Shown: positions 1 through 64,000 of the stretch, piece by piece | Layout: each line of letters opens with the position of its first letter | Numbering within the stretch: position 1 is the stretch's first letter | Source of the DNA: Arthrobacter sp. D5-1 | GTDB taxonomy: Bacteria > Actinomycetota > Actinomycetes > Actinomycetales > Micrococcaceae | Direction of reading: 5' to 3' | Assembly (NCBI RefSeq): GCF_017357425.1 | Contig: NZ_CP014572.1 | Span: 248,001 to 312,000, forward strand | Length of the DNA: 64,000 bases | Notes under the pieces: model-generated | The model's input: the letters and a program-made list of their open reading frames with translations, nothing else | Told to the model about the DNA's origin: nothing | Database searches by the model: none | Made by a program: the position numbers and the translations under genes

Positions 1-193
1 GCATGTCCGGCTGGTGGGTACCGTTCGGGCCGTCCTAGTGGGCTCCGATCAGACTGTCATACTCAGCTCACCCACTTTTGCTGTTCTTCGTTCGGGAAAA
101 CACTCATGCTAGCTCTCCAGTCCTAAAGCTTCGCCCGCAGATGTGGCAACACTACTCGCGCACTGACAGAACTATGTTGTAAAAGGACTCTCC

Positions 194-586
194 TCAAACG
201 ATGGGGCCACCAAGACCCGAGCGTGTCCGGGAGGGTGCGACCAGACCTTTGATGGAACAAGCTTGGACGACATCGCGGTGAGGGGCCGCCGAGGATAGCT
301 TTTGCCGCTTCAGATAACGGCCCCGAATCAAGTCCTGCAGTACGTCTTCGACGGGCACGGCCAACCGCCAGGTCCCGCGTCCGCCATCTGACTGCCCTGG
401 CAACAGGTCGGTTGCGTTGCCGGAACCGCGCCTGCACCGATCAACCAGAACATAGACCTGCCGCAGGGACACACCCAGCTGCGCTGCAGCTTCGGCCGCA
501 GCGCTGAGCCCTATTACGTCCCGCTGCGACAGGGGAGTGATCACGGCGGCGGTTCGGACCGCGGTATCCCAGTCCTCTTCGGTCAT
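194..586 (-). pseudogene. Truncated Mu/TniA-type transposase, N-terminal fragment
   Basis: The 130-residue product resembles the N-terminal DNA-binding part of Mu-type integrase transposases (TniA/TnsB-like). It has a helix-turn-helix stretch at about residues 28-50 (AAAEAAAQLGVSLRQVY) and the linker GRYLKRQKLS at about 88-97. Members of this family are usually 500-700 residues long with a DDE catalytic core. Here the reading frame ends after about 115 family-like residues and no DDE domain follows, so it is a remnant. The first codons lie inside a perfect palindrome (575-610). The family call rests on recalled motifs. Confidence 0.55.
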
Positions 587-610
587 GGCCTATAGGCCAT
601 GACCGAAGAG
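575..610. repeat. Perfect 36-bp palindrome over a transposase start
   Basis: Two 18-bp arms, CTCTTCGGTCATGGCCTA and its exact reverse complement, abut with no spacer. Each arm contains the sequence ATGACCGAAGAG, so the first four codons of the transposase fragment occur on both strands. This could be a fold-back scar from a rearrangement or a protein-binding site. Confidence 0.85.
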
Positions 611-996
611 CGGAACATCGTTGTCCGTCATTTCGTCACCGCGGGAACAGGGCCGAGAACAGAACACCCATACGAAAAACCTAGTCCAGAGCCGTGGGAC
701 GCGAAATGACTCGTTTGTGCAGCCGGCTTCGATTACTACGTGGTCATAGGCGGTTGCGCACACCGCGGAATAGAGAGGACATCAGTGCAAGCGACTGCGA
801 ACAATGACAGTTCGTGTCAGTTCGGATGGGTGGGGGAGTGTCCCACTGAGGGTGTCCCAGTTCTAAGGAAATGGACACTGATGGTTAGGTTTGTCCCACC
901 CAGCGGGTCCCTATTACGCCTTACGGTGGCCGAATGCATCAAGTTAACCGACTCGCGAGGAATGGGCCGGATAATGCCCATTTTCGCGGATAGCCA
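611..996. other. Spacer without a convincing gene; holds one degenerate repeat
   Basis: No reading frame here has a plausible ribosome-binding site or family resemblance. The segment 837-877 (AGTGTCCCACTGAGGG and onward) matches 3633-3674 at roughly 80 percent by eye, which suggests an old insertion-sequence end. Confidence 0.4.
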
Positions 997-1539
997 TCAT
1001 TGGTATCTGGCAGGCAGATCTGTGGGCTGGGTATGGAGAGCGCATGTCTCCACGAGGACGTCCCAAGCTTTGGCCCTGTCGTCGTTTATGCCTCTCGACT
1101 TCGCCCACTGACCGGGAGTCATGGTACTCCCGGGCTCTCCGAGGTAGAGGTTAAGATCGGCGTAGTCGGAGATTCCGACCCTCAGGGTGCTGTCTGCGAC
1201 CCTGTACGAAAGCCTCTTGAGGTCTTCGAACAACACCTTGAGGTCCTGCTGGTTAAAGATGGACTCCGGGTGTTGGTGCCACCAGGCGTGAACGCCGATG
1301 GCTCTGATTTCGAGACAAGTCTCGTCATTGGACAGCGGGTGGGTGCCAGAACTGCCGTGGAAAACCGGGCCGTGTACGCCGCCGGCCGTGGCTTGCCCTG
1401 TTGCACTCCCGGTCGTTGTCGAGGACGCAGAACTGATTCCGTTAGTCGTCGTCTCAGTGCTGATTGTTCCGCTTGCCGTGCAGCCCGACAGGGAGAAAAG
1501 AATGACAGCTGCCAGGGCCTTGGCAGCACCGTGGGTCAA
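997..1539 (-). CDS. Putative lipoprotein
   Basis: This 180-residue protein starts with a short signal sequence ending in a lipobox, LSGC, with the lipidated cysteine at residue 20. A Ser/Thr/Gly-rich linker follows at about residues 21-65, then a small domain with two further cysteines. The likely start is TTG at 1539, preceded by AAGGA. It is predicted to be exported and anchored outside the membrane. I do not recognise the C-terminal domain. It stands alone, with no operon partner. Confidence 0.6.
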   Translation of the reverse strand: MTHGAAKALAAVILFSLSGCTASGTISTETTTNGISSASSTTTGSATGQATAGGVHGPVFHGSSGTHPLSNDETCLEIRAIGVHAWWHQHPESIFNQQDLKVLFEDLKRLSYRVADSTLRVGISDYADLNLYLGEPGSTMTPGQWAKSRGINDDRAKAWDVLVETCALHTQPTDLPARYQ

Positions 1540-2081
1540 AGGATTTCCTTTTGATTCGCGCCATTGTTTAAGGCGAAGTCTACGCCCGGCCCCAATTCCG
1601 AGGAAGACAGCGACCGTGAGCAGCGCAGGCGGTTTCAGACGCTCTCACCAGGGTGTCAAAATTCCTCAGGCTGCCAGGCTCATCAGAGGACGTGCAGTTT
1701 TCTTGTGAGCTATCAAGCCGGCGATACCGAGATGCTCGTTGACTAACCCAGTCGGCCCCGGGAGCTGGCCACTGAGGTCCACCGCGGGTGGCGGCTGTGA
1801 GTGGTTGCGCCTGTAAAGGCTGGTGTTGGCTTGGACACTTTGGCTGTAGAGGATCGGTCTGAGAATGTTGAGCAGCTGCGGTGGAACATAAGGCGGGTCC
1901 GTGGCGAGGCTAAGAGAAGCACAGCAGTTCCTAGGCTGCCGTTGACGGCCACGGTACGCGGGAGTCTCGGCTCCGGATTCAAGACAGCGTTCCGCCAATA
2001 GCGTCACACTTCCAGGGAAGCGGGACGCTTCATTTGCGCTCTTGTTACTTGCCAGCCGCCCGGAAACCCGGCCGGGAAGTG
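1540..2081. other. Spacer without a supported gene
   Basis: Several frames are open over 60-146 codons, but none has a ribosome-binding site, a signal sequence or a recognisable motif. I see no clear repeats or hairpins. It may be decayed DNA. Confidence 0.35.
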
Positions 2082-2624
2082 CTATTGAGGAGCAAGGGCT
2101 GCACACAGGTCTGTCGCTGTTCCATTGAGCGAGAAGGACGTGTAGACGAAGGTGGACGATTCCATCGTCACGCGAGTATGGCCGTTGACGCTTAGGAGCA
2201 GGCCTGGGTATTCGACCAGTCCATAGGGCCCTTGGTCTCCAGGAAAGAGGGTCATGAACAGCTGACCACTGGTCTCAAATACAATGTCGCCTTCCACTGA
2301 AGAAGGCCAATCCGTGGCATGGAAGCGGCTGCGATGTACGACCGACTTTCCGGTGTCCACATTGGTGAGTGTTGGGTCGGCGATGTCGTGCGTCACGATC
2401 CGTCCATCAGCGAACTCGGTGATCGTCACCCGGACACTCTCGGCTTCTGCGGCGACGGGGAATGTACAGCCTTGACCCGCCGGTATTACGAAGGGCTCCG
2501 GAACTGTGATGACCGTTCGAGTTGGCTTCGCGCCTTCCGCAGCCGAAGCGGGGCACATCACTCCCACCGCCGACATGAGCACGACAACCAGAAATGTGCA
2601 TCCTAGCCGTCTGGCTACGTTCAT
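2082..2624 (-). CDS. Secreted hypothetical protein
   Basis: I chose the ATG at 2624 because GGAG sits 8 bases upstream and the protein then begins with a signal peptide: basic MNVARRLG, a hydrophobic run to about residue 22, and a cleavage site near ASA-AEG. The frame is open further upstream without a plausible start. The mature part (about 150 residues) is beta-rich by eye, with cysteines near each end that could pair. I do not recognise a family. Confidence 0.6.
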   Translation of the reverse strand: MNVARRLGCTFLVVVLMSAVGVMCPASAAEGAKPTRTVITVPEPFVIPAGQGCTFPVAAEAESVRVTITEFADGRIVTHDIADPTLTNVDTGKSVVHRSRFHATDWPSSVEGDIVFETSGQLFMTLFPGDQGPYGLVEYPGLLLSVNGHTRVTMESSTFVYTSFSLNGTATDLCAALAPQ

Positions 2625-2874
2625 GACCTGTTCTCCGCCCTTGGGACGACAGCGCCACCGCGTGTAGGTGGGTCCGTTAACTCTAGATTCCTCCCCACGA
2701 GGCAACATGTCGATGGCCCGGCGCATGCAGAAGCGACGACCGCGCAAATCGCAGAGTCAGAGTTGGTGGGGAGAATCCCGTTACTTAGGAAGTGGAACGG
2801 ATAATAATGCGGCGTTTAGAGTGCCGCACGCCTGAGGAAGCGGCTAGTCTAGGCTTCACTGGCGAAGGGGAGCT

Positions 2875-3255
2875 ATGAAACCAATCACTGTGGACGTCGG
2901 CAAGGGCACGCTGGAACTCGATTCGGAGGGAATTCTCCACCTTGTGTGGAAGCCGTCCACTGTTCTCGAAGCTGATGATGTCCATGCAGCCATGGCAAGG
3001 CTCAATGAAGTGGCCGACGGCGCCGAGTATCCGATGCTGATCGACATAACAAACACCAGAGCCGTAACTCGTCCAGCCAAGGCCGTTTTCAGTACCAAGT
3101 GTGCTGCGTCGCGAATTGCCCTGCTTGGTTCAAATCCCGTAAATCGGGTTGTCGCAAACTTTGCTATGGCACGCCGAACCCTCCCATGTCCCACCCGGTT
3201 TTTCGCCTCCCGCGGCGAGGCCATGACCTGGCTTCGCGGTAGTCCGCTTCCGTAA
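2875..3255 (+). CDS. STAS/SpoIIAA-like domain protein
   Basis: The 126-residue protein resembles the small SpoIIAA/STAS-like proteins of Arthrobacter relatives (the DUF7793 type, from memory). It has an N-terminal strand pattern (ITVDVGKGTLELD), a central MLIDITN strand that matches the usual core strand, and a C-terminal helix with ASRGEAMTWL. No catalytic motif is expected. The start is supported by AGGGGAG directly upstream. It is monocistronic and its partner is unknown. Confidence 0.55.
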   Translation: MKPITVDVGKGTLELDSEGILHLVWKPSTVLEADDVHAAMARLNEVADGAEYPMLIDITNTRAVTRPAKAVFSTKCAASRIALLGSNPVNRVVANFAMARRTLPCPTRFFASRGEAMTWLRGSPLP

Positions 3256-3482
3256 TTCCACTGGTCCAGAGCACCCCAACCTGGCGTGCCATGAGGAAGA
3301 TGTGTGGAGCTTTCCTGACTGCTGCTTCTTCGGACCGGAACATGGCGGCGACTTCATTGGTCCCCAAGCCAAGCCGCAGGACGACGATGCAACCTCCACG
3401 CACACTAACCCCGGCTCCTGCTGTGACCAGAGGAAGAAGCCCAGGGCCTTCGTTCGGGCACAACGAGCGCCGGGGTGTCCTT

Positions 3483-3606
3483 CCGGAGGGTTTCGCCATG
3501 TAAGAAGCCGGGCCGCGCATCGGACATGATCCCTGAAGGCCGGGAAAGGGAGTTATCGTCCAGAGCGCGAAGTAGTTGGGCAGGATGCAGCTCCATGGCA
3601 GGTTCG
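3483..3606 (-). pseudogene. Remnant related to the gene at 55200-55601
   Basis: DNA at about 3523-3606 aligns by eye with about 55278-55365, including the shared strings CAGAGCGCGAAGTAGTTG and GCAGCTCCATGGCA. On the minus strand it encodes NYFALW followed by PGLQGS, as in the intact gene. Only the C-terminal third survives and the frame is broken. It shows that a second copy of that SOS-operon gene once existed here. Confidence 0.6.
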
Positions 3607-3632
3607 AATCCACGGACTTCGATTCGACGGGA

Positions 3633-3674
3633 AGTGTCCCATCAAGGGGTGTTCCAGTTCCAAGGAAGTGGGAC
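3633..3674. repeat. Degenerate repeat, partner of 837-877
   Basis: The segment AGTGTCCCATCAAGGGGTG and onward matches 837-877 with about 33 of 40 positions the same by eye. Both copies contain CCAGTTC-AAGGAA. The outer bases GTCCCA and TGGGAC are inverted. Fossil insertion-sequence ends are a reasonable guess. Confidence 0.4.
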
Positions 3675-3771
3675 GGGAAACTGTGTAGCGTGTAGGGAGC
3701 CTTCACCGACTTGCTGGTGCGTTTCAGGACGACAGAGTCCTGGACAGGAACTTTCGGGTAGGTTTCTGGTC

Positions 3772-5283
3772 ATGCGAGCAGCTGCAGATCCCTGGGTTCC
3801 TGAGGTCATTGGTAGATATTCCCTGTTCAGGCAGGCCACCAGGCGTCATGCGCCATCGGAGCTTATCCCGGCCGTAGCGGCGGCAGCAGCGAAACGCGCC
3901 TACGACAAACCTGCGCAAAAGCTGAAAGGGATCCATCCCTGGGTTTACGCTGCAATGGCGCGTGACTGCATGCTGTACAGCAATGAGAGACGGTCCAAAC
4001 CCGTCGATGACAATGCTCTTCGGCAGATGCACAACTACTTCCTCGACTCACCCGGGTGGGATCACTCGCAGGAATCCACGACCAGTATCTTTACCATGTT
4101 GTTGGGGATGGCCTATGAGCAGACCTGGTATCAAAAAAATCCGAAGAACGAACTCGCACGGTCCTACCTGCTCTACACAAAGACGGAAACGCCAGGGCTT
4201 TGGCAGCCGGAAGCAGATGAATGGCAGGAGGTGCTGGGCGCACCGTTCCAAACCGCTCTGACGGCGTCCTTCATCCTCTACGCCCTCAGTTGCTCCCATG
4301 CCGGAACGTTTGATCCGAAATGGCCAGAAAGCCATGGCTACTCGAAGTTTGAAGGTCTTATCCCTGCCAAAGAACTTCTGAGGGTATTGGACTTGTTGAC
4401 CACGACCGTTGAACAGGCGAAGGACCGTGCCAAAGAAATGCCGGTGCCGGCGGGACGTTACGCGTTCAACCCCTTAATCGAACGCCCCTTCGTTGACCTG
4501 GGGGACGGTCTGCGGTACGCGCCACAGCCGCACTTCGTCCTTCGGGCTTTTGAGACGCAGAACGTGTATTACCGGGCCATGGCTCGATGGGGTGACCGCT
4601 TCGGGCAGGTTTTCGGAAGCAAGGTCGAAGCGTACACGGGCATGCAACTCCGGCACACCGGTGAGCAAACCGTCATCCCGGAATTTACGTGGGAAAAGAA
4701 GAAAGCCGGGGTCATGCGGTCCTCGGACTGGTTTGTCGTTACTCCAGCTGCCACGATCCTCATCGAGTGCAAATCGGCGCGCATGACACTCGAAGCGCGT
4801 GCCGGCAATCAGAAGGCAGAAAGCCTCCTCGATCAGTACGTTGGAAAGGCATACCGGCAGCTGGCCAAAAACGCTGAGGAACTTAGAGCGGGAAACCCGA
4901 ACTTCAGCCACATCCCCGCCGACCGACCACTGATCGGTTTGGTTGTCACGGCCGAACGGATGTTCGGGTCCAACTCCGACCGAATGCGCAGCAGATTCGG
5001 CACCCCATCGCTCCCAGTCCTGACAGCCTCATTGGAAGACGTTGAAACTCTGTCCTCGCTTCCCCCCGAAACCTTGGGCGAAGTCCTGACCGAAATTCTG
5101 GAAGATGCTCATCTGGCAAACCAGAGCCTCACGGATGCGGTCGTAAGAGTGATCGGACCCGAAGCAATACCGAAGAACCAACTGATCGAAGACACCTTTA
5201 ACGAACTCACGCCCTTTTCCCGCGTAGAAGAGGCCCTCAATCGGGCCGGGGACACAAGCCCGGGATTCCCAAGTGGAGCATAA
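3772..5283 (+). CDS. PD-(D/E)XK nuclease-like hypothetical protein
   Basis: The 503-residue product has no recognised family name. It carries a plausible PD-(D/E)XK nuclease core: D319 in SSDWFVV, then a strand ending in IECK with E332 and K334. That spacing matches restriction-enzyme-like folds. The first 300 residues are mostly helical. The frame is open from 3475, but that upstream part overlaps repeat and pseudogene remnants, so the ATG at 3772 is preferred although its ribosome-binding site is weak. It is a single gene, and a role in DNA cleavage or phage defence is only an inference. Confidence 0.55.
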   Translation: MRAAADPWVPEVIGRYSLFRQATRRHAPSELIPAVAAAAAKRAYDKPAQKLKGIHPWVYAAMARDCMLYSNERRSKPVDDNALRQMHNYFLDSPGWDHSQESTTSIFTMLLGMAYEQTWYQKNPKNELARSYLLYTKTETPGLWQPEADEWQEVLGAPFQTALTASFILYALSCSHAGTFDPKWPESHGYSKFEGLIPAKELLRVLDLLTTTVEQAKDRAKEMPVPAGRYAFNPLIERPFVDLGDGLRYAPQPHFVLRAFETQNVYYRAMARWGDRFGQVFGSKVEAYTGMQLRHTGEQTVIPEFTWEKKKAGVMRSSDWFVVTPAATILIECKSARMTLEARAGNQKAESLLDQYVGKAYRQLAKNAEELRAGNPNFSHIPADRPLIGLVVTAERMFGSNSDRMRSRFGTPSLPVLTASLEDVETLSSLPPETLGEVLTEILEDAHLANQSLTDAVVRVIGPEAIPKNQLIEDTFNELTPFSRVEEALNRAGDTSPGFPSGA

Positions 5284-5469
5284 CTGGGTTGAGCTCGACT
5301 AAGAAATAGTGCCGTACCGCTAGGGGAGACGGCCGCCCGAGGTTTGGATGCTTCTATATTCGTCAAGCAAAAAAGCCTTGGGGCGCTTAGGCCTTCTTTC
5401 GTATGACAAGACCCACCGAGAGCAGTGCGGTAGCGTCATTGGCACGGTATGCGCGACTGGGGGAAACAG

Positions 5470-5916
5470 ATGATGAAGCTCAAACTCACGGCAACGATTG
5501 CACTGCTGACGGTTCCACTACTGCTGGGAGGCTGCGCCAGCAATGGGTATGGCATTGCTGCGCTGAAGGCTCCTGCAGGACCGAAAGATGTCGTCCCTGA
5601 GGATGTCAAGCTTCCTTTTCTGGAACAGGTTGATGCTACAACTCTTCGTTTTCTGGTCGAAGAGGACGGTCGACAGTACTTTGCAGCGCAGAGTACCGAC
5701 GGCGCCCAAGCCTGTCTGGCGGTATTCCATCTCGATCAGCAAATCACCGATTACGCGGGATGTGCAGTTGCAGCCGGCAGCTCCAGCAATAAGATCGTGA
5801 CCGTGAGCGGGACAGATAGAAGACCCGCAGCCCTGGTGCGAGACAACGCTGACACCGCTCAGTTGGAGTCTGAAGGCTTGAGGCGCATTCATCAGAACGT
5901 GTATGTAGGCGAGTAA
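5470..5916 (+). CDS. Putative lipoprotein
   Basis: This 148-residue protein begins MMKLK, then a hydrophobic stretch and the lipobox LGGC near residue 21. GGGGGA lies 5-10 bases before the tandem ATG codons at 5470 and 5473, which sets the start. The mature domain contains two further cysteines (in QACLA and AGCAV) that could form a disulfide. The family is unknown. The IS110 element begins within about 20 bp of its stop codon. Confidence 0.6.
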   Translation: MMKLKLTATIALLTVPLLLGGCASNGYGIAALKAPAGPKDVVPEDVKLPFLEQVDATTLRFLVEEDGRQYFAAQSTDGAQACLAVFHLDQQITDYAGCAVAAGSSSNKIVTVSGTDRRPAALVRDNADTAQLESEGLRRIHQNVYVGE

Positions 5917-5935
5917 CCGAAGAGTCCAGCTGGTA

Positions 5936-7030
5936 CTAATACTGCGCTGACCCTTGGGGTATGGATTTCGAGGGTGCCGCATCTTCGGTCTCTCCCTTTA
6001 GAGTTCTGTAAATCTGGCGGCTGATGTATCGCTTAAGACTGCGGATGATTTCCTTCTTCGTGCGACCCTGGCTTGTTCGTTTTGCGACGTAGTCTTTGGT
6101 AGCTGGGTCGCGGTTCATTCTGATGAGGGCGATGGTGTAGATCGCCTTGTTGAGTTGCCGGTCACCGCCGCGGTTCAGCCTGAATCTGGTGGTGCCACCT
6201 GATGAGGCAGGAACGGGGCACGTGCCGGCCAGAGCTGCAAATTCGGCCTCCGAGCGCACTCTGCCGGTGTGCGACCAGGCGGTGAGGATGATTGCGGCAA
6301 GCACTGGGCCGATTCCGTAGATATTCAGAAGGGCAGGCTGGACTTGCTGCACGAGCGTCTCAAGTTCTGCGTGGTTTTGGGCCATTTGTTCCCGCAGAGT
6401 CAGGATTTGCTTTGCTAACTTGACGGCTTCGCGGCGGCATGTTTGAGTTCCGAATTCCTCCTCCCGTTCCCTCCAGGCTGCGATGGTGTTGATCTGGGTG
6501 ACCGTCAAGGGTTTGCGGGCATCCATGCCGAGGTCCACGATGCGCAGGAGGGCCGTCAGAGCGTTGATGGCTGCTGTGCGTTCGCGGGCCATAGATCGGC
6601 GCGCATTAGTGAGGACCCGTAGTGCCATCTGGTTCTGGCCCGACCGGGGTTCCCGAAGTCGGTCCATAGGGATGCTCAGGGTAGCTCGTGCTGCGCGGGT
6701 CGCATCGATGGAATCGGATTTGCCCTGGTATCGGCCCAGTTGTTGGTTAGGGACGGGTGCTTCGGTGACTTGGAAGCCGGCGTCGGATGCTTGTTGCCTT
6801 AGTTTGGCGCCGTACGATCCTGTTCCTTCCATGGAGAGTAGAACCTGCTCAGGAGAAGCGTCGGTGCGGCGCAGAATCCAGGACAGGGCGCGGTTGCCTC
6901 CGGTTGCGGTGGCAGGGAATGTTTCGTTCGCTCTTTCTCCACCGCTTGCGGTGTCGATGATCGCGAGGGTATGCGTTTTGGCGTGCGTATCAATGCCGAC
7001 GACGAAGTCGAAGTGCTCTGCCACAATCAT
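5936..7030 (-). CDS. IS110-family transposase
   Basis: The 364-residue protein has both halves of an IS110 transposase. The N-terminal DEDD RuvC-like domain shows D14 (GIDTHAKTH), E68 (MEGTGSY), and D106 and D109 (KSDSIDA). The C-terminal Transposase_20 domain shows YGIGPVLAAIIL and the CPVPASSGG segment that carries the presumed nucleophilic serine. Length is normal and the gene looks intact. AGGAGG sits 5 bases before the ATG. It would catalyse RNA-guided excision and insertion of its element. Confidence 0.93.
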   Translation of the reverse strand: MIVAEHFDFVVGIDTHAKTHTLAIIDTASGGERANETFPATATGGNRALSWILRRTDASPEQVLLSMEGTGSYGAKLRQQASDAGFQVTEAPVPNQQLGRYQGKSDSIDATRAARATLSIPMDRLREPRSGQNQMALRVLTNARRSMARERTAAINALTALLRIVDLGMDARKPLTVTQINTIAAWREREEEFGTQTCRREAVKLAKQILTLREQMAQNHAELETLVQQVQPALLNIYGIGPVLAAIILTAWSHTGRVRSEAEFAALAGTCPVPASSGGTTRFRLNRGGDRQLNKAIYTIALIRMNRDPATKDYVAKRTSQGRTKKEIIRSLKRYISRQIYRTLKGETEDAAPSKSIPQGSAQY

Positions 7031-7330
7031 CTTTTCCTCCTGGGTGCCGGGAATGGAAGCCCATCGGTGGGTTACTGCGTGGCAGGTCTGTAATGGGCCA
7101 CACCCGGTGGGCGGGTGGGCATGCTTCTAATCAGGCCAGCGCTGTAGACAGAACCGATGCCGGGCCCGGCCAAGGCGGACATATCCAAGAAAGCGCACTC
7201 CGGAAACTCAATCCGGAGGCAATACCATGGGTGAGCCACACCCTGGCCAGGCCACAGCATCAGACTGCCAGCTGCTCACGGAGCAACCGGGTAAAGACTT
7301 ACAGACCATGGGGGTCTATTCCGAGATTTA
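7031..7330 (-). ncRNA. Candidate bridge RNA region of the IS110 element
   Basis: In the IS110 group the non-coding end upstream of the transposase encodes a structured bridge (seek) RNA that pairs with target and donor DNA. This element has about 300 bp in that position with several GC-rich inverted segments, for example near 7095-7130 and 7235-7265. I could not fold it or define loops, so this is a positional inference. Confidence 0.4.
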
Positions 7331-7358
7331 CATGTGCACAGCCTCGGGTGTACCTGAT

Positions 7359-7829
7359 TCAGTTTGGGTTGGTCGGTACGAGCACTCCGATGAGCATTAA
7401 GACGAGCCAGAGGGTGTAGATGGTTCCGGCGATGAGTATGAGGATAAGGATTCGGGCTACCCAGTCGACGCCGCGGAACTTGTTGGTGTTCCTGTAGTCG
7501 TTTATGTGGAGGGTGACCAAGGGGCCGATGACGAGAGCGAGGGTGGTGAGGCCGGCGAGCAGTACCCACGCGTTTTGCCATGGTTCGTGTTGCCCGGTGT
7601 AGACGCACCAGATGGTCAGCGCTTCTCCTGCGCCGATGAAGATCAGGACGATGGCCATGCCGACGGACTGAAAAAAGTTCGTGTCTCTTCCTACCCGCCC
7701 GGTTTCGTCTGTTTCGTCCGGTTTCCCCCCGTACCGCATTGGCACGCGTTGGAGGACCTTCGATTCGAAAGCTGCCGCCAGCAGAAGCACCGGAATGACC
7801 TGGGCCATCAGGGCATGAAAGTTGTTCAC
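7359..7829 (-). CDS. Hypothetical membrane protein
   Basis: About 156 residues with four hydrophobic segments: one near the N terminus, then SVGMAIVLIFIGAGEALTI, a second central helix at about residues 86-108, and a last one at about 125-148. A charged cytoplasmic stretch (KPDETDETGRVGRD) follows the first helix. The start is uncertain: GTG at 7829, ATG at 7808 or TTG at 7859, none with a strong ribosome-binding site. The family is not recognised. Confidence 0.5.
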   Translation of the reverse strand: MNNFHALMAQVIPVLLLAAAFESKVLQRVPMRYGGKPDETDETGRVGRDTNFFQSVGMAIVLIFIGAGEALTIWCVYTGQHEPWQNAWVLLAGLTTLALVIGPLVTLHINDYRNTNKFRGVDWVARILILILIAGTIYTLWLVLMLIGVLVPTNPN

Positions 7830-7900
7830 ACATGAAATCTTGACAGACCACTCAGACAACCCCGGGCATCAGCTTGGGGATTTGTGGGCAGAATGGTCTC

Positions 7901-8212
7901 ATGTGCGGCAGATATGTAATGTCCAAAGCAACGAGCGATCTTCTGAGTCATTTCGAGGCGAAGGAAGTTGAGGGCAGCCCGCCGGGGCCGAGCTGGAACG
8001 TCGCCCCGACCCAGAACGTCCCCATCGTGGCCGAACGCTTGGATGAGGGCGCCCTTGACCGGCGCCTGCTTATCGCCCGGTGGGGCTTGGTGCCGTCCTG
8101 GGCCAAGGACACCAAGATGGGTTCCAAAATGATTAATGCCCGGAGTGAGACGATCCTGGAGAAGCCTTCCTTCCGCTCGGCCGCGGTGAAGCGCAGAGCC
8201 ATCTTGCCTGCT
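7901..8212 (+). pseudogene. SRAP (YedK/HMCES-like) gene, N-terminal half
   Basis: The frame starts MCGRY, the hallmark of SRAP proteins, in which Cys2 becomes the N-terminal catalytic residue that crosslinks to abasic sites in single-stranded DNA. Family motifs follow in order: WNVAPTQ, RWGLVPSWAKD, MINARSET and RRAILPA. At A104 (codon ending 8212) the family sequence stops abruptly and ten unrelated codons lead to a stop. The missing half is found at 52700-53098, so the gene is interrupted by the large element between them. An alternative start at 7874 would mask Cys2 and is rejected. Confidence 0.93.
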
Positions 8213-8300
8213 TATCCGGTACAGCTTCCGCCCGGACTTTAACGTCTTCGACAGAGATTGATGGCAGGAATGCTCTGTTGAAGACGGGGCTATCCGGTAC
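8213..8300. repeat. Left end of the Tn554-type element
   Basis: TATCCGGTAC occurs at 8213-8222 and again at 8291-8300. Between them lies an inverted repeat with 14-bp arms: CGTCTTCGACAGAG (8243-8256) and CTCTGTTGAAGACG (8273-8286), 13 of 14 pairing. The right end has a palindrome with the same CGTCTTC-AC core. These are good candidates for TnpA/TnpB binding sites. Confidence 0.7.
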
Positions 8301-8410
8301 TCGTCTTCATCGGCCGGTCCGCATCTTTCCCTTCGGTGTTCACTTCTAGTCCCACTCGAATTGGCTTCCGCACATGAAGCTGATGGGGGAGTGGAACGGG
8401 GAGCTGATCT

Positions 8411-9598
8411 ATGGTGCGAGTCCAGCGGGTTCAAAGCGATGGCGCAGAAACCACATGGACAGTTCTCGGAGACGACTTCCTCCCGGTTCCGGAAATTGAG
8501 CTCTACTTCGAGCACCTGAGGCAGACCGGTCATTCCCCCAACACCGTTAAGTCCTACGCACGCTCCCTCTGCTTGTGGTGGGAGTTTCTGGGACTTCGCG
8601 GGCGTGCTTGGGACCACGTAGAACTTGAGGACTTGTCGGCCTTTCTGGCATGGATTCGTACAGGCCTTCCGCCAGAGGTGGTTATCTTTCGCGGGACCGC
8701 CACGTCGTCCCGGATTGCTCCTTCAACTGCTGCCCTGAGGGTTCAGGGCGTGCGCTCCTTCTATGCTTTCCATCAGTGGCGCGGGTACGATTTCGGGTCG
8801 ATTGTCTACTCCGACCGCCCGTCCCGGAGCCCGTATCTGCCGTTTCTGGGTCATACCAGTCGTGGACTGCGCCGCAGCGCTTCGGTAAGTGTCCCGAAGC
8901 GACGGTCCAGCGCTCCTGTCCTGACGGTTCGGCAGATCGACGCGATCAAGGATCACTGTGGTCGGTTCGATCCGAAAAAGAGGGAGTGGAGCGGGTCTGT
9001 CCGGGACCTTTTGCTTTTCACCTTGTTGGAGGAGACCGGGCTTCGGTTGGGCGAGGCACTCAGTTTGCAGCATCGGGACTGGCGTGCCGGGCGTGGGGAG
9101 AACGCCTACCTCGAGGTCGCTCCGCGCGATGACCACCCATACGGGCTGCGGGTCAAGGGCTCCCGATACCGCAAGATCCATATCTCCGATGGCCTGGACA
9201 GGCTCTACGCCGAATACGTCTGGCAGTTGTGCGAAGCCGGCATGGACTTGGCTGTGACGTCCATGGATGAGGCATACGTGTTCGTCAACCTCAGGATGGG
9301 GCATGAGTTCAAGCCCCTGCGGGCAGAGACCGTCTATAAACGCGTCGGGCGCATTCGCAGGGCCCTGGGCTCTGCGGTGCCGCCGGACTGGACGCCTCAT
9401 TGGTTCCGCCACACCCACGCCACGGCAATGCTCCTGGCAGGTGCCCCGCTCCATGTGGTGAGCCGGCGTCTCGGGCACTCTGACGTTCAGACAACCCTGA
9501 ATCTGTACGCCTGGGTCACCGATGACGAGGAACTCCGTTCCCTTGCCGACTGGCGAAGAATGACGAATCGATGGAGAGTCCAGGATGAAATCGGCTGA
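8411..9598 (+). CDS. tnpA: Tyrosine recombinase TnpA of the Tn554 type
   Basis: The 395-residue protein is a tyrosine site-specific recombinase. The SAM-like N-terminal core-binding domain spans about residues 25-135. The catalytic domain shows R212 (TGLRLGEAL), H330-x-x-R333 (HWFRHTHAT), H356 (LGHSDVQTT) and the nucleophile Y366 (LYAWV). Length fits Tn554 TnpA (about 360). GGGGAG precedes the start. Its last 14 bases overlap tnpB. Together with TnpB it would catalyse excision and site-specific insertion. The gene looks intact. Confidence 0.93.
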   Translation: MVRVQRVQSDGAETTWTVLGDDFLPVPEIELYFEHLRQTGHSPNTVKSYARSLCLWWEFLGLRGRAWDHVELEDLSAFLAWIRTGLPPEVVIFRGTATSSRIAPSTAALRVQGVRSFYAFHQWRGYDFGSIVYSDRPSRSPYLPFLGHTSRGLRRSASVSVPKRRSSAPVLTVRQIDAIKDHCGRFDPKKREWSGSVRDLLLFTLLEETGLRLGEALSLQHRDWRAGRGENAYLEVAPRDDHPYGLRVKGSRYRKIHISDGLDRLYAEYVWQLCEAGMDLAVTSMDEAYVFVNLRMGHEFKPLRAETVYKRVGRIRRALGSAVPPDWTPHWFRHTHATAMLLAGAPLHVVSRRLGHSDVQTTLNLYAWVTDDEELRSLADWRRMTNRWRVQDEIG

Positions 9599-11720
9599 CG
9601 CGCGAACCCTTGAGGCACTGAGCCTCAATGGCAGAAACCCATTCACCACCCACGCCAACCAGGCGTTGGGAAACCAGGTCCCAGCGGAGATGCAATTGCT
9701 CCACTACACCCGGACCACGATCCCCGAACAATACCTGCCGTTCTTCGCCTACTACCACGCCAAGATCGGGAACATTCACCTGGACGGGCTCCCACCGGTG
9801 ATGCAGAGGGAAATGCAGTACGTCATCTGGAGCATCGTCAAAGGTGGTGGCCGTGTTCCCTGCTCGCCGCTGGGACTACTCATGAGGGAACTGGCAGAGA
9901 CCTCCCGCCGGTTGAAAGCAGAGGGGAAAGCCGCGGAAAGCCTGATGGACCGCACCCCATCCCAATGGCGGAAAGAGCTCAGCAGTTCCTGGGCGAAAAG
10001 AACCCGGGCGCTGCCGAACCCCTCGACCCTGCGAACCATCACCGGGCCTCTGGACCGGGCCTCGAAGTTGTTGTGGTTCGCCTACGATGACGGTCCCTGG
10101 TGGAAACGGGAAGTCTGGTCACTGGACTTGGACACCCGCATTCCCCGGGGGCGGAACATCCCTCCGAAGACGGATGCCATCCATTGGCACGAAGTCACGC
10201 CGGCCTGGCTGAGGCTGGGAGCGATGCTCTACGTCAAGACTGAGCTGGAACGGGGTGACATCGCCTGGGGGACAGTGCTGCAGCGACACCACGGGATTAA
10301 AGTTTTCGGCAGATTCCTCACCCTCAGAGGTGTCGATACGCCCCTTCTCGCCAGGAATGCCCAGGAGCGCAGGGCCTTGATCCTCGACTTCCTCACCGAG
10401 AGCGCCTTCACGACCCAAAACGGCCGCCGACGCGAGCAGTCAGGCATTTCCTCGATCGTCGCAGCCGTCCGGGGGCTGTATGAGTTCATGGTTGATCATG
10501 CCGAGGACGCGGCACAGACCGGAATCGACGCCCGCTGGACTACATTGTCCCCGGACTACCTCCGCCTCATACGCCCGGGCGACCTCCCACGAAAGTCGAA
10601 GAAAGAGCCGCTCGACGAAACCCGACTCTATTCCGACCACACGATGTCCCAAATCGCCCTGCACGCACCATTGCTGGGGGCTTCAAGGACAGACGGAGGT
10701 CTGGGAGATCCCCAAGCGATGCGGATCCTCCTTTTGCTCATCGCGACAGGTCGCCGCGCGAGCGAAATCTGCATGATCGACGTCAATCCCTTGATACCTG
10801 TTCCGGGAGCCGAGGACCCGGGATCGGACAGAATCGCCAAGCTGCGATACCAGCAGACCAAGATCGACGGAGCACCCGAAACGATCTTCATCGATTCCGA
10901 GGCAATTGAGATCATTGCCGAACAACAGCGATGGCTCAAAGACCACCTTCACCGAAACCAAATCACAGAGCCTCCGCAGTATCTGTTCATCCGGAGCCAT
11001 AACAACCTGCACGGTCAACGCCCCTACAGCAGTAACGTCTTCCGTACGCAGCTGCGAAAGCTGGTAGATCTCGCCGACATCCGCGACGAAAACGATCAAC
11101 CACTCAAACTCGCCAGAACCCATAACTTCAGGCACACCAAGGCAACGAACCTACTCAACGCCGGCGTCCCACTTCACGTCGTTCAGCGATACCTGGGCCA
11201 CACCACCCCCGAGATGACCATGCACTACGCCCAGACCCTGGACGCGACGGCCAAAGCGGAATTCATCAAGTACCGAAAACTCACAGCCGAGGGCAGCCGG
11301 CCGGTTATGTCCTCGGAGGACCTCTACGAGCTTATGGCTTTGGATGCCCGCACCGACCGAGTCTTGCCGAACGGGTGGTGCACGCTCCCGCCGGCCCAGA
11401 CCTGCGGCAAAGGCAACGCGTGCCTGACCTGCGACCTGTTCGTCACGGACGAACGCTTCCTGGGCGTCCATGAGGGCGAGCTCGTTGCACTGGATACTCT
11501 GGTCGAGAAACGCCAGGAGGCCCACCAACAACGAACTGGCGAGCCGATGGGCGAAAACCACGTGTGGCTGACCCTCCGGCGTCGAGAACAGCGTGCCTTG
11601 GGAAGAATCGTCGAGGCCATCAAAGACCCTGCACGCGGCAAGTCTCCCGTGGCCGGAGCTGGCACGCCGGCACGGACTGAGTCCGACATTCACCGGGCAC
11701 CACGTCAGGTCACCGGGTAA
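9585..11720 (+). CDS. tnpB: Tyrosine recombinase TnpB of the Tn554 type
   Basis: A long (711-residue) tyrosine recombinase, matching the larger second recombinase of Tn554 (about 630 residues). Catalytic residues are R391 (TGRRASEI), H513 and R516 (HNFRHTKAT) and Y548 (HYAQTLDATAK). Near the C terminus C607, C613 and C616 (CGKGNACLTC) form a zinc-ribbon-like cluster typical of these proteins. The start overlaps tnpA and its TAA stop directly abuts the ATG of tnpC, so the three genes are translationally coupled. No truncation is visible. Confidence 0.92.
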   Translation: MKSADARTLEALSLNGRNPFTTHANQALGNQVPAEMQLLHYTRTTIPEQYLPFFAYYHAKIGNIHLDGLPPVMQREMQYVIWSIVKGGGRVPCSPLGLLMRELAETSRRLKAEGKAAESLMDRTPSQWRKELSSSWAKRTRALPNPSTLRTITGPLDRASKLLWFAYDDGPWWKREVWSLDLDTRIPRGRNIPPKTDAIHWHEVTPAWLRLGAMLYVKTELERGDIAWGTVLQRHHGIKVFGRFLTLRGVDTPLLARNAQERRALILDFLTESAFTTQNGRRREQSGISSIVAAVRGLYEFMVDHAEDAAQTGIDARWTTLSPDYLRLIRPGDLPRKSKKEPLDETRLYSDHTMSQIALHAPLLGASRTDGGLGDPQAMRILLLLIATGRRASEICMIDVNPLIPVPGAEDPGSDRIAKLRYQQTKIDGAPETIFIDSEAIEIIAEQQRWLKDHLHRNQITEPPQYLFIRSHNNLHGQRPYSSNVFRTQLRKLVDLADIRDENDQPLKLARTHNFRHTKATNLLNAGVPLHVVQRYLGHTTPEMTMHYAQTLDATAKAEFIKYRKLTAEGSRPVMSSEDLYELMALDARTDRVLPNGWCTLPPAQTCGKGNACLTCDLFVTDERFLGVHEGELVALDTLVEKRQEAHQQRTGEPMGENHVWLTLRRREQRALGRIVEAIKDPARGKSPVAGAGTPARTESDIHRAPRQVTG

Positions 11721-12161
11721 ATGGTCCGGGGCAACACCGAGAATCTTCGGCTGGCCGCCCAGACGAAACGCGATGCCGCTTTGGCGCGCGCCGAGAAGGG
11801 ACTGCGAAGGCTCCTCAAAGCCGGCCGCCCAATCACATTCCAAACCGTGGCAGCAGAAGCAGGAGTCTCCAAAGACTTCCTCTACCGGACCAGCGACCTG
11901 CGCGAACGAATCATGGATCTCCGCTCCAAAACCACGCCGGGGAGCGAACCAAAGCGTGACCATCCACGGAGCGAACCGCCGCATCCCGACACCAGCAGCA
12001 TCGTCAGGACTCTGGCGGCCAAACTTGCCGCGGAGCGATCAACCAACGGGAAAAAGATCGCCGAGCTCGAAGCCGCCCTCGCAGCAGCCCACGGCGAAAT
12101 TCTCCAGCTTCGGCGCCGGAATCCCTGCCCACCGCCTCGCACCGCGCCATCCGGGCAGTAG
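11721..12161 (+). CDS. tnpC: TnpC-like accessory protein (DUF6262 type)
   Basis: This 146-residue basic protein sits directly after tnpB, as TnpC does in Tn554, where it affects transposition orientation and efficiency. The N-terminal half has a helix-turn-helix-like stretch (ITFQTVAAEAGVSKDFLYR, about residues 38-56). The C-terminal part (about 90-130) is a charged coiled-coil-like helix containing KIAELEAALAAAHGEILQL. Both features are usual for DUF6262 proteins beside recombinase pairs. Stop and start codons touch, so expression should be coupled. Confidence 0.8.
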   Translation: MVRGNTENLRLAAQTKRDAALARAEKGLRRLLKAGRPITFQTVAAEAGVSKDFLYRTSDLRERIMDLRSKTTPGSEPKRDHPRSEPPHPDTSSIVRTLAAKLAAERSTNGKKIAELEAALAAAHGEILQLRRRNPCPPPRTAPSGQ

Positions 12162-12169
12162 GCGCGGGA

Positions 12170-12592
12170 TCAGTTCGTGCTGTCGGTGAGGTCGTTGTAG
12201 AGGGCCTGCACGCGGGTTTTGATGTCGTCGCGGACCAGGCGCATGCGTTCTATGCCCTCGATACCGCGGGTAGAGGGTTCGTCGGTTTCCCAGATCTCAA
12301 ACCGCTTCCCGGCAGGTGCGTCGAGTTTGGCTTCAGTGCCGAGGACGATGACGGCGTCCACGAGGTTCAGGACCTCGTCGGTGACGGGTTTCGGGTATTC
12401 ACCGGTGACGTCGATGCCCAGCTCCGTCAGTGAGTCCACGGCTTGGCCGTTCAAGGACTCTGCGGGTTTGGTGCCTGCGGAGTAGACGGTGATGTTGTCC
12501 CCGGCGAGGTCGCGCATGAGACCTGCGGCGAGTTGGGATTTGCCGCCGTTCTTGCTGCAGACGAAGAGGACCGCGGGGTGTTCGGTTGTCAT
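12170..12592 (-). CDS. arsC: Arsenate reductase, mycothiol-dependent type
   Basis: A 140-residue protein of the low-molecular-weight phosphatase fold. Its P-loop is CSKNGGKS with C12 as nucleophile, followed by AGTKPAESLN. A lysine (K18) replaces the usual arginine of CX5R. That NGGKSQ form matches the mycothiol-transferase arsenate reductases ArsC1/ArsC2 of Corynebacterium glutamicum, which use mycothiol and mycoredoxin. The cysteine pair of thioredoxin-coupled ArsC is absent, as expected. Its ATG overlaps the upstream stop as TAATG, so it is the last gene of the ars operon. Confidence 0.85.
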   Translation of the reverse strand: MTTEHPAVLFVCSKNGGKSQLAAGLMRDLAGDNITVYSAGTKPAESLNGQAVDSLTELGIDVTGEYPKPVTDEVLNLVDAVIVLGTEAKLDAPAGKRFEIWETDEPSTRGIEGIERMRLVRDDIKTRVQALYNDLTDSTN

Positions 12593-13248
12593 TAGAGGGC
12601 TGCTTCTTTCGTGAGGGAGGCGACCAGGGTTTTGACCCGGTCGTGGATCTGGTCGCGGATGTCCCGGACGGTTTCCAGCGATTGGCCGGCGGGGTCGGTG
12701 AGGTCCCAGTCTTCGTAGCGTTTGCCGGGGTAGATTGGGCAGGAGTCCCCGCAGCCCATGGTGATGACGACGTCGGAAGCCCGGACGACATCATCGGTGA
12801 GCGGTTTGGGGTATTCCTTGCCCAAGTCCAGGCCCATCTCGCTCATCACGGTCACGACGGTCTGGTCCAGTTCGGAGGCCGGGAGGGACCCGGCGGACCG
12901 GACCCGGATCCTGCCTTTGGCTTCGACGTTGAGCAGAGCGGCGGCCATTTGGGACCGGCCGGCGTTCTGGACGCAGACGAATAAAACTTCGGGCACGTCG
13001 GAGACGATGGCGCCCTTGGATTTGGCCAGGGCGTGGAGCCTGTCGTTGGCGAAGTGCTCGGTGGTCGCGGGCAGGTAGGCGCTGATCTTCGCGGTCCTGG
13101 CCAGGGCGGTGTAGGACTCGAAGACGTAGCGTTCGACGGTTTCGGCGGCGAACGTTCCGGCGTAGCGGTCGGCGAGGCGGTTGCTGATCCGGTGCAGGAC
13201 TTCGGTGTTGTCCTGCAGTCCCAGCGTTGTTTCCTGGTGGTCGGTCAT
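12592..13248 (-). CDS. arsC: Arsenate reductase with N-terminal helical domain
   Basis: A 218-residue ArsC. Residues 1-80 form a helical extension seen in actinobacterial ArsC proteins (a three-helix dimerisation domain). The phosphatase-like domain follows, with the loop CVQNAGRS (C92, R98) and the second cysteine motif MGCGDSCP, which supplies the resolving cysteines of a thioredoxin-type cycle. It would reduce arsenate to arsenite in the cytoplasm. It lies 60 bp after arsO and is coupled to the next arsC by TAATG. Confidence 0.88.
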   Translation of the reverse strand: MTDHQETTLGLQDNTEVLHRISNRLADRYAGTFAAETVERYVFESYTALARTAKISAYLPATTEHFANDRLHALAKSKGAIVSDVPEVLFVCVQNAGRSQMAAALLNVEAKGRIRVRSAGSLPASELDQTVVTVMSEMGLDLGKEYPKPLTDDVVRASDVVITMGCGDSCPIYPGKRYEDWDLTDPAGQSLETVRDIRDQIHDRVKTLVASLTKEAAL

Positions 13249-13308
13249 GGCAGTACTCCCTAGGGGTGGGTCCGGCTCGATGATGACTGGCGCTGTGGGT
13301 TGGGTGGG

Positions 13309-14691
13309 TTAGTTGTCGGCGGAGCGTCCGTGGGCCAGCCCGGTCGGGAACCCGACGAACGCTGGTTTGGGTGCCGCGCAGCAACCTCCCTGGGCTTCGG
13401 GCTCCTGCGTGGTGGCTGCGGCCGGGACGTCACAGCTGGTGCCCGCGTCCGCGGAGCAGACCCCGGTTTCGGGCAGTTCCAGGTGCACGGTGTCTGCTGC
13501 TGCTTGGTCACCCGCGAGGGCGGCGGCCACGGAGCGGACCTGTTCGTAGCCGGTGGCCAGCAGGAACGTCGGTGCCCTTCCGTAGGACTTCATCCCGACA
13601 ATGTAGAAGTCCTTCTCCGGGTGCGCCAGAACCTTAGCGCCGTGCGCTGGGACGGTGCCGCAGGAGTGGAATTCCGGGTCGATGAGCGGGCCGAGCTCGG
13701 TGGGGGCTTCCACTGCCGGGTCCAGGTTCAGGCGCAGTTCCCGCAGGACATCCAGATCGGGCCGGAATCCGGTGCAGGGCGCGATGACGTCAGCCTCGAC
13801 GGTGCGCCCGTCCACCGCTTCGACCGTGACGTGCGTGTCGAGGGTTTTCAGGGCGGCGATGCCGAAGCCGGTGTGCAGTTCGATGGTTCCGGCGTCGACC
13901 AGGCGGCGGAGCCGGGAGCCGAGCTGGCCGCGGGCGGGTAGACCGTCGGCGTCTCCGCCGCCGTAGACCTTCTCCGCGGACTCGCCGCGGACGGCCCAGA
14001 GGATCGTGGTGCCGGGTTCTTCCTTGGCCAGTTCGGCGAGGTTGATCAGGGTGTTCGCAGCTGAGTGACCGGCACCGACGACGAGGACGCGGCGGCCGGC
14101 GAACGCGGCACGGTCCCTTCCAATAGCGTCGGGCAGCGGCGAGGAGATCCGGTCAGCTGCGGTGGTCTCGCCGATGGCCGGCAGACCCGAGGTGCCGAGC
14201 GGGTTTCGCGTGGACCAGGTCCCGGAGGCGTCGATGACAGCACCGACGACATGGTCCCGAATCTCGCTGCCGTCGTGCTCAACGCGGACAACGAACGGGG
14301 TGGTGTCACGGTCCCGGACATGGGTTTTGTCCAGCCCAGCGCGGGTGACGGCAATGACGCGGGCGCCAGTCTGGAGCCGGGAGGCGATCTGGGCGGTGGC
14401 GGCCAGCGGGGTGAGGTAGTTGTCGATGAGTTCCCCGCCGTAGGGCAGTGCCGTGGGGCGGGGGGACTCCCACCCGGTGGGTTCGAGCAGGCGCACGGCG
14501 GCGTCGTCGAGGTTGAACCGCCACGGAGAGAACAGCCGGATGTGGCGCCATTGTTCAATGGCGGCACCGGCGGTGGGGCCGGCTTCGAAGATGACCGGTT
14601 CGAGGCCGCGCTCAAGCAAATGTGCCGCGGTGGCCAAACCGATGGGTCCTGCGCCGATTACGGCGACCGGAAGGTTCTTCACTGAATCCAT
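13309..14691 (-). CDS. arsO: ArsO-like flavin monooxygenase with cysteine-rich tail
   Basis: A 460-residue FAD/NAD(P)-dependent oxidoreductase. The FAD-binding glycine motif is VIGAGPIGLATAA near residue 10, and a second dinucleotide motif is VVGAGHSAANTLI near residue 206. It matches the flavin-binding monooxygenases called ArsO that sit beside arsT and arsC in actinobacterial ars clusters, such as the Streptomyces FR-008 plasmid. The substrate of ArsO is not firmly known. The last 50 residues hold scattered cysteines and a CC pair (GGCCAAPK), which may bind arsenite. AGAGGA precedes the ATG. Confidence 0.8.
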   Translation of the reverse strand: MDSVKNLPVAVIGAGPIGLATAAHLLERGLEPVIFEAGPTAGAAIEQWRHIRLFSPWRFNLDDAAVRLLEPTGWESPRPTALPYGGELIDNYLTPLAATAQIASRLQTGARVIAVTRAGLDKTHVRDRDTTPFVVRVEHDGSEIRDHVVGAVIDASGTWSTRNPLGTSGLPAIGETTAADRISSPLPDAIGRDRAAFAGRRVLVVGAGHSAANTLINLAELAKEEPGTTILWAVRGESAEKVYGGGDADGLPARGQLGSRLRRLVDAGTIELHTGFGIAALKTLDTHVTVEAVDGRTVEADVIAPCTGFRPDLDVLRELRLNLDPAVEAPTELGPLIDPEFHSCGTVPAHGAKVLAHPEKDFYIVGMKSYGRAPTFLLATGYEQVRSVAAALAGDQAAADTVHLELPETGVCSADAGTSCDVPAAATTQEPEAQGGCCAAPKPAFVGFPTGLAHGRSADN

Positions 14692-14735
14692 GCTGTCCTC
14701 TGTTCTTTTCCGTTGGTGCGGTTGGTTTCGGGGGT

Positions 14736-14764
14736 GCCTGCCGGTCCTTGTGGGTCCGGCAGGC
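14736..14764 (-). terminator. Hairpin between the cysteine peptide and arsO
   Basis: A 9-bp perfect stem, GCCTGCCGG with CCGGCAGGC, and an 11-base loop lie 15 bases after the stop of the small peptide and 45 bases before arsO. There is no T-run, so it may set relative expression or stabilise the upstream message rather than end it. Confidence 0.5.
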
Positions 14765-14778
14765 CGGGGCTGTGCTGT

Positions 14779-14841
14779 TTAGCAGCAGTCCGGATCGTCC
14801 TCGTCGCAGCAGCCCGTGTCGGTGCAGCACCCGGTGTCCAT
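14779..14841 (-). CDS. 20-residue cysteine-pair peptide in the ars operon
   Basis: A very short frame between arsT and arsO starts with ATG at 14841, ends with TAA at 14779 and has a strong GGAGGGGG sequence about 8 bases upstream. The product is 20 residues with cysteine pairs at 5-6, 11-12 and 19-20 and an acidic segment (DEDD) at 13-16. Six of 20 residues are cysteine. Vicinal cysteine pairs bind arsenite and soft metals, so a metallothionein-like or arsenite-chaperone role is a reasonable inference. I know of no named family. Confidence 0.65.
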   Translation of the reverse strand: MDTGCCTDTGCCDEDDPDCC

Positions 14842-14871
14842 CCAGTTCACCCCCTCCCCGTTACTGAGTGG

Positions 14872-15873
14872 TTAGGCGTGGGTTGGTTCTTCAACCAGTG
14901 CCGTGGCGATGCTGTCGGCATCCTCCAGCGCGACCAGGAACCGTTCGGCGTCCAACGCGGCCGCGCAGCCGGTGCCCGCGGCGGTAATGGCCTGCCGGTA
15001 GCGGTGATCCACCGCATCACCACAGGCGAAGACACCCGAGAGGTTGGTGACCGTGGTGGGTGAGTCGACCTTGATGTAGCCCTCAGCGTCCAGGTCCACC
15101 TGTCCGGTGACCAGTTCGGTGCGGGGCACGTGGCCGATGGCGACGAAGATGCCGGTGGCGGCCTGTTCGCGGGTTTCCCCGGTGCGGGTGTCCGTCAGGG
15201 TCACGCCGGTGACCTTGGTGTCGCCGTGGATCTTGGTGATGGCGGAGTTCCAGGCGAAGGTGATCTTGGGGTTGTCCTTGGCGCGCTGGGCCATGATCCG
15301 GGAGGCCCGGAGTTCGTCCTTGCGGACGACAACAGTGACGGTCCTGGCGAAGCGGGTCAGGAAGGTCGCTTCCTCCATCGCGGAGTCACCGCCGCCGACG
15401 ACGATGATGTCCTGCTCGCGGAAGAAGAACCCGTCGCAGGTCGCGCACCAGGACACACCGTGGCCGCTGAGCTTCTTCTCTTCCGGCAAGCCCAGCTCCT
15501 TGTAGGCGGACCCGGTCGCGAGGATAACGGCAGGTGCTTCGTGCGTGGTACCGGCGCCGGTGACGACACGCTTGAGGTGACCGGTCAGATCAACCTCGGT
15601 GGCGTCGTCGAACACGATCCGGGCGCCGAACTTCTCGGCCTGTTCCTGGAGCCCATCCATCAGCTCCGGGCCCTGGACGCCGCCCGGGAAGCCGGGGAAA
15701 TTCTCTACCTCGGTGGTGTTCATCAACGCGCCACCAGCGGTGACCGAACCGGCCAGGACCAAAGGATTCAACCCGGCCCGGGCAGCATAAATCGCGGCCG
15801 TGTATCCGGCAGGGCCGGAGCCGATGATGATCAGATGTTCTGTCTGGACGTCGGTACTGGCGTCGGTGCTCAC
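14872..15873 (-). CDS. arsT: Thioredoxin reductase (ArsT)
   Basis: A 333-residue NADPH-dependent thioredoxin reductase. It shows the FAD motif [19 protein letters not shown] at about residue 16, the redox-active CATC (in [11 protein letters not shown]), the NADPH motif [12 protein letters not shown], and the C-terminal [15 protein letters not shown]. Length is normal. In ars operons ArsT recycles the electron donor for thioredoxin-coupled ArsC. The start is GTG at 15873, preceded by AGGAGAG. It lies between arsC (33 bp upstream) and the small cysteine peptide. Confidence 0.88.
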
Positions 15874-15906
15874 GGAAGTCTCTCCTGGTGCTCGAAAAAA
15901 GATGGG

Positions 15907-16329
15907 TTACTTGGCGGCCGGGACCAGCGAGGCGATCAGGGCCTCGATGCGGGTCTTGATCTCGTCGCGGATCGGACGGACAGCGTCCACGCCTTGGCCT
16001 GCGGGATCTTCAAGGACCCAGTCCTCGTAGCGCTTGCCGGGGAAGTACGGGCATTCATCGCCGCAGCCCATGGTGATGACGACGTCGGATTCCTTCACGG
16101 CCTCGGTGGTGAGGACCTTGGGGATTTCGGCGGACATGTCGATGCCGAGCTCGGCCATGGCTTCAACGGCGGCTGGGTTGACCTTGTCCGCGGGCTGCGA
16201 GCCGGCGGAACGGACCTCGATGGCCCCTTCGGACAGGGTGGTGAGAAACGCTGCGGCCATCTGGGAACGTCCGGCGTTGTGGACGCAGACGAACAGGACG
16301 GAGGGCTTCTTGGTGGTTTCGGTGCTCAC
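15907..16329 (-). CDS. arsC: Arsenate reductase, thioredoxin-type
   Basis: A 140-residue ArsC with catalytic loop CVHNAGRS (Cys near residue 15) and downstream MGCGDECPYFPGKRYEDW, so all the cysteines of the thioredoxin-coupled mechanism are present. I chose the GTG at 16329 because AGGAG lies 7-11 bases before it. The frame stays open further upstream, but that stretch would run back into the operator region. It is the first gene of the ars operon arsC-arsT-peptide-arsO-arsC-arsC, and two ArsR-type boxes lie 85-140 bp upstream. Confidence 0.88.
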   Translation of the reverse strand: MSTETTKKPSVLFVCVHNAGRSQMAAAFLTTLSEGAIEVRSAGSQPADKVNPAAVEAMAELGIDMSAEIPKVLTTEAVKESDVVITMGCGDECPYFPGKRYEDWVLEDPAGQGVDAVRPIRDEIKTRIEALIASLVPAAK

Positions 16330-16413
16330 GGGGTTTCTCCTGGGATCAGTTGGGTGAGGGGTTGGGAACTCTCTGAATCTCTGTCCGCTCCGTTGCAGCA
16401 GCACCGGCCTGAT

Positions 16414-16468
16414 ATTGATGCTTGTCGATATATGGAGTATCGGACAGTAGATTGATGATTGTCAATAT
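16414..16468 (-). promoter_or_regulatory. Two ArsR-type operators before the ars operon
   Basis: ATTGATGCTTGTCGATAT (16414-16431) and ATTGATGATTGTCAATAT (16451-16468) are near-identical imperfect inverted repeats (ATTGA-N6-TCAAT). The same box occurs before arsR at 18013-18030. On the minus strand TTGACA at 16465-16460 could be the -35 element, with GATACT about 18 bp further on, so the second box overlaps the promoter. ArsR binding would repress until arsenite arrives. Confidence 0.7.
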
Positions 16469-16510
16469 TTAGCTTGGAAGGCTCCCCGTAAGCGCCCGGT
16501 CGTTCTTGGA

Positions 16511-17185
16511 TCAGGCGGCGTGCAGGCGGGGAGCGAGGTCGTTGATGCGTGCGGACAAATCTGTGAAGGCGTTCTCGAAGGCGTCTTCATTGTTCAGTCG
16601 CAGGGGGTCGGGCACGGACCAGTGGATACCGCCAAGGCCGGCCAGTTCCTCATGGGCGTTGTCGCAGACGGTCACGATGAAATCATCGGCGGCCGCCACC
16701 TGATCCAGCTGGCGCGGGGTCAGCTGGTCAAGATCGACACCGTGGCGGCGGGCCACGGCTACAGCGCCGTCGGCAATGCGCTCGGCCGGATGGGTTCCGG
16801 CCGAGATGGAGGGGATGTTACTGACCTGGCGCCAGAGCGCGGTCGCCAGCTGGGAACGGGCGCTGTTCCGGGTGCAAATGAACAGCACACGTCGCGCTGC
16901 GTGCTCACGCCCGGGTGCCAGTCCGTCAAGGGCTCCGGCTGCGAGCCGGAAGTAGCTGCGTCGCTTGTCCGCTTCCGAACGGTGGCGGGTAGCAAGCCCG
17001 GCTTCCTCAAGGCTGCGCAGGTGGTGCGAGAGCAGGTTCGAGGGCATCCCAAGTTCAGCCTGCAGCTCCGTCGGCGACAAATCCCCCAGGGTCAACAGGT
17101 CCACGATGCGAAGGCGGGCAGGATCGGCGAGGGCGGCATGCTTTGCAACCCGCGCCCGAAAGATGGTCATCTGCTCAGTATCCAT
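16511..17185 (-). CDS. ArsR-ArsC fusion protein
   Basis: A 224-residue two-domain protein. Residues about 8-85 form an ArsR winged helix (DPARLRIVDLL, then LSPTELQAELGMPSNLLSHHL). Residues about 98-224 form a low-molecular-weight phosphatase/ArsC-like domain with CTRNSARS (C104, R110). The HTH has no obvious arsenite-binding cysteine cluster. The ATG at 17185 is used because family similarity starts there, although the frame is open for 87 codons more. It is divergent from the aquaglyceroporin gene with a 46-bp gap. Confidence 0.82.
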   Translation of the reverse strand: MDTEQMTIFRARVAKHAALADPARLRIVDLLTLGDLSPTELQAELGMPSNLLSHHLRSLEEAGLATRHRSEADKRRSYFRLAAGALDGLAPGREHAARRVLFICTRNSARSQLATALWRQVSNIPSISAGTHPAERIADGAVAVARRHGVDLDQLTPRQLDQVAAADDFIVTVCDNAHEELAGLGGIHWSVPDPLRLNNEDAFENAFTDLSARINDLAPRLHAA

Positions 17186-17231
17186 TGACTCAATTTTGAC
17201 TGAGATACTTTCTTCGGTCAAGCTGGTTGCC
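17186..17231. promoter_or_regulatory. Divergent promoter/operator, arsR-arsC fusion and aquaporin
   Basis: Only 46 bp separate the two divergent starts. The spacer begins TTGACTCAATTTTGACTGAG, with CTCA and TGAG inverted around it and two TTGACT-like hexamers. It is AT-rich compared with its surroundings. It does not match the ATTGA-N6-TCAAT box used elsewhere in the island, so the fusion protein probably has its own operator. Confidence 0.5.
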
Positions 17232-17972
17232 ATGACTTCACACCAGCCGCCGTTGTGGCGCCGCGCCGTCGCCGAACTGCTCGGCACCGCTTTGCTTGTC
17301 TCCGTCGTCGTCGGCTCGGGGATCGCCGCAGCCCAGCTTTCACCCAATGATGTGGGCTTGCAGTTGCTGCAGAATAGCACAGCGACTGTACTCGGGTTGA
17401 CCGTTCTGATCCTTGTGTTCGGGCCCGTCAGTGGGGCGCACTTCAACCCCGTAGTGTCCCTGGCCGACTGGTTCCTGGGCAGGAGTACCCGAACCGGCCT
17501 GTCGCTGGCCGAAGTTGGAATCTACGTGATCGCGCAGGTCATCGGTGCCATCGGCGGCAGTGTGCTCGCCAACGCCATGTTCGAGGTCGGCACCTCCATC
17601 TCGGTCAAGGACCGCGCCACCACCGGGCACCTGCTTGGCGAAGTCGTCGCCACTGCTGGATTGATTCTGTTGATTTTCGCGCTGGCGGCCACCAACCGCG
17701 GCGCTCTCGCGGCCCCTGCGGTCGGCGCTTACATCGGCGCAGCCTACTGGTTCACCTCCTCGACGTCCTTCGCCAACCCGGCAGTGACCGTCGGGCGCAT
17801 CTTCAGCGACACCTTCGCCGGTATCGCGCCCGGATCCGTTCCAGGGTTCGTGGTGGCGCAGCTGATCGGTGCTGCACTGGGTATCGGCGTCCTGGCGTTG
17901 CTGTTCCCGACAGCATCTCGCGCCGCGGACGACATCGTCGTCCCGCACTCGCTGGAGAAAACCGGGGCCTAG
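17232..17972 (+). CDS. MIP-family aquaglyceroporin
   Basis: A 246-residue membrane channel of the major intrinsic protein family with six hydrophobic segments and the two pore loops: NPV at 72-74 (in GAHFNPVVSL) and NPA at 182-184 (in FANPAVTVG). The first NPA box is changed to NPV. In ars clusters such channels (for example AqpS of Sinorhizobium) let arsenite flow out after reduction. It is divergent from the ArsR-ArsC fusion, which points to joint regulation. Confidence 0.88.
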   Translation: MTSHQPPLWRRAVAELLGTALLVSVVVGSGIAAAQLSPNDVGLQLLQNSTATVLGLTVLILVFGPVSGAHFNPVVSLADWFLGRSTRTGLSLAEVGIYVIAQVIGAIGGSVLANAMFEVGTSISVKDRATTGHLLGEVVATAGLILLIFALAATNRGALAAPAVGAYIGAAYWFTSSTSFANPAVTVGRIFSDTFAGIAPGSVPGFVVAQLIGAALGIGVLALLFPTASRAADDIVVPHSLEKTGA

Positions 17973-18012
17973 TCATCCGCTGACGGAAGCGGCGGGCCGC
18001 TTGCCCGACTAC

Positions 18013-18030
18013 ATTGATGATGGTCAATAT
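18013..18030 (+). promoter_or_regulatory. ArsR-type operator before arsR
   Basis: ATTGATGATGGTCAATAT repeats the ATTGA-N6-TCAAT box found twice before the ars operon. A -35-like TTGATG is inside the box and CATAAT follows at about 16 bp, 8 bp before the arsR start. This fits autorepression. Confidence 0.7.
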
Positions 18031-18047
18031 TCGGGCATAATGGATAA

Positions 18048-18398
18048 ATGAACGCACTGCCCGTCCTCGAACCAGCCACGGATGAATCCTGCTGCGCCCC
18101 GGCCTCAGCGCCTGCGCTGGGCGCCGAAGAAGCCAAGCAGAAAGCGCTGGTCTTCAAGGCCCTGGCAGACCCGAACCGGCTGCGGCTGCTCTCCATCGTC
18201 AAGGCCGAAGCCTCCGGGGAATCCTGCGTCTGTGACCTCACCGAACCCCTGGACCTGGGCCAGCCCACCGTCTCCCACCACCTGAAGATCCTGGTTGACG
18301 CCGGACTGCTGCACCGCGAAAAGCGCGGCACCTGGGCCTACTACTCCCTCATCCCGGGCGCCTTGGACGACGTCGCCGGGATCCTGGCCGCACTATGA
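18048..18398 (+). CDS. arsR: Arsenite-responsive repressor ArsR
   Basis: A 116-residue ArsR/SmtB repressor. The winged helix spans about residues 30-105, with the recognition helix in LGQPTVSHHLKIL. Cys15-Cys16 near the N terminus, with Cys60 and Cys62 in CVCDL, match the arsenite site of the Corynebacterium glutamicum ArsR type (C15, C16, C55). Binding arsenite should release it from the ATTGA-N6-TCAAT boxes. Its stop overlaps the next start by four bases (ATGA). Confidence 0.9.
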   Translation: MNALPVLEPATDESCCAPASAPALGAEEAKQKALVFKALADPNRLRLLSIVKAEASGESCVCDLTEPLDLGQPTVSHHLKILVDAGLLHREKRGTWAYYSLIPGALDDVAGILAAL

Positions 18399-18910
18399 GC
18401 CAAGGCTTCGCCCTTCGTCCCATGGACCCGGCCGACTGGCCCGCCGTGCAGCGGATCTTCCAAGAGGGCATCGACACCGGGCACTCGACGTTCGAATCGA
18501 CTACCCCTGACTGGGAATCCTTCGACGCATCCCGGCTCCAGGCACACCGACTCGTCGCCGAAACCGTCAATGACGGCGTTCTGGGATGGGCGGCAGTTTC
18601 GGCCGTCTCGGCCCGACCCGTCTACGCCGGAGTCGTTGAACACTCCATCTATGTCGCGGCAGAAGCCCGCGGACTCGGACTTGGAAAAGCTCTCTTGCAA
18701 GCCCTCATCGACTCCACCGAACGAGCCGGAATCTGGACCATCCAATCCAGCATCTTCCCCGAAAACCACTCCAGCCTCCGGATCCACGAAACTGCCGGGT
18801 TCCGGGTCATCGGACACCGAAGCCGCATCGCCAAAATGACCCATGGCCCCACCGACGGACAATGGCGCGACACGCTCCTGCTCGAGCACCGATCCACGCT
18901 GGAGTCGTGA
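18395..18910 (+). CDS. arsN1: GNAT acetyltransferase, ArsN1-like
   Basis: A 171-residue GNAT-family enzyme closely resembling phosphinothricin acetyltransferases: MDPADWPAVQRIFQEGI at the start, HSIYVAAEARGLGLGKALL as the acetyl-CoA-binding motif, and SSIFPENHSSLRIHE. Members within ars operons (ArsN1) acetylate arsinothricin, an organoarsenical antibiotic. Being coupled to arsR by ATGA supports that reading. Phosphinothricin or methionine sulfoximine are alternative substrates. Confidence 0.78.
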   Translation: MSQGFALRPMDPADWPAVQRIFQEGIDTGHSTFESTTPDWESFDASRLQAHRLVAETVNDGVLGWAAVSAVSARPVYAGVVEHSIYVAAEARGLGLGKALLQALIDSTERAGIWTIQSSIFPENHSSLRIHETAGFRVIGHRSRIAKMTHGPTDGQWRDTLLLEHRSTLES

Positions 18911-18992
18911 ATGGAGGCACCCACGACTGCCGTATTGCGTTCGAACCTGTCGACCTGCCTAGTGACGCGCCCTGGAGGCGGGGACAATTCCG

Positions 18993-19233
18993 GTGAAAAT
19001 TGAAGTACTCCACATCGATGACTGCCCCAACACGGTCAAAGCCCTCCACCAAGTCGAGCGTGCCCTGGCCGCCCTCGGGCGATCAGAGACCTCCGTCTGA
19101 CGTAACCGGCATCTTCCCCGAAGCGGCTCCCACCAGTGAGCTCGCATGCAGGATCTACCAGACTTCAGCCGGTCTCGCCGGAACCCCGACCGTCGAGCAA
19201 ATAGTCGAGGTGCTCAGATGCCGCGGTATCTGA
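18993..19233 (+). pseudogene. Thioredoxin-like small protein gene, internal deletion
   Basis: From GTG at 18993 the frame encodes a start typical of small thioredoxin-like proteins (VLHIDDCPNT) and stops after 35 codons. The C-terminal part of the same family (PEAAPTSELACRIYQT, then GLAGTPTVEQ) follows in another frame up to 19233. The middle, about 30 residues with the central strand, is missing. An intact relative lies at 48372-48689. GGAGG before the GTG shows it was once expressed. Confidence 0.7.
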
Positions 19234-19270
19234 CTTGGAAAACTGAAGCTCCTCGTGCAGGCGATCCATG

Positions 19271-19310
19271 GCAACGCCCGGCGTGAGCGGCCGGTTACGC
19301 CGGGCGTTGC
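19271..19310. terminator. Strong hairpin before the arsenite permease
   Basis: Perfect 14-bp arms, GCAACGCCCGGCGT and ACGCCGGGCGTTGC, with a 12-base loop. There is no T-run. It could end transcription from arsR-arsN1. Confidence 0.6.
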
Positions 19311-19362
19311 ACGATCCGGCCCCGCTATTTCTGGGTGGAGTCAGGCCTCGCCTAGCATTGCA

Positions 19363-20352
19363 ATGGTGGATACCCGGAACCTTGTCGCGTGGATGGACCG
19401 GCAGCAAATTGGTCTGTATCTCGTGGCCATCCTTGTCGGGGGCGCAGCGGGCTTACTCGCTCCTGGAGTGGCTCCGGCTTTGGAGCATTCGATCAACCCT
19501 GTCCTTGGGCTCCTGCTTTACGCCACGTTTCTGGGGATACCGTTTGCTTCCCTCGGAAGGGCCGCCCGGGATCTGAAATTCCTGGCCACTGTCCTGGTGT
19601 TGAATTTTCTCGTCGTTCCCTTGGTGGTGTTTGGCCTGACCCGGTTCATCGCCGGCGACCAGGCGCTGCTTGTTGGAGTCTTGCTCGTACTTCTGACCCC
19701 GTGTATCGATTACGTCATCGTATTCACTGGGTTGGCCGGCGGCGCGAGTGACCGGCTTCTCGCTGCGGCACCTGTGCTGATGCTGACGCAGATGCCTTTT
19801 CTCCCGCTCTATCTTTTGGTCTTCGTCGGCCCGGATCTGGTCTCAGCCATCGATCCGGCCCCATTCCTTCAAGCCCTTATCGTTTTGATCATCATCCCGC
19901 TGGCCGCGGCAGCGCTGACCCAGGCGCTGGCCAGAACGAGGGCTATGGGCAGAGCCGTGATGTCTCTGATGCAGGCCTTGATGGTTCCCCTTATGATGGC
20001 GACGCTGGCCGTGGTCGTGGGGTCGCAGATTGTGGGAGTCGGCGAGGAACTCGGCTCCCTTCTGTCCGTCGCGCCTATCTATGCTGCATTCCTACTGGTC
20101 ATGGTGCCGCTGGGTCTACTCGCAGCAAAACCCGCAGGACTCGATGTTGCCGCCACCCGCGCTGTCGTGTTCAGTGGTGCGACCCGTAACTCCTTGGTCG
20201 TGCTGCCATTGGCGTTGGCATTGCCAGGCCACTTGGCGCTTGCGGCCCTGGTGGTGGTGACCCAGACCCTTGTGGAGCTGATCGGTATGGTGCTCTACGT
20301 CCGCTTCCTTCCGCTGCTGATCAAGCAGGAACGCCGTCACCAGACCACCTGA
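19363..20352 (+). CDS. ACR3-like arsenite efflux permease
   Basis: A 329-residue integral membrane protein with about ten hydrophobic helices, of the bile/arsenite/riboflavin transporter superfamily. LLTPCIDYVIVFTGLAGG matches the ACR3 signature around the conserved cysteine (TPC-D-VIV). It would export arsenite. It lacks the usual GGARC-type signature near the N terminus, so it is a divergent member annotated simply as arsenic resistance protein in relatives. The ATG at 19363 begins the family-like part; its ribosome-binding site is weak. Confidence 0.75.
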   Translation: MVDTRNLVAWMDRQQIGLYLVAILVGGAAGLLAPGVAPALEHSINPVLGLLLYATFLGIPFASLGRAARDLKFLATVLVLNFLVVPLVVFGLTRFIAGDQALLVGVLLVLLTPCIDYVIVFTGLAGGASDRLLAAAPVLMLTQMPFLPLYLLVFVGPDLVSAIDPAPFLQALIVLIIIPLAAAALTQALARTRAMGRAVMSLMQALMVPLMMATLAVVVGSQIVGVGEELGSLLSVAPIYAAFLLVMVPLGLLAAKPAGLDVAATRAVVFSGATRNSLVVLPLALALPGHLALAALVVVTQTLVELIGMVLYVRFLPLLIKQERRHQTT

Positions 20353-20357
20353 CGGAG

Positions 20358-20378
20358 ACCCGCCGTGCAGCGGGTTTT
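20358..20378 (+). terminator. Rho-independent terminator after the arsenite permease
   Basis: Stem ACCCGC / GCGGGT with a 6-base loop followed by a short T-run (GGGTTTTG), 6 bp after the stop codon. Confidence 0.6.
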
Positions 20379-20392
20379 GCGGCGCACCTGAC

Positions 20393-20422
20393 TTGACCTT
20401 CAAGCCAGATCGAAGGTTTACG
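20393..20422 (+). promoter_or_regulatory. MerR-type promoter/operator
   Basis: TTGACC (-35) is followed by the dyad ACCTTC-N10-GAAGGT (20396-20417) and a TTTACG-like -10 with a long (about 18-19 bp) spacer. This is the layout of MerR-family promoters, in which the regulator sits between -35 and -10. It precedes a broken merR gene. Confidence 0.6.
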
Positions 20423-20430
20423 GTGGATCC

Positions 20431-20790
20431 ATGAAGACGATCCGGATTTCCGAGGTTGCCGCCAGAACAGGGGTTCAGGCCACTACTTTGCGCTATTACG
20501 AGGACATCGGCCTGATCGGCCCCGCAGCCCGCTCAGCCAACGGCTACCGGAGCTACGACGAACGGGACCTGGACCGGTTGGCAGCCACTGCGCGCCAAGA
20601 AGCTCGACATCAGCCTTGAGGGATGTCCGTGGACTCGTCTCTGCAGGGGATACCGATGAATGCGGGACCGTTCAAGACAGCTGGGTGGTCTCGTCACGGC
20701 CAGACTGCAAGAGGCGCAGGAACGCATCAACGAGCTAACAGACCTGGCACACCAGCTCGAACGCATACGCTCGCCAGCCTGAGCTTCGCA
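20431..20790 (+). pseudogene. MerR-family regulator, frameshifted
   Basis: The first 50 codons give a clean MerR DNA-binding domain: RISEVAARTGVQATTLRYYE, then LIGPAARSANGYRSYDERDL. The frame then fails. KKLDISLEG continues in one other frame, GLVSAGDTDECGTVQD in a third, and the C-terminal coiled coil (RLQEAQERINELTDLAHQLE) in yet another. At least three indels have disabled it. Its target genes are no longer evident nearby. Confidence 0.8.
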
Positions 20791-21035
20791 CCCAGTCCAC
20801 TGAACCCAAAGGCAGCGGACCGCATTGAAGATGCATCCAACGGCATGAGCTGCGGGAAGGCTAGCGGCATCGCGGCAAACCTGCCAGGAACCGACGCCAG
20901 AACATGGAGAGCGGCACGCGTACGCACTTGGCCGGGAAATGAGCATATGGGTCTTGTCACCTGCAGCTCGCAGTGCCAAGGTCTAATTAAAGTTTCCCAA
21001 CGCTCAACACAATTAGGCTCAGCCAGGGGGTTGCG

Positions 21036-21311
21036 ATGAATCAATGGTTTCTTCCACCGGGCGGGATCTTGAGCAATTACATTGCTCCGGGACAGACCGT
21101 CCGCCACTCGTTCTGGTGGGAAGATCGCGCGTTTGGTCCTGCGATCCTGGCTGTCGCCATGCCACCATCAATCGTGGTCTCGACCGGCGGGGTGACGACA
21201 CTCGGCAACGGATTCAGCCAAAGCCGCGACCGGCTCACCTATTTCGCTGATCTGCGGGCAGAAGCTTCGTATGGGGCCAGCTATCGTCTCCTCATTACAG
21301 CGCTGCGCTAA
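21036..21311 (+). CDS. Small hypothetical protein
   Basis: A 91-residue frame with ATG at 21036; a purine-rich AGGGGG lies just upstream. The product is beta-rich with no signal peptide or cysteines. The region 20791-21035 before it has no other gene. I do not recognise it. It is closely followed by another small gene in the same direction. Confidence 0.45.
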   Translation: MNQWFLPPGGILSNYIAPGQTVRHSFWWEDRAFGPAILAVAMPPSIVVSTGGVTTLGNGFSQSRDRLTYFADLRAEASYGASYRLLITALR

Positions 21312-21320
21312 GGAGCCCTC

Positions 21321-21575
21321 ATGAAATGCACGGTCATCAGCGACGAACGCGGCAAGATTATCGCCATTGGTCCGACGCCTGGGCCGGTAAAATCCTCCGA
21401 CGGTGAGGGACCGGCGCTCTGGCACGAGCTCCTGCCTTTTGAAGGACAAACCAGCCAGATTGTGGATGTACCTGATGAGTTGCTCAACGACCCTGAGCTA
21501 CTGGCAAATCTGCATCAAACCCACCGCCTCCGCGGCGAACGGATTGAGGCTGTTGACGGTCTGACTACAGACTAG
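21321..21575 (+). CDS. Small hypothetical protein
   Basis: An 84-residue acidic protein beginning MKCTVISDERGKIIAIGP, 9 bp after the previous gene and with AAGGAG before the ATG, so the two are probably one operon. The sequence ends in a helix-rich, charged segment (HQTHRLRGERIEAV). No family is recognised. Confidence 0.5.
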   Translation: MKCTVISDERGKIIAIGPTPGPVKSSDGEGPALWHELLPFEGQTSQIVDVPDELLNDPELLANLHQTHRLRGERIEAVDGLTTD

Positions 21576-21700
21576 TCTCCGGGTCAATTGACGGAACACC
21601 TCCGAATGGCTGCCTGCCCCTGCCTCAAAGGTCCTGAATGTCACGCGTCGGCTCGTATCCGGAACCATAGCGTACTATCCAAAAAACTGGATACTCCTTT

Positions 21701-22882
21701 ATGGTTGTTGATATGGAAAGTGCTTTGAACCCTTACTCGCCCGGGTCGGGCCGTCGGCCTTTCGAACTGGTCGGGCGCCAGAGCGAGATCGATGCCTTCG
21801 ATTTGCTGCTGGCCAAGACCCGCCAGCGAAGACCGGACCGGGGTATCGTCCTGCACGGGTTGCGTGGGGTGGGCAAAACGGTCCTGCTGAACGAGTTCCG
21901 TCGGCAGGCCGAACATGCTGAGTTCATGGTCGTCTTCCTCGAGGGCAGGGACGCCGAGGGGGGTCCTGAGGCCGTACGGGCCAAGCTCGCCCGGAACCTG
22001 CTGCAGGCCGGGCGGAAGTTGAATCGCCGCGGCGCCGGGGAGCGACTCTTGGCGGCACTTGGCAGCATCGCATCCTTTTCCGCGAAACTGGGTGTGACTG
22101 GGATCGACATCGGTGTGAACCTCAATCACGGCCGCGCTGACTCCGGATCGATCGAAGTGGATCTGGAAGAACTGATTGAGGACCTCTGTCTGGCCCTGGG
22201 GGAGAATCGCTCGGGTCTGGTTTTCATCATTGACGAGATGCAGGACCTGGACGACGGACTCATTGCCGCACTCCTGAGTGCCCAGCATCTGGCTGGCCAA
22301 CGCGAATGGCCTTTCTATATCGCGGGGGCCGGTCTGCCCAATCTTCCCTCGGTACTGAGTGAAGCGCGCTCTTACGCCGAAAGGATTTTCAATTACCGCA
22401 GCATCGGGGCGTTGTCGAGGGAGGCTGCAGAGGCGGCCTTGGTAGCCCCGGCCCAACGCTATGGGGTGTCATTCGTGGCCGAGGCCAAAGACCTTCTCCT
22501 GAGCGCATCGGGCGCGTATCCGTATTTCCTGCAGGAATACGGTTACGCGGCCTGGGAAACAGCTCCGGAGAAGACCGTAACCTTCGACGACGCCAAAATC
22601 GCGGTGGAGATCGGCCGCGCGCAGCTGGACCAAGGGTTCTTTCCTTCACGCTGGAAACGTGCCTCGAAGGCAGAGAAGGACTTCCTCCGCCTGATGGCCA
22701 CTGACGGTGATGAAGGATCCAGCACAGCCGGTCTTGCTGAACGGGCGCAGAAGAAGCAAAGCTCCATGACCATGACCCGTGCGTCGTTGATCGACAAGGG
22801 GATTATCTACGCACCCGCCCTGGGTGTTGTGGCGTTCACCGTGCCAGGAATGGCTGACTATGTTAAACGCCTCCATGAGTAG
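21701..22882 (+). CDS. AAA/STAND-type ATPase
   Basis: A 393-residue P-loop ATPase with Walker A GLRGVGKT at about residues 50-57 and Walker B FIIDEMQDL near 176-184. ELVGRQSEIDAF before the P-loop is typical of AAA_16/ORC-like ATPases. The C-terminal 120 residues look like a winged-helix domain. Relatives act as signalling or regulatory ATPases, some in phage defence. It overlaps the next gene by 8 bp, which suggests a functional pair. Confidence 0.7.
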   Translation: MVVDMESALNPYSPGSGRRPFELVGRQSEIDAFDLLLAKTRQRRPDRGIVLHGLRGVGKTVLLNEFRRQAEHAEFMVVFLEGRDAEGGPEAVRAKLARNLLQAGRKLNRRGAGERLLAALGSIASFSAKLGVTGIDIGVNLNHGRADSGSIEVDLEELIEDLCLALGENRSGLVFIIDEMQDLDDGLIAALLSAQHLAGQREWPFYIAGAGLPNLPSVLSEARSYAERIFNYRSIGALSREAAEAALVAPAQRYGVSFVAEAKDLLLSASGAYPYFLQEYGYAAWETAPEKTVTFDDAKIAVEIGRAQLDQGFFPSRWKRASKAEKDFLRLMATDGDEGSSTAGLAERAQKKQSSMTMTRASLIDKGIIYAPALGVVAFTVPGMADYVKRLHE

Positions 22883-23921
22883 CACGAGCGCAGGAACCGG
22901 TACCACCGCAGGCGGGAGGTTGCGGTGGGGAATTCTCCTGGGAGTTACCGCGCTGGTCCTTGCCGGAGCCGGGATCTACGCGGTGGGAGCCTATCAGCGT
23001 TTCGAGGAGAGCCGCACGGCCGCCTCATCTGTGGGAGTGACTGCAGGCCAACCTCTCCCCGGGGTTCCTTTCGTCCTGTTCAGGAACACTGCCGGCGGGC
23101 AGGGCTATGGCAATGCAGCCACGGTGCCGCTTTCGGCTCCCGGTGGCACGCGGGCGGTCAGTGAGCAGGCGTGCGAACGGGTCTATGGCACTGCAGCTGT
23201 GGTGGTCTGTCTCAGGTCCAACCGTGGTCTGGTGACTACTTACGACGCGGCCGTCCTGAACCGGGACTGGCAGCAGGATCGGGCGTGGCCTGTCCCGGGT
23301 ATTCCGAGCCGGACACGCATCAGTCAGGACGGTTCCGTGATCGCGACAACGGTGTTCGTCTCCGGGCACTCATATACGCAAGCCGGGTTCTCGACAGCAA
23401 CAGAGATCACTGTTCCCGACGGCGGTACGGGTAACCTCGAAGATTTCGCGCTCCTCGTGAACGGCGAACGGTTGCTGGCGAGCGACCGGAACATCTGGGG
23501 AGTTACTTTCGCGCCAGGGCAAAGCGAAGTCTTCTATGCCACAGCAGCATCCTCAGGACGTATCTGGCTCGTCCGGGGAAGCCTGAAAGACAAGACCCTG
23601 ACCGCCATTCATGACAACGTTGAATGCCCCTCCATCTCACCGGACGGCACCCGGATCGCGTATAAAAAGAACATTGGCGGGCCGCTCACCGCGCACTGGA
23701 ACGTCGCCCTTCTTGACTTGGCCACGGGGGTGGAAACGGTGCTCTCGGAAAAGCGCAGCGTCGATGACCAGATCGAGTGGCTGGACGATCAGAACCTGCT
23801 CTACGGTTTGGCCGACGAGGATACCGAAGGTGACAGCAACATCTGGAAACTCGGAACCGATCCGGCGTCCCAACCGAGCCTCTTCATCGAACATGCGTGG
23901 TCGCCCAGTGTGGTCCGCTGA
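22875..23921 (+). CDS. Membrane-anchored beta-propeller (TolB/WD40-like) protein
   Basis: About 348 residues. A single N-terminal membrane helix (ILLGVTALVLAGAGIYAVG, about residues 20-38) is followed by an extracytoplasmic domain with repeated strands and TolB-type motifs such as CPSISPDGTRIAYKK. The start could be ATG 22875 (overlapping the upstream stop) or ATG 22860. The overlap with the ATPase gene implies coupled translation: a cytoplasmic ATPase with an outside-facing propeller. Confidence 0.6.
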   Translation: MSSTSAGTGTTAGGRLRWGILLGVTALVLAGAGIYAVGAYQRFEESRTAASSVGVTAGQPLPGVPFVLFRNTAGGQGYGNAATVPLSAPGGTRAVSEQACERVYGTAAVVVCLRSNRGLVTTYDAAVLNRDWQQDRAWPVPGIPSRTRISQDGSVIATTVFVSGHSYTQAGFSTATEITVPDGGTGNLEDFALLVNGERLLASDRNIWGVTFAPGQSEVFYATAASSGRIWLVRGSLKDKTLTAIHDNVECPSISPDGTRIAYKKNIGGPLTAHWNVALLDLATGVETVLSEKRSVDDQIEWLDDQNLLYGLADEDTEGDSNIWKLGTDPASQPSLFIEHAWSPSVVR

Positions 23922-23978
23922 CGTCCGGACGTAACTCGGGGAGCGGCCGGACATCAGCAGTCTAGAAACCGCCCCCGG

Positions 23979-26900
23979 TCAGCAGGTTCCCAGTAGTCCG
24001 CACAGCAGCCCACCCGACCCTGTCGGACTCGGCGAGGGACTGGGGGACGGGCTCGGCGAGGGACTGGCGGAAGGATTTGGTGAAGGCGTCGCCGTCGCGG
24101 TTGCGGGTGGGGCCGGCGTTGCGGTCGGGGTGGGCGTCGCCGGTGCCGGTGTGGTGGCTGAGTAGAGGACGTCGACGAAGTAGTTCGTGGAGTTCCAGGA
24201 GTTTGTTGGTGCCGTACCGCCGGCCCCGTACCGGTAGCGGCCGTTGTCAGGGCCAGCGGCGGTGAAGACCCCACTAACCCACGTCTGGGCGAAGAACGCC
24301 GGTGTATAGGCGTAGCGGCCGTTGGGCGCCAGATAGGACACGGTGTATGTCTCCCCCGGGGTTACGGCTACCGGGGAGGAGAGCATCGCGGTTTGCCAGC
24401 CCGTCGCTGTTTCGTTCGTGAAGGTCACCTGGGCCAGCCGTGTTCCCGCGGCGTTCCACAGGGAGCCGATGTGGGTTCCGGTGTTTCCGGTTCCCTTGTA
24501 GAAGCGGATGCCGGTGACATTGCCGGCGGCGGAGACCGTGAACGCCGTTCCCAGTTCAACCGATGACGGATCATCGGAGGCTGCTGTCTGCGGTTGGAGG
24601 TCCCCGAAGATGGAGGCTTGCTCGGCATCGGGGTCGGCCGTGGTGAACTGCCAGGTGGTGGTCGGCAGTGTCTGGCCCTGTTGGGATTCGAGGTTGCCGG
24701 CGCTGACGGAGATGGCTGTGTTGCCCGGCAGGGGATTCGCCGGGGTGAAGGTCAGGGTGCGGCCGTCCGTGGACAGGGCAGCGTTGCCGGCAACGGGCGT
24801 CCCGTTCGCTGCGAGCGTGAACGTTGCCCCCGGCTTGATCGCGGAGGAGAACGTAAGGGTTGGTTTGACCTCGACAGGTACTGCCGTGGCGTTTGGTGCA
24901 GGGGAGCGGTCAGTGATTGTCAGCGGGGGCACCGCGGCCATGAACACCAGGTCCACCAGGTAGCTTGCCGTGGAGGGCGAGTTGGGGAAGTCGTTGTTGT
25001 AGGCGAATGCACCGGAATCGGGGGCTGTCCTCAGCGGTCCGCTGGTGAAGCCTGAGCCGAATCCGCCGGCCGTGTAGGAGTAGTTGCCGCTCGGGGACTT
25101 GTAGGCCGCCACGTATTCAGTGTTGGCGTCGATGGTCACTGGCTGGCTGAATGTTGCTGTTTGCCAGCCGGAGCTGGACTCGTTAGTGAAGGTGACGGTG
25201 GCCAGAAGCTGCCCGCCGGCCGTGTATAGCGAGCCGGTGTGTGTCCCGGTGTTTCCGGCGGCCTTGTAGAAGCGGACGCCGGTGACCTGGCCTGCAGTGT
25301 CGCTGGCGAACCGGACTCCCAGGGACAACGACACGCCGTCGTTGGCGTCGGGAGTGCCCGGCGTAACGGTGTCCTGATAGAGCGTGCAGGGGCACGTCCC
25401 CGGTGTTCTGGGGGCGGGGACGGTACTGAAGGCCCATGTGCCGTTGCTTAGTGGTTGACGGGATACGGCGGTCGCCGTGAGGGTGGCCGTGTACGACGTA
25501 CCGGCAGCCAGCGGCCCGGCCGGAGTGAACGTGACTTTCCTTGTTTGGGGGTCGTAGCTGGTGGATCCGGCCACGGTTGTTCCGCTCGCATCTTTTACCG
25601 TCAGGTTGACGCTGGGGGCTTCGGCCGGTTCGGACAGTACGGCACTGATCTGGCTGTCCAGCGGAACACTGGACGCGCCGGGCAGCGGGGATTGACCCGT
25701 CGGGGTGAACGCCGGGGGTGGAACCGTCACGATGACGTCCACCAGGTAGCTGGCGTTCGACCGTGATCCGGGGAAGTCACCGCTGTACGTGTACGCTCCG
25801 GCGTCAGACGTTGTTCGCAATGGTCCGACGCTCATGCCGGATCCGAACCCGTTGGAGGTAGCGGAATAGGTGCCGGTCAGTGACTTGTAGGCCACGATGT
25901 AGTCCGTGTTCGCGGCCATCTGGACTGGTTGGCTGAACATCGCCGTCTGCCACCCTGAGGCGCTCTCATTGGTGAACGCCACGGTTGCCAGTTGTTGCCC
26001 GGAGGCCGTGTACAGGGCACCGTTGTGGGTGCCGGTGTTGCCGGCCGACTTGAAGAACCGCATGCCCACTACTTCACCGGCTGAAACACTGGAGAACCGG
26101 ACGCCCAGCGCCAACGGGACGCCGTCCTGAATCTCGGCGATGCCGGGCGTGACGGAGTCGTCAAAGAGGCTGCACGGGCAGGACCCGGGAACCGGCAGTG
26201 TCGCAGCGGTCGTGAAGGACCAGGTGCCGCCGGCTGTGACCGGACCGCCCAGGGTGTCTGTCCCGGCGAGGGTGGCCGTGTACTGCGTGCTGAACGCCAG
26301 GGCGCTCGTCGGGGTAAAGGCCGCCCGACGTGTGGCGGGGTCGTACGCTGTCGTGCCGGCCACCGGGCCGTCGGAGGATTGCAGGGTCAGCTGGACGCTG
26401 GAGGCAGTGACTGGTTTGGAGAACACTGCGCTGACCTTGGTGTCCACGGAGACGCTGGACGAGGACGGGAATGGGGTGTGCCCGGACACCGTCATGGGCG
26501 TGGTGTCCACTGTGCCGAACAAGGCGTCGACGAAGTAGTTGCCGCCGTTGTAGCTCGAGGTCGGGAACCCGGAGGAGGTGGCATAGACACCGGCAGGCTC
26601 GGCTCCGAAACCGCCCGCCACCCTCAAGGGCGCGTCGGAGGACCCGAAGCTCGCCCACTGGAAGTTCTGGATGGCGTAGCGACCGTTCGGAGTCCAATAA
26701 GAGACCGTGTATTTCTGCCCTGCGGCCACGGGAACGGCTTGGCTGAACAGCACGGACTGCCAGCCGGAGGGCGTTTCGTTGGTGAACGTCGCCGTGGCCA
26801 GCCGTTCCCCAGTGGAGCTCCACAGGGACCCGGTATGTGTACCGGTGTTGGCTGCGCTCTTGTAGAAGCGCACCCCGGTGATGAAACCGTCCACTGTGGG

Positions 26901-28877
26901 GGTGAAGCGCAGGCCCATTTCGTAGCTGCCGCCGTCACCGGAATCCTGCACTGCCGGTGCGGTCTGGCCAAAGACGCTGTAGGGGCCGCTCAGGATCAGG
27001 CTCCTGCTGGTGGCGGCCCCTATGTTGGCACTGTCATCAATGGCCCGGGCCTGGATGGTGGCGGTATCGAAGCCCTTCTGGATGTAGGTGTATGTCCAGT
27101 TTTGCTTGCCCACGGCGGGGTGCCAGGTACCGCCGCCGTCGGTTGAAACCTCCACGCCGGCCACCACTCCGCCCGTATCGGCGGCCGTTCCTGTGACGGT
27201 CACACTGGTCCCATGGGGCACAGTGGCGCCGTTGGCCGGGGCAGTGATGGCAGCCGTTGGTCCGGTCCGGTCCGTGCTCGGGGCGGCAGCGGTCAGGCCG
27301 GCGGCACGGGTGGCGGGCTGGGCGCCCATGTCGGCCAGGAGGTTGACTTGGGCCTGCCGCATCCTTGGATCTGCAGGTGCGCCCTCGCCGTCATGGACCT
27401 CGTCCAGGCCCCACGTCCACTGGACACTGCCGGCCGAGAACACCAGGGCGCCGCTGGGGGCGCGGTAGAGGGTCACGTGGTGGGTTGTCGTGCCGGGAAG
27501 GACTGTGTTGCCGAAGTCCTGAAGGTACTGGGGCACCTCGCCTACGGTGGTGGACAACCGGATCAACCCCGGTGGGCGGAACCCGTTGTCCAGGTCCTCG
27601 TCGGACTCATATCCCACCGTATGGGGCGCCAGGGCCGCGGAGGAACCGGCCGGCAACGAGGTGAGGGAAGTATTGCGCCACAGTCTGGTTTTGCCTTCCT
27701 CCGAATCGACGGTCACCGGCAGGTCGGAGTAGTTGGACATGTAGATGGTTCCGGTCAGTCCGTTTTCGGGCAGCCCGCCGCCGTTGGTCTGGGCTGCGAA
27801 CCGCGGGTCCCGCCAGGTGCCGGTCCATTCGGGGCTGGGGTCGATCTTTTCGTTGGCCCAGGTTTCCTTGTAGGAGGTGAGCGTCCGGCCCGCTCCACCA
27901 TCCACCGGGGAGGGTTCGAACCGGGTGCGCCAATAGCCCTCGTTGCCGGAGAGGAACTGCAGGTTCACCCCTGCGTCGCGGGCGGCGGTGATGTTGGCGC
28001 GCTGGGGCCCGGACCAGTATTCGTCGTGCCCGACGGAGAGGAAGACCTTGTGGTTGAGCAGCTGTGGGCCGTTGCGGTCGGTATCAAGGCCGCTGATGTA
28101 GCTGACGTCGTAGCCGTTTTGCTCCAGGAAACGCACCATCGGGTATTCGTTGGAGAAGTAGAAGTCCCGGCCTCCGGGTCCGCCGCGCGTGGCTACCGGT
28201 CGGTTGTAGCTGACCTTGTAGGCGCGGCCGTTCGTGCCTTGGTAGAAGTCCGAGCCACCATAGGAGTTATAGGCCTGCCAGGAGGGATCGGAGGTTTGGA
28301 AGACCACGTCGGACCGGCTGCCGTCGGAACGCACGATGAAGGTGATGTGGCTTTGCCCGCCGGTATCGGGCCGGGTGAGAAGGGCGACGTAGACACCGGA
28401 GACCGCGGTCGCGGGGACCTGCCACGTCGCGGACACCGCCCAGGTCCCGCAGTCGTACAGCCCTGTGGTGAGGTCGGTGAGGCATTGGGGCTGGTTTTGG
28501 CGGACGACGGACGGTGTCACGTCGGCGATCTTGCGGGCGCCGGCGCCTCCGTACCAGCCGGTGCGGTAGACCGCGATGGTGTAGCTGGGAGCGTTCGTGT
28601 CGATTTTGAAGCGGATCGGCTGGCCCGCGTTGACGCTGATTTCGGTTGAGTAGCCTTGAATGCTGTCGTCGCCGGGACCGGAAATGTCCCATTCCGATGG
28701 CGGGTTTCCCGGTTTGGAGTTTTCGCAGACAACAGGGTTCACTACCGGCTCGCAGGGTCCCGCGGCGAGGGCTGTCGGGGCGGTAAGGGGCAATAGGGCT
28801 GCCATCATGGCAATCACCAAGGGCGTGATGAATCCCTTTAGGGGTGACTGCGGCCGGGTGGCTGAATGACCGGGCAT
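23979..28877 (-). CDS. Giant secreted DMFase-like protein with four DUF4082 domains
   Basis: A 1632-residue exported protein. A signal peptide (1-39) precedes a domain like the large subunit of N,N-dimethylformamidase (about 60-520, with GHDEYWSGPQR and GNEGYWRTR). An Ig-like domain follows (about 535-625). Four DUF4082 domains start near 634, 904, 1164 and 1422, each with FYK-NTGTH and TFTNE-SGWQ motifs, and SbsA-type Ig domains sit between them. A Pro/Ser-Pro tail ends in LLCGLLGTC. It is likely a surface carbohydrate or adhesion protein; amidase activity is unproven. It has no obvious link to metals. Confidence 0.8.
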   Translation of the reverse strand: MPGHSATRPQSPLKGFITPLVIAMMAALLPLTAPTALAAGPCEPVVNPVVCENSKPGNPPSEWDISGPGDDSIQGYSTEISVNAGQPIRFKIDTNAPSYTIAVYRTGWYGGAGARKIADVTPSVVRQNQPQCLTDLTTGLYDCGTWAVSATWQVPATAVSGVYVALLTRPDTGGQSHITFIVRSDGSRSDVVFQTSDPSWQAYNSYGGSDFYQGTNGRAYKVSYNRPVATRGGPGGRDFYFSNEYPMVRFLEQNGYDVSYISGLDTDRNGPQLLNHKVFLSVGHDEYWSGPQRANITAARDAGVNLQFLSGNEGYWRTRFEPSPVDGGAGRTLTSYKETWANEKIDPSPEWTGTWRDPRFAAQTNGGGLPENGLTGTIYMSNYSDLPVTVDSEEGKTRLWRNTSLTSLPAGSSAALAPHTVGYESDEDLDNGFRPPGLIRLSTTVGEVPQYLQDFGNTVLPGTTTHHVTLYRAPSGALVFSAGSVQWTWGLDEVHDGEGAPADPRMRQAQVNLLADMGAQPATRAAGLTAAAPSTDRTGPTAAITAPANGATVPHGTSVTVTGTAADTGGVVAGVEVSTDGGGTWHPAVGKQNWTYTYIQKGFDTATIQARAIDDSANIGAATSRSLILSGPYSVFGQTAPAVQDSGDGGSYEMGLRFTPTVDGFITGVRFYKSAANTGTHTGSLWSSTGERLATATFTNETPSGWQSVLFSQAVPVAAGQKYTVSYWTPNGRYAIQNFQWASFGSSDAPLRVAGGFGAEPAGVYATSSGFPTSSYNGGNYFVDALFGTVDTTPMTVSGHTPFPSSSSVSVDTKVSAVFSKPVTASSVQLTLQSSDGPVAGTTAYDPATRRAAFTPTSALAFSTQYTATLAGTDTLGGPVTAGGTWSFTTAATLPVPGSCPCSLFDDSVTPGIAEIQDGVPLALGVRFSSVSAGEVVGMRFFKSAGNTGTHNGALYTASGQQLATVAFTNESASGWQTAMFSQPVQMAANTDYIVAYKSLTGTYSATSNGFGSGMSVGPLRTTSDAGAYTYSGDFPGSRSNASYLVDVIVTVPPPAFTPTGQSPLPGASSVPLDSQISAVLSEPAEAPSVNLTVKDASGTTVAGSTSYDPQTRKVTFTPAGPLAAGTSYTATLTATAVSRQPLSNGTWAFSTVPAPRTPGTCPCTLYQDTVTPGTPDANDGVSLSLGVRFASDTAGQVTGVRFYKAAGNTGTHTGSLYTAGGQLLATVTFTNESSSGWQTATFSQPVTIDANTEYVAAYKSPSGNYSYTAGGFGSGFTSGPLRTAPDSGAFAYNNDFPNSPSTASYLVDLVFMAAVPPLTITDRSPAPNATAVPVEVKPTLTFSSAIKPGATFTLAANGTPVAGNAALSTDGRTLTFTPANPLPGNTAISVSAGNLESQQGQTLPTTTWQFTTADPDAEQASIFGDLQPQTAASDDPSSVELGTAFTVSAAGNVTGIRFYKGTGNTGTHIGSLWNAAGTRLAQVTFTNETATGWQTAMLSSPVAVTPGETYTVSYLAPNGRYAYTPAFFAQTWVSGVFTAAGPDNGRYRYGAGGTAPTNSWNSTNYFVDVLYSATTPAPATPTPTATPAPPATATATPSPNPSASPSPSPSPSPSPSPTGSGGLLCGLLGTC

Positions 28878-29326
28878 CGGAGCTCCTGGGAGTGGTACGC
28901 CTGTTGCGAGTATGGATCCGTGCTTGCCGCACGGGTCCCTGCTTGCCGCTCCCCAGCCAGGGTCAAACCAAGAATCTTCAGTTAGGAAACACCCGGGTCC
29001 CTGTCCTGGAGGTGGTCATGCAAGACGAACCAGACCGGATCCACCCTCGACCTTGTAGACCAATAGGACGAAGCGCATCATCAAGTAACCCTTGGCAGGA
29101 GTGTAGGGGTGTGACGTGCGCACGGCAAGGCTTCCCGCCTACCCAGGGCTGGATTTCCTCGCGCCGTCAGCCCAACGAAGGGTCCTCGGCTCTTGGCCCA
29201 GGACGGACAACGCGTCGCCACGGCTCCAGTTGCATCAGAGCAAAAGCGCTGGGACCGGCTTCCGGATCAAGGCTGGTTCGAACGCCCTGGGATGATGACA
29301 TCCAAAATTGCCGCTATCATCGTTAT
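28878..29326. other. Intergenic region, no gene seen
   Basis: About 450 bp between the giant secreted gene and the metal regulator. No frame here has a good start. The last 40 bases (TATCATCGTTATATGACGAT) hold the promoter and probable operator of the regulator at 29327. Confidence 0.4.
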
Positions 29327-29713
29327 ATGACGATTGATGATGCGTTCTCGCCCGATCCGTGCGCCCCGCTGGACCCCGCGGCGGCCCTGTTCCACTCCCT
29401 CAGTGATCCGACCCGCTTGAGTATCGTGAAACGGATGGCCGGGGGAGAGGTCCGGGTGGGTGACCTGACCGGGGAGCTGGGTCTGGCGCAATCCACGGTC
29501 TCGGCCCATGTGGCGTGCCTGCGTGACTGCGGCCTGGTCGAGGGTCGCACGCAGGGCCGAAGCGTCTATTATTCGCTCTCCCGTCCGGAGCTGATGGACA
29601 TGCTCGCCCAGGCCGAGGTCCTGCTGGCAGCTACCGGCAACGCGGTCAGTCTCTGCCCGAACTACGGCATTGGCAGCACCGGGACAGTCCCGACGACGGA
29701 GGCGGCCCGATGA
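29327..29713 (+). CDS. CmtR-like ArsR/SmtB metal sensor
   Basis: A 128-residue ArsR/SmtB repressor. The recognition helix contains AQSTVSAHVACLRDCGL, placing C64 and C68 as in Mycobacterium CmtR (C57, C61). C110 in SLCPNYG matches the third CmtR ligand, C102. CmtR senses cadmium and lead, so this protein probably does too. Its last codons overlap the P-type ATPase start (ATGA), so it represses its own operon of ATPase and LspA. Confidence 0.85.
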   Translation: MTIDDAFSPDPCAPLDPAAALFHSLSDPTRLSIVKRMAGGEVRVGDLTGELGLAQSTVSAHVACLRDCGLVEGRTQGRSVYYSLSRPELMDMLAQAEVLLAATGNAVSLCPNYGIGSTGTVPTTEAAR

Positions 29714-31665
29714 GTGACGCCTGCGGTTGCAGCGACGAAAAGCCCGGGACCGGCGAGTCCGAGGAAGCCGAGGAGGCCGTGGGTTTCTGGCAGGTCCGGG
29801 AGGTCCGGGCGGCAGCCGTTTCCGGTGTCCTGCTCCTGGCGGCGTGGATCGCGTCGCTGGCCGACGCGCCGCAGTGGCTGACACTTCCTCTGGAGATCGC
29901 CGCGCTGCTGGTTGCTGCCTGGACGTTCGTTCCGTCCACTCTCCGCCGCCTGCTCAAGGGCAGAATCGGTGTCGGAACCCTGATGACGATTGCGGCAGTC
30001 GGCGCGGTCGCTTTGGGCCAGTACGAGGAAGCGGCCATGCTGGCCTTCCTCTATGCCATTTCGGAAGGCCTGGAGGAGTACTCGCTGGCGAAAACCCGCC
30101 GCGGGCTGCGGGCACTGCTGGACCTGGTACCCGCCGAAGCGACCGTCCTGCGCAACGGCGAAGAGGTCACGGTCGATCCTGCAGTTCTGGTCCTGGGGGA
30201 CCGAATGGTCGTCCGGCCCGGGGAACGTCTGGCCACCGACGGGCGGATCATCACCGGCCGCACCTCCCTGGACACCTCGGCGTTGACCGGAGAATCCGTT
30301 CCGGTCGAGGTTGGGCCCGGCAGCGAGGTCTGGGCCGGTTCGATCAACGGTACCGGCCCGCTCGAGGTCGAAGTGACCAGCACCGCCGAGAACAACTCGT
30401 TGGCCAGGATTGTGCACATTGTCGAAGCCGAGCAGTCCCGCAAGGGCCCAGGCCAGCGCCTGGCTGACTCCATTGCCAGCAAGCTTGTCCCGGGAATCCT
30501 GATCGCCGCGGCCCTGATCATCGGTTTCGGCTTCATCGTCGGCGAGCCGCTGCTGTGGTTCGAACGCGCCCTGGTTGTGCTCGTTGCTGCCTCACCCTGC
30601 GCCCTGGCCATCTCCGTGCCCGTCACCGTTGTCGCATCCGTCGGAGCTGCGAGCCGGATCGGTGTGCTCATCAAGGGTGGTGGGGCATTGGAAACCCTGG
30701 GCAGGATCCGCACCATTGCACTGGACAAGACCGGCACCCTGACCCGGAACAAGCCAGCCGTGATCGATGTTGCCACCACCGGAACGTTCACCACGGAGCA
30801 GGTTCTGGCTCTCGCGGCCGGCTTGGAGGCCCGCAGTGAACACCCTCTCGCCCGCGCCATCCTCGCCGCGGCCGCAGACCGGGCACCGGTCACCGAGGTC
30901 GATGCCGTCCCCGGCGCAGGACTGACAGGCCTGTGTGAGGACAGGACGGTGCGTCTCGGCAGGCCAGGCTGGATCGACGCCGGACCCCTTGCCGACGAAG
31001 TGAAGAGAATGCAACAGGCCGGCGCGACCGCCGTCCTGATCGAAGACCAGGGACAGGTCATCGGCGCCATTGCCGTCCGCGACGAGCTGCGCCCCGAAGC
31101 CCGGGACGTCATCGCCCGGCTCACTTCCTCGGGCTACACCACCGCCATGCTGACCGGTGACAACACGATCACGGCCAACGCCTTGGGCAAGGAAGCAGGC
31201 ATCACCGAGGTCCACGCCGATCTGCGCCCCGAAGACAAGGCGGACATCATCCGCACCCTCCAGGGGCGCGCCCCGACCGCGATGGTCGGTGAAGGTGTCA
31301 ACGACGCGCCCGCACTGGCGACTGCCGACACCGGCATCGCCATGGGAGCCATGGGAACCGACGTCGCCATCGAGACCGCCGATATCGCCCTCATGGGCGA
31401 GGACCTGAACCACCTGCCCCAGGTCCTCGAGCACGCCCGCCGCACGCGGTCCATCATGCTCCAAAACGTCGGACTGTCCCTGCTGCTGATCGCGGTGCTC
31501 ATCCCGCTGGCGCTGGTCGGTGCGCTCGGTCTGGCCGCTGTGGTCCTGATCCACGAGCTGGCCGAAATCGTTGTGATCGCCAACGGCGTCCGAGCCGGCC
31601 GTATCAGCCGCCGAACCGGGGTCCGGACCGCCCAGCCGACCCCGGCTCTGGAACCAGCATCATGA
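29710..31665 (+). CDS. Heavy-metal P-type ATPase (Cd/Pb/Zn type)
   Basis: A 651-residue P1B ATPase. It shows TGES (actuator domain), SPC at 295-297 in transmembrane helix 6, the phosphorylation site D339 in DKTGTLT, SEHPLA, TGDN and GEGVNDAPAL. There is no N-terminal HMA domain, only a short cysteine segment (DACGCSDE). HELAEIVVIANGVRAGR near the end corresponds to helix 8, where cadmium pumps have an acidic metal ligand. The CmtR-like gene before it and LspA after it point to Cd/Pb export. Confidence 0.9.
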   Translation: MSDACGCSDEKPGTGESEEAEEAVGFWQVREVRAAAVSGVLLLAAWIASLADAPQWLTLPLEIAALLVAAWTFVPSTLRRLLKGRIGVGTLMTIAAVGAVALGQYEEAAMLAFLYAISEGLEEYSLAKTRRGLRALLDLVPAEATVLRNGEEVTVDPAVLVLGDRMVVRPGERLATDGRIITGRTSLDTSALTGESVPVEVGPGSEVWAGSINGTGPLEVEVTSTAENNSLARIVHIVEAEQSRKGPGQRLADSIASKLVPGILIAAALIIGFGFIVGEPLLWFERALVVLVAASPCALAISVPVTVVASVGAASRIGVLIKGGGALETLGRIRTIALDKTGTLTRNKPAVIDVATTGTFTTEQVLALAAGLEARSEHPLARAILAAAADRAPVTEVDAVPGAGLTGLCEDRTVRLGRPGWIDAGPLADEVKRMQQAGATAVLIEDQGQVIGAIAVRDELRPEARDVIARLTSSGYTTAMLTGDNTITANALGKEAGITEVHADLRPEDKADIIRTLQGRAPTAMVGEGVNDAPALATADTGIAMGAMGTDVAIETADIALMGEDLNHLPQVLEHARRTRSIMLQNVGLSLLLIAVLIPLALVGALGLAAVVLIHELAEIVVIANGVRAGRISRRTGVRTAQPTPALEPAS

Positions 31666-32168
31666 GCCGCGAACCCGCAGCAGTGACCCCGGCCAAGCGG
31701 ACCTCGCGGCGGATCCGGGTCTTGGTGATTGTCGCTGCGGCAGCCCTTGCCGCCACGGACCTTATCGTCAAGGCCGTGGCCGAGGCTGTTCTCTCTGCGG
31801 GTGCAACCAGTGACGTCGGGCCGATCAACATCCGGCTGGTCTACAACCGTGGTGTCGCCTTCAGCATGGGCGCGGGCCTGCCACCCTGGGCCGTCATCGC
31901 AGGCACGGGGGTGATCCTGGCCGCCCTGCTTTGGTTCCTGCTCGCCGCAGCGCCCGGCATGTCTCTGCTCTCCCGGGCAGGGGCGGCCCTGCTGCTTGGA
32001 GGAGCCGCCGGAAACTTCATCGACCGGCTCAACGGGCAGGGGGTGGTTGACTACCTCCACACCGGATGGTTCCCCACCTTCAACCTCGCCGATGTCTTCG
32101 TCACCACCGGCGTAGCGGTCATGATCCTCGGGACCGTGCTTTCCCCAAGGCCACGACCGGAGGACTAG
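31662..32168 (+). CDS. lspA: Signal peptidase II (LspA) paralog of a metal operon
   Basis: A 168-residue membrane aspartyl protease. The family blocks are present: YNRGVAFSMG, GNFIDRLNGQGVVDYLHTGW and FNLADVFV, carrying the two catalytic aspartates (in FID and LAD). Four hydrophobic helices are visible. It is coupled to the ATPase by ATGA. LspA-like genes accompany lead and cadmium ATPases (PbrB/PbrC of Cupriavidus), and a second copy lies at 47881. Processing of metal-binding lipoproteins is one idea. Confidence 0.9.
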   Translation: MSREPAAVTPAKRTSRRIRVLVIVAAAALAATDLIVKAVAEAVLSAGATSDVGPINIRLVYNRGVAFSMGAGLPPWAVIAGTGVILAALLWFLLAAAPGMSLLSRAGAALLLGGAAGNFIDRLNGQGVVDYLHTGWFPTFNLADVFVTTGVAVMILGTVLSPRPRPED

Positions 32169-32224
32169 CCGCCCTTGTCGGCCCATCCGGCGAGACGAAT
32201 GCGTCGATGGCCAAGCAATACCGC

Positions 32225-32248
32225 GAGTATGAACATATGTTCATACTC
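32225..32248. promoter_or_regulatory. Perfect 24-bp palindrome, SmtB/CzrA-like operator
   Basis: Two 12-bp arms (GAGTATGAACAT and its reverse complement) meet with no spacer. The core TGAACATATGTTCA matches the operators of zinc-, cadmium- and nickel-sensing ArsR/SmtB repressors. It lies 57 bp after lspA and about 290 bp before the next gene. Confidence 0.75.
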
Positions 32249-32284
32249 TGTTGCTAGAATCAGTCTCAGATATCCCCAAGGGCA

Positions 32285-32317
32285 GGTCCCCGTAGTGCCG
32301 GGGCTGTGAGGCTTTTT
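32285..32317 (+). terminator. Possible terminator after the palindrome
   Basis: CCCCG-TAGTGC-CGGGG followed after 9 bases by a run of six T. It could end transcription started at the palindrome or coming from lspA. The rest of 32169-32536 shows no gene. Confidence 0.4.
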
Positions 32318-32536
32318 TGCCTACCAATTGGTTCTGACCTGAAGATGACAGCGCGTGCCAGGAGTCCTTGCCATGGTCCTCTGATGGTGCTGCAGCGGTC
32401 GTTCAGCCTGCGGGGAATCCAGACGGGGTCGCCCCCGCCTGTCCCTGTCTGGCACACCGCTTTTCTGTGCACCGCCGGTTCCGCCACTGCTGCGAATGAT
32501 CCCGCCGTACCCACTCTCCAAGGAGCCACAGAGCTA

Positions 32537-32971
32537 ATGCTTTCAAACCCCGACGCCACGGTTCCCGCGGACGCCGTCAAGATGCCGCTTGGCGCCCGTC
32601 GACTCGTGCTCATCGGAGGACTTTGCATTCCGGTAGGGCTGGTTGCCGGCCCATACCTCTTTGGCCTTCAGCTGGTTGCCGTGGCGGGTGTCGTGGCTGT
32701 CGCCATTGCCCTGTCTTATCGGCGGGGCCAGTCCTGGTTTTCGCGCTGGTCCTGGCTGACAACGGCAGCCGGTGCGCTGTGGGTGATCGCAACGGTGGCT
32801 TACTGGCTGAGCATCATGGCTGCTGTGGACGGTTCGTCGTCGCCGTCCAGCTTTCCCACGGTGCTGTTCTACAGCGGTATGGCGGCCCTGGCAGTCATGG
32901 TTTTCGGCACCATCGCGGGTTGGACCTCACGTTTGGTGTCCGGTCGACGCTCCGTGCCCACGGCACGGTAG
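32537..32971 (+). CDS. Hypothetical four-helix membrane protein
   Basis: A 144-residue protein with four hydrophobic segments at about residues 20-38, 42-60, 72-94 and 108-130. I chose ATG 32537 because AAGGAG lies about 12-17 bases upstream; the frame is open further up. The family is not recognised. It sits between the Cd/Pb operon and the copper genes and may depend on the 24-bp palindrome upstream. Confidence 0.5.
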   Translation: MLSNPDATVPADAVKMPLGARRLVLIGGLCIPVGLVAGPYLFGLQLVAVAGVVAVAIALSYRRGQSWFSRWSWLTTAAGALWVIATVAYWLSIMAAVDGSSSPSSFPTVLFYSGMAALAVMVFGTIAGWTSRLVSGRRSVPTAR

Positions 32972-33060
32972 CGCGCCCGAACCCGCCGGCCCCGGGCACG
33001 TGGCCCGGAGCCGACGGGCGGGGCGGAATACTCGGCTGGTTCGCCGGTTCGCCGGTTCCG

Positions 33061-33675
33061 CTACGCTCCCGAGGTTTTGTCCCTGCGCCTGCGTGCAATG
33101 AAGAAGACAGCGGCTGCGACGGCCAGGATCGCTGCCGCAATGCCAACGGCCATGGGGGCGTTGTCATCGTTGGGTTTTATCTGCTCCGGCGCCGTTTGCG
33201 CGGCCGGGGCCGCGGCGTTGGAGGCAGTGCTCGCGGCCGGGGTTGGCGTCGCAGATGGTGTGGCGGTGACGGCTTGGGCGGGGTCCTGGACGGTGAAGGA
33301 GTAGTTGCCCTCGATGGGGTGGCCGTCGGAGGAAACCGTCCGCCAAAGGACTTTGTACGCCCCGTTGCTTCCGCCGGCTATGGTCGTGGAGATGGTCGGG
33401 CCGTCCACGGTGACCTTGCCGTCACTGAGTGTCTTGCCCGTCTCGTCGGTCACGGTGATGACGCTGAGATTGAGCTGTGTGGCATCCATGGGCGGCTCCG
33501 AGAGGATCAGGGAAACGGTACCCGGGGCTGTGGTGATAGTGGTGTCCTTGGCCGGGACAGTGGATTCCAGGGCGTCGTGGGCCATTGCCGGCGCTGCGGC
33601 GAAGGCCGGGATGAGGATGGCCGCGGCAAGCGCCAGGCGGACGCGGACGCGTCGTTTGTTGTTGCGGGGATTCAT
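33061..33675 (-). CDS. copC: CopC-type copper-binding protein, membrane-tethered
   Basis: A 204-residue protein with a signal peptide ending AMA-HDALEST, so mature His1 can form the N-terminal Cu(II) site of CopC. SSDGHPIEGNYSF is the second CopC motif. The CopC domain (about residues 28-125) is followed by an Ala/Thr/Pro linker and one C-terminal membrane helix ending RRRRDK, as in actinobacterial tethered CopC. It would bind copper outside the membrane and work with CopD. Confidence 0.87.
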   Translation of the reverse strand: MNPRNNKRRVRVRLALAAAILIPAFAAAPAMAHDALESTVPAKDTTITTAPGTVSLILSEPPMDATQLNLSVITVTDETGKTLSDGKVTVDGPTISTTIAGGSNGAYKVLWRTVSSDGHPIEGNYSFTVQDPAQAVTATPSATPTPAASTASNAAAPAAQTAPEQIKPNDDNAPMAVGIAAAILAVAAAVFFIARRRRDKTSGA

Positions 33676-33737
33676 GGGACTCTGCGATTCTGCTCGTTGA
33701 GAAAGGTTCAGTGTGCTCGGTGCGCGCCGGTGACACC

Positions 33738-34358
33738 CTAAGCCAATGCCTGGTGCGTGGCGGCGGACAGGTTCCGGGGAGGCCCCCGGGCCGGTGGCCG
33801 GGCCTGCCTGTTCCGTCGCAGATGGATGGTCTCCGTGCCGGTGACCGGCAGGCTGGGACATGCCCGGAGCTTTGATGGTTTGAGCAGGCCCAGCAGGGGG
33901 CGCAGCCAGGCGGCCAAGGCCCACAAAGCCGACTCGCCCCGTGCCATCAGAAGAGCGGTGGCGAGGATTGCGGCGACATGCAATCCGAGCATTCCGGGGC
34001 TGGCATCGGAGCTCAGATGTTCGTGCGGGACAACCCCGTGCCCGCTGCCCGGGCCGGCTGCCATTCCGAGGTGGTGGGACAGGCCGGGCCTGGGCGTTCC
34101 GGCGCCTGCCAAGGCTGAGAACGCCAGGTGCAGCGCAGCCTGGGATGCGCCCAGATATACGGCCAGAAGGGGCACTGTCATCTTTCTGCCGGTCAGCATT
34201 ATCGCCGATAGGGCAATAACGGCTGTCAGTGCTGTCATGACAGGGAAAGCAGGCAGTTCACCACCGGCCAGCAAGTGCGCCGTTGCGGCCAAGGCAAGGA
34301 CCGTGACCGCAACGGCCGCGGCCCGCGGAATGCGGAACGGTGCACGCGCAGCAGTCAT
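33738..34358 (-). CDS. Hypothetical membrane protein of the copper block
   Basis: A 206-residue protein with five or so hydrophobic segments, and a His-rich loop (HHLGMAAGPGSGHGVVPHEH, about residues 95-114) that could bind copper. It lies 62 bp upstream of copC in the same direction, and similar proteins follow or precede CopC/CopD in actinobacteria. No defined function. Confidence 0.6.
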   Translation of the reverse strand: MTAARAPFRIPRAAAVAVTVLALAATAHLLAGGELPAFPVMTALTAVIALSAIMLTGRKMTVPLLAVYLGASQAALHLAFSALAGAGTPRPGLSHHLGMAAGPGSGHGVVPHEHLSSDASPGMLGLHVAAILATALLMARGESALWALAAWLRPLLGLLKPSKLRACPSLPVTGTETIHLRRNRQARPPARGPPRNLSAATHQALA

Positions 34359-34458
34359 CGCACACCGTTCCTTTCAAGAGATGGATTCCTTTTTACGTTG
34401 CGTAGAAGCTTGGGTCAGGGTAAAGCCCACGGCGATGTATCTGTCCCGGGAGAGTCTG

Positions 34459-35148
34459 TTACTTGGCGGCGTCCGCGAGCAGCTGCCGGAATTGCTCCTT
34501 GGTTTCAAGGGTGAGCATCTTCCCGTTCAGGAAGAACGTCGGCGTTCCCTTGACGCCCAGAGCGGTGCCATCTGCGATGTCCTTCTTGATCCGTTCCTTG
34601 GTCTTGTCGTCGGCCACGGCCGCGTCGTACGCGGTCAGGTCCAGCCCGAGTTCTTCAGCGAACGTGCGGAACAGAGGCGCCTGGGACTCGGTCTTCTCGC
34701 CCCATTGCGGCTGGGTTTCGAACATTTTGGCATACATTTGTTCGTATTTGCCCTGCTGGGCTGCGGCTTCGACGGCAAGGGCTGCGGTGGCTGAATTGCG
34801 GTGCGCAGGCAACGGGAAGTAGCGGTTGACGAAGGTGATCCGGTCCCCGAATTCCTTCTTCAGTTCTTCGACCACGGGTTGGGCGGCGAGGCATGCTTCG
34901 CATTCGAAGTCCAGGAACTCAACGAGTTGGGCTTTTTCGGTGGCCGGGGAGGTGACGCGGTGGCTGTCTTCGCGGACCAGTTGGGCTTCCGCGGCCGGCG
35001 TCGGGGCCGCGGGGGCTGGTTTGTTCAGCGTAAAGACCGTGTACCAGATCACGCCAACGGCGACGAGGACGGCCAGTAGGACCCAGATGAAGACCCGGGT
35101 CTTCTTCGCGGTGTCCATGGGCGGGGGAGGGGTTTTGGTTGTGCTCAT
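34459..35148 (-). CDS. Membrane-anchored DsbA-like thioredoxin-fold protein
   Basis: A 229-residue protein with one N-terminal membrane helix (about 18-38) and an external DsbA-type thioredoxin domain. The active site is CEAC (in FLDFECEACLAAQP), with the cis-proline loop at KGTPTFFLNGK. It probably oxidises or isomerises exported thiols, partnered by the VKOR at 45774. Its ATG overlaps the stop of the CDF gene (TGATG), so it belongs to that operon. Confidence 0.82.
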   Translation of the reverse strand: MSTTKTPPPPMDTAKKTRVFIWVLLAVLVAVGVIWYTVFTLNKPAPAAPTPAAEAQLVREDSHRVTSPATEKAQLVEFLDFECEACLAAQPVVEELKKEFGDRITFVNRYFPLPAHRNSATAALAVEAAAQQGKYEQMYAKMFETQPQWGEKTESQAPLFRTFAEELGLDLTAYDAAVADDKTKERIKKDIADGTALGVKGTPTFFLNGKMLTLETKEQFRQLLADAAK

Positions 35149-36065
35149 CAGTGGTGGATGCTTTCCTGGTCGCGGTGGGCGGCTGGCTCTATTTGGAAGG
35201 TGGAGTGTTCGACGCTGATGTCGAAGTGCTGGGCCACGCAGGCCTGCAGATCCGCCAGGATCGTGGCGGCATGCCCGTCGGTCATGCAGTTGTCCTCCAC
35301 GGTGACGTGGGCGGAGAGGACCGGTGTTCCGGAGGCCACCAGGGTGGCGTGGAGGTCGTGGACGTCGATGACGTGGGGCAGCGCCAGGATGTGCTCGCGC
35401 ACCTTGGCCAGGTCCAATCCCTTGGGGGTGGATTCCATGAGCACGTTCACGGTGTCACGGAGCAGTTTAAGTGTGCGCGGGATGATCAGGACGCCGATGA
35501 GCAACGACACGAGGGCATCGGCCTGAAGCCAGCCGGTCACGGCGATAATGATGGCTGCCGCGATGACGGCCACGGAACCGAGGGCGTCATTGAGCACCTC
35601 CAGGAAGGCCGCCTTCATGTTGAAGTTGTGATTCCGTCCGGAAGCGAGAATAAGAAGGCCGATCGCGTTACCGGCCAGCCCGATGATGCCGAACCAAAGC
35701 ATCGTGGACTCGCCAATTTCCGGGGGCTCGAAGAACCGGCGGATGCCTTCAACGATGACGAAGCCCCCGACCGCGAGCAGCAGGGCCGCTTGTCCGGCGG
35801 CGGCGATGATTTCGGCACGCTTGTAACCCCAGGTGCGCGTCAGCGTGGCTGGCTTCAACGCCAATGATGCGGCGATGAGCGCTATCAGCAGCCCTGCCGA
35901 GTCGGTGAACATGTGGCCGGCATCTGCCAGCAGCGCCAGACTGCCGGTCAATACGGAGCCGATTATCTCTGCAATCATGACCGTGAAGGTGATGGCGAAG
36001 ACGGTGATGAGTTTGCCGCGGCGGGCCGTTGCCGCGGCGGCGTGGTCGTGCTCGTGACCGCTCAT
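35148..36065 (-). CDS. czcD: Cation diffusion facilitator (CzcD-like)
   Basis: A 305-residue CDF transporter with an N-terminal His motif (SGHEHDHAA) and six transmembrane helices. Metal-site residues are visible as LLADAGHMFTDSAG (helix 2) and EVLNDALGSVAV (helix 5, DxxxD-like ND-D pattern). The C-terminal cytoplasmic domain starts near residue 205. It exports Zn, Co or Cd by proton exchange. Its start overlaps the stop of the upstream regulator (ATGA). Confidence 0.9.
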   Translation of the reverse strand: MSGHEHDHAAAATARRGKLITVFAITFTVMIAEIIGSVLTGSLALLADAGHMFTDSAGLLIALIAASLALKPATLTRTWGYKRAEIIAAAGQAALLLAVGGFVIVEGIRRFFEPPEIGESTMLWFGIIGLAGNAIGLLILASGRNHNFNMKAAFLEVLNDALGSVAVIAAAIIIAVTGWLQADALVSLLIGVLIIPRTLKLLRDTVNVLMESTPKGLDLAKVREHILALPHVIDVHDLHATLVASGTPVLSAHVTVEDNCMTDGHAATILADLQACVAQHFDISVEHSTFQIEPAAHRDQESIHH

Positions 36066-36439
36066 GATCGGACCTCCAGGGTGTCGGGAGAAGCCAGGGA
36101 GCCTGCAGTGGTGTCCTGGGCGCATTCGGGTTCGGCGCAGCCGCAGATCGTATCGACTGTCAGGATGGTACCGAGCAGATCCTCCAGTGCGTGCGCCAGT
36201 TTGGCGTCGGAGAGTTCGTAGCGGACACGCCTTCCGACCGGCTCCGCGGCGACCAGCCCGCAGTCGCGCAGGCAGGCCAGGTGGTTGGAGAGGATCTGGC
36301 GGCTGACGCCAATGCTGTCGGCCAGATCCGACGGGAACGCCGGGCCGTCTTTGATCTGCAGCAGGATCGCGGCCCGGGTGGGGTCCGCGAGGGCTTTACC
36401 GAACCTGGCCAGAACGTCAATCGTGGAAAGGATGCGCAT
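36062..36439 (-). CDS. CmtR-like ArsR/SmtB metal sensor
   Basis: A 125-residue repressor with recognition helix SRQILSNHLACLRDCGL (C56, C60) and a C-terminal cysteine cluster TICGCAEPEC (C99, C101, C106), again the CmtR pattern. It is the first gene of the operon regulator-CDF-DsbA. I start it at ATG 36439; the open frame continues upstream into the next gene. An inverted repeat at 36467-36482 is the likely operator. Confidence 0.85.
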   Translation of the reverse strand: MRILSTIDVLARFGKALADPTRAAILLQIKDGPAFPSDLADSIGVSRQILSNHLACLRDCGLVAAEPVGRRVRYELSDAKLAHALEDLLGTILTVDTICGCAEPECAQDTTAGSLASPDTLEVRS

Positions 36440-36466
36440 ACCCGCAATGATACAGAAGTCTGTGGA

Positions 36467-36482
36467 TTCAGAATATGCTGAA
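36467..36482 (-). promoter_or_regulatory. Operator of the CDF operon
   Basis: TTCAG-AATATG-CTGAA is a perfect 5-6-5 inverted repeat 28 bp before the regulator start, in the only AT-rich stretch nearby. It is a good site for the CmtR-like repressor. Confidence 0.6.
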
Positions 36483-36509
36483 CTTAATAGGGGTGCGGGA
36501 CTGTCCGGA

Positions 36510-38606
36510 CTAGGCCTGGCCACCACGGCCCCTTGTGTCACGTTCCTCGAGGCGGGCGAGCATGGCGTTGTAGGCATCCAGGTCAGCGTCGTTGGTGCGT
36601 GCGGCCGCCCGGTCGCTGCGCCGTGTTTCGCGGGCATCGGAGCGTGACCACATGACGGCCACGCCGATGGCGATCAGCAAGGTCGGGACCTCACCGATAC
36701 CCCAGGTGATAGCGCCGGCCATTTGCTGGTCCTCCAAGGGCGGCGCTCCCCACTCGCGGCCCAGTTCCGTAAACCACTCCGGCTGGATCAGGGTGGTCGA
36801 GCCCATCAGGGTGACACCAAAGAACGCGTGGAAGGCCATGGTGGCCAAAAGGAGCAGCAACCGCAGAGGATACGGCGCCCGGCGCGGGATCGGGTCGGTG
36901 CCGATCATCGACAGGACGAACAGGTAGCCGGTGATCACGAAATGGACCGTCATAAGTTCGTGCCCGGCGTGTTCCCGGAGGGCAAAGCCGAACGCATCGG
37001 AGTAGTAGAACAAGACGATGGAACCGGCGAAATTGGCGGCAACGAAGAGGGGATGCGTCACGACGGCGGCCACCCGTGAATGAACCAGGACCATGATCCA
37101 CTCACGTGGTCCGCGGGAACCGTCAGTCCGCGGCTTGAGCGCCCTGAGCGCCAGCGTCACCGGGGCTCCGAGGACGAGAAACACGGGGACGACCATGGTC
37201 AGGGCCATGTGATCGAGCATGTGTGCACTGAAAAGTATGCGCCCGTACACCGACGGCCCACCTGAGGTGAAAAACACCAGCGCCGCCAACCCAACGAGCC
37301 AGGCCAGGCTGCGTATCCACGGCCAACTGTCCCCGCGGCGGCGCAGACGCCGCGCCGCCCTCAGGTACAGGTAGGCGGCGAAGAGGGCGAAGGCGATCCA
37401 GAGCCAGTCCGGGCGCCACATGGTGAACCAGCGTTCGGGGGTCAGTTCCGGTGGCAGGAGGTATCCGGTGAGGACCTCCGCGGGGGTCAGGGCGGGACGG
37501 ATGTCCTCCCCGGTTGGGGTGGGCGTGCGGCTCAGCGCTGCGGCGAGGCCGCTGACGGCGCCCATGATCAGCAGTTCGACCACGATGAACCGCCACAGCA
37601 GCCCGGTGGCCTGCCCGTTCCCGGACTTCACGCTCAAAGCCGGAATCAGTCGCTTCCGGTGCAGGAACCCGATCGCTCCCAAGACAATGGCGGCCACCGT
37701 TTTTGCCATGAGCAGGACGCCGTAGGGAGAGGCCAGCCCCGCGGGAATCTCGATGCGGATCGTGGCGTTGATGATTCCCGAGGCCACCACGAGGACGAAG
37801 GCAAAACCGGCCAGGGTGGAGAACCGCCCGAGGACCGCCGCGGTGTCTTTGCCCAGGGCTGTCCCGGCAACGCCCAAGGCAATGAGTCCACCGAACCACA
37901 GGCACACCCCGACCAGGTGAAGGCCGAGGGAGTTGATGGCTTGTTCGTGGTCGTTTCCGCCGGCCGCGTGGCCGATCAGCATCACCGGCACCAGGCCTGA
38001 GAGGGCCAGCAACGCGGCAGCGCCCAGGCCTGCGCTGGATCGGACACCGAAGGTCAGGGTGGCAACGACCGAGGAAATGATGACTACCCACAGCCAGGCC
38101 GCCCCGTTGGGAAGCTCCGTAATGTACGAGGTCAGTTGCGCGCCGAATTCGGGGCTGCCCGAGACGGGCACGCCGGCGATATCGGAGAAGCTGAACACCA
38201 ATACCGCCAGGGCCGAAACGGTCCACGTCAGGCTCGCCACCGACGCCAGTACCATGATCCGGCTGAACGCCGGGTGCTCGTCGGCGGCAGCAATTTCCGA
38301 CGCCGTCACCGCCGGCCCGGACCGGCCCGCACTTTTGCGGCCCCGCAGTACCGGGGGCACGATGAACGCCGCAAAAACCAGCGCACCGATGGTGGCTGCG
38401 GCCGCTATGTTCTGCAGGGTCTGGGCGACACCAAAGCCCCACCGGACCAAAGCGCCAGGATCGCGGGTCTCGGCGGGCAGGGTTCCTCTCCCATACGCCG
38501 TCGCCGCCAGCACGACAACCACGGCGATCACACCGGCCACAGCGAACGAGCGCAGTTTCGGCGATACTGCCGTGCTGCCGCCGGCAGCGGAGGCTTTCAA
38601 AGCCAC
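36510..38606 (-). CDS. CopD-CtaG fusion membrane protein
   Basis: A 698-residue protein with about 14-16 membrane helices. The N-terminal part (to about residue 350) is a CopD copper-uptake domain, including LIGHAAGGNDHEQ and LHLVGVCLWFGGL. The C-terminal part (about 390-660) is a caa3-type CtaG assembly domain, with FSAHMLDHMALTMVVPVFL, LFYYSDAFG and FHAFFGVTLMG. Fusions like this are known in actinobacteria. It would move copper inward for cytochrome oxidase. It is divergent from a CadC-like regulator. Confidence 0.88.
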   Translation of the reverse strand: MALKASAAGGSTAVSPKLRSFAVAGVIAVVVVLAATAYGRGTLPAETRDPGALVRWGFGVAQTLQNIAAAATIGALVFAAFIVPPVLRGRKSAGRSGPAVTASEIAAADEHPAFSRIMVLASVASLTWTVSALAVLVFSFSDIAGVPVSGSPEFGAQLTSYITELPNGAAWLWVVIISSVVATLTFGVRSSAGLGAAALLALSGLVPVMLIGHAAGGNDHEQAINSLGLHLVGVCLWFGGLIALGVAGTALGKDTAAVLGRFSTLAGFAFVLVVASGIINATIRIEIPAGLASPYGVLLMAKTVAAIVLGAIGFLHRKRLIPALSVKSGNGQATGLLWRFIVVELLIMGAVSGLAAALSRTPTPTGEDIRPALTPAEVLTGYLLPPELTPERWFTMWRPDWLWIAFALFAAYLYLRAARRLRRRGDSWPWIRSLAWLVGLAALVFFTSGGPSVYGRILFSAHMLDHMALTMVVPVFLVLGAPVTLALRALKPRTDGSRGPREWIMVLVHSRVAAVVTHPLFVAANFAGSIVLFYYSDAFGFALREHAGHELMTVHFVITGYLFVLSMIGTDPIPRRAPYPLRLLLLLATMAFHAFFGVTLMGSTTLIQPEWFTELGREWGAPPLEDQQMAGAITWGIGEVPTLLIAIGVAVMWSRSDARETRRSDRAAARTNDADLDAYNAMLARLEERDTRGRGGQA

Positions 38607-38782
38607 AATGGTTCCTTAACGCAGGTCCGGACCTGGCTCCTCCAAGGCATCGGGGCCAGGCAGCGCAGGTGCATTCCAGCGCCATTCAAGATTATCTGTA
38701 GAGTTGTTCAGACGTTAATCGGTGGATGCCATCCGAGCCACGAAGGGCTCTCCCGCGGCCCCACCCGGCACGCCACAAGGCA

Positions 38783-38795
38783 AATGCGACGCATT
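38783..38795. promoter_or_regulatory. Putative operator between copD-ctaG and its regulator
   Basis: AATGC-GAC-GCATT is a short inverted repeat 25 bp before the start of the ArsR-type gene at 38820. The 213-bp divergent spacer has no other dyad that I noticed. Confidence 0.4.
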
Positions 38796-38819
38796 AGCAA
38801 GTAAAGGTAGTCTTGATGA

Positions 38820-39245
38820 ATGACCGGAACAGCACAGGCACTGCCGACACCGCCCGGCCAGCCGGGCAGCGAATGCGCCATCCGTTTGGTCGACGCCGAG
38901 AAGGTAGAGGCCGTCAGGTCCCGGATGCCCGCCGACTCGGACGTGACGGATCTCGCGGTGATCTTCGGGCTGCTCTCGGACCCTGGACGGGTAAGGATCC
39001 TCATCGCCCTGCTCGAAGGGGAGATGTGCGTGTGCGATCTAGCTGCCACCACGGGGTTGAGCGAATCCGGCGTCTCCCATGCGCTGCGCCTGCTGCGCGG
39101 CCCCCGCGTGGTGCAGGTCCGTCGCGCCGGCCGCATGGCCTATTACTCACTGGCCGACTCCCACGTGCGCATGCTGCTGGATCTGGGCCTCACACACGTC
39201 GGACACGCCGGACAGGACCGGCTGACAATGGTCAGCAACAACTAG
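38820..39245 (+). CDS. ArsR/SmtB repressor (CadC-like cysteines)
   Basis: A 141-residue repressor with a 40-residue N-terminal arm that includes C19 and a metal-site helix MCVCDLAATTG (C70, C72), like CadC of Staphylococcus (C58, C60 with N-terminal cysteines). The recognition helix is LSESGVSHALRLL. The sensed metal could be Cd, Pb or Cu(I). It is the first gene of a run with ctaG, resB and surf1. Confidence 0.8.
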   Translation: MTGTAQALPTPPGQPGSECAIRLVDAEKVEAVRSRMPADSDVTDLAVIFGLLSDPGRVRILIALLEGEMCVCDLAATTGLSESGVSHALRLLRGPRVVQVRRAGRMAYYSLADSHVRMLLDLGLTHVGHAGQDRLTMVSNN

Positions 39246-39290
39246 CGCAGGCCCTTGGCGTCACCGTCTCGTCCGGACGGCGGTACTGAC

Positions 39291-40259
39291 ATGGGCGACC
39301 CAGGAGTCGAAGGCCCGGTCTGGCTTCCCTCGCTGCCGCCGTCGCTGGGTGAGTACCTCGCCCCGAACCTGCAGCCTGTTCCGCTGATCCCTGCCTTGAC
39401 GCTGCTGGCAGCTGCCTTCTACCTCGCTGGTGCCATCCGCCTCTGGCGGCAGGGCCGGCACTGGTCCCCGGTCCGCACTGCATCCTTTTTGTTCGGTTGC
39501 CTGGCGATCATTATCGTCATGGGAGCCGGCATCGAAGGGTACGGGCTGCGGATGTTCTCCATCTTCATGTTCCAGCAACTGACCCTGATGATGGCCGTCC
39601 CGCCGCTACTGGTCATCGGATCCCCTGGGACCTTGCTGCTGCGGGCAACCCCGCACGGCCGGGTCGGCCGGCCGGTCCTGAAGGCTGCCCTCTGGGGTCT
39701 GCGCTCCCGCTGGGGCCGGCTGGCCATCCACCCGGCCTTCATGGTGCCGCTGTTCCTGCTCAGCTTCTACGGCGTCTACTTCTCCGGGCTCGCGGACCTG
39801 CTGCTGCCCACCTGGTACGGGCACGTCGGCCTGGAACTGTTGTTCCTTGCAGCCGGGATCCTGTTCACGGTGCCACTGATTTCCGCGGACCCGCTGCCGA
39901 CCAGGCAAACACACTTCGGCCGGATGCTGGACATCTTCGCTGAGATGCCCTTGCACGCCTTTTTTGGGGTTGTCATCATGATGGCCACAGCCCCCATGGT
40001 CAAGTTCTTCGCCGCACCGCCGGAAAGCTGGAACGTGGATCCCATGCAGGACCAGGGCCTGGCCGGCGGCCTGGCCTGGTCTTACGGGGAACTGCCAGGG
40101 GTGCTGCTGCTGATGTTCATCCTCGTTCGGTGGCAACGGGAGGAGGCCCGCGGATGGGTCAAGGCGGACAAAACCGCGGCCGTGGCGGGCGACCCGGATC
40201 TGGACGCCTACAACGAATACCTGCGCCAGCTGGCCAACCGTCCGGTGCGCCGCCGATGA
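39291..40259 (+). CDS. ctaG: CtaG, cytochrome c oxidase assembly protein
   Basis: A 322-residue membrane protein of the caa3 CtaG family with seven or more helices: MFQQLTLMMAVPPLLVIGSP, FYGVYFSGLADLLLP and MPLHAFFGVVIMM. It resembles the second half of the CopD-CtaG fusion at 36510, including the tail with DPDLDAYNEYL, so the two are paralogs. It supports copper delivery to the CuB site of subunit I. It ends ATGA with the resB start. Confidence 0.85.
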   Translation: MGDPGVEGPVWLPSLPPSLGEYLAPNLQPVPLIPALTLLAAAFYLAGAIRLWRQGRHWSPVRTASFLFGCLAIIIVMGAGIEGYGLRMFSIFMFQQLTLMMAVPPLLVIGSPGTLLLRATPHGRVGRPVLKAALWGLRSRWGRLAIHPAFMVPLFLLSFYGVYFSGLADLLLPTWYGHVGLELLFLAAGILFTVPLISADPLPTRQTHFGRMLDIFAEMPLHAFFGVVIMMATAPMVKFFAAPPESWNVDPMQDQGLAGGLAWSYGELPGVLLLMFILVRWQREEARGWVKADKTAAVAGDPDLDAYNEYLRQLANRPVRRR

Positions 40260-41887
40260 CCACTAATGGCTCCGCGGCCCCTGCCCGCACCGAAAAGAAA
40301 ACCCACCCCACCCCGCCCCCGCTGGGAGCCGTTGGCATGCTGCGCTGGGCCTGGACCCAGCTGACCAGCATGCGCACGGCTCTGTTCCTGCTGCTTTTGT
40401 TGGCCATCGCCGCTGTGCCGGGATCACTCTTCCCACAGCGCCCAGCCAACCCCTCGCTCGTCACTCAGTACATCAAGAACCGCCCGGACTACGGCCCGGT
40501 CCTGGACGCCTTGCAGCTTTTCGACGTCTATTCCTCGGCCTGGTTCTCCGCCATCTACATCCTGCTGTTCATCTCCCTGATCGGCTGTGTGGTTCCGAGG
40601 GCCCGAGCCCATTACAAAGCCATGCGTTCGCACCCCCCGCGTACCCCGAAGCGACTCTCCCGGCTGCCGGAGTACGGAACCCTGGAGCTGCCGGCGGACG
40701 CCGGGATCCCCGCCGCGGCCGCCATCGCCGACGCGGCCGCTGCGCTGAAGAAGCGCGGCTACCGGGTCCAGGTCAGGGACCAGGACGGAGCTTTGCCGTC
40801 ACTGGGTGCCGAGCGCGGCTTCCTGAAGGAAGCCGGGAACCTGGTGTTCCACACCTCGCTGATCGGCGTTCTGATCTGTTTGGCCATTGGCGGGCTGTTC
40901 GGGTTCCGCGGACAGAAGATCCTGATCGAAGGCGATACGTTCGTCAACACGCTCGTGGGCTACGACAACTTCGCGCCCGGAACCAACTTCCAGTCCTCGT
41001 GGTTGGAGCCGTTCACGATCACGTTGGACACGTTCGCGGTCCGCTTCGACAGGGAGTCCAGCAGGCAGTTCGGCCAGCCCATCGATTTCACCGCCCAGCT
41101 AAGAACCCGGGATGCGCCCGACGCGGCTCAGGAACCCCGAACGCTGAAGGTCAATGACCCTGTCTATTTCGGGGAGGTGGGCGTCTTTTTGGTCGGCAAC
41201 GGCTACGCCCCGGTCATCACTGTGCGGGACGGCAACGGCGACACGGCATTCAGTGGCCCGGTCGTGTCCATCCCGAACGACGGGGTCTACACCTCAACGG
41301 TTGTCGTCAAGGTTCCTGATGCCCGTCCGGCGCAATTGGGTTTCGTGGGATTCTTCCTGCCCTCCGCCATCAAAAATGATGAAGGGGTCGCTTACAGCTT
41401 CGACCCGGACCCGCTGAACCCCCAACTGAACCTGAACTCCTACTACGGGGACCTGGGCCTGGACGACGGTGTGCCGCAGAATGTCTACAACCTGGACGTG
41501 AAGGATTTGACCCAGCTTAACGGGCGGGAACTGCCCGCCAAGGGCATCACCTTGACTCCGGGTGGCACGTACACGCTGCCCGAGGGCAAGGGAAGTATCA
41601 GCTTCGATGGCCTCAAACGCTACATCGGTGTGGACATCCGCAGCACCCCCGGACAGACCGGCGTGCTGGTCTTTTCGTTGATGGCCGTCGCGGGCCTGAT
41701 GGCTTCGTTGTACGTGAACCGTCGGAGGGTCTGGGTTCGTGCCGGCGCCCACGAGGACGGGCGGACGATGGTCGAATACGGTCTTCTGGCACGGGGCGAA
41801 GACCATCGCCTGGCCGCCGAGGCGACGGCCATCCGCGCACTGCTGGCCGGGCAGTGGCAGCTCCAGGAGGGCCCCGGTGGCGTATAG
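40256..41887 (+). CDS. resB: ResB/Ccs1-like cytochrome c biogenesis protein
   Basis: A 543-residue protein with three N-terminal helices, a large external domain (about residues 230-470) and a last helix near 475-495, as in ResB/Ccs1. Signature parts are MRTALFLLLLLAIAAVPGSL near the start and KEAGNLVFHTSLIGVLI. ResB with ResC/CcsA attaches haem to cytochrome c. No ResC gene is present in this window. It overlaps ctaG by four bases and surf1 by eleven. Confidence 0.87.
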   Translation: MTTNGSAAPARTEKKTHPTPPPLGAVGMLRWAWTQLTSMRTALFLLLLLAIAAVPGSLFPQRPANPSLVTQYIKNRPDYGPVLDALQLFDVYSSAWFSAIYILLFISLIGCVVPRARAHYKAMRSHPPRTPKRLSRLPEYGTLELPADAGIPAAAAIADAAAALKKRGYRVQVRDQDGALPSLGAERGFLKEAGNLVFHTSLIGVLICLAIGGLFGFRGQKILIEGDTFVNTLVGYDNFAPGTNFQSSWLEPFTITLDTFAVRFDRESSRQFGQPIDFTAQLRTRDAPDAAQEPRTLKVNDPVYFGEVGVFLVGNGYAPVITVRDGNGDTAFSGPVVSIPNDGVYTSTVVVKVPDARPAQLGFVGFFLPSAIKNDEGVAYSFDPDPLNPQLNLNSYYGDLGLDDGVPQNVYNLDVKDLTQLNGRELPAKGITLTPGGTYTLPEGKGSISFDGLKRYIGVDIRSTPGQTGVLVFSLMAVAGLMASLYVNRRRVWVRAGAHEDGRTMVEYGLLARGEDHRLAAEATAIRALLAGQWQLQEGPGGV

Positions 41888-42734
41888 GTTCCTGCTGTCC
41901 TGGCGTTGGGCCGGTTTCCTGATGGTCGCGGCACTGTTTGCCGCCGCGTGTATTGGACTGGGAAACTGGCAGATGGATCGCCGGAACCAGGCCGTGACCG
42001 AGATCCGCAGGGTCCAGGAGAACTACGACAAATCCCCTATGCCGTTCAAGGATGCCCGTCCTTATTTTGACGTCGCCGACCCTGAGGCGAAATGGACGAC
42101 CGTATCCGTGACTGGCCGGTACCTTGGGCAGGACCAGAGAATCGTCAGGAACCGGCCGAACAATTCCGCCGCCGGATACGAGGTATTGGTCCCGTTCCGG
42201 GTGAGCTCCGGTGAGACGATCGCGATCAACAGGGGATGGCTGCCGATCGGCAATGACCGGCCCGGATACCCCGACACCGTGCCTGGCCCGCCGACCGGCG
42301 AGGTTACCGCGGTCGTCCGGATCAAACCGTCCGAACCTGATCTTGGCCGTGACGCACCCGAGGGCCAGCTGGCCAGCATTGACCTGTCCTATTACGGGAA
42401 GCAACTCGATTACCCGCTCATGAGGGGCAGCTACGGGGTGATGGCCTCGGAGTCCCCACAGCCGGCCGTGGCCCCCCAGCAGCTCGCCGCGCCGGCGGTC
42501 AAGGAAGGGTCGAACCTGTCCTACGCCCTGCAGTGGATCACGTTCGGGATCCTGGCCTTCGTCGGATTTGGATACATGGCACGGCAACAGGCCCGGATCG
42601 GTCGCGAGGAACGCGACATGCCGGACGACGTGGCGGACCCGGTTGAAGCCCTTCAGCAGCCCCGGGCGACATCCCGACCCAAGCGCTCCGGCTCCGAAGA
42701 AGAAGACGCGCTTCTGGACTCCATGGGACTCTAA
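41877..42734 (+). CDS. SURF1-family protein
   Basis: A 285-residue SURF1 protein with two membrane helices, at about 10-30 and 217-237, flanking an external domain. Family motifs are GLGNWQMDRR, VTGRYLGQDQRIVRNR, GWLPIGNDRP and the SYALQWITFG before helix 2. SURF1 helps build the haem a3/CuB site of cytochrome oxidase. GTG at 41877 is preceded by GGAGG at 5 bp and overlaps resB. The C-terminal 45 residues are charged and not conserved. Confidence 0.88.
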   Translation: MAYRFLLSWRWAGFLMVAALFAAACIGLGNWQMDRRNQAVTEIRRVQENYDKSPMPFKDARPYFDVADPEAKWTTVSVTGRYLGQDQRIVRNRPNNSAAGYEVLVPFRVSSGETIAINRGWLPIGNDRPGYPDTVPGPPTGEVTAVVRIKPSEPDLGRDAPEGQLASIDLSYYGKQLDYPLMRGSYGVMASESPQPAVAPQQLAAPAVKEGSNLSYALQWITFGILAFVGFGYMARQQARIGREERDMPDDVADPVEALQQPRATSRPKRSGSEEEDALLDSMGL

Positions 42735-43076
42735 CCCCCCGGCCTGGGCAAGGATGACAGCGGCAACCAGGCCGTCACGCCGTCACCGTGAGGAGCGTGC
42801 CCGCCTGGTTGTCCGGGCCGATCCGTTGCCGCGGAAACACCGTCCCTTTGGGGAACCATCAGGATCCCTTGCTGGCCCTCGCGTACACCTCAGCACGGGG
42901 CAATCGACACAGCTCTGTGCCCGGCACGCCCGGGACCGGAACCATCCGGATGTGGGGTTCGTTGGTGCCATTAGCTGCTCATCTGAAGATACGCACCTAT
43001 GTAGCTTGGCTTGGGCTGCGAGAAGCGAGACCGGGACAGGCACCAGCGCCCACGCCGCGCACGTAGTGTCACGAAA
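42735..43076. other. Intergenic region, no gene seen
   Basis: About 340 bp between the SURF1 gene and the promoter of the riboswitch. It has no frame with a good start, no T-rich terminator and no clear repeats. Confidence 0.4.
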
Positions 43077-43105
43077 TTGTAACGATGAGGCTTTGCGGCT
43101 ACTAT
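43077..43105 (+). promoter_or_regulatory. Sigma-70-type promoter
   Basis: TTGTAA (43077-43082) and TACTAT (43100-43105) are separated by exactly 17 bp. They precede the riboswitch and the M23 peptidase gene, so transcription should start near 43112. Confidence 0.65.
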
Positions 43106-43182
43106 TAGTTCAGGTTTTTCTGTACTAAAACCCTTGATGCCGCACGCTCAGCCCCGCCGGTGGCATCAAACGACTATCCCTT

Positions 43183-43326
43183 TTACGGCGGGGGTGGAGG
43201 ACCCAGAATCGGCAGCCAGCCTGCCTTGGGGTGAAGCCGCGATGTCGGTGGTCAGATGGCCACCGGGGTGCGGCCGGGTATTTCCTTGGCCCGAACCCGA
43301 CAGCTAACTTCGCAGGCGAACCGAAA
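43183..43326 (+). ncRNA. c-di-AMP (ydaO-yuaA) riboswitch
   Basis: The conserved ydaO blocks occur in order: GGAGGACCCA (about 43196), GGGGTGAAG (about 43228), GGCCCGAACCCGACAGCTAAC (43288-43308) and GCAGGCGAACCG. ACGGCGG at the 5' end and GAACCG at the 3' end can close the P1 stem. A separate hairpin (TGATGCC/GGCATCA, about 43135-43168) comes before. The GAAAGGA ribosome-binding site touches the 3' edge, so c-di-AMP binding could hide it. This class often controls cell-wall hydrolases in actinobacteria. Confidence 0.88.
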
Positions 43327-43335
43327 GGATCCCCC

Positions 43336-44160
43336 TTGTCTTCCTTATCCCCCCATGGCCGCCGCCGAAAACCAACCTCCGGTCCCTTGCTTCGCGCGGC
43401 CGCCCGGACGACTTCCCGGGTTACGCCGCAGCACCGGGGTGTGCCGGCTGCCGGGCCGCGCGTGAGCCGACGCAAACAGGTCACGGCTGCCGCCACGCTG
43501 AGCGTCGCCGCGATTCTGACCGCTTCTCTAACGGCCGCCCACGCCGGACCGGCCCCCGCCGGAGCCGGCCCCGTTGTGCAAGCCTCAGCGGCGAAAGCTT
43601 CCATTGCGCCGGTTCAGGCCTCTGCCGGGGCGTCCATCAGCTATGAACGGCCCGCTGTCACCACCGAGCAGGCGCCGTTGCCCGTGCCCGCCAAGACCCA
43701 GGGTGCCGCCGCGGGCACGGCATCTCCGACGGCTGTCTCCCCCGCACCGGCTGTTGCCCCCGCTGCTTCCTCTGCCCGGCTCGGCGCGCCGCTGGCCAGC
43801 ATGTCCGTCACGTCGCCGTTCGGTATCCGCTCCAGCCCGATCAGCGGCTCCGGGGAACTGCATACCGGACTGGACCTCGTGGCAGCGTGCCAGACCGCGG
43901 TGTTCGCCGCAGGCAATGGAACGGTCGTGGAGGCGGGTTGGTCACCCTATGGGGGCGGAAACAGGATCGTGGTGGACCACGGCAACGGCTTGAAGAGTAC
44001 GTATAACCATCTGGCGTCCATCGAAACCTCTGTCGGGGCGACCGTGGCCGCCGGCCAGCGGCTCGCCGCGGCCGGGACCACCGGAGCCTCCACCGGCTGC
44101 CACCTGCACTTCGAGGTGCTTTTGAACGGTCAGACAGTGAATCCGCAGGGCTGGATGTGA
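43336..44160 (+). CDS. M23-family peptidoglycan endopeptidase
   Basis: A 274-residue secreted protein starting at TTG 43336, after GAAAGGA. A long basic N-terminal region leads to a signal helix (LSVAAILTASLTAAHA). An Ala/Pro-rich linker follows, then a LytM/M23 domain in the last 110 residues. Zinc-site motifs are HTGLD and CHLHFE, and YNHLASI is the active-site His region. It would cut peptide crosslinks in the cell wall. The riboswitch ties it to c-di-AMP levels. Confidence 0.85.
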   Translation: MSSLSPHGRRRKPTSGPLLRAAARTTSRVTPQHRGVPAAGPRVSRRKQVTAAATLSVAAILTASLTAAHAGPAPAGAGPVVQASAAKASIAPVQASAGASISYERPAVTTEQAPLPVPAKTQGAAAGTASPTAVSPAPAVAPAASSARLGAPLASMSVTSPFGIRSSPISGSGELHTGLDLVAACQTAVFAAGNGTVVEAGWSPYGGGNRIVVDHGNGLKSTYNHLASIETSVGATVAAGQRLAAAGTTGASTGCHLHFEVLLNGQTVNPQGWM

Positions 44161-44221
44161 CCCTGGAGGGCGGCACCACTCACCTCGAAGAGGCGCGGCT
44201 TGTCGATCGAAGGGCACGCGG

Positions 44222-45651
44222 CTAACCGATGATCGGTCGCTCTTCGGGAAAGTGGTACAGCTGGCTGCGCTGGCGCAGGGCCAGTGCCGCGGCCAGGGTG
44301 ACAGTGCCGACACGGCCGGCGAACATCAGTGCCGAGAGCACGTACACCCCGGAGGGCGGCAGTTCGGCACTGAGGTTGGTGCTCAGTCCCACGGTGGCGA
44401 AGGCCGAGATGGTCTCGAACAGTACCCTGTCAAGGGAGGCCCCGCTGATCTGCAGGAGCAGGAAGGCGGCGACGGAGACGAGGGTTGCTCCGGCGACGAT
44501 CACCGAGATGGCCACCCGCATGGTGCCTTGGGGGATGGTGCGGCCGTAGACCTTCACGTCGGCATCGCCGCGTGCTTCGGCCACGATGGCCAGGAACATG
44601 ACGGCGATGGTGGTCACCTTGATGCCGCCGGCCGTGGACGCCGAGCCACCGCCTGCGAACATGAGCGCGTCGGTGAGGAGCATCGTGGTCGATTCCATCT
44701 GGTTCTGGTCCACCAGGTTGAACCCGCCCGAGCAGGTCATGACGGAGGCAAAGAGCGAATGGATGACCTTCTCCCCGCCCCTAAGTTGCCGATGGTCCGG
44801 ACGTTGTCCCATTCCTTGACGGCCCACAGGACCGTGCCTGCGCCGAGCAGGATGAGGGAGACCTGGATGGTGAGCTTGGTGTGGAGGTTCCACTTCTTCC
44901 AGTTGAGCCCGTTTTGCTGGAGCACCATGACCACGGGGAAGCCGAGGCTGCCCAGGAAAACGCCCAGCATCAGCGGAACCAGGATCCAGAGGTCGGTTTC
45001 ATAAGGGACGATTCCGTCGGAGTGCGGTGTGAACCCCGCGTTGTTGAAGGATGAGATGGAGTAGAAGACGCCGTGCCACACGGCCTGCCAGAACGGTTCG
45101 CCCAGGACCAGGAAGCGGGGGGTCAGGGCCAGGGCCAGTACCGCTTCGATGACCACGGAGGTCACGATGACGATCCGCAGCAGCGCACCAACTTCACCGA
45201 GCCTTCCGGCGTTGTTCATGGCTTCCTGGGCGATGAGCTTGCCGCGCACGCCCAGGCGCTTGCTGACCATGAGGGCCAGCAACGAGGCCAGGGTCAAGGT
45301 ACCGAGTCCTCCAACGAAGATGCCCACCAGGATGACGAGTTGGCCGAAGAAAGACCAGTGCGTGGCCGTTGATACCACGGTCAGGCCGGTGACGCACACG
45401 CTGGAAACGGCCGTGAACATGGCCTGGTGTAAGGGTGTTCGCTCGCCGGACGCGGCGGACGCGGGCAGGGACAGCAACCCGGTAAAGAGCAGAATCACCA
45501 CCACAAAGGCGCTGAAGGCGAGGCGGGCCGGGGAGGTGTTGGCGATGTTGTCGATGAGGTCGCGCAGCCCGGTCAGGATTCCCGCTCCCTCGTGGTCCGG
45601 CGCACCGGGCCCGCGGGTGGCGGGCTTGGGCCTTGACTGGTTCCGGGCCAT
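44222..45651 (-). pseudogene. TrkH/KtrB-type potassium transporter, single frameshift
   Basis: Two frames together encode a complete TrkH/KtrB protein. The first runs from ATG 45651 (AAGGGA 6 bases before) through VSSVCVTGLTVVST (first P-loop) and SISSFNNAGFTPHS (second) to TIGNLG. The second continues EKVIHSLFASVMTCSGGFN (third filter) and AFATVGLSTNL (fourth), to 44222. The switch is at the C-run at about 44769-44780, where one base seems lost. It could be a real mutation or a sequencing error. It is convergent with the M23 gene. Confidence 0.82.
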
Positions 45652-45773
45652 GGGCATTCCCTTGATTGGCGGGGCGATGAAGGTTTGGGGACTCTGGGGC
45701 CGGACGTTAGAGGTTCCACTTCGTGCAGGGCGGCCAGCGGCAGCGGGACTCCGGCCGCGTGCCCGGGGTCTTC

Positions 45774-46427
45774 CTAGAACCCGGAGGTGCCAATGAACAC
45801 GTGTAGGAAGGCGAAGAAGATGGTCGCGGCGGCGGCCACGTAGAGCAGGGCCGTGATGATCCAGCCGGACTCGGCCACGATGCGAGCGGCCCGGGCGGGT
45901 ATCTTGATGATTCCGTGTGTGAGGTTCCGGGCCGTGACCCAGACGAAGAGGGGAATCATCGCCGCCCAGACGATCATGCAGAAGGGGCAGAGGATGTGGA
46001 TCGAGTACAGGGCCTGGGACCACAGCCACACAACAAAGGCAAAACCAAGCGTGACGCCGGCTTGGAGCCCTGCCCAGTACCAGGGCGCGAAGGTGGCTCC
46101 GGAGAGCAGTGCCATGCCGGTGGTGATGATGACAGCGAACGCCACGATCCCGATGAACATGTTGGGGAAGCCGAACACTGAACTCTGCCAGGTCTGCATG
46201 ACCTGGCCGCAGGAAATCCACGGATTGACGTCGCAGACGGTTTGGTATCCGGGGTCTTTGAGTACTTCGAGTTTCTCCAACACCAAGGCGCCGGATGCCA
46301 GCCAGCCGATGACCCCGGTGATGAGCAGGAGCCAGCCAAGAGGCTTCTCACGGGTCAAACGGGGAGACTGCGGTGCGATGGATCCGGCAGCTTTCACGGT
46401 CGCAGTGGGTGGTGGGGTGATGGTCAT
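45774..46427 (-). CDS. Vitamin K epoxide reductase (VKOR) family protein
   Basis: A 217-residue membrane protein with five helices and the VKOR cysteines: CDVNPWISC in the first external loop and CPFC in helix 4 (HILCPFCMIVW). Actinobacterial VKOR replaces DsbB: it re-oxidises DsbA-like proteins using menaquinone. A matching DsbA-like protein is at 34459. It is followed downstream by the trkH start, and lies 44 bp after the ResA-like gene. Confidence 0.9.
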   Translation of the reverse strand: MTITPPPTATVKAAGSIAPQSPRLTREKPLGWLLLITGVIGWLASGALVLEKLEVLKDPGYQTVCDVNPWISCGQVMQTWQSSVFGFPNMFIGIVAFAVIITTGMALLSGATFAPWYWAGLQAGVTLGFAFVVWLWSQALYSIHILCPFCMIVWAAMIPLFVWVTARNLTHGIIKIPARAARIVAESGWIITALLYVAAAATIFFAFLHVFIGTSGF

Positions 46428-46470
46428 GGGGAGGGAGTCCTTTGGGTCGGATTCATGGTGGGCCTTGTGT

Positions 46471-47082
46471 TCAGGATCCGGTCGCGGCGGAGGTGATCAG
46501 TGCTTTCAGGGTTCCTTTTTGGGAGACTCCGAGGATCCGGGCACTGACGCGGCCTTCTGTGTCGAGCACGAGGGTGGTGGGTACCGCGCGGGGCGGGACG
46601 TACTCTGTCATTGCCAGCAGAACACCGCCGTCGCTGTCATCTATGCTGGGATACTGCACGTTGAAGGTCCGTTCGAAGGCTGCCGCAGTTGCGGCATCGT
46701 CGCGGACGTTGACCCCGAAGAACAGCACGCCCTTGTCCTTGAATTCGGTGTGGAGGGCGGCCAGGTCCGGCGCCTCGACCCGGCAGGGTGCGCAAGCTGC
46801 ATACCAGAAGTTGAGGACCACGACCTTGCCGGCCCAGTCCTGGGCAGAAACCTTCTCGCCGTTGAAGAGCTGGCCTTCCAGGGAGACCCGGGACCCGCGT
46901 GATGCGGGTGGGTATTCGTTCACGGACCCGTCGCCGGCGATGTAGTTCTTGTCATCTCCGGCCTTGGCCTGCTCAGCCAGATCGTCCTGGCCTGCACAGC
47001 CGGCGAGGGCGATTATTGCCGCGCCCAGGCCCAGGACGGTGCGGCGGCGGGGTCGCCGGTGCGCTGGTGGTTGACTGCTCAT
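46471..47082 (-). CDS. TlpA/ResA-like thiol-disulfide lipoprotein
   Basis: A 203-residue lipoprotein with lipobox LAGC (Cys29) after a twin-basic N terminus (HRRPRRRT). The thioredoxin fold starts at about residue 65, with the active site CAPC in NFWYAACAPCRVEAPDL. ResA/TlpA proteins reduce apocytochrome c cysteines before haem attachment and take electrons from CcdA, which is encoded 45 bp upstream. Together with resB it makes most of a System II set. Confidence 0.87.
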   Translation of the reverse strand: MSSQPPAHRRPRRRTVLGLGAAIIALAGCAGQDDLAEQAKAGDDKNYIAGDGSVNEYPPASRGSRVSLEGQLFNGEKVSAQDWAGKVVVLNFWYAACAPCRVEAPDLAALHTEFKDKGVLFFGVNVRDDAATAAAFERTFNVQYPSIDDSDGGVLLAMTEYVPPRAVPTTLVLDTEGRVSARILGVSQKGTLKALITSAATGS

Positions 47083-47127
47083 GAGGTTGTCCTTGCTTTT
47101 CGTATCAGAGGTCCGGAGTGGACGTGC

Positions 47128-47877
47128 CTAGACGGGCATCAGGAACGTTCCGGCAAGGTTCTGCAGTTGGTAGATCCATTGCACCCACAAGCCGGACACC
47201 ATCAGCACGCCCAGAATGATGAGCATGACGGCGCCGCCGATGTTCACGGCCCTGATGTGCCTGCGCACCACGGCCAGGACCTTTGATACCCAGTTCAGGC
47301 CCAGGGCCACGAAGACGAAGGGGACGCCCAGGCCAAGGCAGTAGACAAAGGCCAGCAGGGCCCCGCGCCAGGCGCTTCCTGCGGTGACGCTCAGGCTGAG
47401 GACGGCGCTGAGTGTCGGGCCCATGCAGGGGGTCCAGCCCAGGCCGAAGACGATTCCGAGCAGCGGTGCACCGGTGAGCCCGTTGCGGCCGGGGAGCTGG
47501 AATTTCCGGGTTTGTTGGAGCCAGGAAAACCGTCCGAGCAGCACCAGTCCCATGAGGATGACCACGATCCCCAGGCCCCTCATGAGGGGGTCCTGCCAAC
47601 GGATCAGCCATGACCCGATGGCTCCGAAAGCCGCCCCGTACAGGGTGAACACGGCACCGAAGCCCAGAATGAACAGTGCAACGCCGGTAAGGACACGTCG
47701 TCTGTTGCGCGGTTGGGTCGGGTCCGTAAGCCCGGAGACGAAGCCCAGGTAGCCGGGAACCAACGGAAGAATGCAGGGCGAGAGGAAGGACACCAGGCCT
47801 GCCACGGCTGCCAGGGGCAGTGCCAGGACCAGGGCGCCGGAGGTCACCGTCGAGGCAAAGTACTCACCGATGTCCAC
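47128..47877 (-). CDS. ccdA: CcdA-type thiol-disulfide transporter
   Basis: A 249-residue, six-helix membrane protein of the DsbD/CcdA family. The two redox cysteines are in SFLSPCILPLVPGYLGF (helix 1) and GWTPCMGPTLSAVL (helix 4). It carries reducing power from cytoplasmic thioredoxin to the external ResA-like protein. GTG or ATG starts near 47877 leave 3 bp to the upstream lspA stop, so the genes form one operon. Confidence 0.92.
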   Translation of the reverse strand: MDIGEYFASTVTSGALVLALPLAAVAGLVSFLSPCILPLVPGYLGFVSGLTDPTQPRNRRRVLTGVALFILGFGAVFTLYGAAFGAIGSWLIRWQDPLMRGLGIVVILMGLVLLGRFSWLQQTRKFQLPGRNGLTGAPLLGIVFGLGWTPCMGPTLSAVLSLSVTAGSAWRGALLAFVYCLGLGVPFVFVALGLNWVSKVLAVVRRHIRAVNIGGAVMLIILGVLMVSGLWVQWIYQLQNLAGTFLMPV

Positions 47878-47880
47878 CGC

Positions 47881-48375
47881 TCAGGGCCTTTCTTCCGAGG
47901 CCCGGGCAGGGGTGCGGATGGATCCGAGTACCAGCAGGCCGACTCCACCGGTGATGAAGACATCGGCAAGGTTGAAGGTCGGGAACCATCCGGTGTGCAG
48001 GTAGTCAACGACTCCTGCCCCGTCCATCCGGTCCACCAGGTTCCCGACGGCGCCGCCGAGCAGGAGGGCCGCTCCGGCCCGGGACATCCGGTTGAATCCG
48101 GGAGCCGCCCGGTACAGGTAAACGGCCAGCACCGTCACGATTGCTGCGGTCGCGGCGACGACAATCCACGGGGATAAGGTGGCGCCAAGGCTGAACGCGA
48201 CACCGGTGTTGTACGCGAGCCGGAGATTAAATACCCCGTAGTCAAGGACTCGGCCATCAGCCATCGTGATCACGACGATGGACTTGACCAGCAAGTCGCC
48301 CAACGCCAAACCAGCGACAGCCAGCGCCATTGCGGCACGCACCGGGAGCAAGGTCTTGGTTTCCTGGCCCCTCAC
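47881..48375 (-). CDS. lspA: Signal peptidase II (LspA), second copy
   Basis: A 164-residue LspA with YNTGVAFSLG, GNLVDRMDGAGVVDYLHTGW and FNLADVFI, so both catalytic aspartates are present. It closely matches the copy at 31662 in these blocks, including the unusual VVDYLHTGW. Its neighbours here are lipoprotein and thiol-redox genes, and a CmtR-like regulator heads the operon. Its start overlaps the stop of the thioredoxin-like gene (ATGA). Confidence 0.9.
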   Translation of the reverse strand: MRGQETKTLLPVRAAMALAVAGLALGDLLVKSIVVITMADGRVLDYGVFNLRLAYNTGVAFSLGATLSPWIVVAATAAIVTVLAVYLYRAAPGFNRMSRAGAALLLGGAVGNLVDRMDGAGVVDYLHTGWFPTFNLADVFITGGVGLLVLGSIRTPARASEERP

Positions 48376-48689
48376 GCCTCCTGACCTGACTCGAGCATGG
48401 CTGCCAGCAACGACCCAAAAGCCGGCACTCCTGCCATTTTTCCAGCGGAAGGGTATACGCGGCAGCTCACTGCGGGAACTGGGACCACCGGAAACAGATC
48501 TTTTCCGGCGGCGATAAACGACGAAGAACCCTGAAAGCCCAGTTCCTGCGCATCGCGCTCAGAGGTGACGACACGGACACGTAGACGCTTCACCGGCAGC
48601 CCCGCAGCTTCCAGGGCGCTGCGAAACAGACTCAGCGCCGGGACAGTATTCGGACAGCCCTCAATGACCCGTAGTTCGTAATCGGTCAT
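48372..48689 (-). CDS. Small thioredoxin-like protein
   Basis: A 105-residue protein with VIEGCPNTVPAL at the N terminus (one catalytic-type cysteine, C11), a central loop SSSFIAAGKDLFP and a second cysteine in AVSCRVYPS. It belongs to the small thioredoxin-fold proteins found near mercury, arsenic and cadmium genes. A deleted relative is at 18993. The reaction is unknown; thiol transfer is a guess. Confidence 0.65.
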   Translation of the reverse strand: MTDYELRVIEGCPNTVPALSLFRSALEAAGLPVKRLRVRVVTSERDAQELGFQGSSSFIAAGKDLFPVVPVPAVSCRVYPSAGKMAGVPAFGSLLAAMLESGQEA

Positions 48690-48692
48690 GGC

Positions 48693-49088
48693 CTAGCCGT
48701 TCCTCCCGAGCGAAGCCGGAGCCGGACGGACCGGATCGGTGTCGAGCGGGCCGTCAAACGGCAGGCCAGGCACTCCTCCGCCGGGAGCGCAGCAGGCAGG
48801 GTCCACAGCCAGAACGACGCCCAAAAGGTCAGTGATGGCATGGCCCAGCCTGGCATCGGCTAGCTCGTACCGCATCCGCCGCCCGTCCGGGACTGCCACT
48901 ACCAATCCGCAGCCGCGAAGGCAGGTCAGATGATTGGACATGCTCTGCCGTGAAACCGACAGCGACTCAGCGAGGCCGGACGGGTAGCCCGGAGCTTCGG
49001 AAAGTGCCAGCAGAATCCTGGCCCTGGTGGGATCCGAGACCGCGTAGCCGAACCGTGCGAGCACCGGGGCGTGCGTGAGGGTTTCCAT
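48693..49088 (-). CDS. CmtR-like ArsR/SmtB metal sensor
   Basis: A 131-residue repressor with SRQSMSNHLTCLRGCGL (C56, C60) and a later CC pair (C99, C100), the CmtR metal site. Similarity to the regulator at 36062 is high across the winged helix. It starts the operon regulator, thioredoxin-like protein, lspA, ccdA, ResA-like, VKOR. A palindrome lies 11 bp upstream. Confidence 0.87.
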   Translation of the reverse strand: METLTHAPVLARFGYAVSDPTRARILLALSEAPGYPSGLAESLSVSRQSMSNHLTCLRGCGLVVAVPDGRRMRYELADARLGHAITDLLGVVLAVDPACCAPGGGVPGLPFDGPLDTDPVRPAPASLGRNG

Positions 49089-49098
49089 GATCCAAAAT

Positions 49099-49114
49099 TA
49101 CATTCATCGATGTA
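49099..49114 (-). promoter_or_regulatory. Operator of the lspA-ccdA operon
   Basis: TACAT-TCATCG-ATGTA is a 5-6-5 inverted repeat just upstream of the CmtR-like gene. It has the same spacing as the operator at 36467-36482 but a different sequence. Confidence 0.55.
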
Positions 49115-49160
49115 TCCACGCAATTATGTACCTTCGCCGGTCAGGCCCAGAGGGCCGCGG

Positions 49161-50399
49161 TCAGGCCTGGACGAGCAGCCCCGTGGCAAACATAATGCCA
49201 AGGCCGAGGATGATACCGGCGCTGCCCAGCGGGGTGAGTACCTTGCCGGTGCGGTCCTTCATCATCGGCAGGATCTTGAGCGCGACCTGGGCGACGGCTC
49301 CCGCTCCAAGCCCCAGAAGGAACGCCGAGAGTGCGGGCTGGGTGACGGTGGCTCCGATGAGAGCACCGGCGATGGCGGGTGCTCCGGCGATCAAGCCGAG
49401 TACCGCGAGCCGGCCCAGGCGTGCGGGTTCCTTGGCCAGCGGTGTGACGATCGCGAGGCCTTCGGTGGTGTTATGGATGGCGAAACCGACAATCAGCGTC
49501 GCCCCGAGGGCCAGCGATCCCACCGCATACGCGGAGCCGATCGCCAACCCTTCGCCGAGGTTGTGCAGACCGATGCCGATGGCGATAAGCAGGGCCAACC
49601 GACGCGGCGGCAGGGCTGCGGGCTGTCCTGTGCTGCTCAGGTCTTGGTGCCGGCGCATCCATGCATCGGTGCCTTCGAGCACCAGGTACGCGACGAGGGC
49701 GCCAAGGAACACCACCAGGGGTCCGCCGAACGCACCGCTCCCGGTGACGAGTTCCATGCCTTCAAGGGTGGCGTCGATGGCGAGGAAGGCCAGGAGCCCG
49801 ACCGTGACACCGAGCAGGAGCCGGATCCAAGAGGCGGAGGAGCGGCGGATGAACGGCATCCACAACATGCCCAAAGCCACCGGGATCACGCCGACGTAGA
49901 TTCCGAGCAGCGTCATCAGTCCGAAGAACGAGGTGCCGCGTTCAGGGCTGAGTGCCGCTGCGCCGACGGTAATGGGGATCTTGCCGCCGATGGAGGTCAC
50001 GAGGGCGATCTCGTAGGGGTCCCCGTCCACCCAGTGGTAGCTGATGGTCAGCGTCGTTGTTTCGAGCGGGGCCATGGTTTCGCGGGTCTGGGTGAAGCCC
50101 GCGTAGTAGTCCGAGACATTCACCTGGGCGATGGTGACAGGGTCCGGGCCTTCGTTGCGGGCAGTGACCTGGATCTGGCCGGGCAGGAAGCGGACGTCTT
50201 CGACGGCGATCTCTTCCTTGGGCGGGATGCCTTCTGACAGCTTCGCCAACCCGGGTCCGTTCAGTAGGGCGAACACAGCCATCAGGACAACGATAAGGAC
50301 CAGCGGCCCCAAGCCCAGCAACCAGCCGGGCGCCGACGGTCGCCTGCCGCCGGGCGGGGTGGGTGGAGTTGTTGTCGTGGCTTTTTCCTCGATGCTCAT
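49161..50399 (-). CDS. ZIP-family metal transporter with external domain
   Basis: A 412-residue protein. Helix 1 is followed by an external beta domain (about residues 60-145, with TARNEGPDPVTIAQVNV), then seven or eight helices with the ZIP metal sites: HNLGEGLAIGSAYA (helix 4) and HNTTEGLAI (helix 5). ZIP proteins usually import divalent metals. It overlaps the multicopper oxidase gene by four bases (ATGA), so the two act as a unit. Confidence 0.82.
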   Translation of the reverse strand: MSIEEKATTTTPPTPPGGRRPSAPGWLLGLGPLVLIVVLMAVFALLNGPGLAKLSEGIPPKEEIAVEDVRFLPGQIQVTARNEGPDPVTIAQVNVSDYYAGFTQTRETMAPLETTTLTISYHWVDGDPYEIALVTSIGGKIPITVGAAALSPERGTSFFGLMTLLGIYVGVIPVALGMLWMPFIRRSSASWIRLLLGVTVGLLAFLAIDATLEGMELVTGSGAFGGPLVVFLGALVAYLVLEGTDAWMRRHQDLSSTGQPAALPPRRLALLIAIGIGLHNLGEGLAIGSAYAVGSLALGATLIVGFAIHNTTEGLAIVTPLAKEPARLGRLAVLGLIAGAPAIAGALIGATVTQPALSAFLLGLGAGAVAQVALKILPMMKDRTGKVLTPLGSAGIILGLGIMFATGLLVQA

Positions 50400-51523
50400 G
50401 CCGGGCTCACCTCGAAGAAGCCCATCCAGCCGAGTTCGGCGAACTCGGTCTTGTGGGCGTGGAACATGAATTTGCCGGGGTAAGGGAACCGGATTTCCAC
50501 GATGCCCCGCTGGCCCTGCACCTGCGAAATGGTGTCCGTGAACTCGCTCGGCGTCAGCATGGTCCCGGTGGGGTAGTAGTGGAAGAAATTGCCATGCACG
50601 TGGAAGGAATTGATGGGGTCGTACTCGAGCACGTTGATCAGGTGGATCCGCACCAGCGCGTTCTGCTTCACCTGCACGGGGAAGTCCATGAAGTGGAACG
50701 GCAGGCCGTTGACGGAATAGAACTCGTTGTCGTCCCCGCCATCGGTGTTGTAGCCGTTCATCACCATGACCATCTCGTCATCGGCCGCCGGCCGCCCCTC
50801 TTTGGGTTCGATGATGAATCCGCCATAGAGGCCTTTGGCGATGTGGGGTGCCAGCGGTGACTGGTGGCAATGGTAGAGGTGGGTTCCGAAAGGTGTGGCG
50901 TCGAATTCGTAGGTAAAACTCTGCCCCGGCGCGATGGAGCCGGCGCCGATGCCGGGCGTGCCGTCCATTTCCGCACGGTGGACGCCGTGGAAGTGCATGG
51001 TGTGCGGGTGCGCTCCGGCATTGGTGAAGTGGATGCGCAGCAAGTCTCCTTCCCGCGCCCAGAGCGTGGGCCCGGGGATCCGTCCGTTGTAGCTCCACCC
51101 CGGGAAGGTCACTCCGGGCGCGATCTCGAAGTCCTTATCCACGGCCACGATGTCCCACTCCCGCAACGTCCGTCCGTCCGGAAGGGTGCTGGTCTTTCCC
51201 CTGTCGAAGTCCCGCAGGATAGCGGTGGGGTCGATCCCGGCCCGGCCGACCGGGACGGATCCGCCTGCGAAGCCGGCGTGGCCGGCATGGCTCATGGAAG
51301 TGGCGCCAGCCGCAGGAGGAGTAGTGGCCGCGGCCGGGCCGCCGGTGGATTCTCCACGGGCGGTGCTCTGAGCGGGAGTGCCGTGACCGGAGTGCGGTCC
51401 CGTGCCGCCGGTCTGGGCCTCAAGAGGTACCAGTGACGAGAAAGCCGGCACTGCGGCGAGGGCTGCGGCGCCGGAGATCATCGACCGCCGGCTAAGCAGC
51501 TTCTCCAGACTGAATTTCGGCAC
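50396..51523 (-). CDS. Two-domain multicopper oxidase
   Basis: A 375-residue exported enzyme with a signal sequence (SRRSMISGAAALAAVPAFSS) and a His/Met-rich segment (GPHSGHGTP, SMSHAGHAG). Domain 1 has HTMHFHGVH and YHCHQSPLAPHI. Domain 2 has FHVHGNFFHYY and FMFHAHKTEFAELGW. The T1 cysteine motif HCH is in domain 1, while domain 2 has HAH instead. This is the type-C arrangement of two-domain laccases, active as trimers. It may oxidise Cu(I) or Mn(II) for the ZIP partner. Confidence 0.88.
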   Translation of the reverse strand: MPKFSLEKLLSRRSMISGAAALAAVPAFSSLVPLEAQTGGTGPHSGHGTPAQSTARGESTGGPAAATTPPAAGATSMSHAGHAGFAGGSVPVGRAGIDPTAILRDFDRGKTSTLPDGRTLREWDIVAVDKDFEIAPGVTFPGWSYNGRIPGPTLWAREGDLLRIHFTNAGAHPHTMHFHGVHRAEMDGTPGIGAGSIAPGQSFTYEFDATPFGTHLYHCHQSPLAPHIAKGLYGGFIIEPKEGRPAADDEMVMVMNGYNTDGGDDNEFYSVNGLPFHFMDFPVQVKQNALVRIHLINVLEYDPINSFHVHGNFFHYYPTGTMLTPSEFTDTISQVQGQRGIVEIRFPYPGKFMFHAHKTEFAELGWMGFFEVSPA

Positions 51524-51557
51524 GCCGACTCCTATATTTCAACGCTGAAAACAATAT

Positions 51558-51575
51558 TGTTAGCCAAGGCTAACA
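51558..51575. promoter_or_regulatory. DtxR/MntR-type operator
   Basis: TGTTAGCC-AA-GGCTAACA is an 8-2-8 perfect inverted repeat in the 82-bp spacer between the divergent oxidase and regulator genes. It resembles iron/manganese boxes (TTAGC-GCTAA) of DtxR-family repressors. Confidence 0.75.
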
Positions 51576-51605
51576 TTCTTGGCCGCGTCAAAGTAGCATG
51601 AAGCA

Positions 51606-52280
51606 ATGCTCGTATCCGACCTGTCCACCTCAGCCCAGGACTACCTAAAAGTGATCTGGACCGCCACGGAATGGTCCGCAACCCCCATTACCGTCAGCGC
51701 CATAGCCGAACGCCTGGGGGTTCGCCCCCCCACAGTGTCGGACGGGATTAAAAAGCTCGCCGCACAGAACCTGGTCACGCACGCCCCCTACGGCAGCATC
51801 GAACTAACCACCGAGGGCCGCAAACATGCTGTCGCCATGGTCCGCAGGCACCGTCTTCTGGAGACCTTCCTCGTGCAGGTTCTCGGGTATGGCTGGGACG
51901 AGGTCCATGAGGAGGCTGAAATCCTTGAACATGCCGTATCGGACAAGCTCATCGAGCGCATCGACCAACGCTTGGGCCATCCCGCCCGTGATCCCCACGG
52001 CGACCCGATCCCCGCTCCCGAGGGGCAGCAGTACAAGCCAGTCGGGACCCAGCTCTCAGCCGCTGCAGCAGGCAGCACAGTGACCGTGACTCGTATTTCC
52101 GATGCTGACCCTGAACTGTTGCGCTACTTCACGGAACTGGGTCTTACGCCGGATGCAGAGTTGTCCATTCAGGAGCATCGGCGGTTTGCGGATCTCACCA
52201 CGATCCGTCTCCGCGGCCAGGAGCAGAACATCGACCTGGGGGCTTCGGCGTCGGAGGCGATCTGGGTCGTAGCCGTCTAG
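51606..52280 (+). CDS. DtxR/MntR-family metal-dependent repressor
   Basis: A 224-residue regulator. The winged helix (about 1-65) contains SAIAERLGVRPPTVSDGIKKL. The dimerisation/metal domain (about 66-140) shows RHRLLETFLVQVLGYGWDEVHEEAEILEHAVSD in pieces typical of the family: RRHRLLE, EVHEEAE and HPARDPHGDPIP. A C-terminal FeoA/SH3-like domain follows. It probably controls the divergent oxidase-ZIP pair through the palindrome at 51558 in response to Mn or Fe. Confidence 0.87.
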   Translation: MLVSDLSTSAQDYLKVIWTATEWSATPITVSAIAERLGVRPPTVSDGIKKLAAQNLVTHAPYGSIELTTEGRKHAVAMVRRHRLLETFLVQVLGYGWDEVHEEAEILEHAVSDKLIERIDQRLGHPARDPHGDPIPAPEGQQYKPVGTQLSAAAAGSTVTVTRISDADPELLRYFTELGLTPDAELSIQEHRRFADLTTIRLRGQEQNIDLGASASEAIWVVAV

Positions 52281-52699
52281 GCAACTTGGGCGGCAATGGA
52301 CGAGCCGGCTTTGCTGAGAAGCTTCATCCCGGATTGTGTGCTGTTGCCCGTTCCGACGTCGAGCCTCCCGTCCCCGGACGGTCTCTAGCTCACGTCTCAA
52401 TCGGGCGGGGGCCAGTTGCGGCTACAGACCAGCCCGACACTGGCACAGTTTCCCTTCCACGGCCCAACGGCGTCAGGCACCGTCAGCGGGAAGGACACTG
52501 ATACCGCTGCCCCTTGAAACGACGATGCAGTCCAGGACTCCTGGTGCACCAGCTGCCAATGGTCCGACTCGGAAACGGCACAGTCTCCGACGCAGACCGG
52601 CCGCGAGGACTGAGCCGTACCAGACACATCGTTGAGGACGCGTCTTCAACGATGTCAACTGCAGGAATGATGGTAGAGGCGCCCCGAATACCGGATAAT
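52281..52699. repeat. Right end of the Tn554-type element, non-coding
   Basis: There is no gene in these 420 bp. A palindrome with 15-bp arms (14 pairing) spans 52626-52655, centred on GGACG|CGTCTTC. TACCGGATA at 52689-52697 is the reverse complement of the left-end TATCCGGTA. GCAGGAATG (52661-52669) also appears at the left end (8264-8272). These shared parts mark the end of the element and likely recombinase sites. Confidence 0.65.
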
Positions 52700-53098
52700 C
52701 CCGCCGAGGGCTACTACGAATGGCAGAAGACCGAGGACGGCAAGAAGATTCCGAACTACCTGTTCTCCGAGAAGGAACCATTGCTCGGCTTCGCCGGCCT
52801 GTACGAGTTCTGGCCTGATCCCGCGTTGCCCGAGGATGATCCGGAACGGTGGCTACTGACCTGCACGGTCCTGACCACAGTCACCCAGGACGCTCTGGGA
52901 CACGTCCACGACCGGTCCCCGGTCATCATCCCGCAGGACCGCTTCGCGGAATGGCTCGACCCTGACCTGACCGACAAAGCCGACGTCCAGCACTTGCTCG
53001 ATTCCCTGCCGGAACCAACCCTGACGCCGCGGATCGTCAGCACGCGCGTCAACAGCGTTCGCAATAATGGTCCTGAGCTTATTGAAGCGGCTGAGTGA
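52700..53098 (+). pseudogene. SRAP (YedK/HMCES-like) gene, C-terminal half
   Basis: From the codons CCC GCC (Pro-Ala) the frame reads EGYYEWQKTEDGKKIPNY, GLYEFWPDP, then TCTVLTTVTQDALGHVHDRSP and VIIPQDRFAEWL, the C-terminal SRAP motifs including the conserved HDRSPVI. Joined to 7901-8212 it gives a normal SRAP protein of about 236 residues. No start codon is near the junction within the host part, so it is probably not translated usefully. Confidence 0.92.
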
Positions 53099-53233
53099 TC
53101 GGGACCGACTCCTGAAAATCTTTCAATTTTCCCGTCACGATTGCCACTAAACGGGCACATATAGAGGGGCGGTGCATTCATTGGCCGTTAGGCTGGCCCC
53201 AAATCAGTTGACGTCGTGAAGGAGCGGATCGAA

Positions 53234-53491
53234 ATGGCCAAAGGCAATGACAACGACCGGTACGTAGTCCCCAACAGCGATCGCGGTGGCTGGGACGTCA
53301 AGAAAGAAGACGCCAAACGGGTCTCTGCCCATGAACCCACTAAGAAGGCCGCCGAGAAGAGGGCCAAGGAAATTGTTGAGAACACCGGCGGCGGGCACGG
53401 CGAAGTGCGGATCCAGAACAAGAACGGGAAGTTCAGCGACAGTGACTCGGGATCCAAGAACGAGTCGCCAGCCAAGGACACCAAACACTAA
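53234..53491 (+). CDS. DUF2188-family small protein
   Basis: An 85-residue, highly charged protein with the DUF2188 pattern: RYVVPNSDRGGWDVKKEDA, then EPTKKAAEKRAKEI and GGGHGEVRIQNKNGK. AAGGAG lies 9 bases before ATG 53234. DUF2188 proteins are small cytoplasmic proteins of unknown role. It is single, 135 bp after the split SRAP gene, with a short hairpin (GAAAAT/ATTTTC) between. Confidence 0.8.
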   Translation: MAKGNDNDRYVVPNSDRGGWDVKKEDAKRVSAHEPTKKAAEKRAKEIVENTGGGHGEVRIQNKNGKFSDSDSGSKNESPAKDTKH

Positions 53492-53569
53492 GTCCCGCCA
53501 GGGCAAGAACGTCCCCGGAGCGATTCACGCTAGGGCGGCTCTGGTTATTGTCAGAGGTCACTGAGAGAC

Positions 53570-53595
53570 TTCCTGTCAGGAAACCCTGACAGGAA
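53570..53595. terminator. Hairpin or operator before the next gene
   Basis: Perfect 11-bp arms TTCCTGTCAGG and CCTGACAGGAA with a 4-base loop, ending 12 bases before the start of the gene at 53608. There is no T-run. Being so close to a start, it may be a binding site or block ribosome access instead of ending transcription. Confidence 0.55.
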
Positions 53596-53607
53596 GGCAG
53601 GAAGCCC

Positions 53608-54135
53608 ATGGGCTGGACATCCAACGACTTCAAACATGAGGGCTGGGTGGCTGAGATTGCACCCGACGGACGGCTCTCAGGCAGTTCAACCGGTGCGGGA
53701 ATACTCTTCCACGGGATAACCGGAAACTACCCGTCAGCAGGGGAGTTTTACCCCGATGAGGAGATCGTTCCTCATGACCTGATTATGAGCTGGCGTGGTG
53801 CCTGCACCTGTGGGTGGCAGGGAGAGCTGTGGGAAAGGGTGCTCACGCCTGAAGAGGCTGATTTCGCCTCCCGCAGAGAATACTGCCCTCCGGGGGGCGG
53901 AGCTTATGTTTCCGAACGTGTGGAGGATGCCGTTCAGGACGAGTGGATGATCCACATCGCACCGTCTGAAGCGATCCTTGGCGTGGAGGCTGCGGCGAGG
54001 GAGTACCGTCAGGCCGCGCACCGTCTGGATAAGACTGTCGCGGCCGCGAAAGCAGCGGGCGCTTCCTGGGCGGATATCGGCCACGCCGCTGGGATCAGCC
54101 GCCAAGCCGCTCACGAACGCTGGGCCGACAAGTAA
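53608..54135 (+). CDS. Hypothetical protein with C-terminal helix-turn-helix
   Basis: A 175-residue protein. An N-terminal part contains a small cysteine motif (ACTCGWQGELW). The last 45 residues (AAAKAAGASWADIGHAAGIS and on to RWADK) look like a DNA-binding helix-turn-helix of the kind that ends many actinobacterial plasmid proteins. AGGAAG is upstream. Function unknown, possibly regulatory. Confidence 0.55.
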   Translation: MGWTSNDFKHEGWVAEIAPDGRLSGSSTGAGILFHGITGNYPSAGEFYPDEEIVPHDLIMSWRGACTCGWQGELWERVLTPEEADFASRREYCPPGGGAYVSERVEDAVQDEWMIHIAPSEAILGVEAAAREYRQAAHRLDKTVAAAKAAGASWADIGHAAGISRQAAHERWADK

Positions 54136-54157
54136 CCCTGCCTGGTGTCGGCCGGGT

Positions 54158-55066
54158 CTAGGGTGGGCAGTTCCATTCGGGCAGGCGTGCGTTGAGTTCT
54201 CTGATGCGGTGAGGGTATTGGCGCTTCTTTGCATGGACCCGTTGTCTGGCGACCCAACCGGCCAGTGCCCGTTCTTTGGGGTCCCAGGCGCTGCGGTGCG
54301 GGTGCCTTCCGTTCTCCTTGACCCATTCGATAAAGTCGGTGGCCCGCTTTTGCCAATGTCGTTCGACGTTGAGCGACATTCCGTCCAGCCACCCGGGGAA
54401 GGCGGCATCGAGCGTCCGAATAGCTTCTTTGGCGAGCAGGCCGCGCCTCTGTTGGTTCCGTAGAACCAACAGAACTCCTGCAAGGCGTTCGGCCTCGCTC
54501 CCGCTCGTGTCATCGGGGGCGGGCAACCTGCCATGTTTCTGAACATAGGCAGCTATCTGCTGCGCCGATTCGACGTAGGAGCGCCGTTCCTGCTCGGAAA
54601 ACGTCTCACGCCATTCAGGCAACCGGGCATCGAGCTCACGCACGCGAGCCGGGAAGCGTTCCCGGCGTGCGTCATAACGCTGCCGAAACAACCACCGACT
54701 CAGGAAGCGTTCTGCCTCATCGTCAGAAGACGCGCTCGGGAACCGGCCGTTCTGCGTGACCCAGGCAATGAAGTCCTCTGCCGTGCGTTGCCAGCGCTCA
54801 CCGGCGTGATCAGCCCGGGCAGTCCACTTCGGATAAACCTGATCCAGGATTCGGGCGGCATCTTCGGGGAGGTCCCCAGCGGCTTTGAGCCGGCGTAGCC
54901 GCTCAAGGGCCAGCGCGAGGCGTTTGTGTTCCCCGGAGGAAGGCGTGTGCTGGGTGGGCAAGTATCCGTGGTCTTTGTAGAACTTGGCTATCAGCTGGGC
55001 GGACTGTTCCGCGGTTCGCTTGTCCCGGCTCTTAGGGCGGGTTTTGCTAGTCCGTGCGGAGGACAA
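54158..55066 (-). CDS. Helicase-associated (HA) domain repeat protein
   Basis: A 302-residue protein made of about four tandem helicase-associated domains of roughly 65 residues. Recurring patterns are W-x-T-ED-FIAWV-NGRFP and LSRWLFRQRYDARR, then FIEWVKENGRHP and LAGWVARQRVHAKK. Such domains normally follow an actinobacterial helicase; here there is no ATPase. They may bind nucleic acid. A TTG start at 55066 overlaps the preceding small gene by 20 bp. Confidence 0.75.
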   Translation of the reverse strand: MSSARTSKTRPKSRDKRTAEQSAQLIAKFYKDHGYLPTQHTPSSGEHKRLALALERLRRLKAAGDLPEDAARILDQVYPKWTARADHAGERWQRTAEDFIAWVTQNGRFPSASSDDEAERFLSRWLFRQRYDARRERFPARVRELDARLPEWRETFSEQERRSYVESAQQIAAYVQKHGRLPAPDDTSGSEAERLAGVLLVLRNQQRRGLLAKEAIRTLDAAFPGWLDGMSLNVERHWQKRATDFIEWVKENGRHPHRSAWDPKERALAGWVARQRVHAKKRQYPHRIRELNARLPEWNCPP

Positions 55067-55196
55067 TGGCTTTGGAGCCTTCCGGGATCATTGATTCGGC
55101 GGCGGTTTTGGCTTCTTCGTACGTCTTGCCTTCGGCCTCGACGTGGCTTAGTTCGCCGTTGCCGGCCTCTACGGTCAGGATCACTTTCACCCCCAT
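55047..55196 (-). CDS. Small hypothetical protein, 49 residues
   Basis: From ATG 55196 the frame encodes 49 residues: a strand pair (VKVILTVEAGNGELSHVEAE), a helix (TYEEAKTAAESMIPE) and a last strand (SKAIVLRTD). The fold pattern is like small DUF2188 or antitoxin-type proteins. An alternative start is GTG 55190. It lies 3 bp after the gene at 55200 and closes the umuDC operon. Confidence 0.6.
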   Translation of the reverse strand: MGVKVILTVEAGNGELSHVEAEGKTYEEAKTAAESMIPEGSKAIVLRTD

Positions 55197-55199
55197 ATC

Positions 55200-55601
55200 C
55201 TAGGCTGCCGCGATCGTGAAGGTCCGTTCGAGCACCGCCAGTAGGGTCGATGCCTCGCCGCTGCGCCGGAGGTCCACGGGCCGTGATCCTTGCAGGCCGG
55301 GGGAGGGGACCATCATCCACAGCGCGAAATAGTTGTGTGGGATCCGCAGCTCCATGGCACGTTCGAAAAGTTCCACCACGACCGGATCCATGTTCAGGTC
55401 AGGCCGGAACTGGTAACCAGGGCAATAGGTCCCTCCCTCTCCAATGAAGACGCGGACGAGCTGCCGCATCACCGGTTCAGGATCCTCGTGCATGGCAGAG
55501 AGTCTTTCGCGGACCTGCTCCAAGCTCGGGAGGCTGAATTCGTTGCGGATCCGTTCCCACAGCTGCTCAGGGACTGGGGAACGGTACAAGTCAGCCGGCA
55601 C
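55200..55601 (-). CDS. Hypothetical protein, possible MbcA/ParS-like C terminus
   Basis: A 133-residue protein starting at GTG 55601, which overlaps the previous stop (TAGTG). The C-terminal 45 residues (NYFALWMMVPSPGLQGSRP, then VDLRRSGEASTLLAVLE) resemble the toxin-binding end of Xre/MbcA/ParS antitoxins, but no RES-domain toxin is nearby. A decayed second copy is at 3483-3606. It is part of the umuDC operon by spacing. Confidence 0.55.
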   Translation of the reverse strand: MPADLYRSPVPEQLWERIRNEFSLPSLEQVRERLSAMHEDPEPVMRQLVRVFIGEGGTYCPGYQFRPDLNMDPVVVELFERAMELRIPHNYFALWMMVPSPGLQGSRPVDLRRSGEASTLLAVLERTFTIAAA

Positions 55602-55915
55602 TAGCTGATGGATTCGAGCTGCCACGCCGTGGCCAGCGGTTCCCGCCGCAGCATGAACGTGCGCAGTTCGGCATTGGCAGAGGGGAGCTTGGCTTGGACC
55701 TGCCAGTGTTCGATGCTGACCAGATCGCCGGTGCCGATTGCTGCCCGGGCCCGGGTTTCCCACCATGCGTCTCTGGTGAACCAGTGAACGGTGTGGACGT
55801 CGGGATCGACCATCCAGATCCGGCCGTCGTGACGGATCGCCAACGGTGTGCCGTCGGGGCTGAACCGGACATCGACGGCATGGCCGGTCGTGGGTGATTC
55901 AGGTGCAAGAGTCAT
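55601..55915 (-). CDS. Small hypothetical protein (DUF6504-like)
   Basis: A 104-residue beta-rich protein with aromatic-rich strands (RIWMVDPDVHTVHWFTRDAWW, WQVQAKLP). DUF6504-type proteins commonly follow Y-family polymerase genes in actinobacteria, and this one starts 31 bp after umuC. GAAAGGAAA before the ATG supports the start. Role unknown, perhaps a polymerase accessory. Confidence 0.55.
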   Translation of the reverse strand: MTLAPESPTTGHAVDVRFSPDGTPLAIRHDGRIWMVDPDVHTVHWFTRDAWWETRARAAIGTGDLVSIEHWQVQAKLPSANAELRTFMLRREPLATAWQLESIS

Positions 55916-55945
55916 TGCGGTTTCCTTTCTTACCTTGGCGCCGGG

Positions 55946-57283
55946 TCAGGCGGCCTTGACGAGGGGGAGTTCGTCCCAGTGGGTGGTGTACCTGGGGGAG
56001 AGCATGTCGCGTTTCATGGACCAGTCCGGCCCGCCCTTGATCCCGGCATGGCCGAGCCCGATGGATCCGCGTCCGTACCGTTTGGCCACGTCTTCGAGCA
56101 GGATCCCGATGCCGCGTTCTTCGTGCGGGTTCTCGAACAGCTCCAGGGGTTTCTGGTTCCCGGACGGGCGAAGGTCGGTGACCATGATCCCGGCCCGGAC
56201 GTACTTCACACCCTCATGGACCTGGGGGAGCAGTGCGTGGGCTGCCCGGGTCAGCAACACCGGGTCAGCGGTCGGCATCGGCAGCGCCAGGCAGACCGAG
56301 GGAAAGGACCTTTCGTGCGGGTTGAAGTGCGACGTCGCGGCGAACGCCGTCAGCACTTTCGCTTGCAGGTCGTGTTTGGCCAGGCGTGCCGAGGCCATTT
56401 GCGCGTACACGCTCATGACCTGCCGCAAACCCGCGGTGGTGGTGATCGGGGTGGAGAAGGACCGGGAGAAGATCAGCTGGTCCCGGCCGATCCGTTCCTC
56501 TTCCATCGGGATACACGGCGTTCCTTGCAGTTCCAGGACGGTCCGCATCATGACAATAGAGAACTTGTCCCTGATCGCGACCGGGTTCGCCCGGGTCAGG
56601 TCCAGAATCGAGAAGATCCCCATCGCGTTCAAGCGCTTGGTGAGTCTGGTGGCCACACCCCAGATTTCGACCACGGACAGCTTTGCCATCAGCGCTTCGC
56701 GCTGCTCAGCAGGCACTGACTCCCACCGGCACACGCCCCCAAAAGCAGGGTTGTTCTTCGCCCACTTGTTGCACAGCTTTGCCAGCGTTTTCGTCGGCGC
56801 GATTCCGACGCAGACCGGCACGCCGACGTTCCGCCGGCACGCGGCCTTCATCTCACGCCCCAGGGCCAGCAGCTCGTCCGGTTCACCGTTGACTCCAAGG
56901 AACGCCTCATCGATGGAGTACACCTCAAGCCAGGCCGAATAGCGGCCCAGCAGCTCCATCACCCGGGCCGAGATGTCCCCGTACAGCTCGTAGTTGCTCG
57001 ACAGGGCCACCAGACCCCATTCCTTGGCCCTGGGCCGGAGCTTGAACCACGGGTCCCCCATGTCGATGCCGAGGCGTTTTGCCTCGGGGGAGCGGGTGAC
57101 CGCGCAGCCGTCGTTGTTGGAGAGCACGATGACCGGTTTACCCTCCAGGGATGGGTTGAAAGCGCGCTCGGCCGAGGCATAAAAGCAGTTCACGTCCACG
57201 TGCGCGATTTCCTGCATCCGGCGCATTACCGCAGGCTTAGACATTGACGCCACCGAGTTCCCGTTTAGCGGAAAAGCGCGCAT
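55946..57283 (-). CDS. umuC: UmuC-like Y-family DNA polymerase
   Basis: A 445-residue translesion polymerase. The catalytic site is [15 protein letters not shown] and YSIDEAF (acidic pair DE), with [14 protein letters not shown] between. Helix-hairpin-helix parts ([16 protein letters not shown]) and the little-finger domain follow. It ends after [14 protein letters not shown] and the UmuC-type tail. ATG 57283 overlaps the umuD stop (TAATG); ATG 57244 is an alternative. With UmuD' it would bypass lesions during the SOS response. Confidence 0.93.
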
Positions 57284-57714
57284 TACACATGGTGCAGGCA
57301 CCTCGTGGCCACGCCCCAGATCGTCAGTTCAGCCAAGGCCGGAACCTCGATTTCGGGGAAGCGTGGGTTGTCGGCCTGCAGGATCACGCCCGAGGGCGTG
57401 ATCCGCAGTCGCTTAATCGTCAGTTCCCCGTCGAGGACCGCCACCACCACGGAACCGTCTCTGGGTTCCAGTGCCCGGTTCACCACCAGCTCGTCACCGT
57501 CGCTGATGCCAGCCTGTTCCATGGAATGCCCGGTGACCCGGACGATGAAGGTGCTGGTGACGTCCTTGACCAGGTGTTCGTTGAGGTCGATCCGGCCGTC
57601 GAAGTAGTCCTGGGCGGGCGAGGGATAGCCGGCGGCCACCGCTACCGGTGCCAGCAGAGCTGTCACCAGAGAGAGTCCCGCATCTAACACACGGGGGCCA
57701 ACTATCACGCCCAC
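57283..57714 (-). CDS. umuD: UmuD-like S24 peptidase
   Basis: About 143 residues with a LexA/UmuD S24 domain. The cleavage site is [12 protein letters not shown], the catalytic serine is in [12 protein letters not shown], and the lysine is in DGELTIKRL. There is no N-terminal DNA-binding domain, so this is UmuD rather than LexA. Start is GTG 57714 (AAAGGG 6 bases before) or GTG 57708. RecA-stimulated self-cleavage would activate UmuC, encoded immediately downstream. Confidence 0.9.
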
Positions 57715-57728
57715 AACACGCCCTTTAT

Positions 57729-57744
57729 TCGAATATATGTTCGG
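57729..57744 (-). promoter_or_regulatory. SOS box (LexA-binding site)
   Basis: TCGAATATATGTTCGG differs at two positions from the actinobacterial LexA consensus TCGAAC-N4-GTTCGA. It lies 15-30 bp upstream of umuD, which explains DNA-damage induction of umuDC and the genes after it. Confidence 0.8.
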
Positions 57745-57888
57745 GTTAACTGTACTCCAAGGGACCGACGAAATAGCCGTCGGGGGCACCGGGGACGGCT
57801 TGCACACCAATAGGGGACAGCTTTGAGCTGTGCGGAGGGCTCCACCTGCCCCCAGTGGGCACAACCCGTCCACCGCGACTAGGAAGCG

Positions 57889-58905
57889 TTAGCGGTTTTG
57901 GAGGTGCGGTGGGAGTTCGACGTCGACAGGGTCCAGTTCAGGCCTAACGCGTATGTAACCGATGCCATGTCTGAAGGATTTACCGGTCCACGCAACATCG
58001 GCAGATATCTCAACCACGATCGGTTCCACCAGTGTCAGGTGAACCGGCCCTTTATCTTTGCTGAATCTATTCAGGGAGGTCTCGCTTATCTCTTCCGGCC
58101 AGGGATGCCCTGGCTGTGCCAGGCTGAGCTGGCGGCCCAGCTCACGCCCTACCCGTGTCGAGAGGACCGTGGACCGGCCAACGATCCGCAGCCGCCCATC
58201 GACCGGCAAGCCGACGATGATCGCCTGCGGCTGCGATATTGGCCCGATCACGGCCGCGCAGACCGCATCCAAAGTGCTTTTTGTCTTCAGCTTCAACCAG
58301 GAGCGCAGCCCGGCCGGATAGGGTTCTGATCCGCTCTTGAAGACCAGCCCTTCTACTCCTGTGGCGGGCAGGTCCTTCAACCAGGTCTTGGCCACTTCCA
58401 TGTCCGTGGTGGTGGGGGAGAGGTTCAAGGGGGCGGTCCAGTCCCGGGCCAGTTCCTCGAGCAGCTGCCGGCGGCCCGTGAACGGGACGCCCCGGATGTC
58501 CTGCCCGGCAACGGCCAGCACGTCAAAGGCGGCGAAGGAGGCTGGCAGCTCATGGACCAGGGCGGGCAGAGCCGTCCGGGAGCTGACCATGCGGCGCTGC
58601 AGCGCCTCGAAGTCCAGCCGGTCCCCGTTCCATACGACTGCTTCGCCGTCCAGGACAACGCCGGGCGGTACCTGGACCCGCACCGCTGCGCAGAGATCGG
58701 GAAAAATGCGGGAGAGTTCTTTGCCTTGCCGACTCCACAGAGTCACTCCGTCGGAATCGCTCAGAATGATCGTGCGGAATCCATCCCACTTGGGTTCTGA
58801 ATATATGAGGCCGGGCAGCGCCCGCGGGCCGGGGAATGTCTTGACGAGTTTCGCCAGTGCAACAGCCACCGGTGGTTGCAGTTCCCGTGGAATGGACTCG
58901 TCCAT
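57889..58905 (-). CDS. ATP-dependent DNA ligase
   Basis: A 338-residue ligase. Motif I is EPKWDGFR with the adenylated lysine at residue 39. Further motifs are LDGEAVVW (III), FAAFDVLAV, GVEGLVFKSG (IV) and WLKLKTK (V). It ends with an OB-fold (RIVGRSTVLS). The size fits LigC-type ligases of actinobacteria used in repair. It reads toward umuD and is spaced 175 bp from it, so it may be transcribed separately. Confidence 0.9.
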   Translation of the reverse strand: MDESIPRELQPPVAVALAKLVKTFPGPRALPGLIYSEPKWDGFRTIILSDSDGVTLWSRQGKELSRIFPDLCAAVRVQVPPGVVLDGEAVVWNGDRLDFEALQRRMVSSRTALPALVHELPASFAAFDVLAVAGQDIRGVPFTGRRQLLEELARDWTAPLNLSPTTTDMEVAKTWLKDLPATGVEGLVFKSGSEPYPAGLRSWLKLKTKSTLDAVCAAVIGPISQPQAIIVGLPVDGRLRIVGRSTVLSTRVGRELGRQLSLAQPGHPWPEEISETSLNRFSKDKGPVHLTLVEPIVVEISADVAWTGKSFRHGIGYIRVRPELDPVDVELPPHLQNR

Positions 58906-59038
58906 GGCCCCAGCCTAAAGGACCAAGACCAGAACGGACCTTCGCTGCGCTTCGGCCTGTAATAGCTTCTTTTGCCTTACATGTGGCTGGGTTGTTCTCC
59001 GTACAAGGCCACTGATCGTAGCCGTCCGGGGGCCCGAC

Positions 59039-59126
59039 CCGTCAACCCACGCAACCGGGCAATCCCACGCGGTCGCTGCGCTCCCTTATTTCGCGGGATT
59101 CCCCGGTCACTCTTCGGGGTTGACGG
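59039..59126. repeat. Long imperfect inverted repeat
   Basis: Outer arms CCGTCAACCC (59039-59048) and GGGTTGACGG (59117-59126) match exactly. Inner arms ACCGGGCAATCCCACGCG (59054-59071) and CGCGGGATTCCCCGGT (59092-59107) pair with small bulges. The 20-base loop contains CGCTGCGCTCCC. In a plasmid setting this could be an origin or transfer-related structure, or a strong terminator. The rest of 58906-59189 holds no gene. Confidence 0.6.
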
Positions 59127-59189
59127 CCCACCCTCGACCGGCTGGATCAGCGGGGGCCTCGCACGGCGGGGCAGGAAGGAGGTGGCTAC

Positions 59190-59339
59190 ATGAGCATCGA
59201 CGAAGCGATCAAGCTCGCGACTTCGGTCGTGAGCTTGATGACAGCTGTCATCGCTCTACTCTCCCTGCGGAACGCGCGCTTAAAGAGCAAACGCTCCCGA
59301 GCTGCAACTCGGAAGCGTAAGCGTAAAGCAAGGAAGTAG
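59190..59339 (+). CDS. Small membrane protein with basic tail, 49 residues
   Basis: ATG 59190 follows an excellent AAGGAGGTG. The product has one hydrophobic helix (ATSVVSLMTAVIALLSL, about residues 9-25) and then a strongly basic tail rich in Lys and Arg (SKRSRAATRKRKRKARK). Such peptides can be phage- or plasmid-encoded membrane proteins, holin-like or toxin-like. Function unknown. Confidence 0.65.
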   Translation: MSIDEAIKLATSVVSLMTAVIALLSLRNARLKSKRSRAATRKRKRKARK

Positions 59340-59354
59340 GTGTAGCTACGAAAC

Positions 59355-59389
59355 CCGGTGGTCGTGACCGCTTCGGTTGCGGCCACCGG
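59355..59389 (+). terminator. Hairpin after the small membrane protein
   Basis: CCGGTGG and CCACCGG arms with inner pairing (TCGTGACC / GGTTGCGG) around CTTC. It is 15 bp after the stop codon. Confidence 0.6.
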
Positions 59390-59431
59390 CTCCTTCTCAG
59401 ACTAAGTCCTACTCACCGATAAGGAAACCTC

Positions 59432-59539
59432 ATGGAACCACTGGACATCGTGAACTTCGTTCTCTCACTCACAGCACTGGGAGCTTCGATCATGGCGTAC
59501 CGCGCCAACACAAAAGTCCCCAAGGAAGACGAAAGCTAA
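59432..59539 (+). CDS. Small membrane protein, 35 residues
   Basis: ATG 59432 with AAGGAAA about 6 bases upstream. The product has one hydrophobic helix (DIVNFVLSLTALGASIMAY, about residues 5-23) and a short charged tail ending KEDES. It has the same design as its neighbour at 59190 and the same direction, so the two may work together. Confidence 0.55.
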   Translation: MEPLDIVNFVLSLTALGASIMAYRANTKVPKEDES

Positions 59540-59548
59540 CCGGATCCG

Positions 59549-59576
59549 GGGCGGGCTGCCACACGGCGGCCCGCCC
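59549..59576 (+). terminator. Hairpin terminator
   Basis: GGGCGGGCTGCC and GGCGGCCCGCCC pair over 12 bp with one G-T and a 4-base loop, 10 bp after the stop of the 35-residue protein. Confidence 0.65.
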
Positions 59577-59623
59577 TACCGGCCCGGGTTGCCTTTGGAC
59601 TCCGCATGAGCCTTCCTACGAAG

Positions 59624-59854
59624 TCAGCGGGTTACCAACACAATCGCTATCGCCACTCCAATGAGGACGGCGCCTAGCCCGACAACGACCATGTACCCAG
59701 GCTCCGGCCGACGCATCAACTTGGTGCCCGTCTTACCAAACCTGGCTTGCTGAGAGCCTTCCATCAATTTGCTGAGCGCTTTGCGCTTTACGACCACGAG
59801 AACACCGATAAGGAAGGCCACTCCCGCAACAACGCTTCCAATGAGTAGCTCCAC
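59624..59854 (-). CDS. Small two-helix membrane protein
   Basis: A 76-residue protein with two hydrophobic helices (IGSVVAGVAFLIGVLVVV and YMVVVGLGAVLIGVAIAIVL) joined by a basic loop that ends KLMRRPEPG. GTG start at 59854 with AGGATGGG upstream. It is opposite in direction to its neighbours. Family unknown. Confidence 0.5.
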   Translation of the reverse strand: MELLIGSVVAGVAFLIGVLVVVKRKALSKLMEGSQQARFGKTGTKLMRRPEPGYMVVVGLGAVLIGVAIAIVLVTR

Positions 59855-59942
59855 GGTTCAGGTATCCCATCCTAAAGATTGAGGCCAGCCTAGCCCCTGA
59901 GGCCACTATGCTCGCGGGGCTCGCACCCCTTTGGGCGTCCAC

Positions 59943-60313
59943 TCCGCTTCGCTCCGTGGCCGACTGTTGGGCCCGGTCCCGACGTCGCAGAGCTCCGCCG
60001 TGCCCGGTCCTGTGTGTCTACGACGTTTTTTGGCTGCTGTCCTTCGGATTCTATGTGTCCGCTCCACCCCGTCTAGCCCCTCCGCAAGCTCCGGGGCCTG
60101 CGGTGCAGGAAATGTCCCTACGGCGCTCCTGCGTCGCTTATTTCCTCCGGGAATTTCCCACACCTTGCCCTATGGGTAGACAGGGCTCCGTCGGCCACAG
60201 CTCCGCAAGCTTCGCCAGCAACCAAAAAACAACGGGGGAGGGGAGACCCGCAGCTGGCCAGGTCACACCGCTCCCTCACCAATCCTCTGCAAAGGACACA
60301 AAACCATGAACGC
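59943..60313 (+). repeat. Direct repeat copy A: leader of the gene at 60306
   Basis: About 370 bp nearly identical to 61758-62126, differing at only a dozen or so positions by eye. It includes TACGACGTTTTTTGGCTGCTG, stretches of CTCCGC, and ends CTCTGCAAAGGACACAAAACC followed by ATGAACG. Both copies end exactly at a gene start, so they are shared promoter/leader DNA. A minus-strand frame runs through both but looks like a codon-bias artefact. Confidence 0.85.
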
Positions 60314-60743
60314 AATCAGCGTCCAGACGATCACCACCGAGGACACCGGCGAAACCATCCACGATGTGCCCGTCCTCGTGGATTACCACTTGAATGACGG
60401 CTACGACTGGATGGACGTCATTTCAGAACATGGCTGGGTCGTGATCCCCAGCTGGGGATCTGACGGCTGGGACCTCGGCCAGTGGCCCTACGTCATGGTC
60501 GCTGGAACCCGCACCGCCGACGCGATCGGAAACCTGTTCGGCATGGCAACCTACTGCGAAGGCGACGTGAAAACGTCGGTCTACCGGACGAAGGCCCGAT
60601 TCTGGGACGCGATCACGGAAGAGGCTTTTTCCCACTGGAAGAACGGGCAAGCCCAAGGCCCGGCAGACCTGCCCGAAGCCGCTGCAGAGCTTCCCAGCCG
60701 CTACCGCATCCCGCCCACGTTCCAACCAGCAGCCGCCGCCTAA
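60306..60743 (+). CDS. Hypothetical protein behind duplicated leader A
   Basis: A 145-residue acidic protein with many aromatic residues (DYHLNDGYDWMDVISEHGW, WDLGQWPYVMVAG). AAAGGA lies before the ATG within the shared leader. No membrane segment or catalytic motif is visible. It is followed by a hairpin and two more small genes. Function unknown. Confidence 0.6.
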   Translation: MNAISVQTITTEDTGETIHDVPVLVDYHLNDGYDWMDVISEHGWVVIPSWGSDGWDLGQWPYVMVAGTRTADAIGNLFGMATYCEGDVKTSVYRTKARFWDAITEEAFSHWKNGQAQGPADLPEAAAELPSRYRIPPTFQPAAAA

Positions 60744-60755
60744 CAACCCTCGACT

Positions 60756-60788
60756 CCTTGCCGGGCGGACCCCCGCCGCCCGGCAAGG
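60756..60788 (+). terminator. Hairpin between small genes
   Basis: Perfect 13-bp arms CCTTGCCGGGCGG and CCGCCCGGCAAGG with a 7-base loop, 13 bp after the stop codon. Confidence 0.7.
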
Positions 60789-60809
60789 CACCAAACCAGC
60801 AAAGGACAA

Positions 60810-61091
60810 ATGACAATGACCGAAAACCGCAGCATCGCCAACAGCCCGGCCCAAACCGTGGTCTTCCTCGAAACCCTCGCCGCAATCGTGGAGAAATCCC
60901 CCGTGGCCTACAGCAGCGATGGAGCCGAAGACCTCGCCGCGCACATTCGCGGCATGGCTGCAGCCGTCACCACCGAGGCGAATGTGAACCCCGGCGAGCT
61001 GACCACCACCCGGCAATATGCGGCACTGGACTGGCACAACGAAGCCGTGGCCGTCCTGTTCGCCGCAGAACACCGCCCAACCTTCCACTAG
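60810..61091 (+). CDS. Small hypothetical protein
   Basis: A 93-residue protein from ATG 60810 (AAAGGA 3-8 bases before; ATG 60816 is also possible). It is mostly helical (TVVFLETLAAIVEKSPVAY, LAAHIRGMAAAVTTEA), with no cysteine and a net acidic charge. It sits between two strong hairpins. Not recognised. Confidence 0.6.
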   Translation: MTMTENRSIANSPAQTVVFLETLAAIVEKSPVAYSSDGAEDLAAHIRGMAAAVTTEANVNPGELTTTRQYAALDWHNEAVAVLFAAEHRPTFH

Positions 61092-61105
61092 CAGGAACTG
61101 AGAAC

Positions 61106-61141
61106 CGCTGTACTGCCCGGCCAGAGCCGGGCAGTACAGCG
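61106..61141 (+). terminator. Hairpin between small genes
   Basis: Perfect 16-bp arms (CGCTGTACTGCCCGGC and its complement) with a 4-base loop, 15 bp after the stop of the 93-residue protein. Confidence 0.75.
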
Positions 61142-61166
61142 CCCACCACTTCAAAGGAGCCAGCAC

Positions 61167-61517
61167 ATGAGCAACGCCACCACAGCCCCCAAAGGCATCA
61201 CCGCCCTGATCTACCGCGACGCCCTGGGCACGGACTTCTCCAATCAGGGCATTTCCGCCCGCGTCATGGAGGTAACCGTCATCGGCGAGGGCATCGACCC
61301 CGTTTTCGAAGCCACCGAGGAACGGCCCGCCGTCCGGCTCGTCAAAAACGAGAGCCTCCACCGCGAAACCGTGACCCACGCCGAGCCAGTCGCCCCAGAC
61401 GACGAAACAGCCCCGTGGTACATGTTCGGCGGCACGTTCATCTTCAGCAGCGACTCACGATTTCGACGCGCAGCCGGACAGTACGGAGCCATCCCGCTCC
61501 ACGACCGCCGCGAGTAG
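61167..61517 (+). CDS. Small hypothetical protein
   Basis: A 116-residue protein with AAAGGAG before ATG 61167. It is beta-rich (ALIYRDALGTDFSNQGISAR, VMEVTVIGEGIDPVFEA, WYMFGGTFIFSSDSRF). No known domain. After it, 61518-61757 is a GC-rich stretch with nested inverted repeats (GGCGGTCCGCCG and CGGCGGACCGCC). Confidence 0.6.
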   Translation: MSNATTAPKGITALIYRDALGTDFSNQGISARVMEVTVIGEGIDPVFEATEERPAVRLVKNESLHRETVTHAEPVAPDDETAPWYMFGGTFIFSSDSRFRRAAGQYGAIPLHDRRE

Positions 61518-61757
61518 ACCGGAGGGTGGGCCGTTCGCCTCGTGTGGGCGGGCGGTCCGCCGCAGGTGGCCGGCTCTGGTGGGTGGTTGCCGGCGGCGGA
61601 CCGCCGTTCCCGCCCAGAGCCGGCACTACTCACCGGGTGCGTGCGGCAAACCCTGGCCGGGATTGACCTGGTCGGATCCCCGGTGGCCAGGGAACAAGCA
61701 TGCTCGCGGGGCTCGCCTTGGTTTCCGCTGCGCTTCAACCAGTTCAAGGGCGGCCTC

Positions 61758-62126
61758 TCCGCTTCGCTCCGTGGCCGGCTGTTGGGCCCGGTCCCGACGT
61801 CGCAGAGCTCCGCCGTGTCCGGTCCTGTGTGTCTACGACGTTTTTTGGCTGCTGTCCTTCGGATTCTATGTGTCCGCTCCACCCCGTCTAGCCCCTCCGC
61901 AGGCTCCGGGGCCTGCGGTGCAGGAAATGTCCCTACGGCGCTCCTGCGTCGCTTATTTCCTCCGGGAATTTCCCACACCTTGCCCAAGGGTAGACAGGCC
62001 TCCGTCGGCCACAGCTCCGCAAGCTTCGCCAGCAGCCAAAAAACAACGGGGGAGGAAAGAAAGTAGCTGGCCGGGTCACACCGCTCCCTCACCAATCCTC
62101 TGCAAAGGACACAAAACCATGAACGA
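61758..62126 (+). repeat. Direct repeat copy B: leader of the DUF4192 gene
   Basis: The second copy of the 370-bp leader at 59943-60313. The final 40 bases (from CACACCGCTCCCTCACC) are identical up to and including ATGAACG. The differences are substitutions plus a few indels near the AACGGGGGAGG tract. Confidence 0.85.
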
Positions 62127-63132
62127 CCGCATTAACATCAGCACCCCGGCCGACATCCTGGCCTACGTCCCCCACATGCTGGGCGAGACCCCCAAGGAAT
62201 CCTTCGTCCTGATCACGATGCAGGGCAACGCACTCGGCGCCACGCTGCGCCTTGATGCCCCGCTCTGCTTCGAACCCAAGGCGTTCGCCCAAACCGTCGT
62301 CAGCTACGCAACAGCCGACGAAGCGGCAACAGGGACCCTGCTGGTCATCTACACCGACGAGAACACCACGGCCGAACCCCGCCCGTTCTCCGAGCACGTT
62401 CAAGCGTTGCGGACCGAGCTGAAGACAGCACGGATGCCCCTGCAAGACGCATGGATAGTGACCTCGGAAGTGTGGAGCAACTACCTGTGCACAGACAGCG
62501 CTTGCTGCCCCGAGCGCTCACTGGACGAGATCACCAACAGCACCGGCAACACCGCCTTCATCTACCGGGGAAGCAACGTCACCGGATTCACCACCCCGGA
62601 GCCATTCACCGGCGAGGATGGAGCACGCCAAACGATCGCCGCGCACAAGCCCGACGGATGGCCCGAGGACACCGAAGCACGCCGCACCCAATGGGCTGAA
62701 CTCCTTGAAAACCCCAAAGGACTCACCCACGAGGCCGCGCTGGAACTGGCAGGAGCGTTACAACATCCCATCACCCGGGATTACCTGATGGCGGACATCA
62801 TCACCAACGCCCCCGATCAGTTCACCTCCGTGCTGCTCGGTGTGTTCATTGCCCGTCCCGACTGGAACCGCGTGGACACCGCCCAGGAACTTGTCTTCGA
62901 GCTGATGAAAGTCACCCCCGAAGGACAACGCGCCCCGATGCTAAGCGTGATCGGCTGGACGGAATGGCTCAAAGGAAAGTCCAGCTTCGCGGGACGGTAT
63001 TTCAAGCTCGCATTGGAGGACGTCGAGGGCTACCGGTTCGCGGAACTCATGACCGATCTGGTCAGCCGCGGCCTACTCGCTGACTGCGTGCGTGATCCGA
63101 AAAAGGCCTATGCCCGCAAGATAGGCCGCTAA
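62119..63132 (+). CDS. DUF4192 family protein
   Basis: A 337-residue protein with the DUF4192 signature at the start (ISTPADILAYVPHMLGETP, then ESFVLITM) and a long alpha-helical C-terminal half (GVFIARPDWNRVDTAQELV, WLKGKSSFAGRYFKLALE). DUF4192 occurs on many actinobacterial chromosomes and plasmids without a proven function. The ATG at 62119 lies at the end of the duplicated leader. A longer upstream frame would run through that leader and is rejected. Confidence 0.85.
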   Translation: MNDRINISTPADILAYVPHMLGETPKESFVLITMQGNALGATLRLDAPLCFEPKAFAQTVVSYATADEAATGTLLVIYTDENTTAEPRPFSEHVQALRTELKTARMPLQDAWIVTSEVWSNYLCTDSACCPERSLDEITNSTGNTAFIYRGSNVTGFTTPEPFTGEDGARQTIAAHKPDGWPEDTEARRTQWAELLENPKGLTHEAALELAGALQHPITRDYLMADIITNAPDQFTSVLLGVFIARPDWNRVDTAQELVFELMKVTPEGQRAPMLSVIGWTEWLKGKSSFAGRYFKLALEDVEGYRFAELMTDLVSRGLLADCVRDPKKAYARKIGR

Positions 63133-63138
63133 CCGGAT

Positions 63139-63170
63139 AAGGCCGGACCCCACACCAAGGGTCCGGCCTT
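63139..63170 (+). terminator. Hairpin terminator after the DUF4192 gene
   Basis: Perfect 12-bp arms AAGGCCGGACCC and GGGTCCGGCCTT with an 8-base loop, 6 bp after the stop codon. Confidence 0.75.
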
Positions 63171-63330
63171 AACCGTCGGGATCTCACCCAGGTGCGCGCG
63201 GCCTCCCCCGCTACGCTCCGCCGGCCGCGATGACGCTGCCGCGGGCGTAGCCACTTTCCAGTGAAACCGCAGGAACAGCCGATACGGTGAAAGGACAAGC
63301 AGTCCAACACCCGAAGGCAGGACCCCTACT

Positions 63331-63483
63331 GTGGCCGATCAGATTCGCATGACCGAGGCAGACACCATTGCCCCCGACGCAAGCCCGGCCGAAGACGTCC
63401 TGGAACTGCGCCTACTCACAGCCGGACCAGTCACGGGACCAGTTGACCGGCCCCTGGAAGACCACCGCCTAGACGAGCTGTGA
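63331..63483 (+). CDS. Small acidic protein, 50 residues
   Basis: GTG 63331 to TGA 63483 encodes a 50-residue acidic peptide (DTIAPDASPAEDVLELRLL, then EDHRLDEL). AGGCAGGA lies 8-15 bases upstream, and a strong terminator follows 52 bp after the stop. It has no cysteine or membrane helix. Function unknown. Confidence 0.5.
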   Translation: MADQIRMTEADTIAPDASPAEDVLELRLLTAGPVTGPVDRPLEDHRLDEL

Positions 63484-63535
63484 AGCACGGCAGCGACCAC
63501 GCTGCACCTACAAATTTCTTTTGCAGAGAAAACAG

Positions 63536-63564
63536 AAAGAGCCGGCCCGGTGGGCCGGCTCTTT
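63536..63564. terminator. Strong bidirectional terminator
   Basis: Perfect 13-bp arms AAAGAGCCGGCCC and GGGCCGGCTCTTT with a 3-base loop, A-rich before and T-rich after. It can serve the gene at 63331 and the convergent gene at 63623. Confidence 0.85.
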
Positions 63565-63622
63565 CGTCACATCTACGCAGATTTCTGCTTGACTCACGGC
63601 AAGCGAGCCATGAGTTGGGACG

Positions 63623-64000
63623 CTATCCTCCGACTACATATGTGTGGGTTGTGATTTCATTCTCAATGACTAGCCCAGGTGCGATCGTGTAAGCGCCCTC
63701 TGGTTCTCCCGTCCCATGGTTCTTACCCGCGCAGCCGCAAACACAGTCAGCCACATTGTCGGCATCGGCGTCCCAGCAGGCGCTGACGCACGTTGACCGG
63801 GCGTTGCCCTCCAGCGTCACCTCCACCCGGTCAAACCGCTCCGCAAGCCCATTGATCACGGTTGTAGTGTGGTTGGAAGCTACCGTGAAGATCGGCCTTT
63901 CGTACTTAGGCCTGGTTGCTTCACCACAAATTTCCTTGAGCAACTCGTAGTTTCGGCCTCCACCTTGAAAAGGAAGAGTTATCTGCGTTCGCCCATTCAA
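63623..64000 (-). CDS. Hypothetical protein, cut by the window edge
   Basis: At least 125 residues read leftward from the window end; the true start may lie outside. It has a cysteine cluster (CVSACWDADADNVADCVCGC) that could bind zinc or form disulfides, and a C-terminal strand segment ending ITTHTYVVGG. I do not recognise a family. Confidence 0.45.
   Translation of the reverse strand: MNGRTQITLPFQGGGRNYELLKEICGEATRPKYERPIFTVASNHTTTVINGLAERFDRVEVTLEGNARSTCVSACWDADADNVADCVCGCAGKNHGTGEPEGAYTIAPGLVIENEITTHTYVVGG

Follow-up and report, generated by a model that had tools for sequence, protein, structure and literature searches.

We found that, in the 5.1-Mb Arthrobacter-group genome, a SRAP gene (YedK/HMCES-type) on a replicon of 316 kb that is probably a plasmid is interrupted by a 44.5-kb element, which is very likely a Tn554-related site-specific transposon from an actinobacterial lineage devoted to SRAP. 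The element lies at positions 8212-52698 of the window, by which we mean the whole 64,000-nucleotide stretch analysed, and its perfect 10-bp inverted ends enclose the recombinase genes and approximately 40 kb of cargo, mostly metal/redox, with arsenic, copper and zinc resistance genes (Table 1). An earlier note on this DNA had described one SRAP gene split by a Tn554-type element, with tnpA-tnpB-tnpC at its left end and inverted-repeat ends. Each of these points was confirmed, by the two PF02586 halves, by two Phage_integrase proteins and a DUF6262 protein encoded in that order on the plus strand, and by the terminal repeats, respectively; the boundaries given there, 8213-52699, are right as a location but a few bases off.

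Table 1. Features of the interrupted SRAP gene and of the element inserted in it (window coordinates).
Feature	Position	Strand	Basis or remark
SRAP N-terminal half	7901..8211	+	codons 1-103 plus two bases; Cys2, INAR motif; PF02586, junction analysis
Left 6-bp core GCCTGC	8206..8211	+	part of Pro-Ala codons; N-CC-N-GC also in relatives
Left element end TTATCCGGTA	8212..8221	+	
Direct repeat TATCCGGTAC	8213-8222 and 8291-8300		at left element end
Subterminal inverted repeat CGTCTTCGACAGAG / CTCTGTTGAAGACG	8243..8286	.	
tnpA, tyrosine recombinase, 395 aa	8411..9598	+	Phage_integrase (Pfam), alignment A1
tnpB, long tyrosine recombinase, 711 aa	9585..11720	+	Phage_integrase (Pfam), alignment A2
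tnpC-like, DUF6262, 146 aa	11721..12161	+	Pfam PF19776
Arsenic module	12170..20352	.	Pfam; other Arthrobacter plasmids have a similar ars cluster
Metal/redox block	20920..52363	.	Pfam, names in AT5
Right subterminal palindrome ACATCGTTGAGGACGCGTCTTCAACGATGT	52626..52655	.	
Right element end TACCGGATAA	52689..52698	+	
Right 6-bp core TCCCGC	52699..52704	+	N-CC-N-GC; also Pro-Ala codons
SRAP C-terminal half	52705..53098	+	starts at third base of Ala codon; YYEW, HDR motifs

The interruption falls at the Pro-Ala codons directly before the catalytic Glu. Matches to PF02586 covered positions 1-103 at 7901-8212 and positions 102-214 from 52700, and the 6-bp cores at the two junctions, GCCTGC and TCCCGC, encode Pro-Ala in both halves with synonymous differences, while the T at 8212 is the element end and lies outside the Ala codon. 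One core is surplus, a footprint, and Pro-Ala is consequently encoded twice; the halves, which had been thought to fit together at a Pro-Ala pair, are indeed split there but do not join cleanly, as both carry the pair. By analogy with Tn554 and the SE elements, the surplus copy would be the right core, and no nearly identical uncut SRAP allele for assigning the left core to the target was found. For the junction test, 7901-8211 and 52705-53098 were compared by BLAST with 34 SRAP loci, of which 31 matched both halves (all but L001, L128 and L129). With 8212-52704 left out, the halves were exactly colinear with uncut SRAP in 30 of the 31 rows, BLAST-trimmed alignment ends being counted; because two genes are present twice, this equals 28 of 29 distinct loci. 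The only non-colinear row, L142, was one base off; the uncut genes of relatives, proposed earlier as a check, thus join 8211 to 52705. The three best matches of the C-terminal half, OM7, G483 and G372 (87.8-93.4%), were within the four best of the N-terminal half (84.6-85.9%), and the identities of the two halves correlated over the 31 rows (Spearman 0.47, p 0.008), which fits an origin of both halves from one allele. The earlier claim of a single allele is supported to this extent but unproven, pA being uneven as the top match of the N-terminal half (86.8%) and a middling match of the C-terminal half (82.9%). On this P. ureafaciens plasmid SRAP is intact, and the DUF2188 gene that comes after it is the one found in the window. 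Because the insertion parts Cys2 and Asn from Glu and His, the window SRAP was very probably inactivated; a family search found one complete SRAP gene in the genome, on C1, and the chromosomal SRAP of the host is uninterrupted.

The end sequence TACCGGATAA occurs exactly at the two element ends, on the minus strand at the left and the plus strand at the right. Allowing one mismatch added two copies, at 8290-8299 in the left end and at 63131 outside the element, and no such copy was found inside the cargo; at least four matches were obtained in 1 of 100 shuffles. The subterminal inverted repeat at the left is a possible site for a recombinase or TnpC, and 4 of the 8 elements measured on both sides, the window element among them, have GA[AG]GACGCGTCTTC close to their right end. 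The residues R-HxxR-H-Y form the catalytic pattern of such recombinases, and they are invariant in TnpA (R212, H330-x-x-R333, H356, Y366; 6 sequences aligned) and in TnpB (R390, H513-x-x-R516, H539, Y548; 5 aligned), whose genes overlap by 14 bp. The TnpC-like protein is assigned by position and DUF6262 only, and none of the three proteins received a Tn554 name in NCBIfam.

The same Pro-Ala codons are used by ten more tnp-bearing insertions, in either orientation. Elements measured on both sides are, in forward orientation, the window element and those of G334, ISL-95 and a Frankiaceae MAG and, in reverse orientation, those of ISL-65, G390, G503 and NicSoilB8 (copy 1); CM16, Plantibacter flavus and NicSoilB8 (copy 2) were seen on one side. 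This count excludes G298 (L037) and a degenerate copy in G464 (L166), both unclear. The seven both-sided relatives span 4.0-11.3 kb, so that the window element is about four times as long as the longest, in agreement with the earlier claim of a cargo several times larger than that of classical members. The N-CC-N-GC core is present in all eight, with the two cores of an element unlike each other in six; tnpA starts approximately 175-222 bp inside the left end across the relatives, and the Frankiaceae right end is GATAG, versus GATAA. In 206 genomes of the genus, all nine tnpA copies of at least 55% identity were at the SRAP Pro-Ala site (leaving aside one more match, in G460, to a piece of 69 residues at a contig end), and the expectation that close relatives of TnpABC are flanked by SRAP halves was thereby borne out, while no SRAP was found within the 1.5-kb flanks of the 22 lower-identity loci fetched (L186, L188-L208). 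In the TnpA tree, a clade of 10 rows with support of 100/100 contains nine SRAP insertions and one umuD insertion; the NicSoilB8 TnpA is absent because its reading frame is broken. As the SRAP-site insertions placed in the tree share one TnpA clade, they form, within the Tn554-related class of actinobacteria, a branch specific to SRAP.

The umuD insertion (L051) is consistent with similarity at the DNA level: it has an N-CC-N-GC core at its junction, and a sequence resembling the SRAP word is present in intact umuD genes; its right end was looked for and not found. The word CCNGCNNANGRNTAYTWYGAR, drawn from SRAP and umuD codons, has two exact occurrences in the 5.1-Mb genome, both in SRAP, and its reversed control has none. 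Two further loci, L207 and L208, were considered as umuD targets and rejected, since the motif is intact there; these insertions lie upstream of umuD and were not counted. Targeting of DNA-damage genes for their function was likewise rejected, because left flanks outside the SRAP clade hold other genes, by Pfam IstB, a GmrSD-like nuclease and an M78 peptidase, and by eye IS110, IS66 and serine recombinase genes; these flanks are one-sided and record adjacency to such genes, not placement inside them. The earlier description of the target as a DNA-damage gene is therefore right in that insertion is SRAP-specific in this clade, but insertion seems to be directed at a conserved, short DNA word and not at DNA-damage genes as such. 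An end repeat at a spacing of about 79 bp was dropped as a mark of the family: the search recovered it at 19 of 72 loci, the window not among them because its second copy begins with C.

The cargo consists of an arsenic module and a metal/redox block. The former encodes three LMWP-type (ArsC-like) proteins, a flavoprotein oxidoreductase, a thioredoxin-reductase-like protein, an aquaporin, an ArsR-type regulator, a GNAT protein and an SBF-family transporter, which we take to be Acr3-like. The latter encodes an AAA protein, a 1632-aa DUF4082/DMFA2_C protein, an E1-E2 P-type ATPase, two LspA proteins, CopC, a DsbA-like protein, a cation efflux protein, CopD/CtaG, ResB, SURF1, an M23 peptidase, a TrkH piece, VKOR, TlpA-like and CcdA/DsbD-like proteins, a multicopper oxidase, a DtxR-type regulator and a ZIP-like protein that is under the Pfam cut-off and is annotated as ZIP in AT5. 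The metal/redox island reported earlier is thus present, but as a block (20.9-52.4 kb) shared with four Arthrobacter/Paenarthrobacter plasmids and colinear on two of them, those of AT5 and ZXY-2, where approximately 31.4 kb is 87-90% identical. No tnpABC was found beside the block within the stretches read of these two plasmids, and separate capture is thus possible. A small Tn554-type element of 4-11 kb may have entered SRAP first and the block, already widespread on plasmids of this kind, joined it later by homologous or other recombination, the 44.5 kb never having been mobile as a whole; we regard this as a real, though clearly less probable, course of events. The sizes of the seven both-sided relatives agree with it, as does the AT5 plasmid, where about 8 kb separates the block from the corresponding umuC region and a weak match to the SRAP N-terminus is nearby. 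A copy of the subterminal motif with two mismatches (20825-20837) near the left border of the block points the same way, with the number of matches at chance level (21 of 100 shuffles). In contrast, the block ends at 52363 (AT5) or 52528 (ZXY-2), near the subterminal repeat of the element at 52626, and the lack of an end-sequence copy in the cargo also argues against later capture. So does G341, which has a decayed right end at SRAP together with metal/redox genes (68-78% identical, in another order), so that the association may be more than one chance event of recent date; tnpABC and the SRAP N-terminal half were not found at that locus. We infer that the whole 44.5 kb moved as a single unit. 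No second element with both ends and the metal cargo of the window was found, and large SRAP-targeting elements for metal resistance were not shown to form a family, as only the window copy combines the two.

In common with the Tn554 family, the element has co-directional tnpA-tnpB-tnpC at its left end (8411-12161), the R-HxxR-H-Y residues in both recombinases, a 6-bp footprint with no target duplication, terminal inverted repeats (TTATCCGGTA / TACCGGATAA) and a fixed target site, one SRAP codon pair; the target is, however, SRAP and not radC. The radC gene (att554) is the target of the Staphylococcus Tn554 and particular family members and does not define the wider class; transposition in the family requires tnpA, tnpB and tnpC. 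In the parts covered of PMC10214605, Tn554 has a 6-bp footprint and imperfect inverted ends, and the window element resembles it in gene types, site specificity, footprint and inverted ends, and differs in its SRAP target, both orientations within the clade, a cargo of approximately 40 kb and a TnpB of 711 aa. Among the tblastn matches listed, those of TnpB in Staphylococcus and Enterococcus plasmids were 24-37% identical over part of the protein. Plasmids of the same host group include pAO1, presumably NC_021229. On pAO1-type Arthrobacter plasmids, a nic-catabolic transposon has its catabolic cargo flanked by Tn554-like recombinases, a precedent for large cargo, with target and ends not given in the parts covered of that paper (PMC10494377). 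In Actinobacteria, Tn554-related transposons occur on both chromosomes and plasmids (Van Houdt et al. 2012, PMC3414803, in part); like the window element, they pair a tyrosine recombinase of normal length with an abnormally long one, and most also encode a TnpC-related protein. The words SRAP and umuD are absent from that text, and target genes and element ends are not given in the parts covered. The window element belongs to a SRAP-specific branch of this known class. Among the literature matches listed, with subscription papers and preprints outside that scope, none had the SOS SRAP gene as a Tn554 target.

It is highly improbable that the element is an ICE or of the SE or GInt type. SE and GInt elements share two catalytic tyrosine recombinases and a coiled-coil auxiliary protein with the element, and SEs leave a 6-bp footprint, but they own a fourth, recombinase-fold gene (tfp/ginC) between the recombinases (PMC10214605, parts covered), for which the three-gene operon with overlapping tnpA and tnpB has no space; the 'Srap' of these elements is, in the same source, an auxiliary protein unrelated to the SOS gene. 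RIT elements have three tyrosine recombinases in a row, whereas the third gene here encodes DUF6262 with no integrase match. Against an ICE, no relaxase or mating-pair family scored above cut-off in the 36 cargo ORFs scanned with Pfam, a subset of the ORFs; a TraF match of the DsbA-like protein was below cut-off and reflects a thioredoxin-fold relation. Finally, an ordinary plasmid rearrangement or IS event that split SRAP with tnpABC as bystanders might be suggested by the IS110 transposase gene upstream (5936-7030) and the non-syntenic left flank (7300-7900 matched in none of the 31 rows), but is very unlikely given the perfect inverted ends and 6-bp core exactly at both junctions and the fact that many genomes have them at these codons too, with tnpA at a similar distance from the left end.

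For a Tn554-related transposon, TnpA and TnpB, aided by the small TnpC, would act on the 6-bp core N-CC-N-GC, which sits where the motif PA-x-G-Y-Y-E-W has its Pro-Ala codons. The ends would be joined to the target, presumably through a circular, probably copy-out, intermediate, and the core of the last donor site would be left on one side as the footprint. That the footprint, too, is a Pro-Ala core agrees with movement from one SRAP gene to the next. The arsenic module and the plasmid metal/redox block would travel between tnpC and the right end, and the element is presumably still active.

Breaks in SRAP also occur at two further active-site motifs. One of them is due to a distant TnpABC lineage whose ends share the design seen here, and two elements contain an intact SRAP that lacks the Pro-Ala codons. 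In the cargo variant, Pro-Ala is replaced by Ala-Gly, whose codons GCA GGC read N-CC-N-GC on the other strand; in IPS and IPG variants the word is one base out of register. We tentatively suggest that SRAP may be a landing gene common to at least three independent site-specific lineages (at ...|INAR, PA|xGYYEW and GHV-HDR), some bringing a target-insensitive Ala-Gly copy to make up for the function that they destroy; catalytic-motif codons would then serve as targets because only they are constant enough across replicons. We rate this proposal at somewhat below an even chance, as the Ala-Gly codons keep the word on the other strand and the lineage at INAR is a putative one.

Overall, these results give a concrete rule for the actinobacterial Tn554-related class, a 6-bp core in the SRAP Pro-Ala codons and ends beginning TTATC, from which empty sites can be predicted and elements delimited in other genomes. 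The rule accounts for the repeated destruction of an abasic-site protection gene on soil plasmids, and the window element is a mobile carrier with arsenic, copper and zinc resistance genes now between its ends. Target choice by such elements would become testable if the active-site codons of SRAP do attract several lineages, some of which bring a replacement gene.

The host genome (three contigs, 5.12 Mb) contains one complete SRAP gene, the uninterrupted chromosomal copy on contig C1, and two pieces on C2, a contig of 316,012 bases whose positions 248001-312000 form the window. Since the SRAP region matches Paenarthrobacter and Arthrobacter plasmid records, in a search that covered plasmids only, C2 is probably a plasmid. 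The insertion separates Cys2 and INAR from YYEW and HDR, the latter three being equated with the YedK Asn75, Glu105 and His160 motifs by motif, not by alignment. For YedK abasic-site cross-linking, one study ranks Glu105 and His160 as most important besides Cys2 (PMC9436759). With these residues parted, the window SRAP is predicted to be very probably inactive.

The N-half up to 8211 and the C-half from 52705 were compared with 34 SRAP loci, of which 31 matched both halves; because some are partial or worn genes, we describe these loci as uncut at this position and avoid the word "intact". After allowing for BLAST-trimmed alignment ends, exact colinearity was found in 30 of 31 rows (28 of 29 distinct loci), locus L142 being one base off. 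OM7, G483 and G372 were the top three matches for the C-half and all within the top four for the N-half, while the P. ureafaciens AT plasmid, pA, was best for the N-half but only middling for the C-half. The left flank (7300-7900) was matched in none of the 31 rows, and the right flank in six (four loci). An IS110 transposase lies upstream of the N-half (5936-7030, minus strand), where the flank is non-syntenic with uncut sites. The clearest empty site is pA, in which an intact SRAP gene is followed by the same DUF2188 gene, and umuC and umuD begin 1.3 kb past SRAP. Given this colinearity, the element with its footprint occupies 8212-52704. The alignment of relatives uncut at this position across the junctions thus confirmed the split SRAP gene described in the earlier note and corrected its boundaries, since the earlier join had counted Pro-Ala twice.

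The left junction reads ...ATCTT, then core GCCTGC, then TTATCCGGTAC, and the right junction reads TACCGGATAA, then core TCCCGC, then CGAGGGCTAC. The element ends are perfect 10-bp inverted repeats, with no further exact copy of the 10-bp end elsewhere in the window, and the 6-bp core between each end and the gene (N-CC-N-GC) belongs to the Pro-Ala codons. The element begins with a T, which only seemingly completes the left Ala codon as GCT and is present in 5/5 forward elements.

Coordinates of features in the window and in fetched loci
Feature	Position	Remarks
SRAP N-half	7901-8211	Cys2 and INAR motif
SRAP C-half	52705-53098	YYEW and HDR motifs
Arsenic module	12170-20352	after tnpC
Metal/redox block	20920-52363	P-type ATPase, Cop proteins, ResB, SURF1, VKOR, thioredoxin-like, ZIP-like, multicopper oxidase, DtxR-type regulator
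GHV-HDR insertions	L155 3762-13944; L156 3041-17474; L157/L158, L159, L161	
Pre-INAR insertions	L045 852-9712; L046 ~16900; L175 (pTC2) ~2730	
Cargo SRAP variant	L026 7149-7853; L168 6767-7453	elements of G390 and G503

Tyrosine recombinases carry the catalytic residue pattern R, HxxR, H, Y, and these residues were invariant among the aligned relatives of tnpA and tnpB, which both encode such enzymes; tnpC encodes a DUF6262 protein. NCBIfam gave general recombinase matches only, under their cut-offs, and a tblastn search with TnpB matched 280 plasmid records, including 32 from Staphylococcus and 34 from Enterococcus. The element belongs to the Tn554 family in the wide sense and is a new, SRAP-specific variant.

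TnpA (E 1e-25) matched 33 of 206 genus genomes, a set that includes Arthrobacter sp. ISL-95 and Pseudarthrobacter sp. fls2-241-R2A-127. The flanks of TnpABC relatives, which the earlier note had proposed to inspect, bore SRAP halves beside the close ones: all nine copies of at least 55% identity sit at the same SRAP codons (genomes G000, G464, G334, G460, G466, G503, G390 and, twice, G472), a count that leaves out one 69-residue contig-end piece in G460. The 22 loci of lower identity that were fetched (L186, L188-L208) had no SRAP in their 1.5-kb flanks. A scan of 84,980 species confirmed 287 relatives; among the best 80 of these, SRAP pieces adjoin the element in six (L045-L050, four already in the genus count) and umuD in one (L051), and neither gene was found at E 1e-3 in 73, several of which are short contigs with little flank. 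Both-sided junctions were read in eight elements, four forward (window, G334, ISL-95, a Frankiaceae MAG) and four reverse (ISL-65, G390, G503, NicSoilB8 copy 1), one-sided junctions in CM16, Plantibacter flavus and NicSoilB8 copy 2, and C-side junctions without a TnpA match in G361, G363 and G341. Element spans were about 4.0, 5.2, 5.3, 5.6, 6.5, 7.0 and 11.3 kb, and 44.5 kb in the window. In a 33-row TnpA tree, from which NicSoilB8 is absent owing to a broken frame, the nine SRAP rows and the umuD row formed a 100/100 clade holding both forward and reverse insertions. The second copy on plasmid pNicSoilB8 is decayed and lies at another SRAP gene (L212 4920-6034).

The word CCNGCNNANGRNTAYTWYGAR, derived from SRAP and umuD codons, has two exact matches in the host's 5.1 Mb, the chromosomal SRAP and the window's right half; the reversed word had none. 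In L051 (L029 7603-7965), a clade member from Arthrobacter sp. GMC3 is joined on one side to umuD at the Pro-Ala codons; its right end was looked for and not found. Because intact umuD Pro-Ala codons read CCGGCNCAGGACTAYTTTGA in fetched loci, resembling the SRAP target, this would be a near-match insertion. Left flanks in the wider family, seen on one side, were IstB, GmrSD-like and M78 (Pfam) or IS110, IS66 and a serine recombinase (by eye). The data are therefore better explained if a conserved DNA word is recognised than if repair genes are preferred as such. Beside SRAP, the window carries a DUF2188 gene, a Y-family polymerase and an ATP-dependent DNA ligase (53216-58905), and a umuD-like Pro-Ala word occurs near 57618 (minus strand).

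In the Tn554/SE model, six bases of the donor left flank are carried along and left as a right-side footprint (PMC10214605). The two window cores are unlike, and cores differ in six of the eight both-sided elements, yet every core read is N-CC-N-GC, so that the imported core resembles another SRAP gene, as movement from SRAP gene to SRAP gene would predict. By analogy with the model, we infer that it is the right core which was imported.

The metal/redox block also occurs in the plasmids of Paenarthrobacter AT5 and Arthrobacter ZXY-2, where it is colinear and 87-90% identical; on those of Rue61a and TC1 it is rearranged, at 72-84% identity over much of its length. On the 41-48-kb plasmid stretches read, tnpABC was not found, the sole hits being two tnpC matches (E above 0.5). 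The block is thus something that such plasmids commonly carry and that here lies between the ends of the element. The earlier note was largely right on mechanism and target and overstated how unique the cargo is. A small element may have entered SRAP first and been joined later by the ~31.4-kb block, a course of events that we consider possible but somewhat doubtful. On AT5, about 8 kb separates the end of the block from the umuC region that is also present in the window. In G341, metal/redox genes (68-78% identity, other order) adjoin a right end and the decayed C-half of a SRAP gene, and the draft assembly yielded neither a SRAP N-half nor matches to TnpA or TnpB. Near the left border of the block, at 20825, the subterminal motif recurs with two mismatches, which is no more than chance would give. 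An apparently broken remnant resembling a MerR-type regulator start (20420-20800, by eye), between the arsenic module and the block, is probably a module boundary. Within the block, a protein of 1632 aa (23979-28877, minus strand) combines a DMFA2_C domain with Ig-like domains and four DUF4082 stretches and is conserved in the block of several plasmids; a 223-aa ORF (44222-44893, minus strand) matches only the C-terminal part of TrkH; its AT5 counterpart is a 1431-bp TrkG gene, and the copy in the window is apparently truncated or disrupted.

Besides the Pro-Ala site, SRAP is split at two further motifs, GHV-HDR and K-x|INAR. The GHV-HDR lineage (G466, G403; TnpA 397, TnpB 838 and TnpC 187-188 aa) shares the end design of the window element, with ends TTATCTGGGG/TTATCTAGGGG (TTATCT...) and 6-bp cores such as GCCACG and GGCACG, but has distant TnpABC (TnpA about 26-30% identical) and another SRAP motif, that of the catalytic His; in G303 and G463 both sides of the insertion lie inside one fetched stretch. 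The pre-INAR insertions (ISL-95, ISL-65, plasmid pTC2) are a third kind, possibly an independent lineage; they share the end TTCTCTGCACTAACT, and their candidate recombinase is a weak TnpA match. One SRAP gene of ISL-95 holds both a pre-INAR and a Pro-Ala insertion. The G390 and G503 elements sit in SRAP genes nearer the chromosomal type and carry an uninterrupted SRAP reading GLLAGDGYFEW, with Ala-Gly replacing the target Pro-Ala; relatives of this variant in eight other genomes read LAG, LVG, IPS or IPG there. A putative target-insensitive replacement is an attractive reading, weakened because GCA GGC is still N-CC-N-GC on the other strand. In pA numbering, Asn79 (INAR), Glu109 (YYEW) and His172 (HDR) lie at the three break places. 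What we find most interesting is that insertions converge on codons for the active site of a single gene, SRAP.
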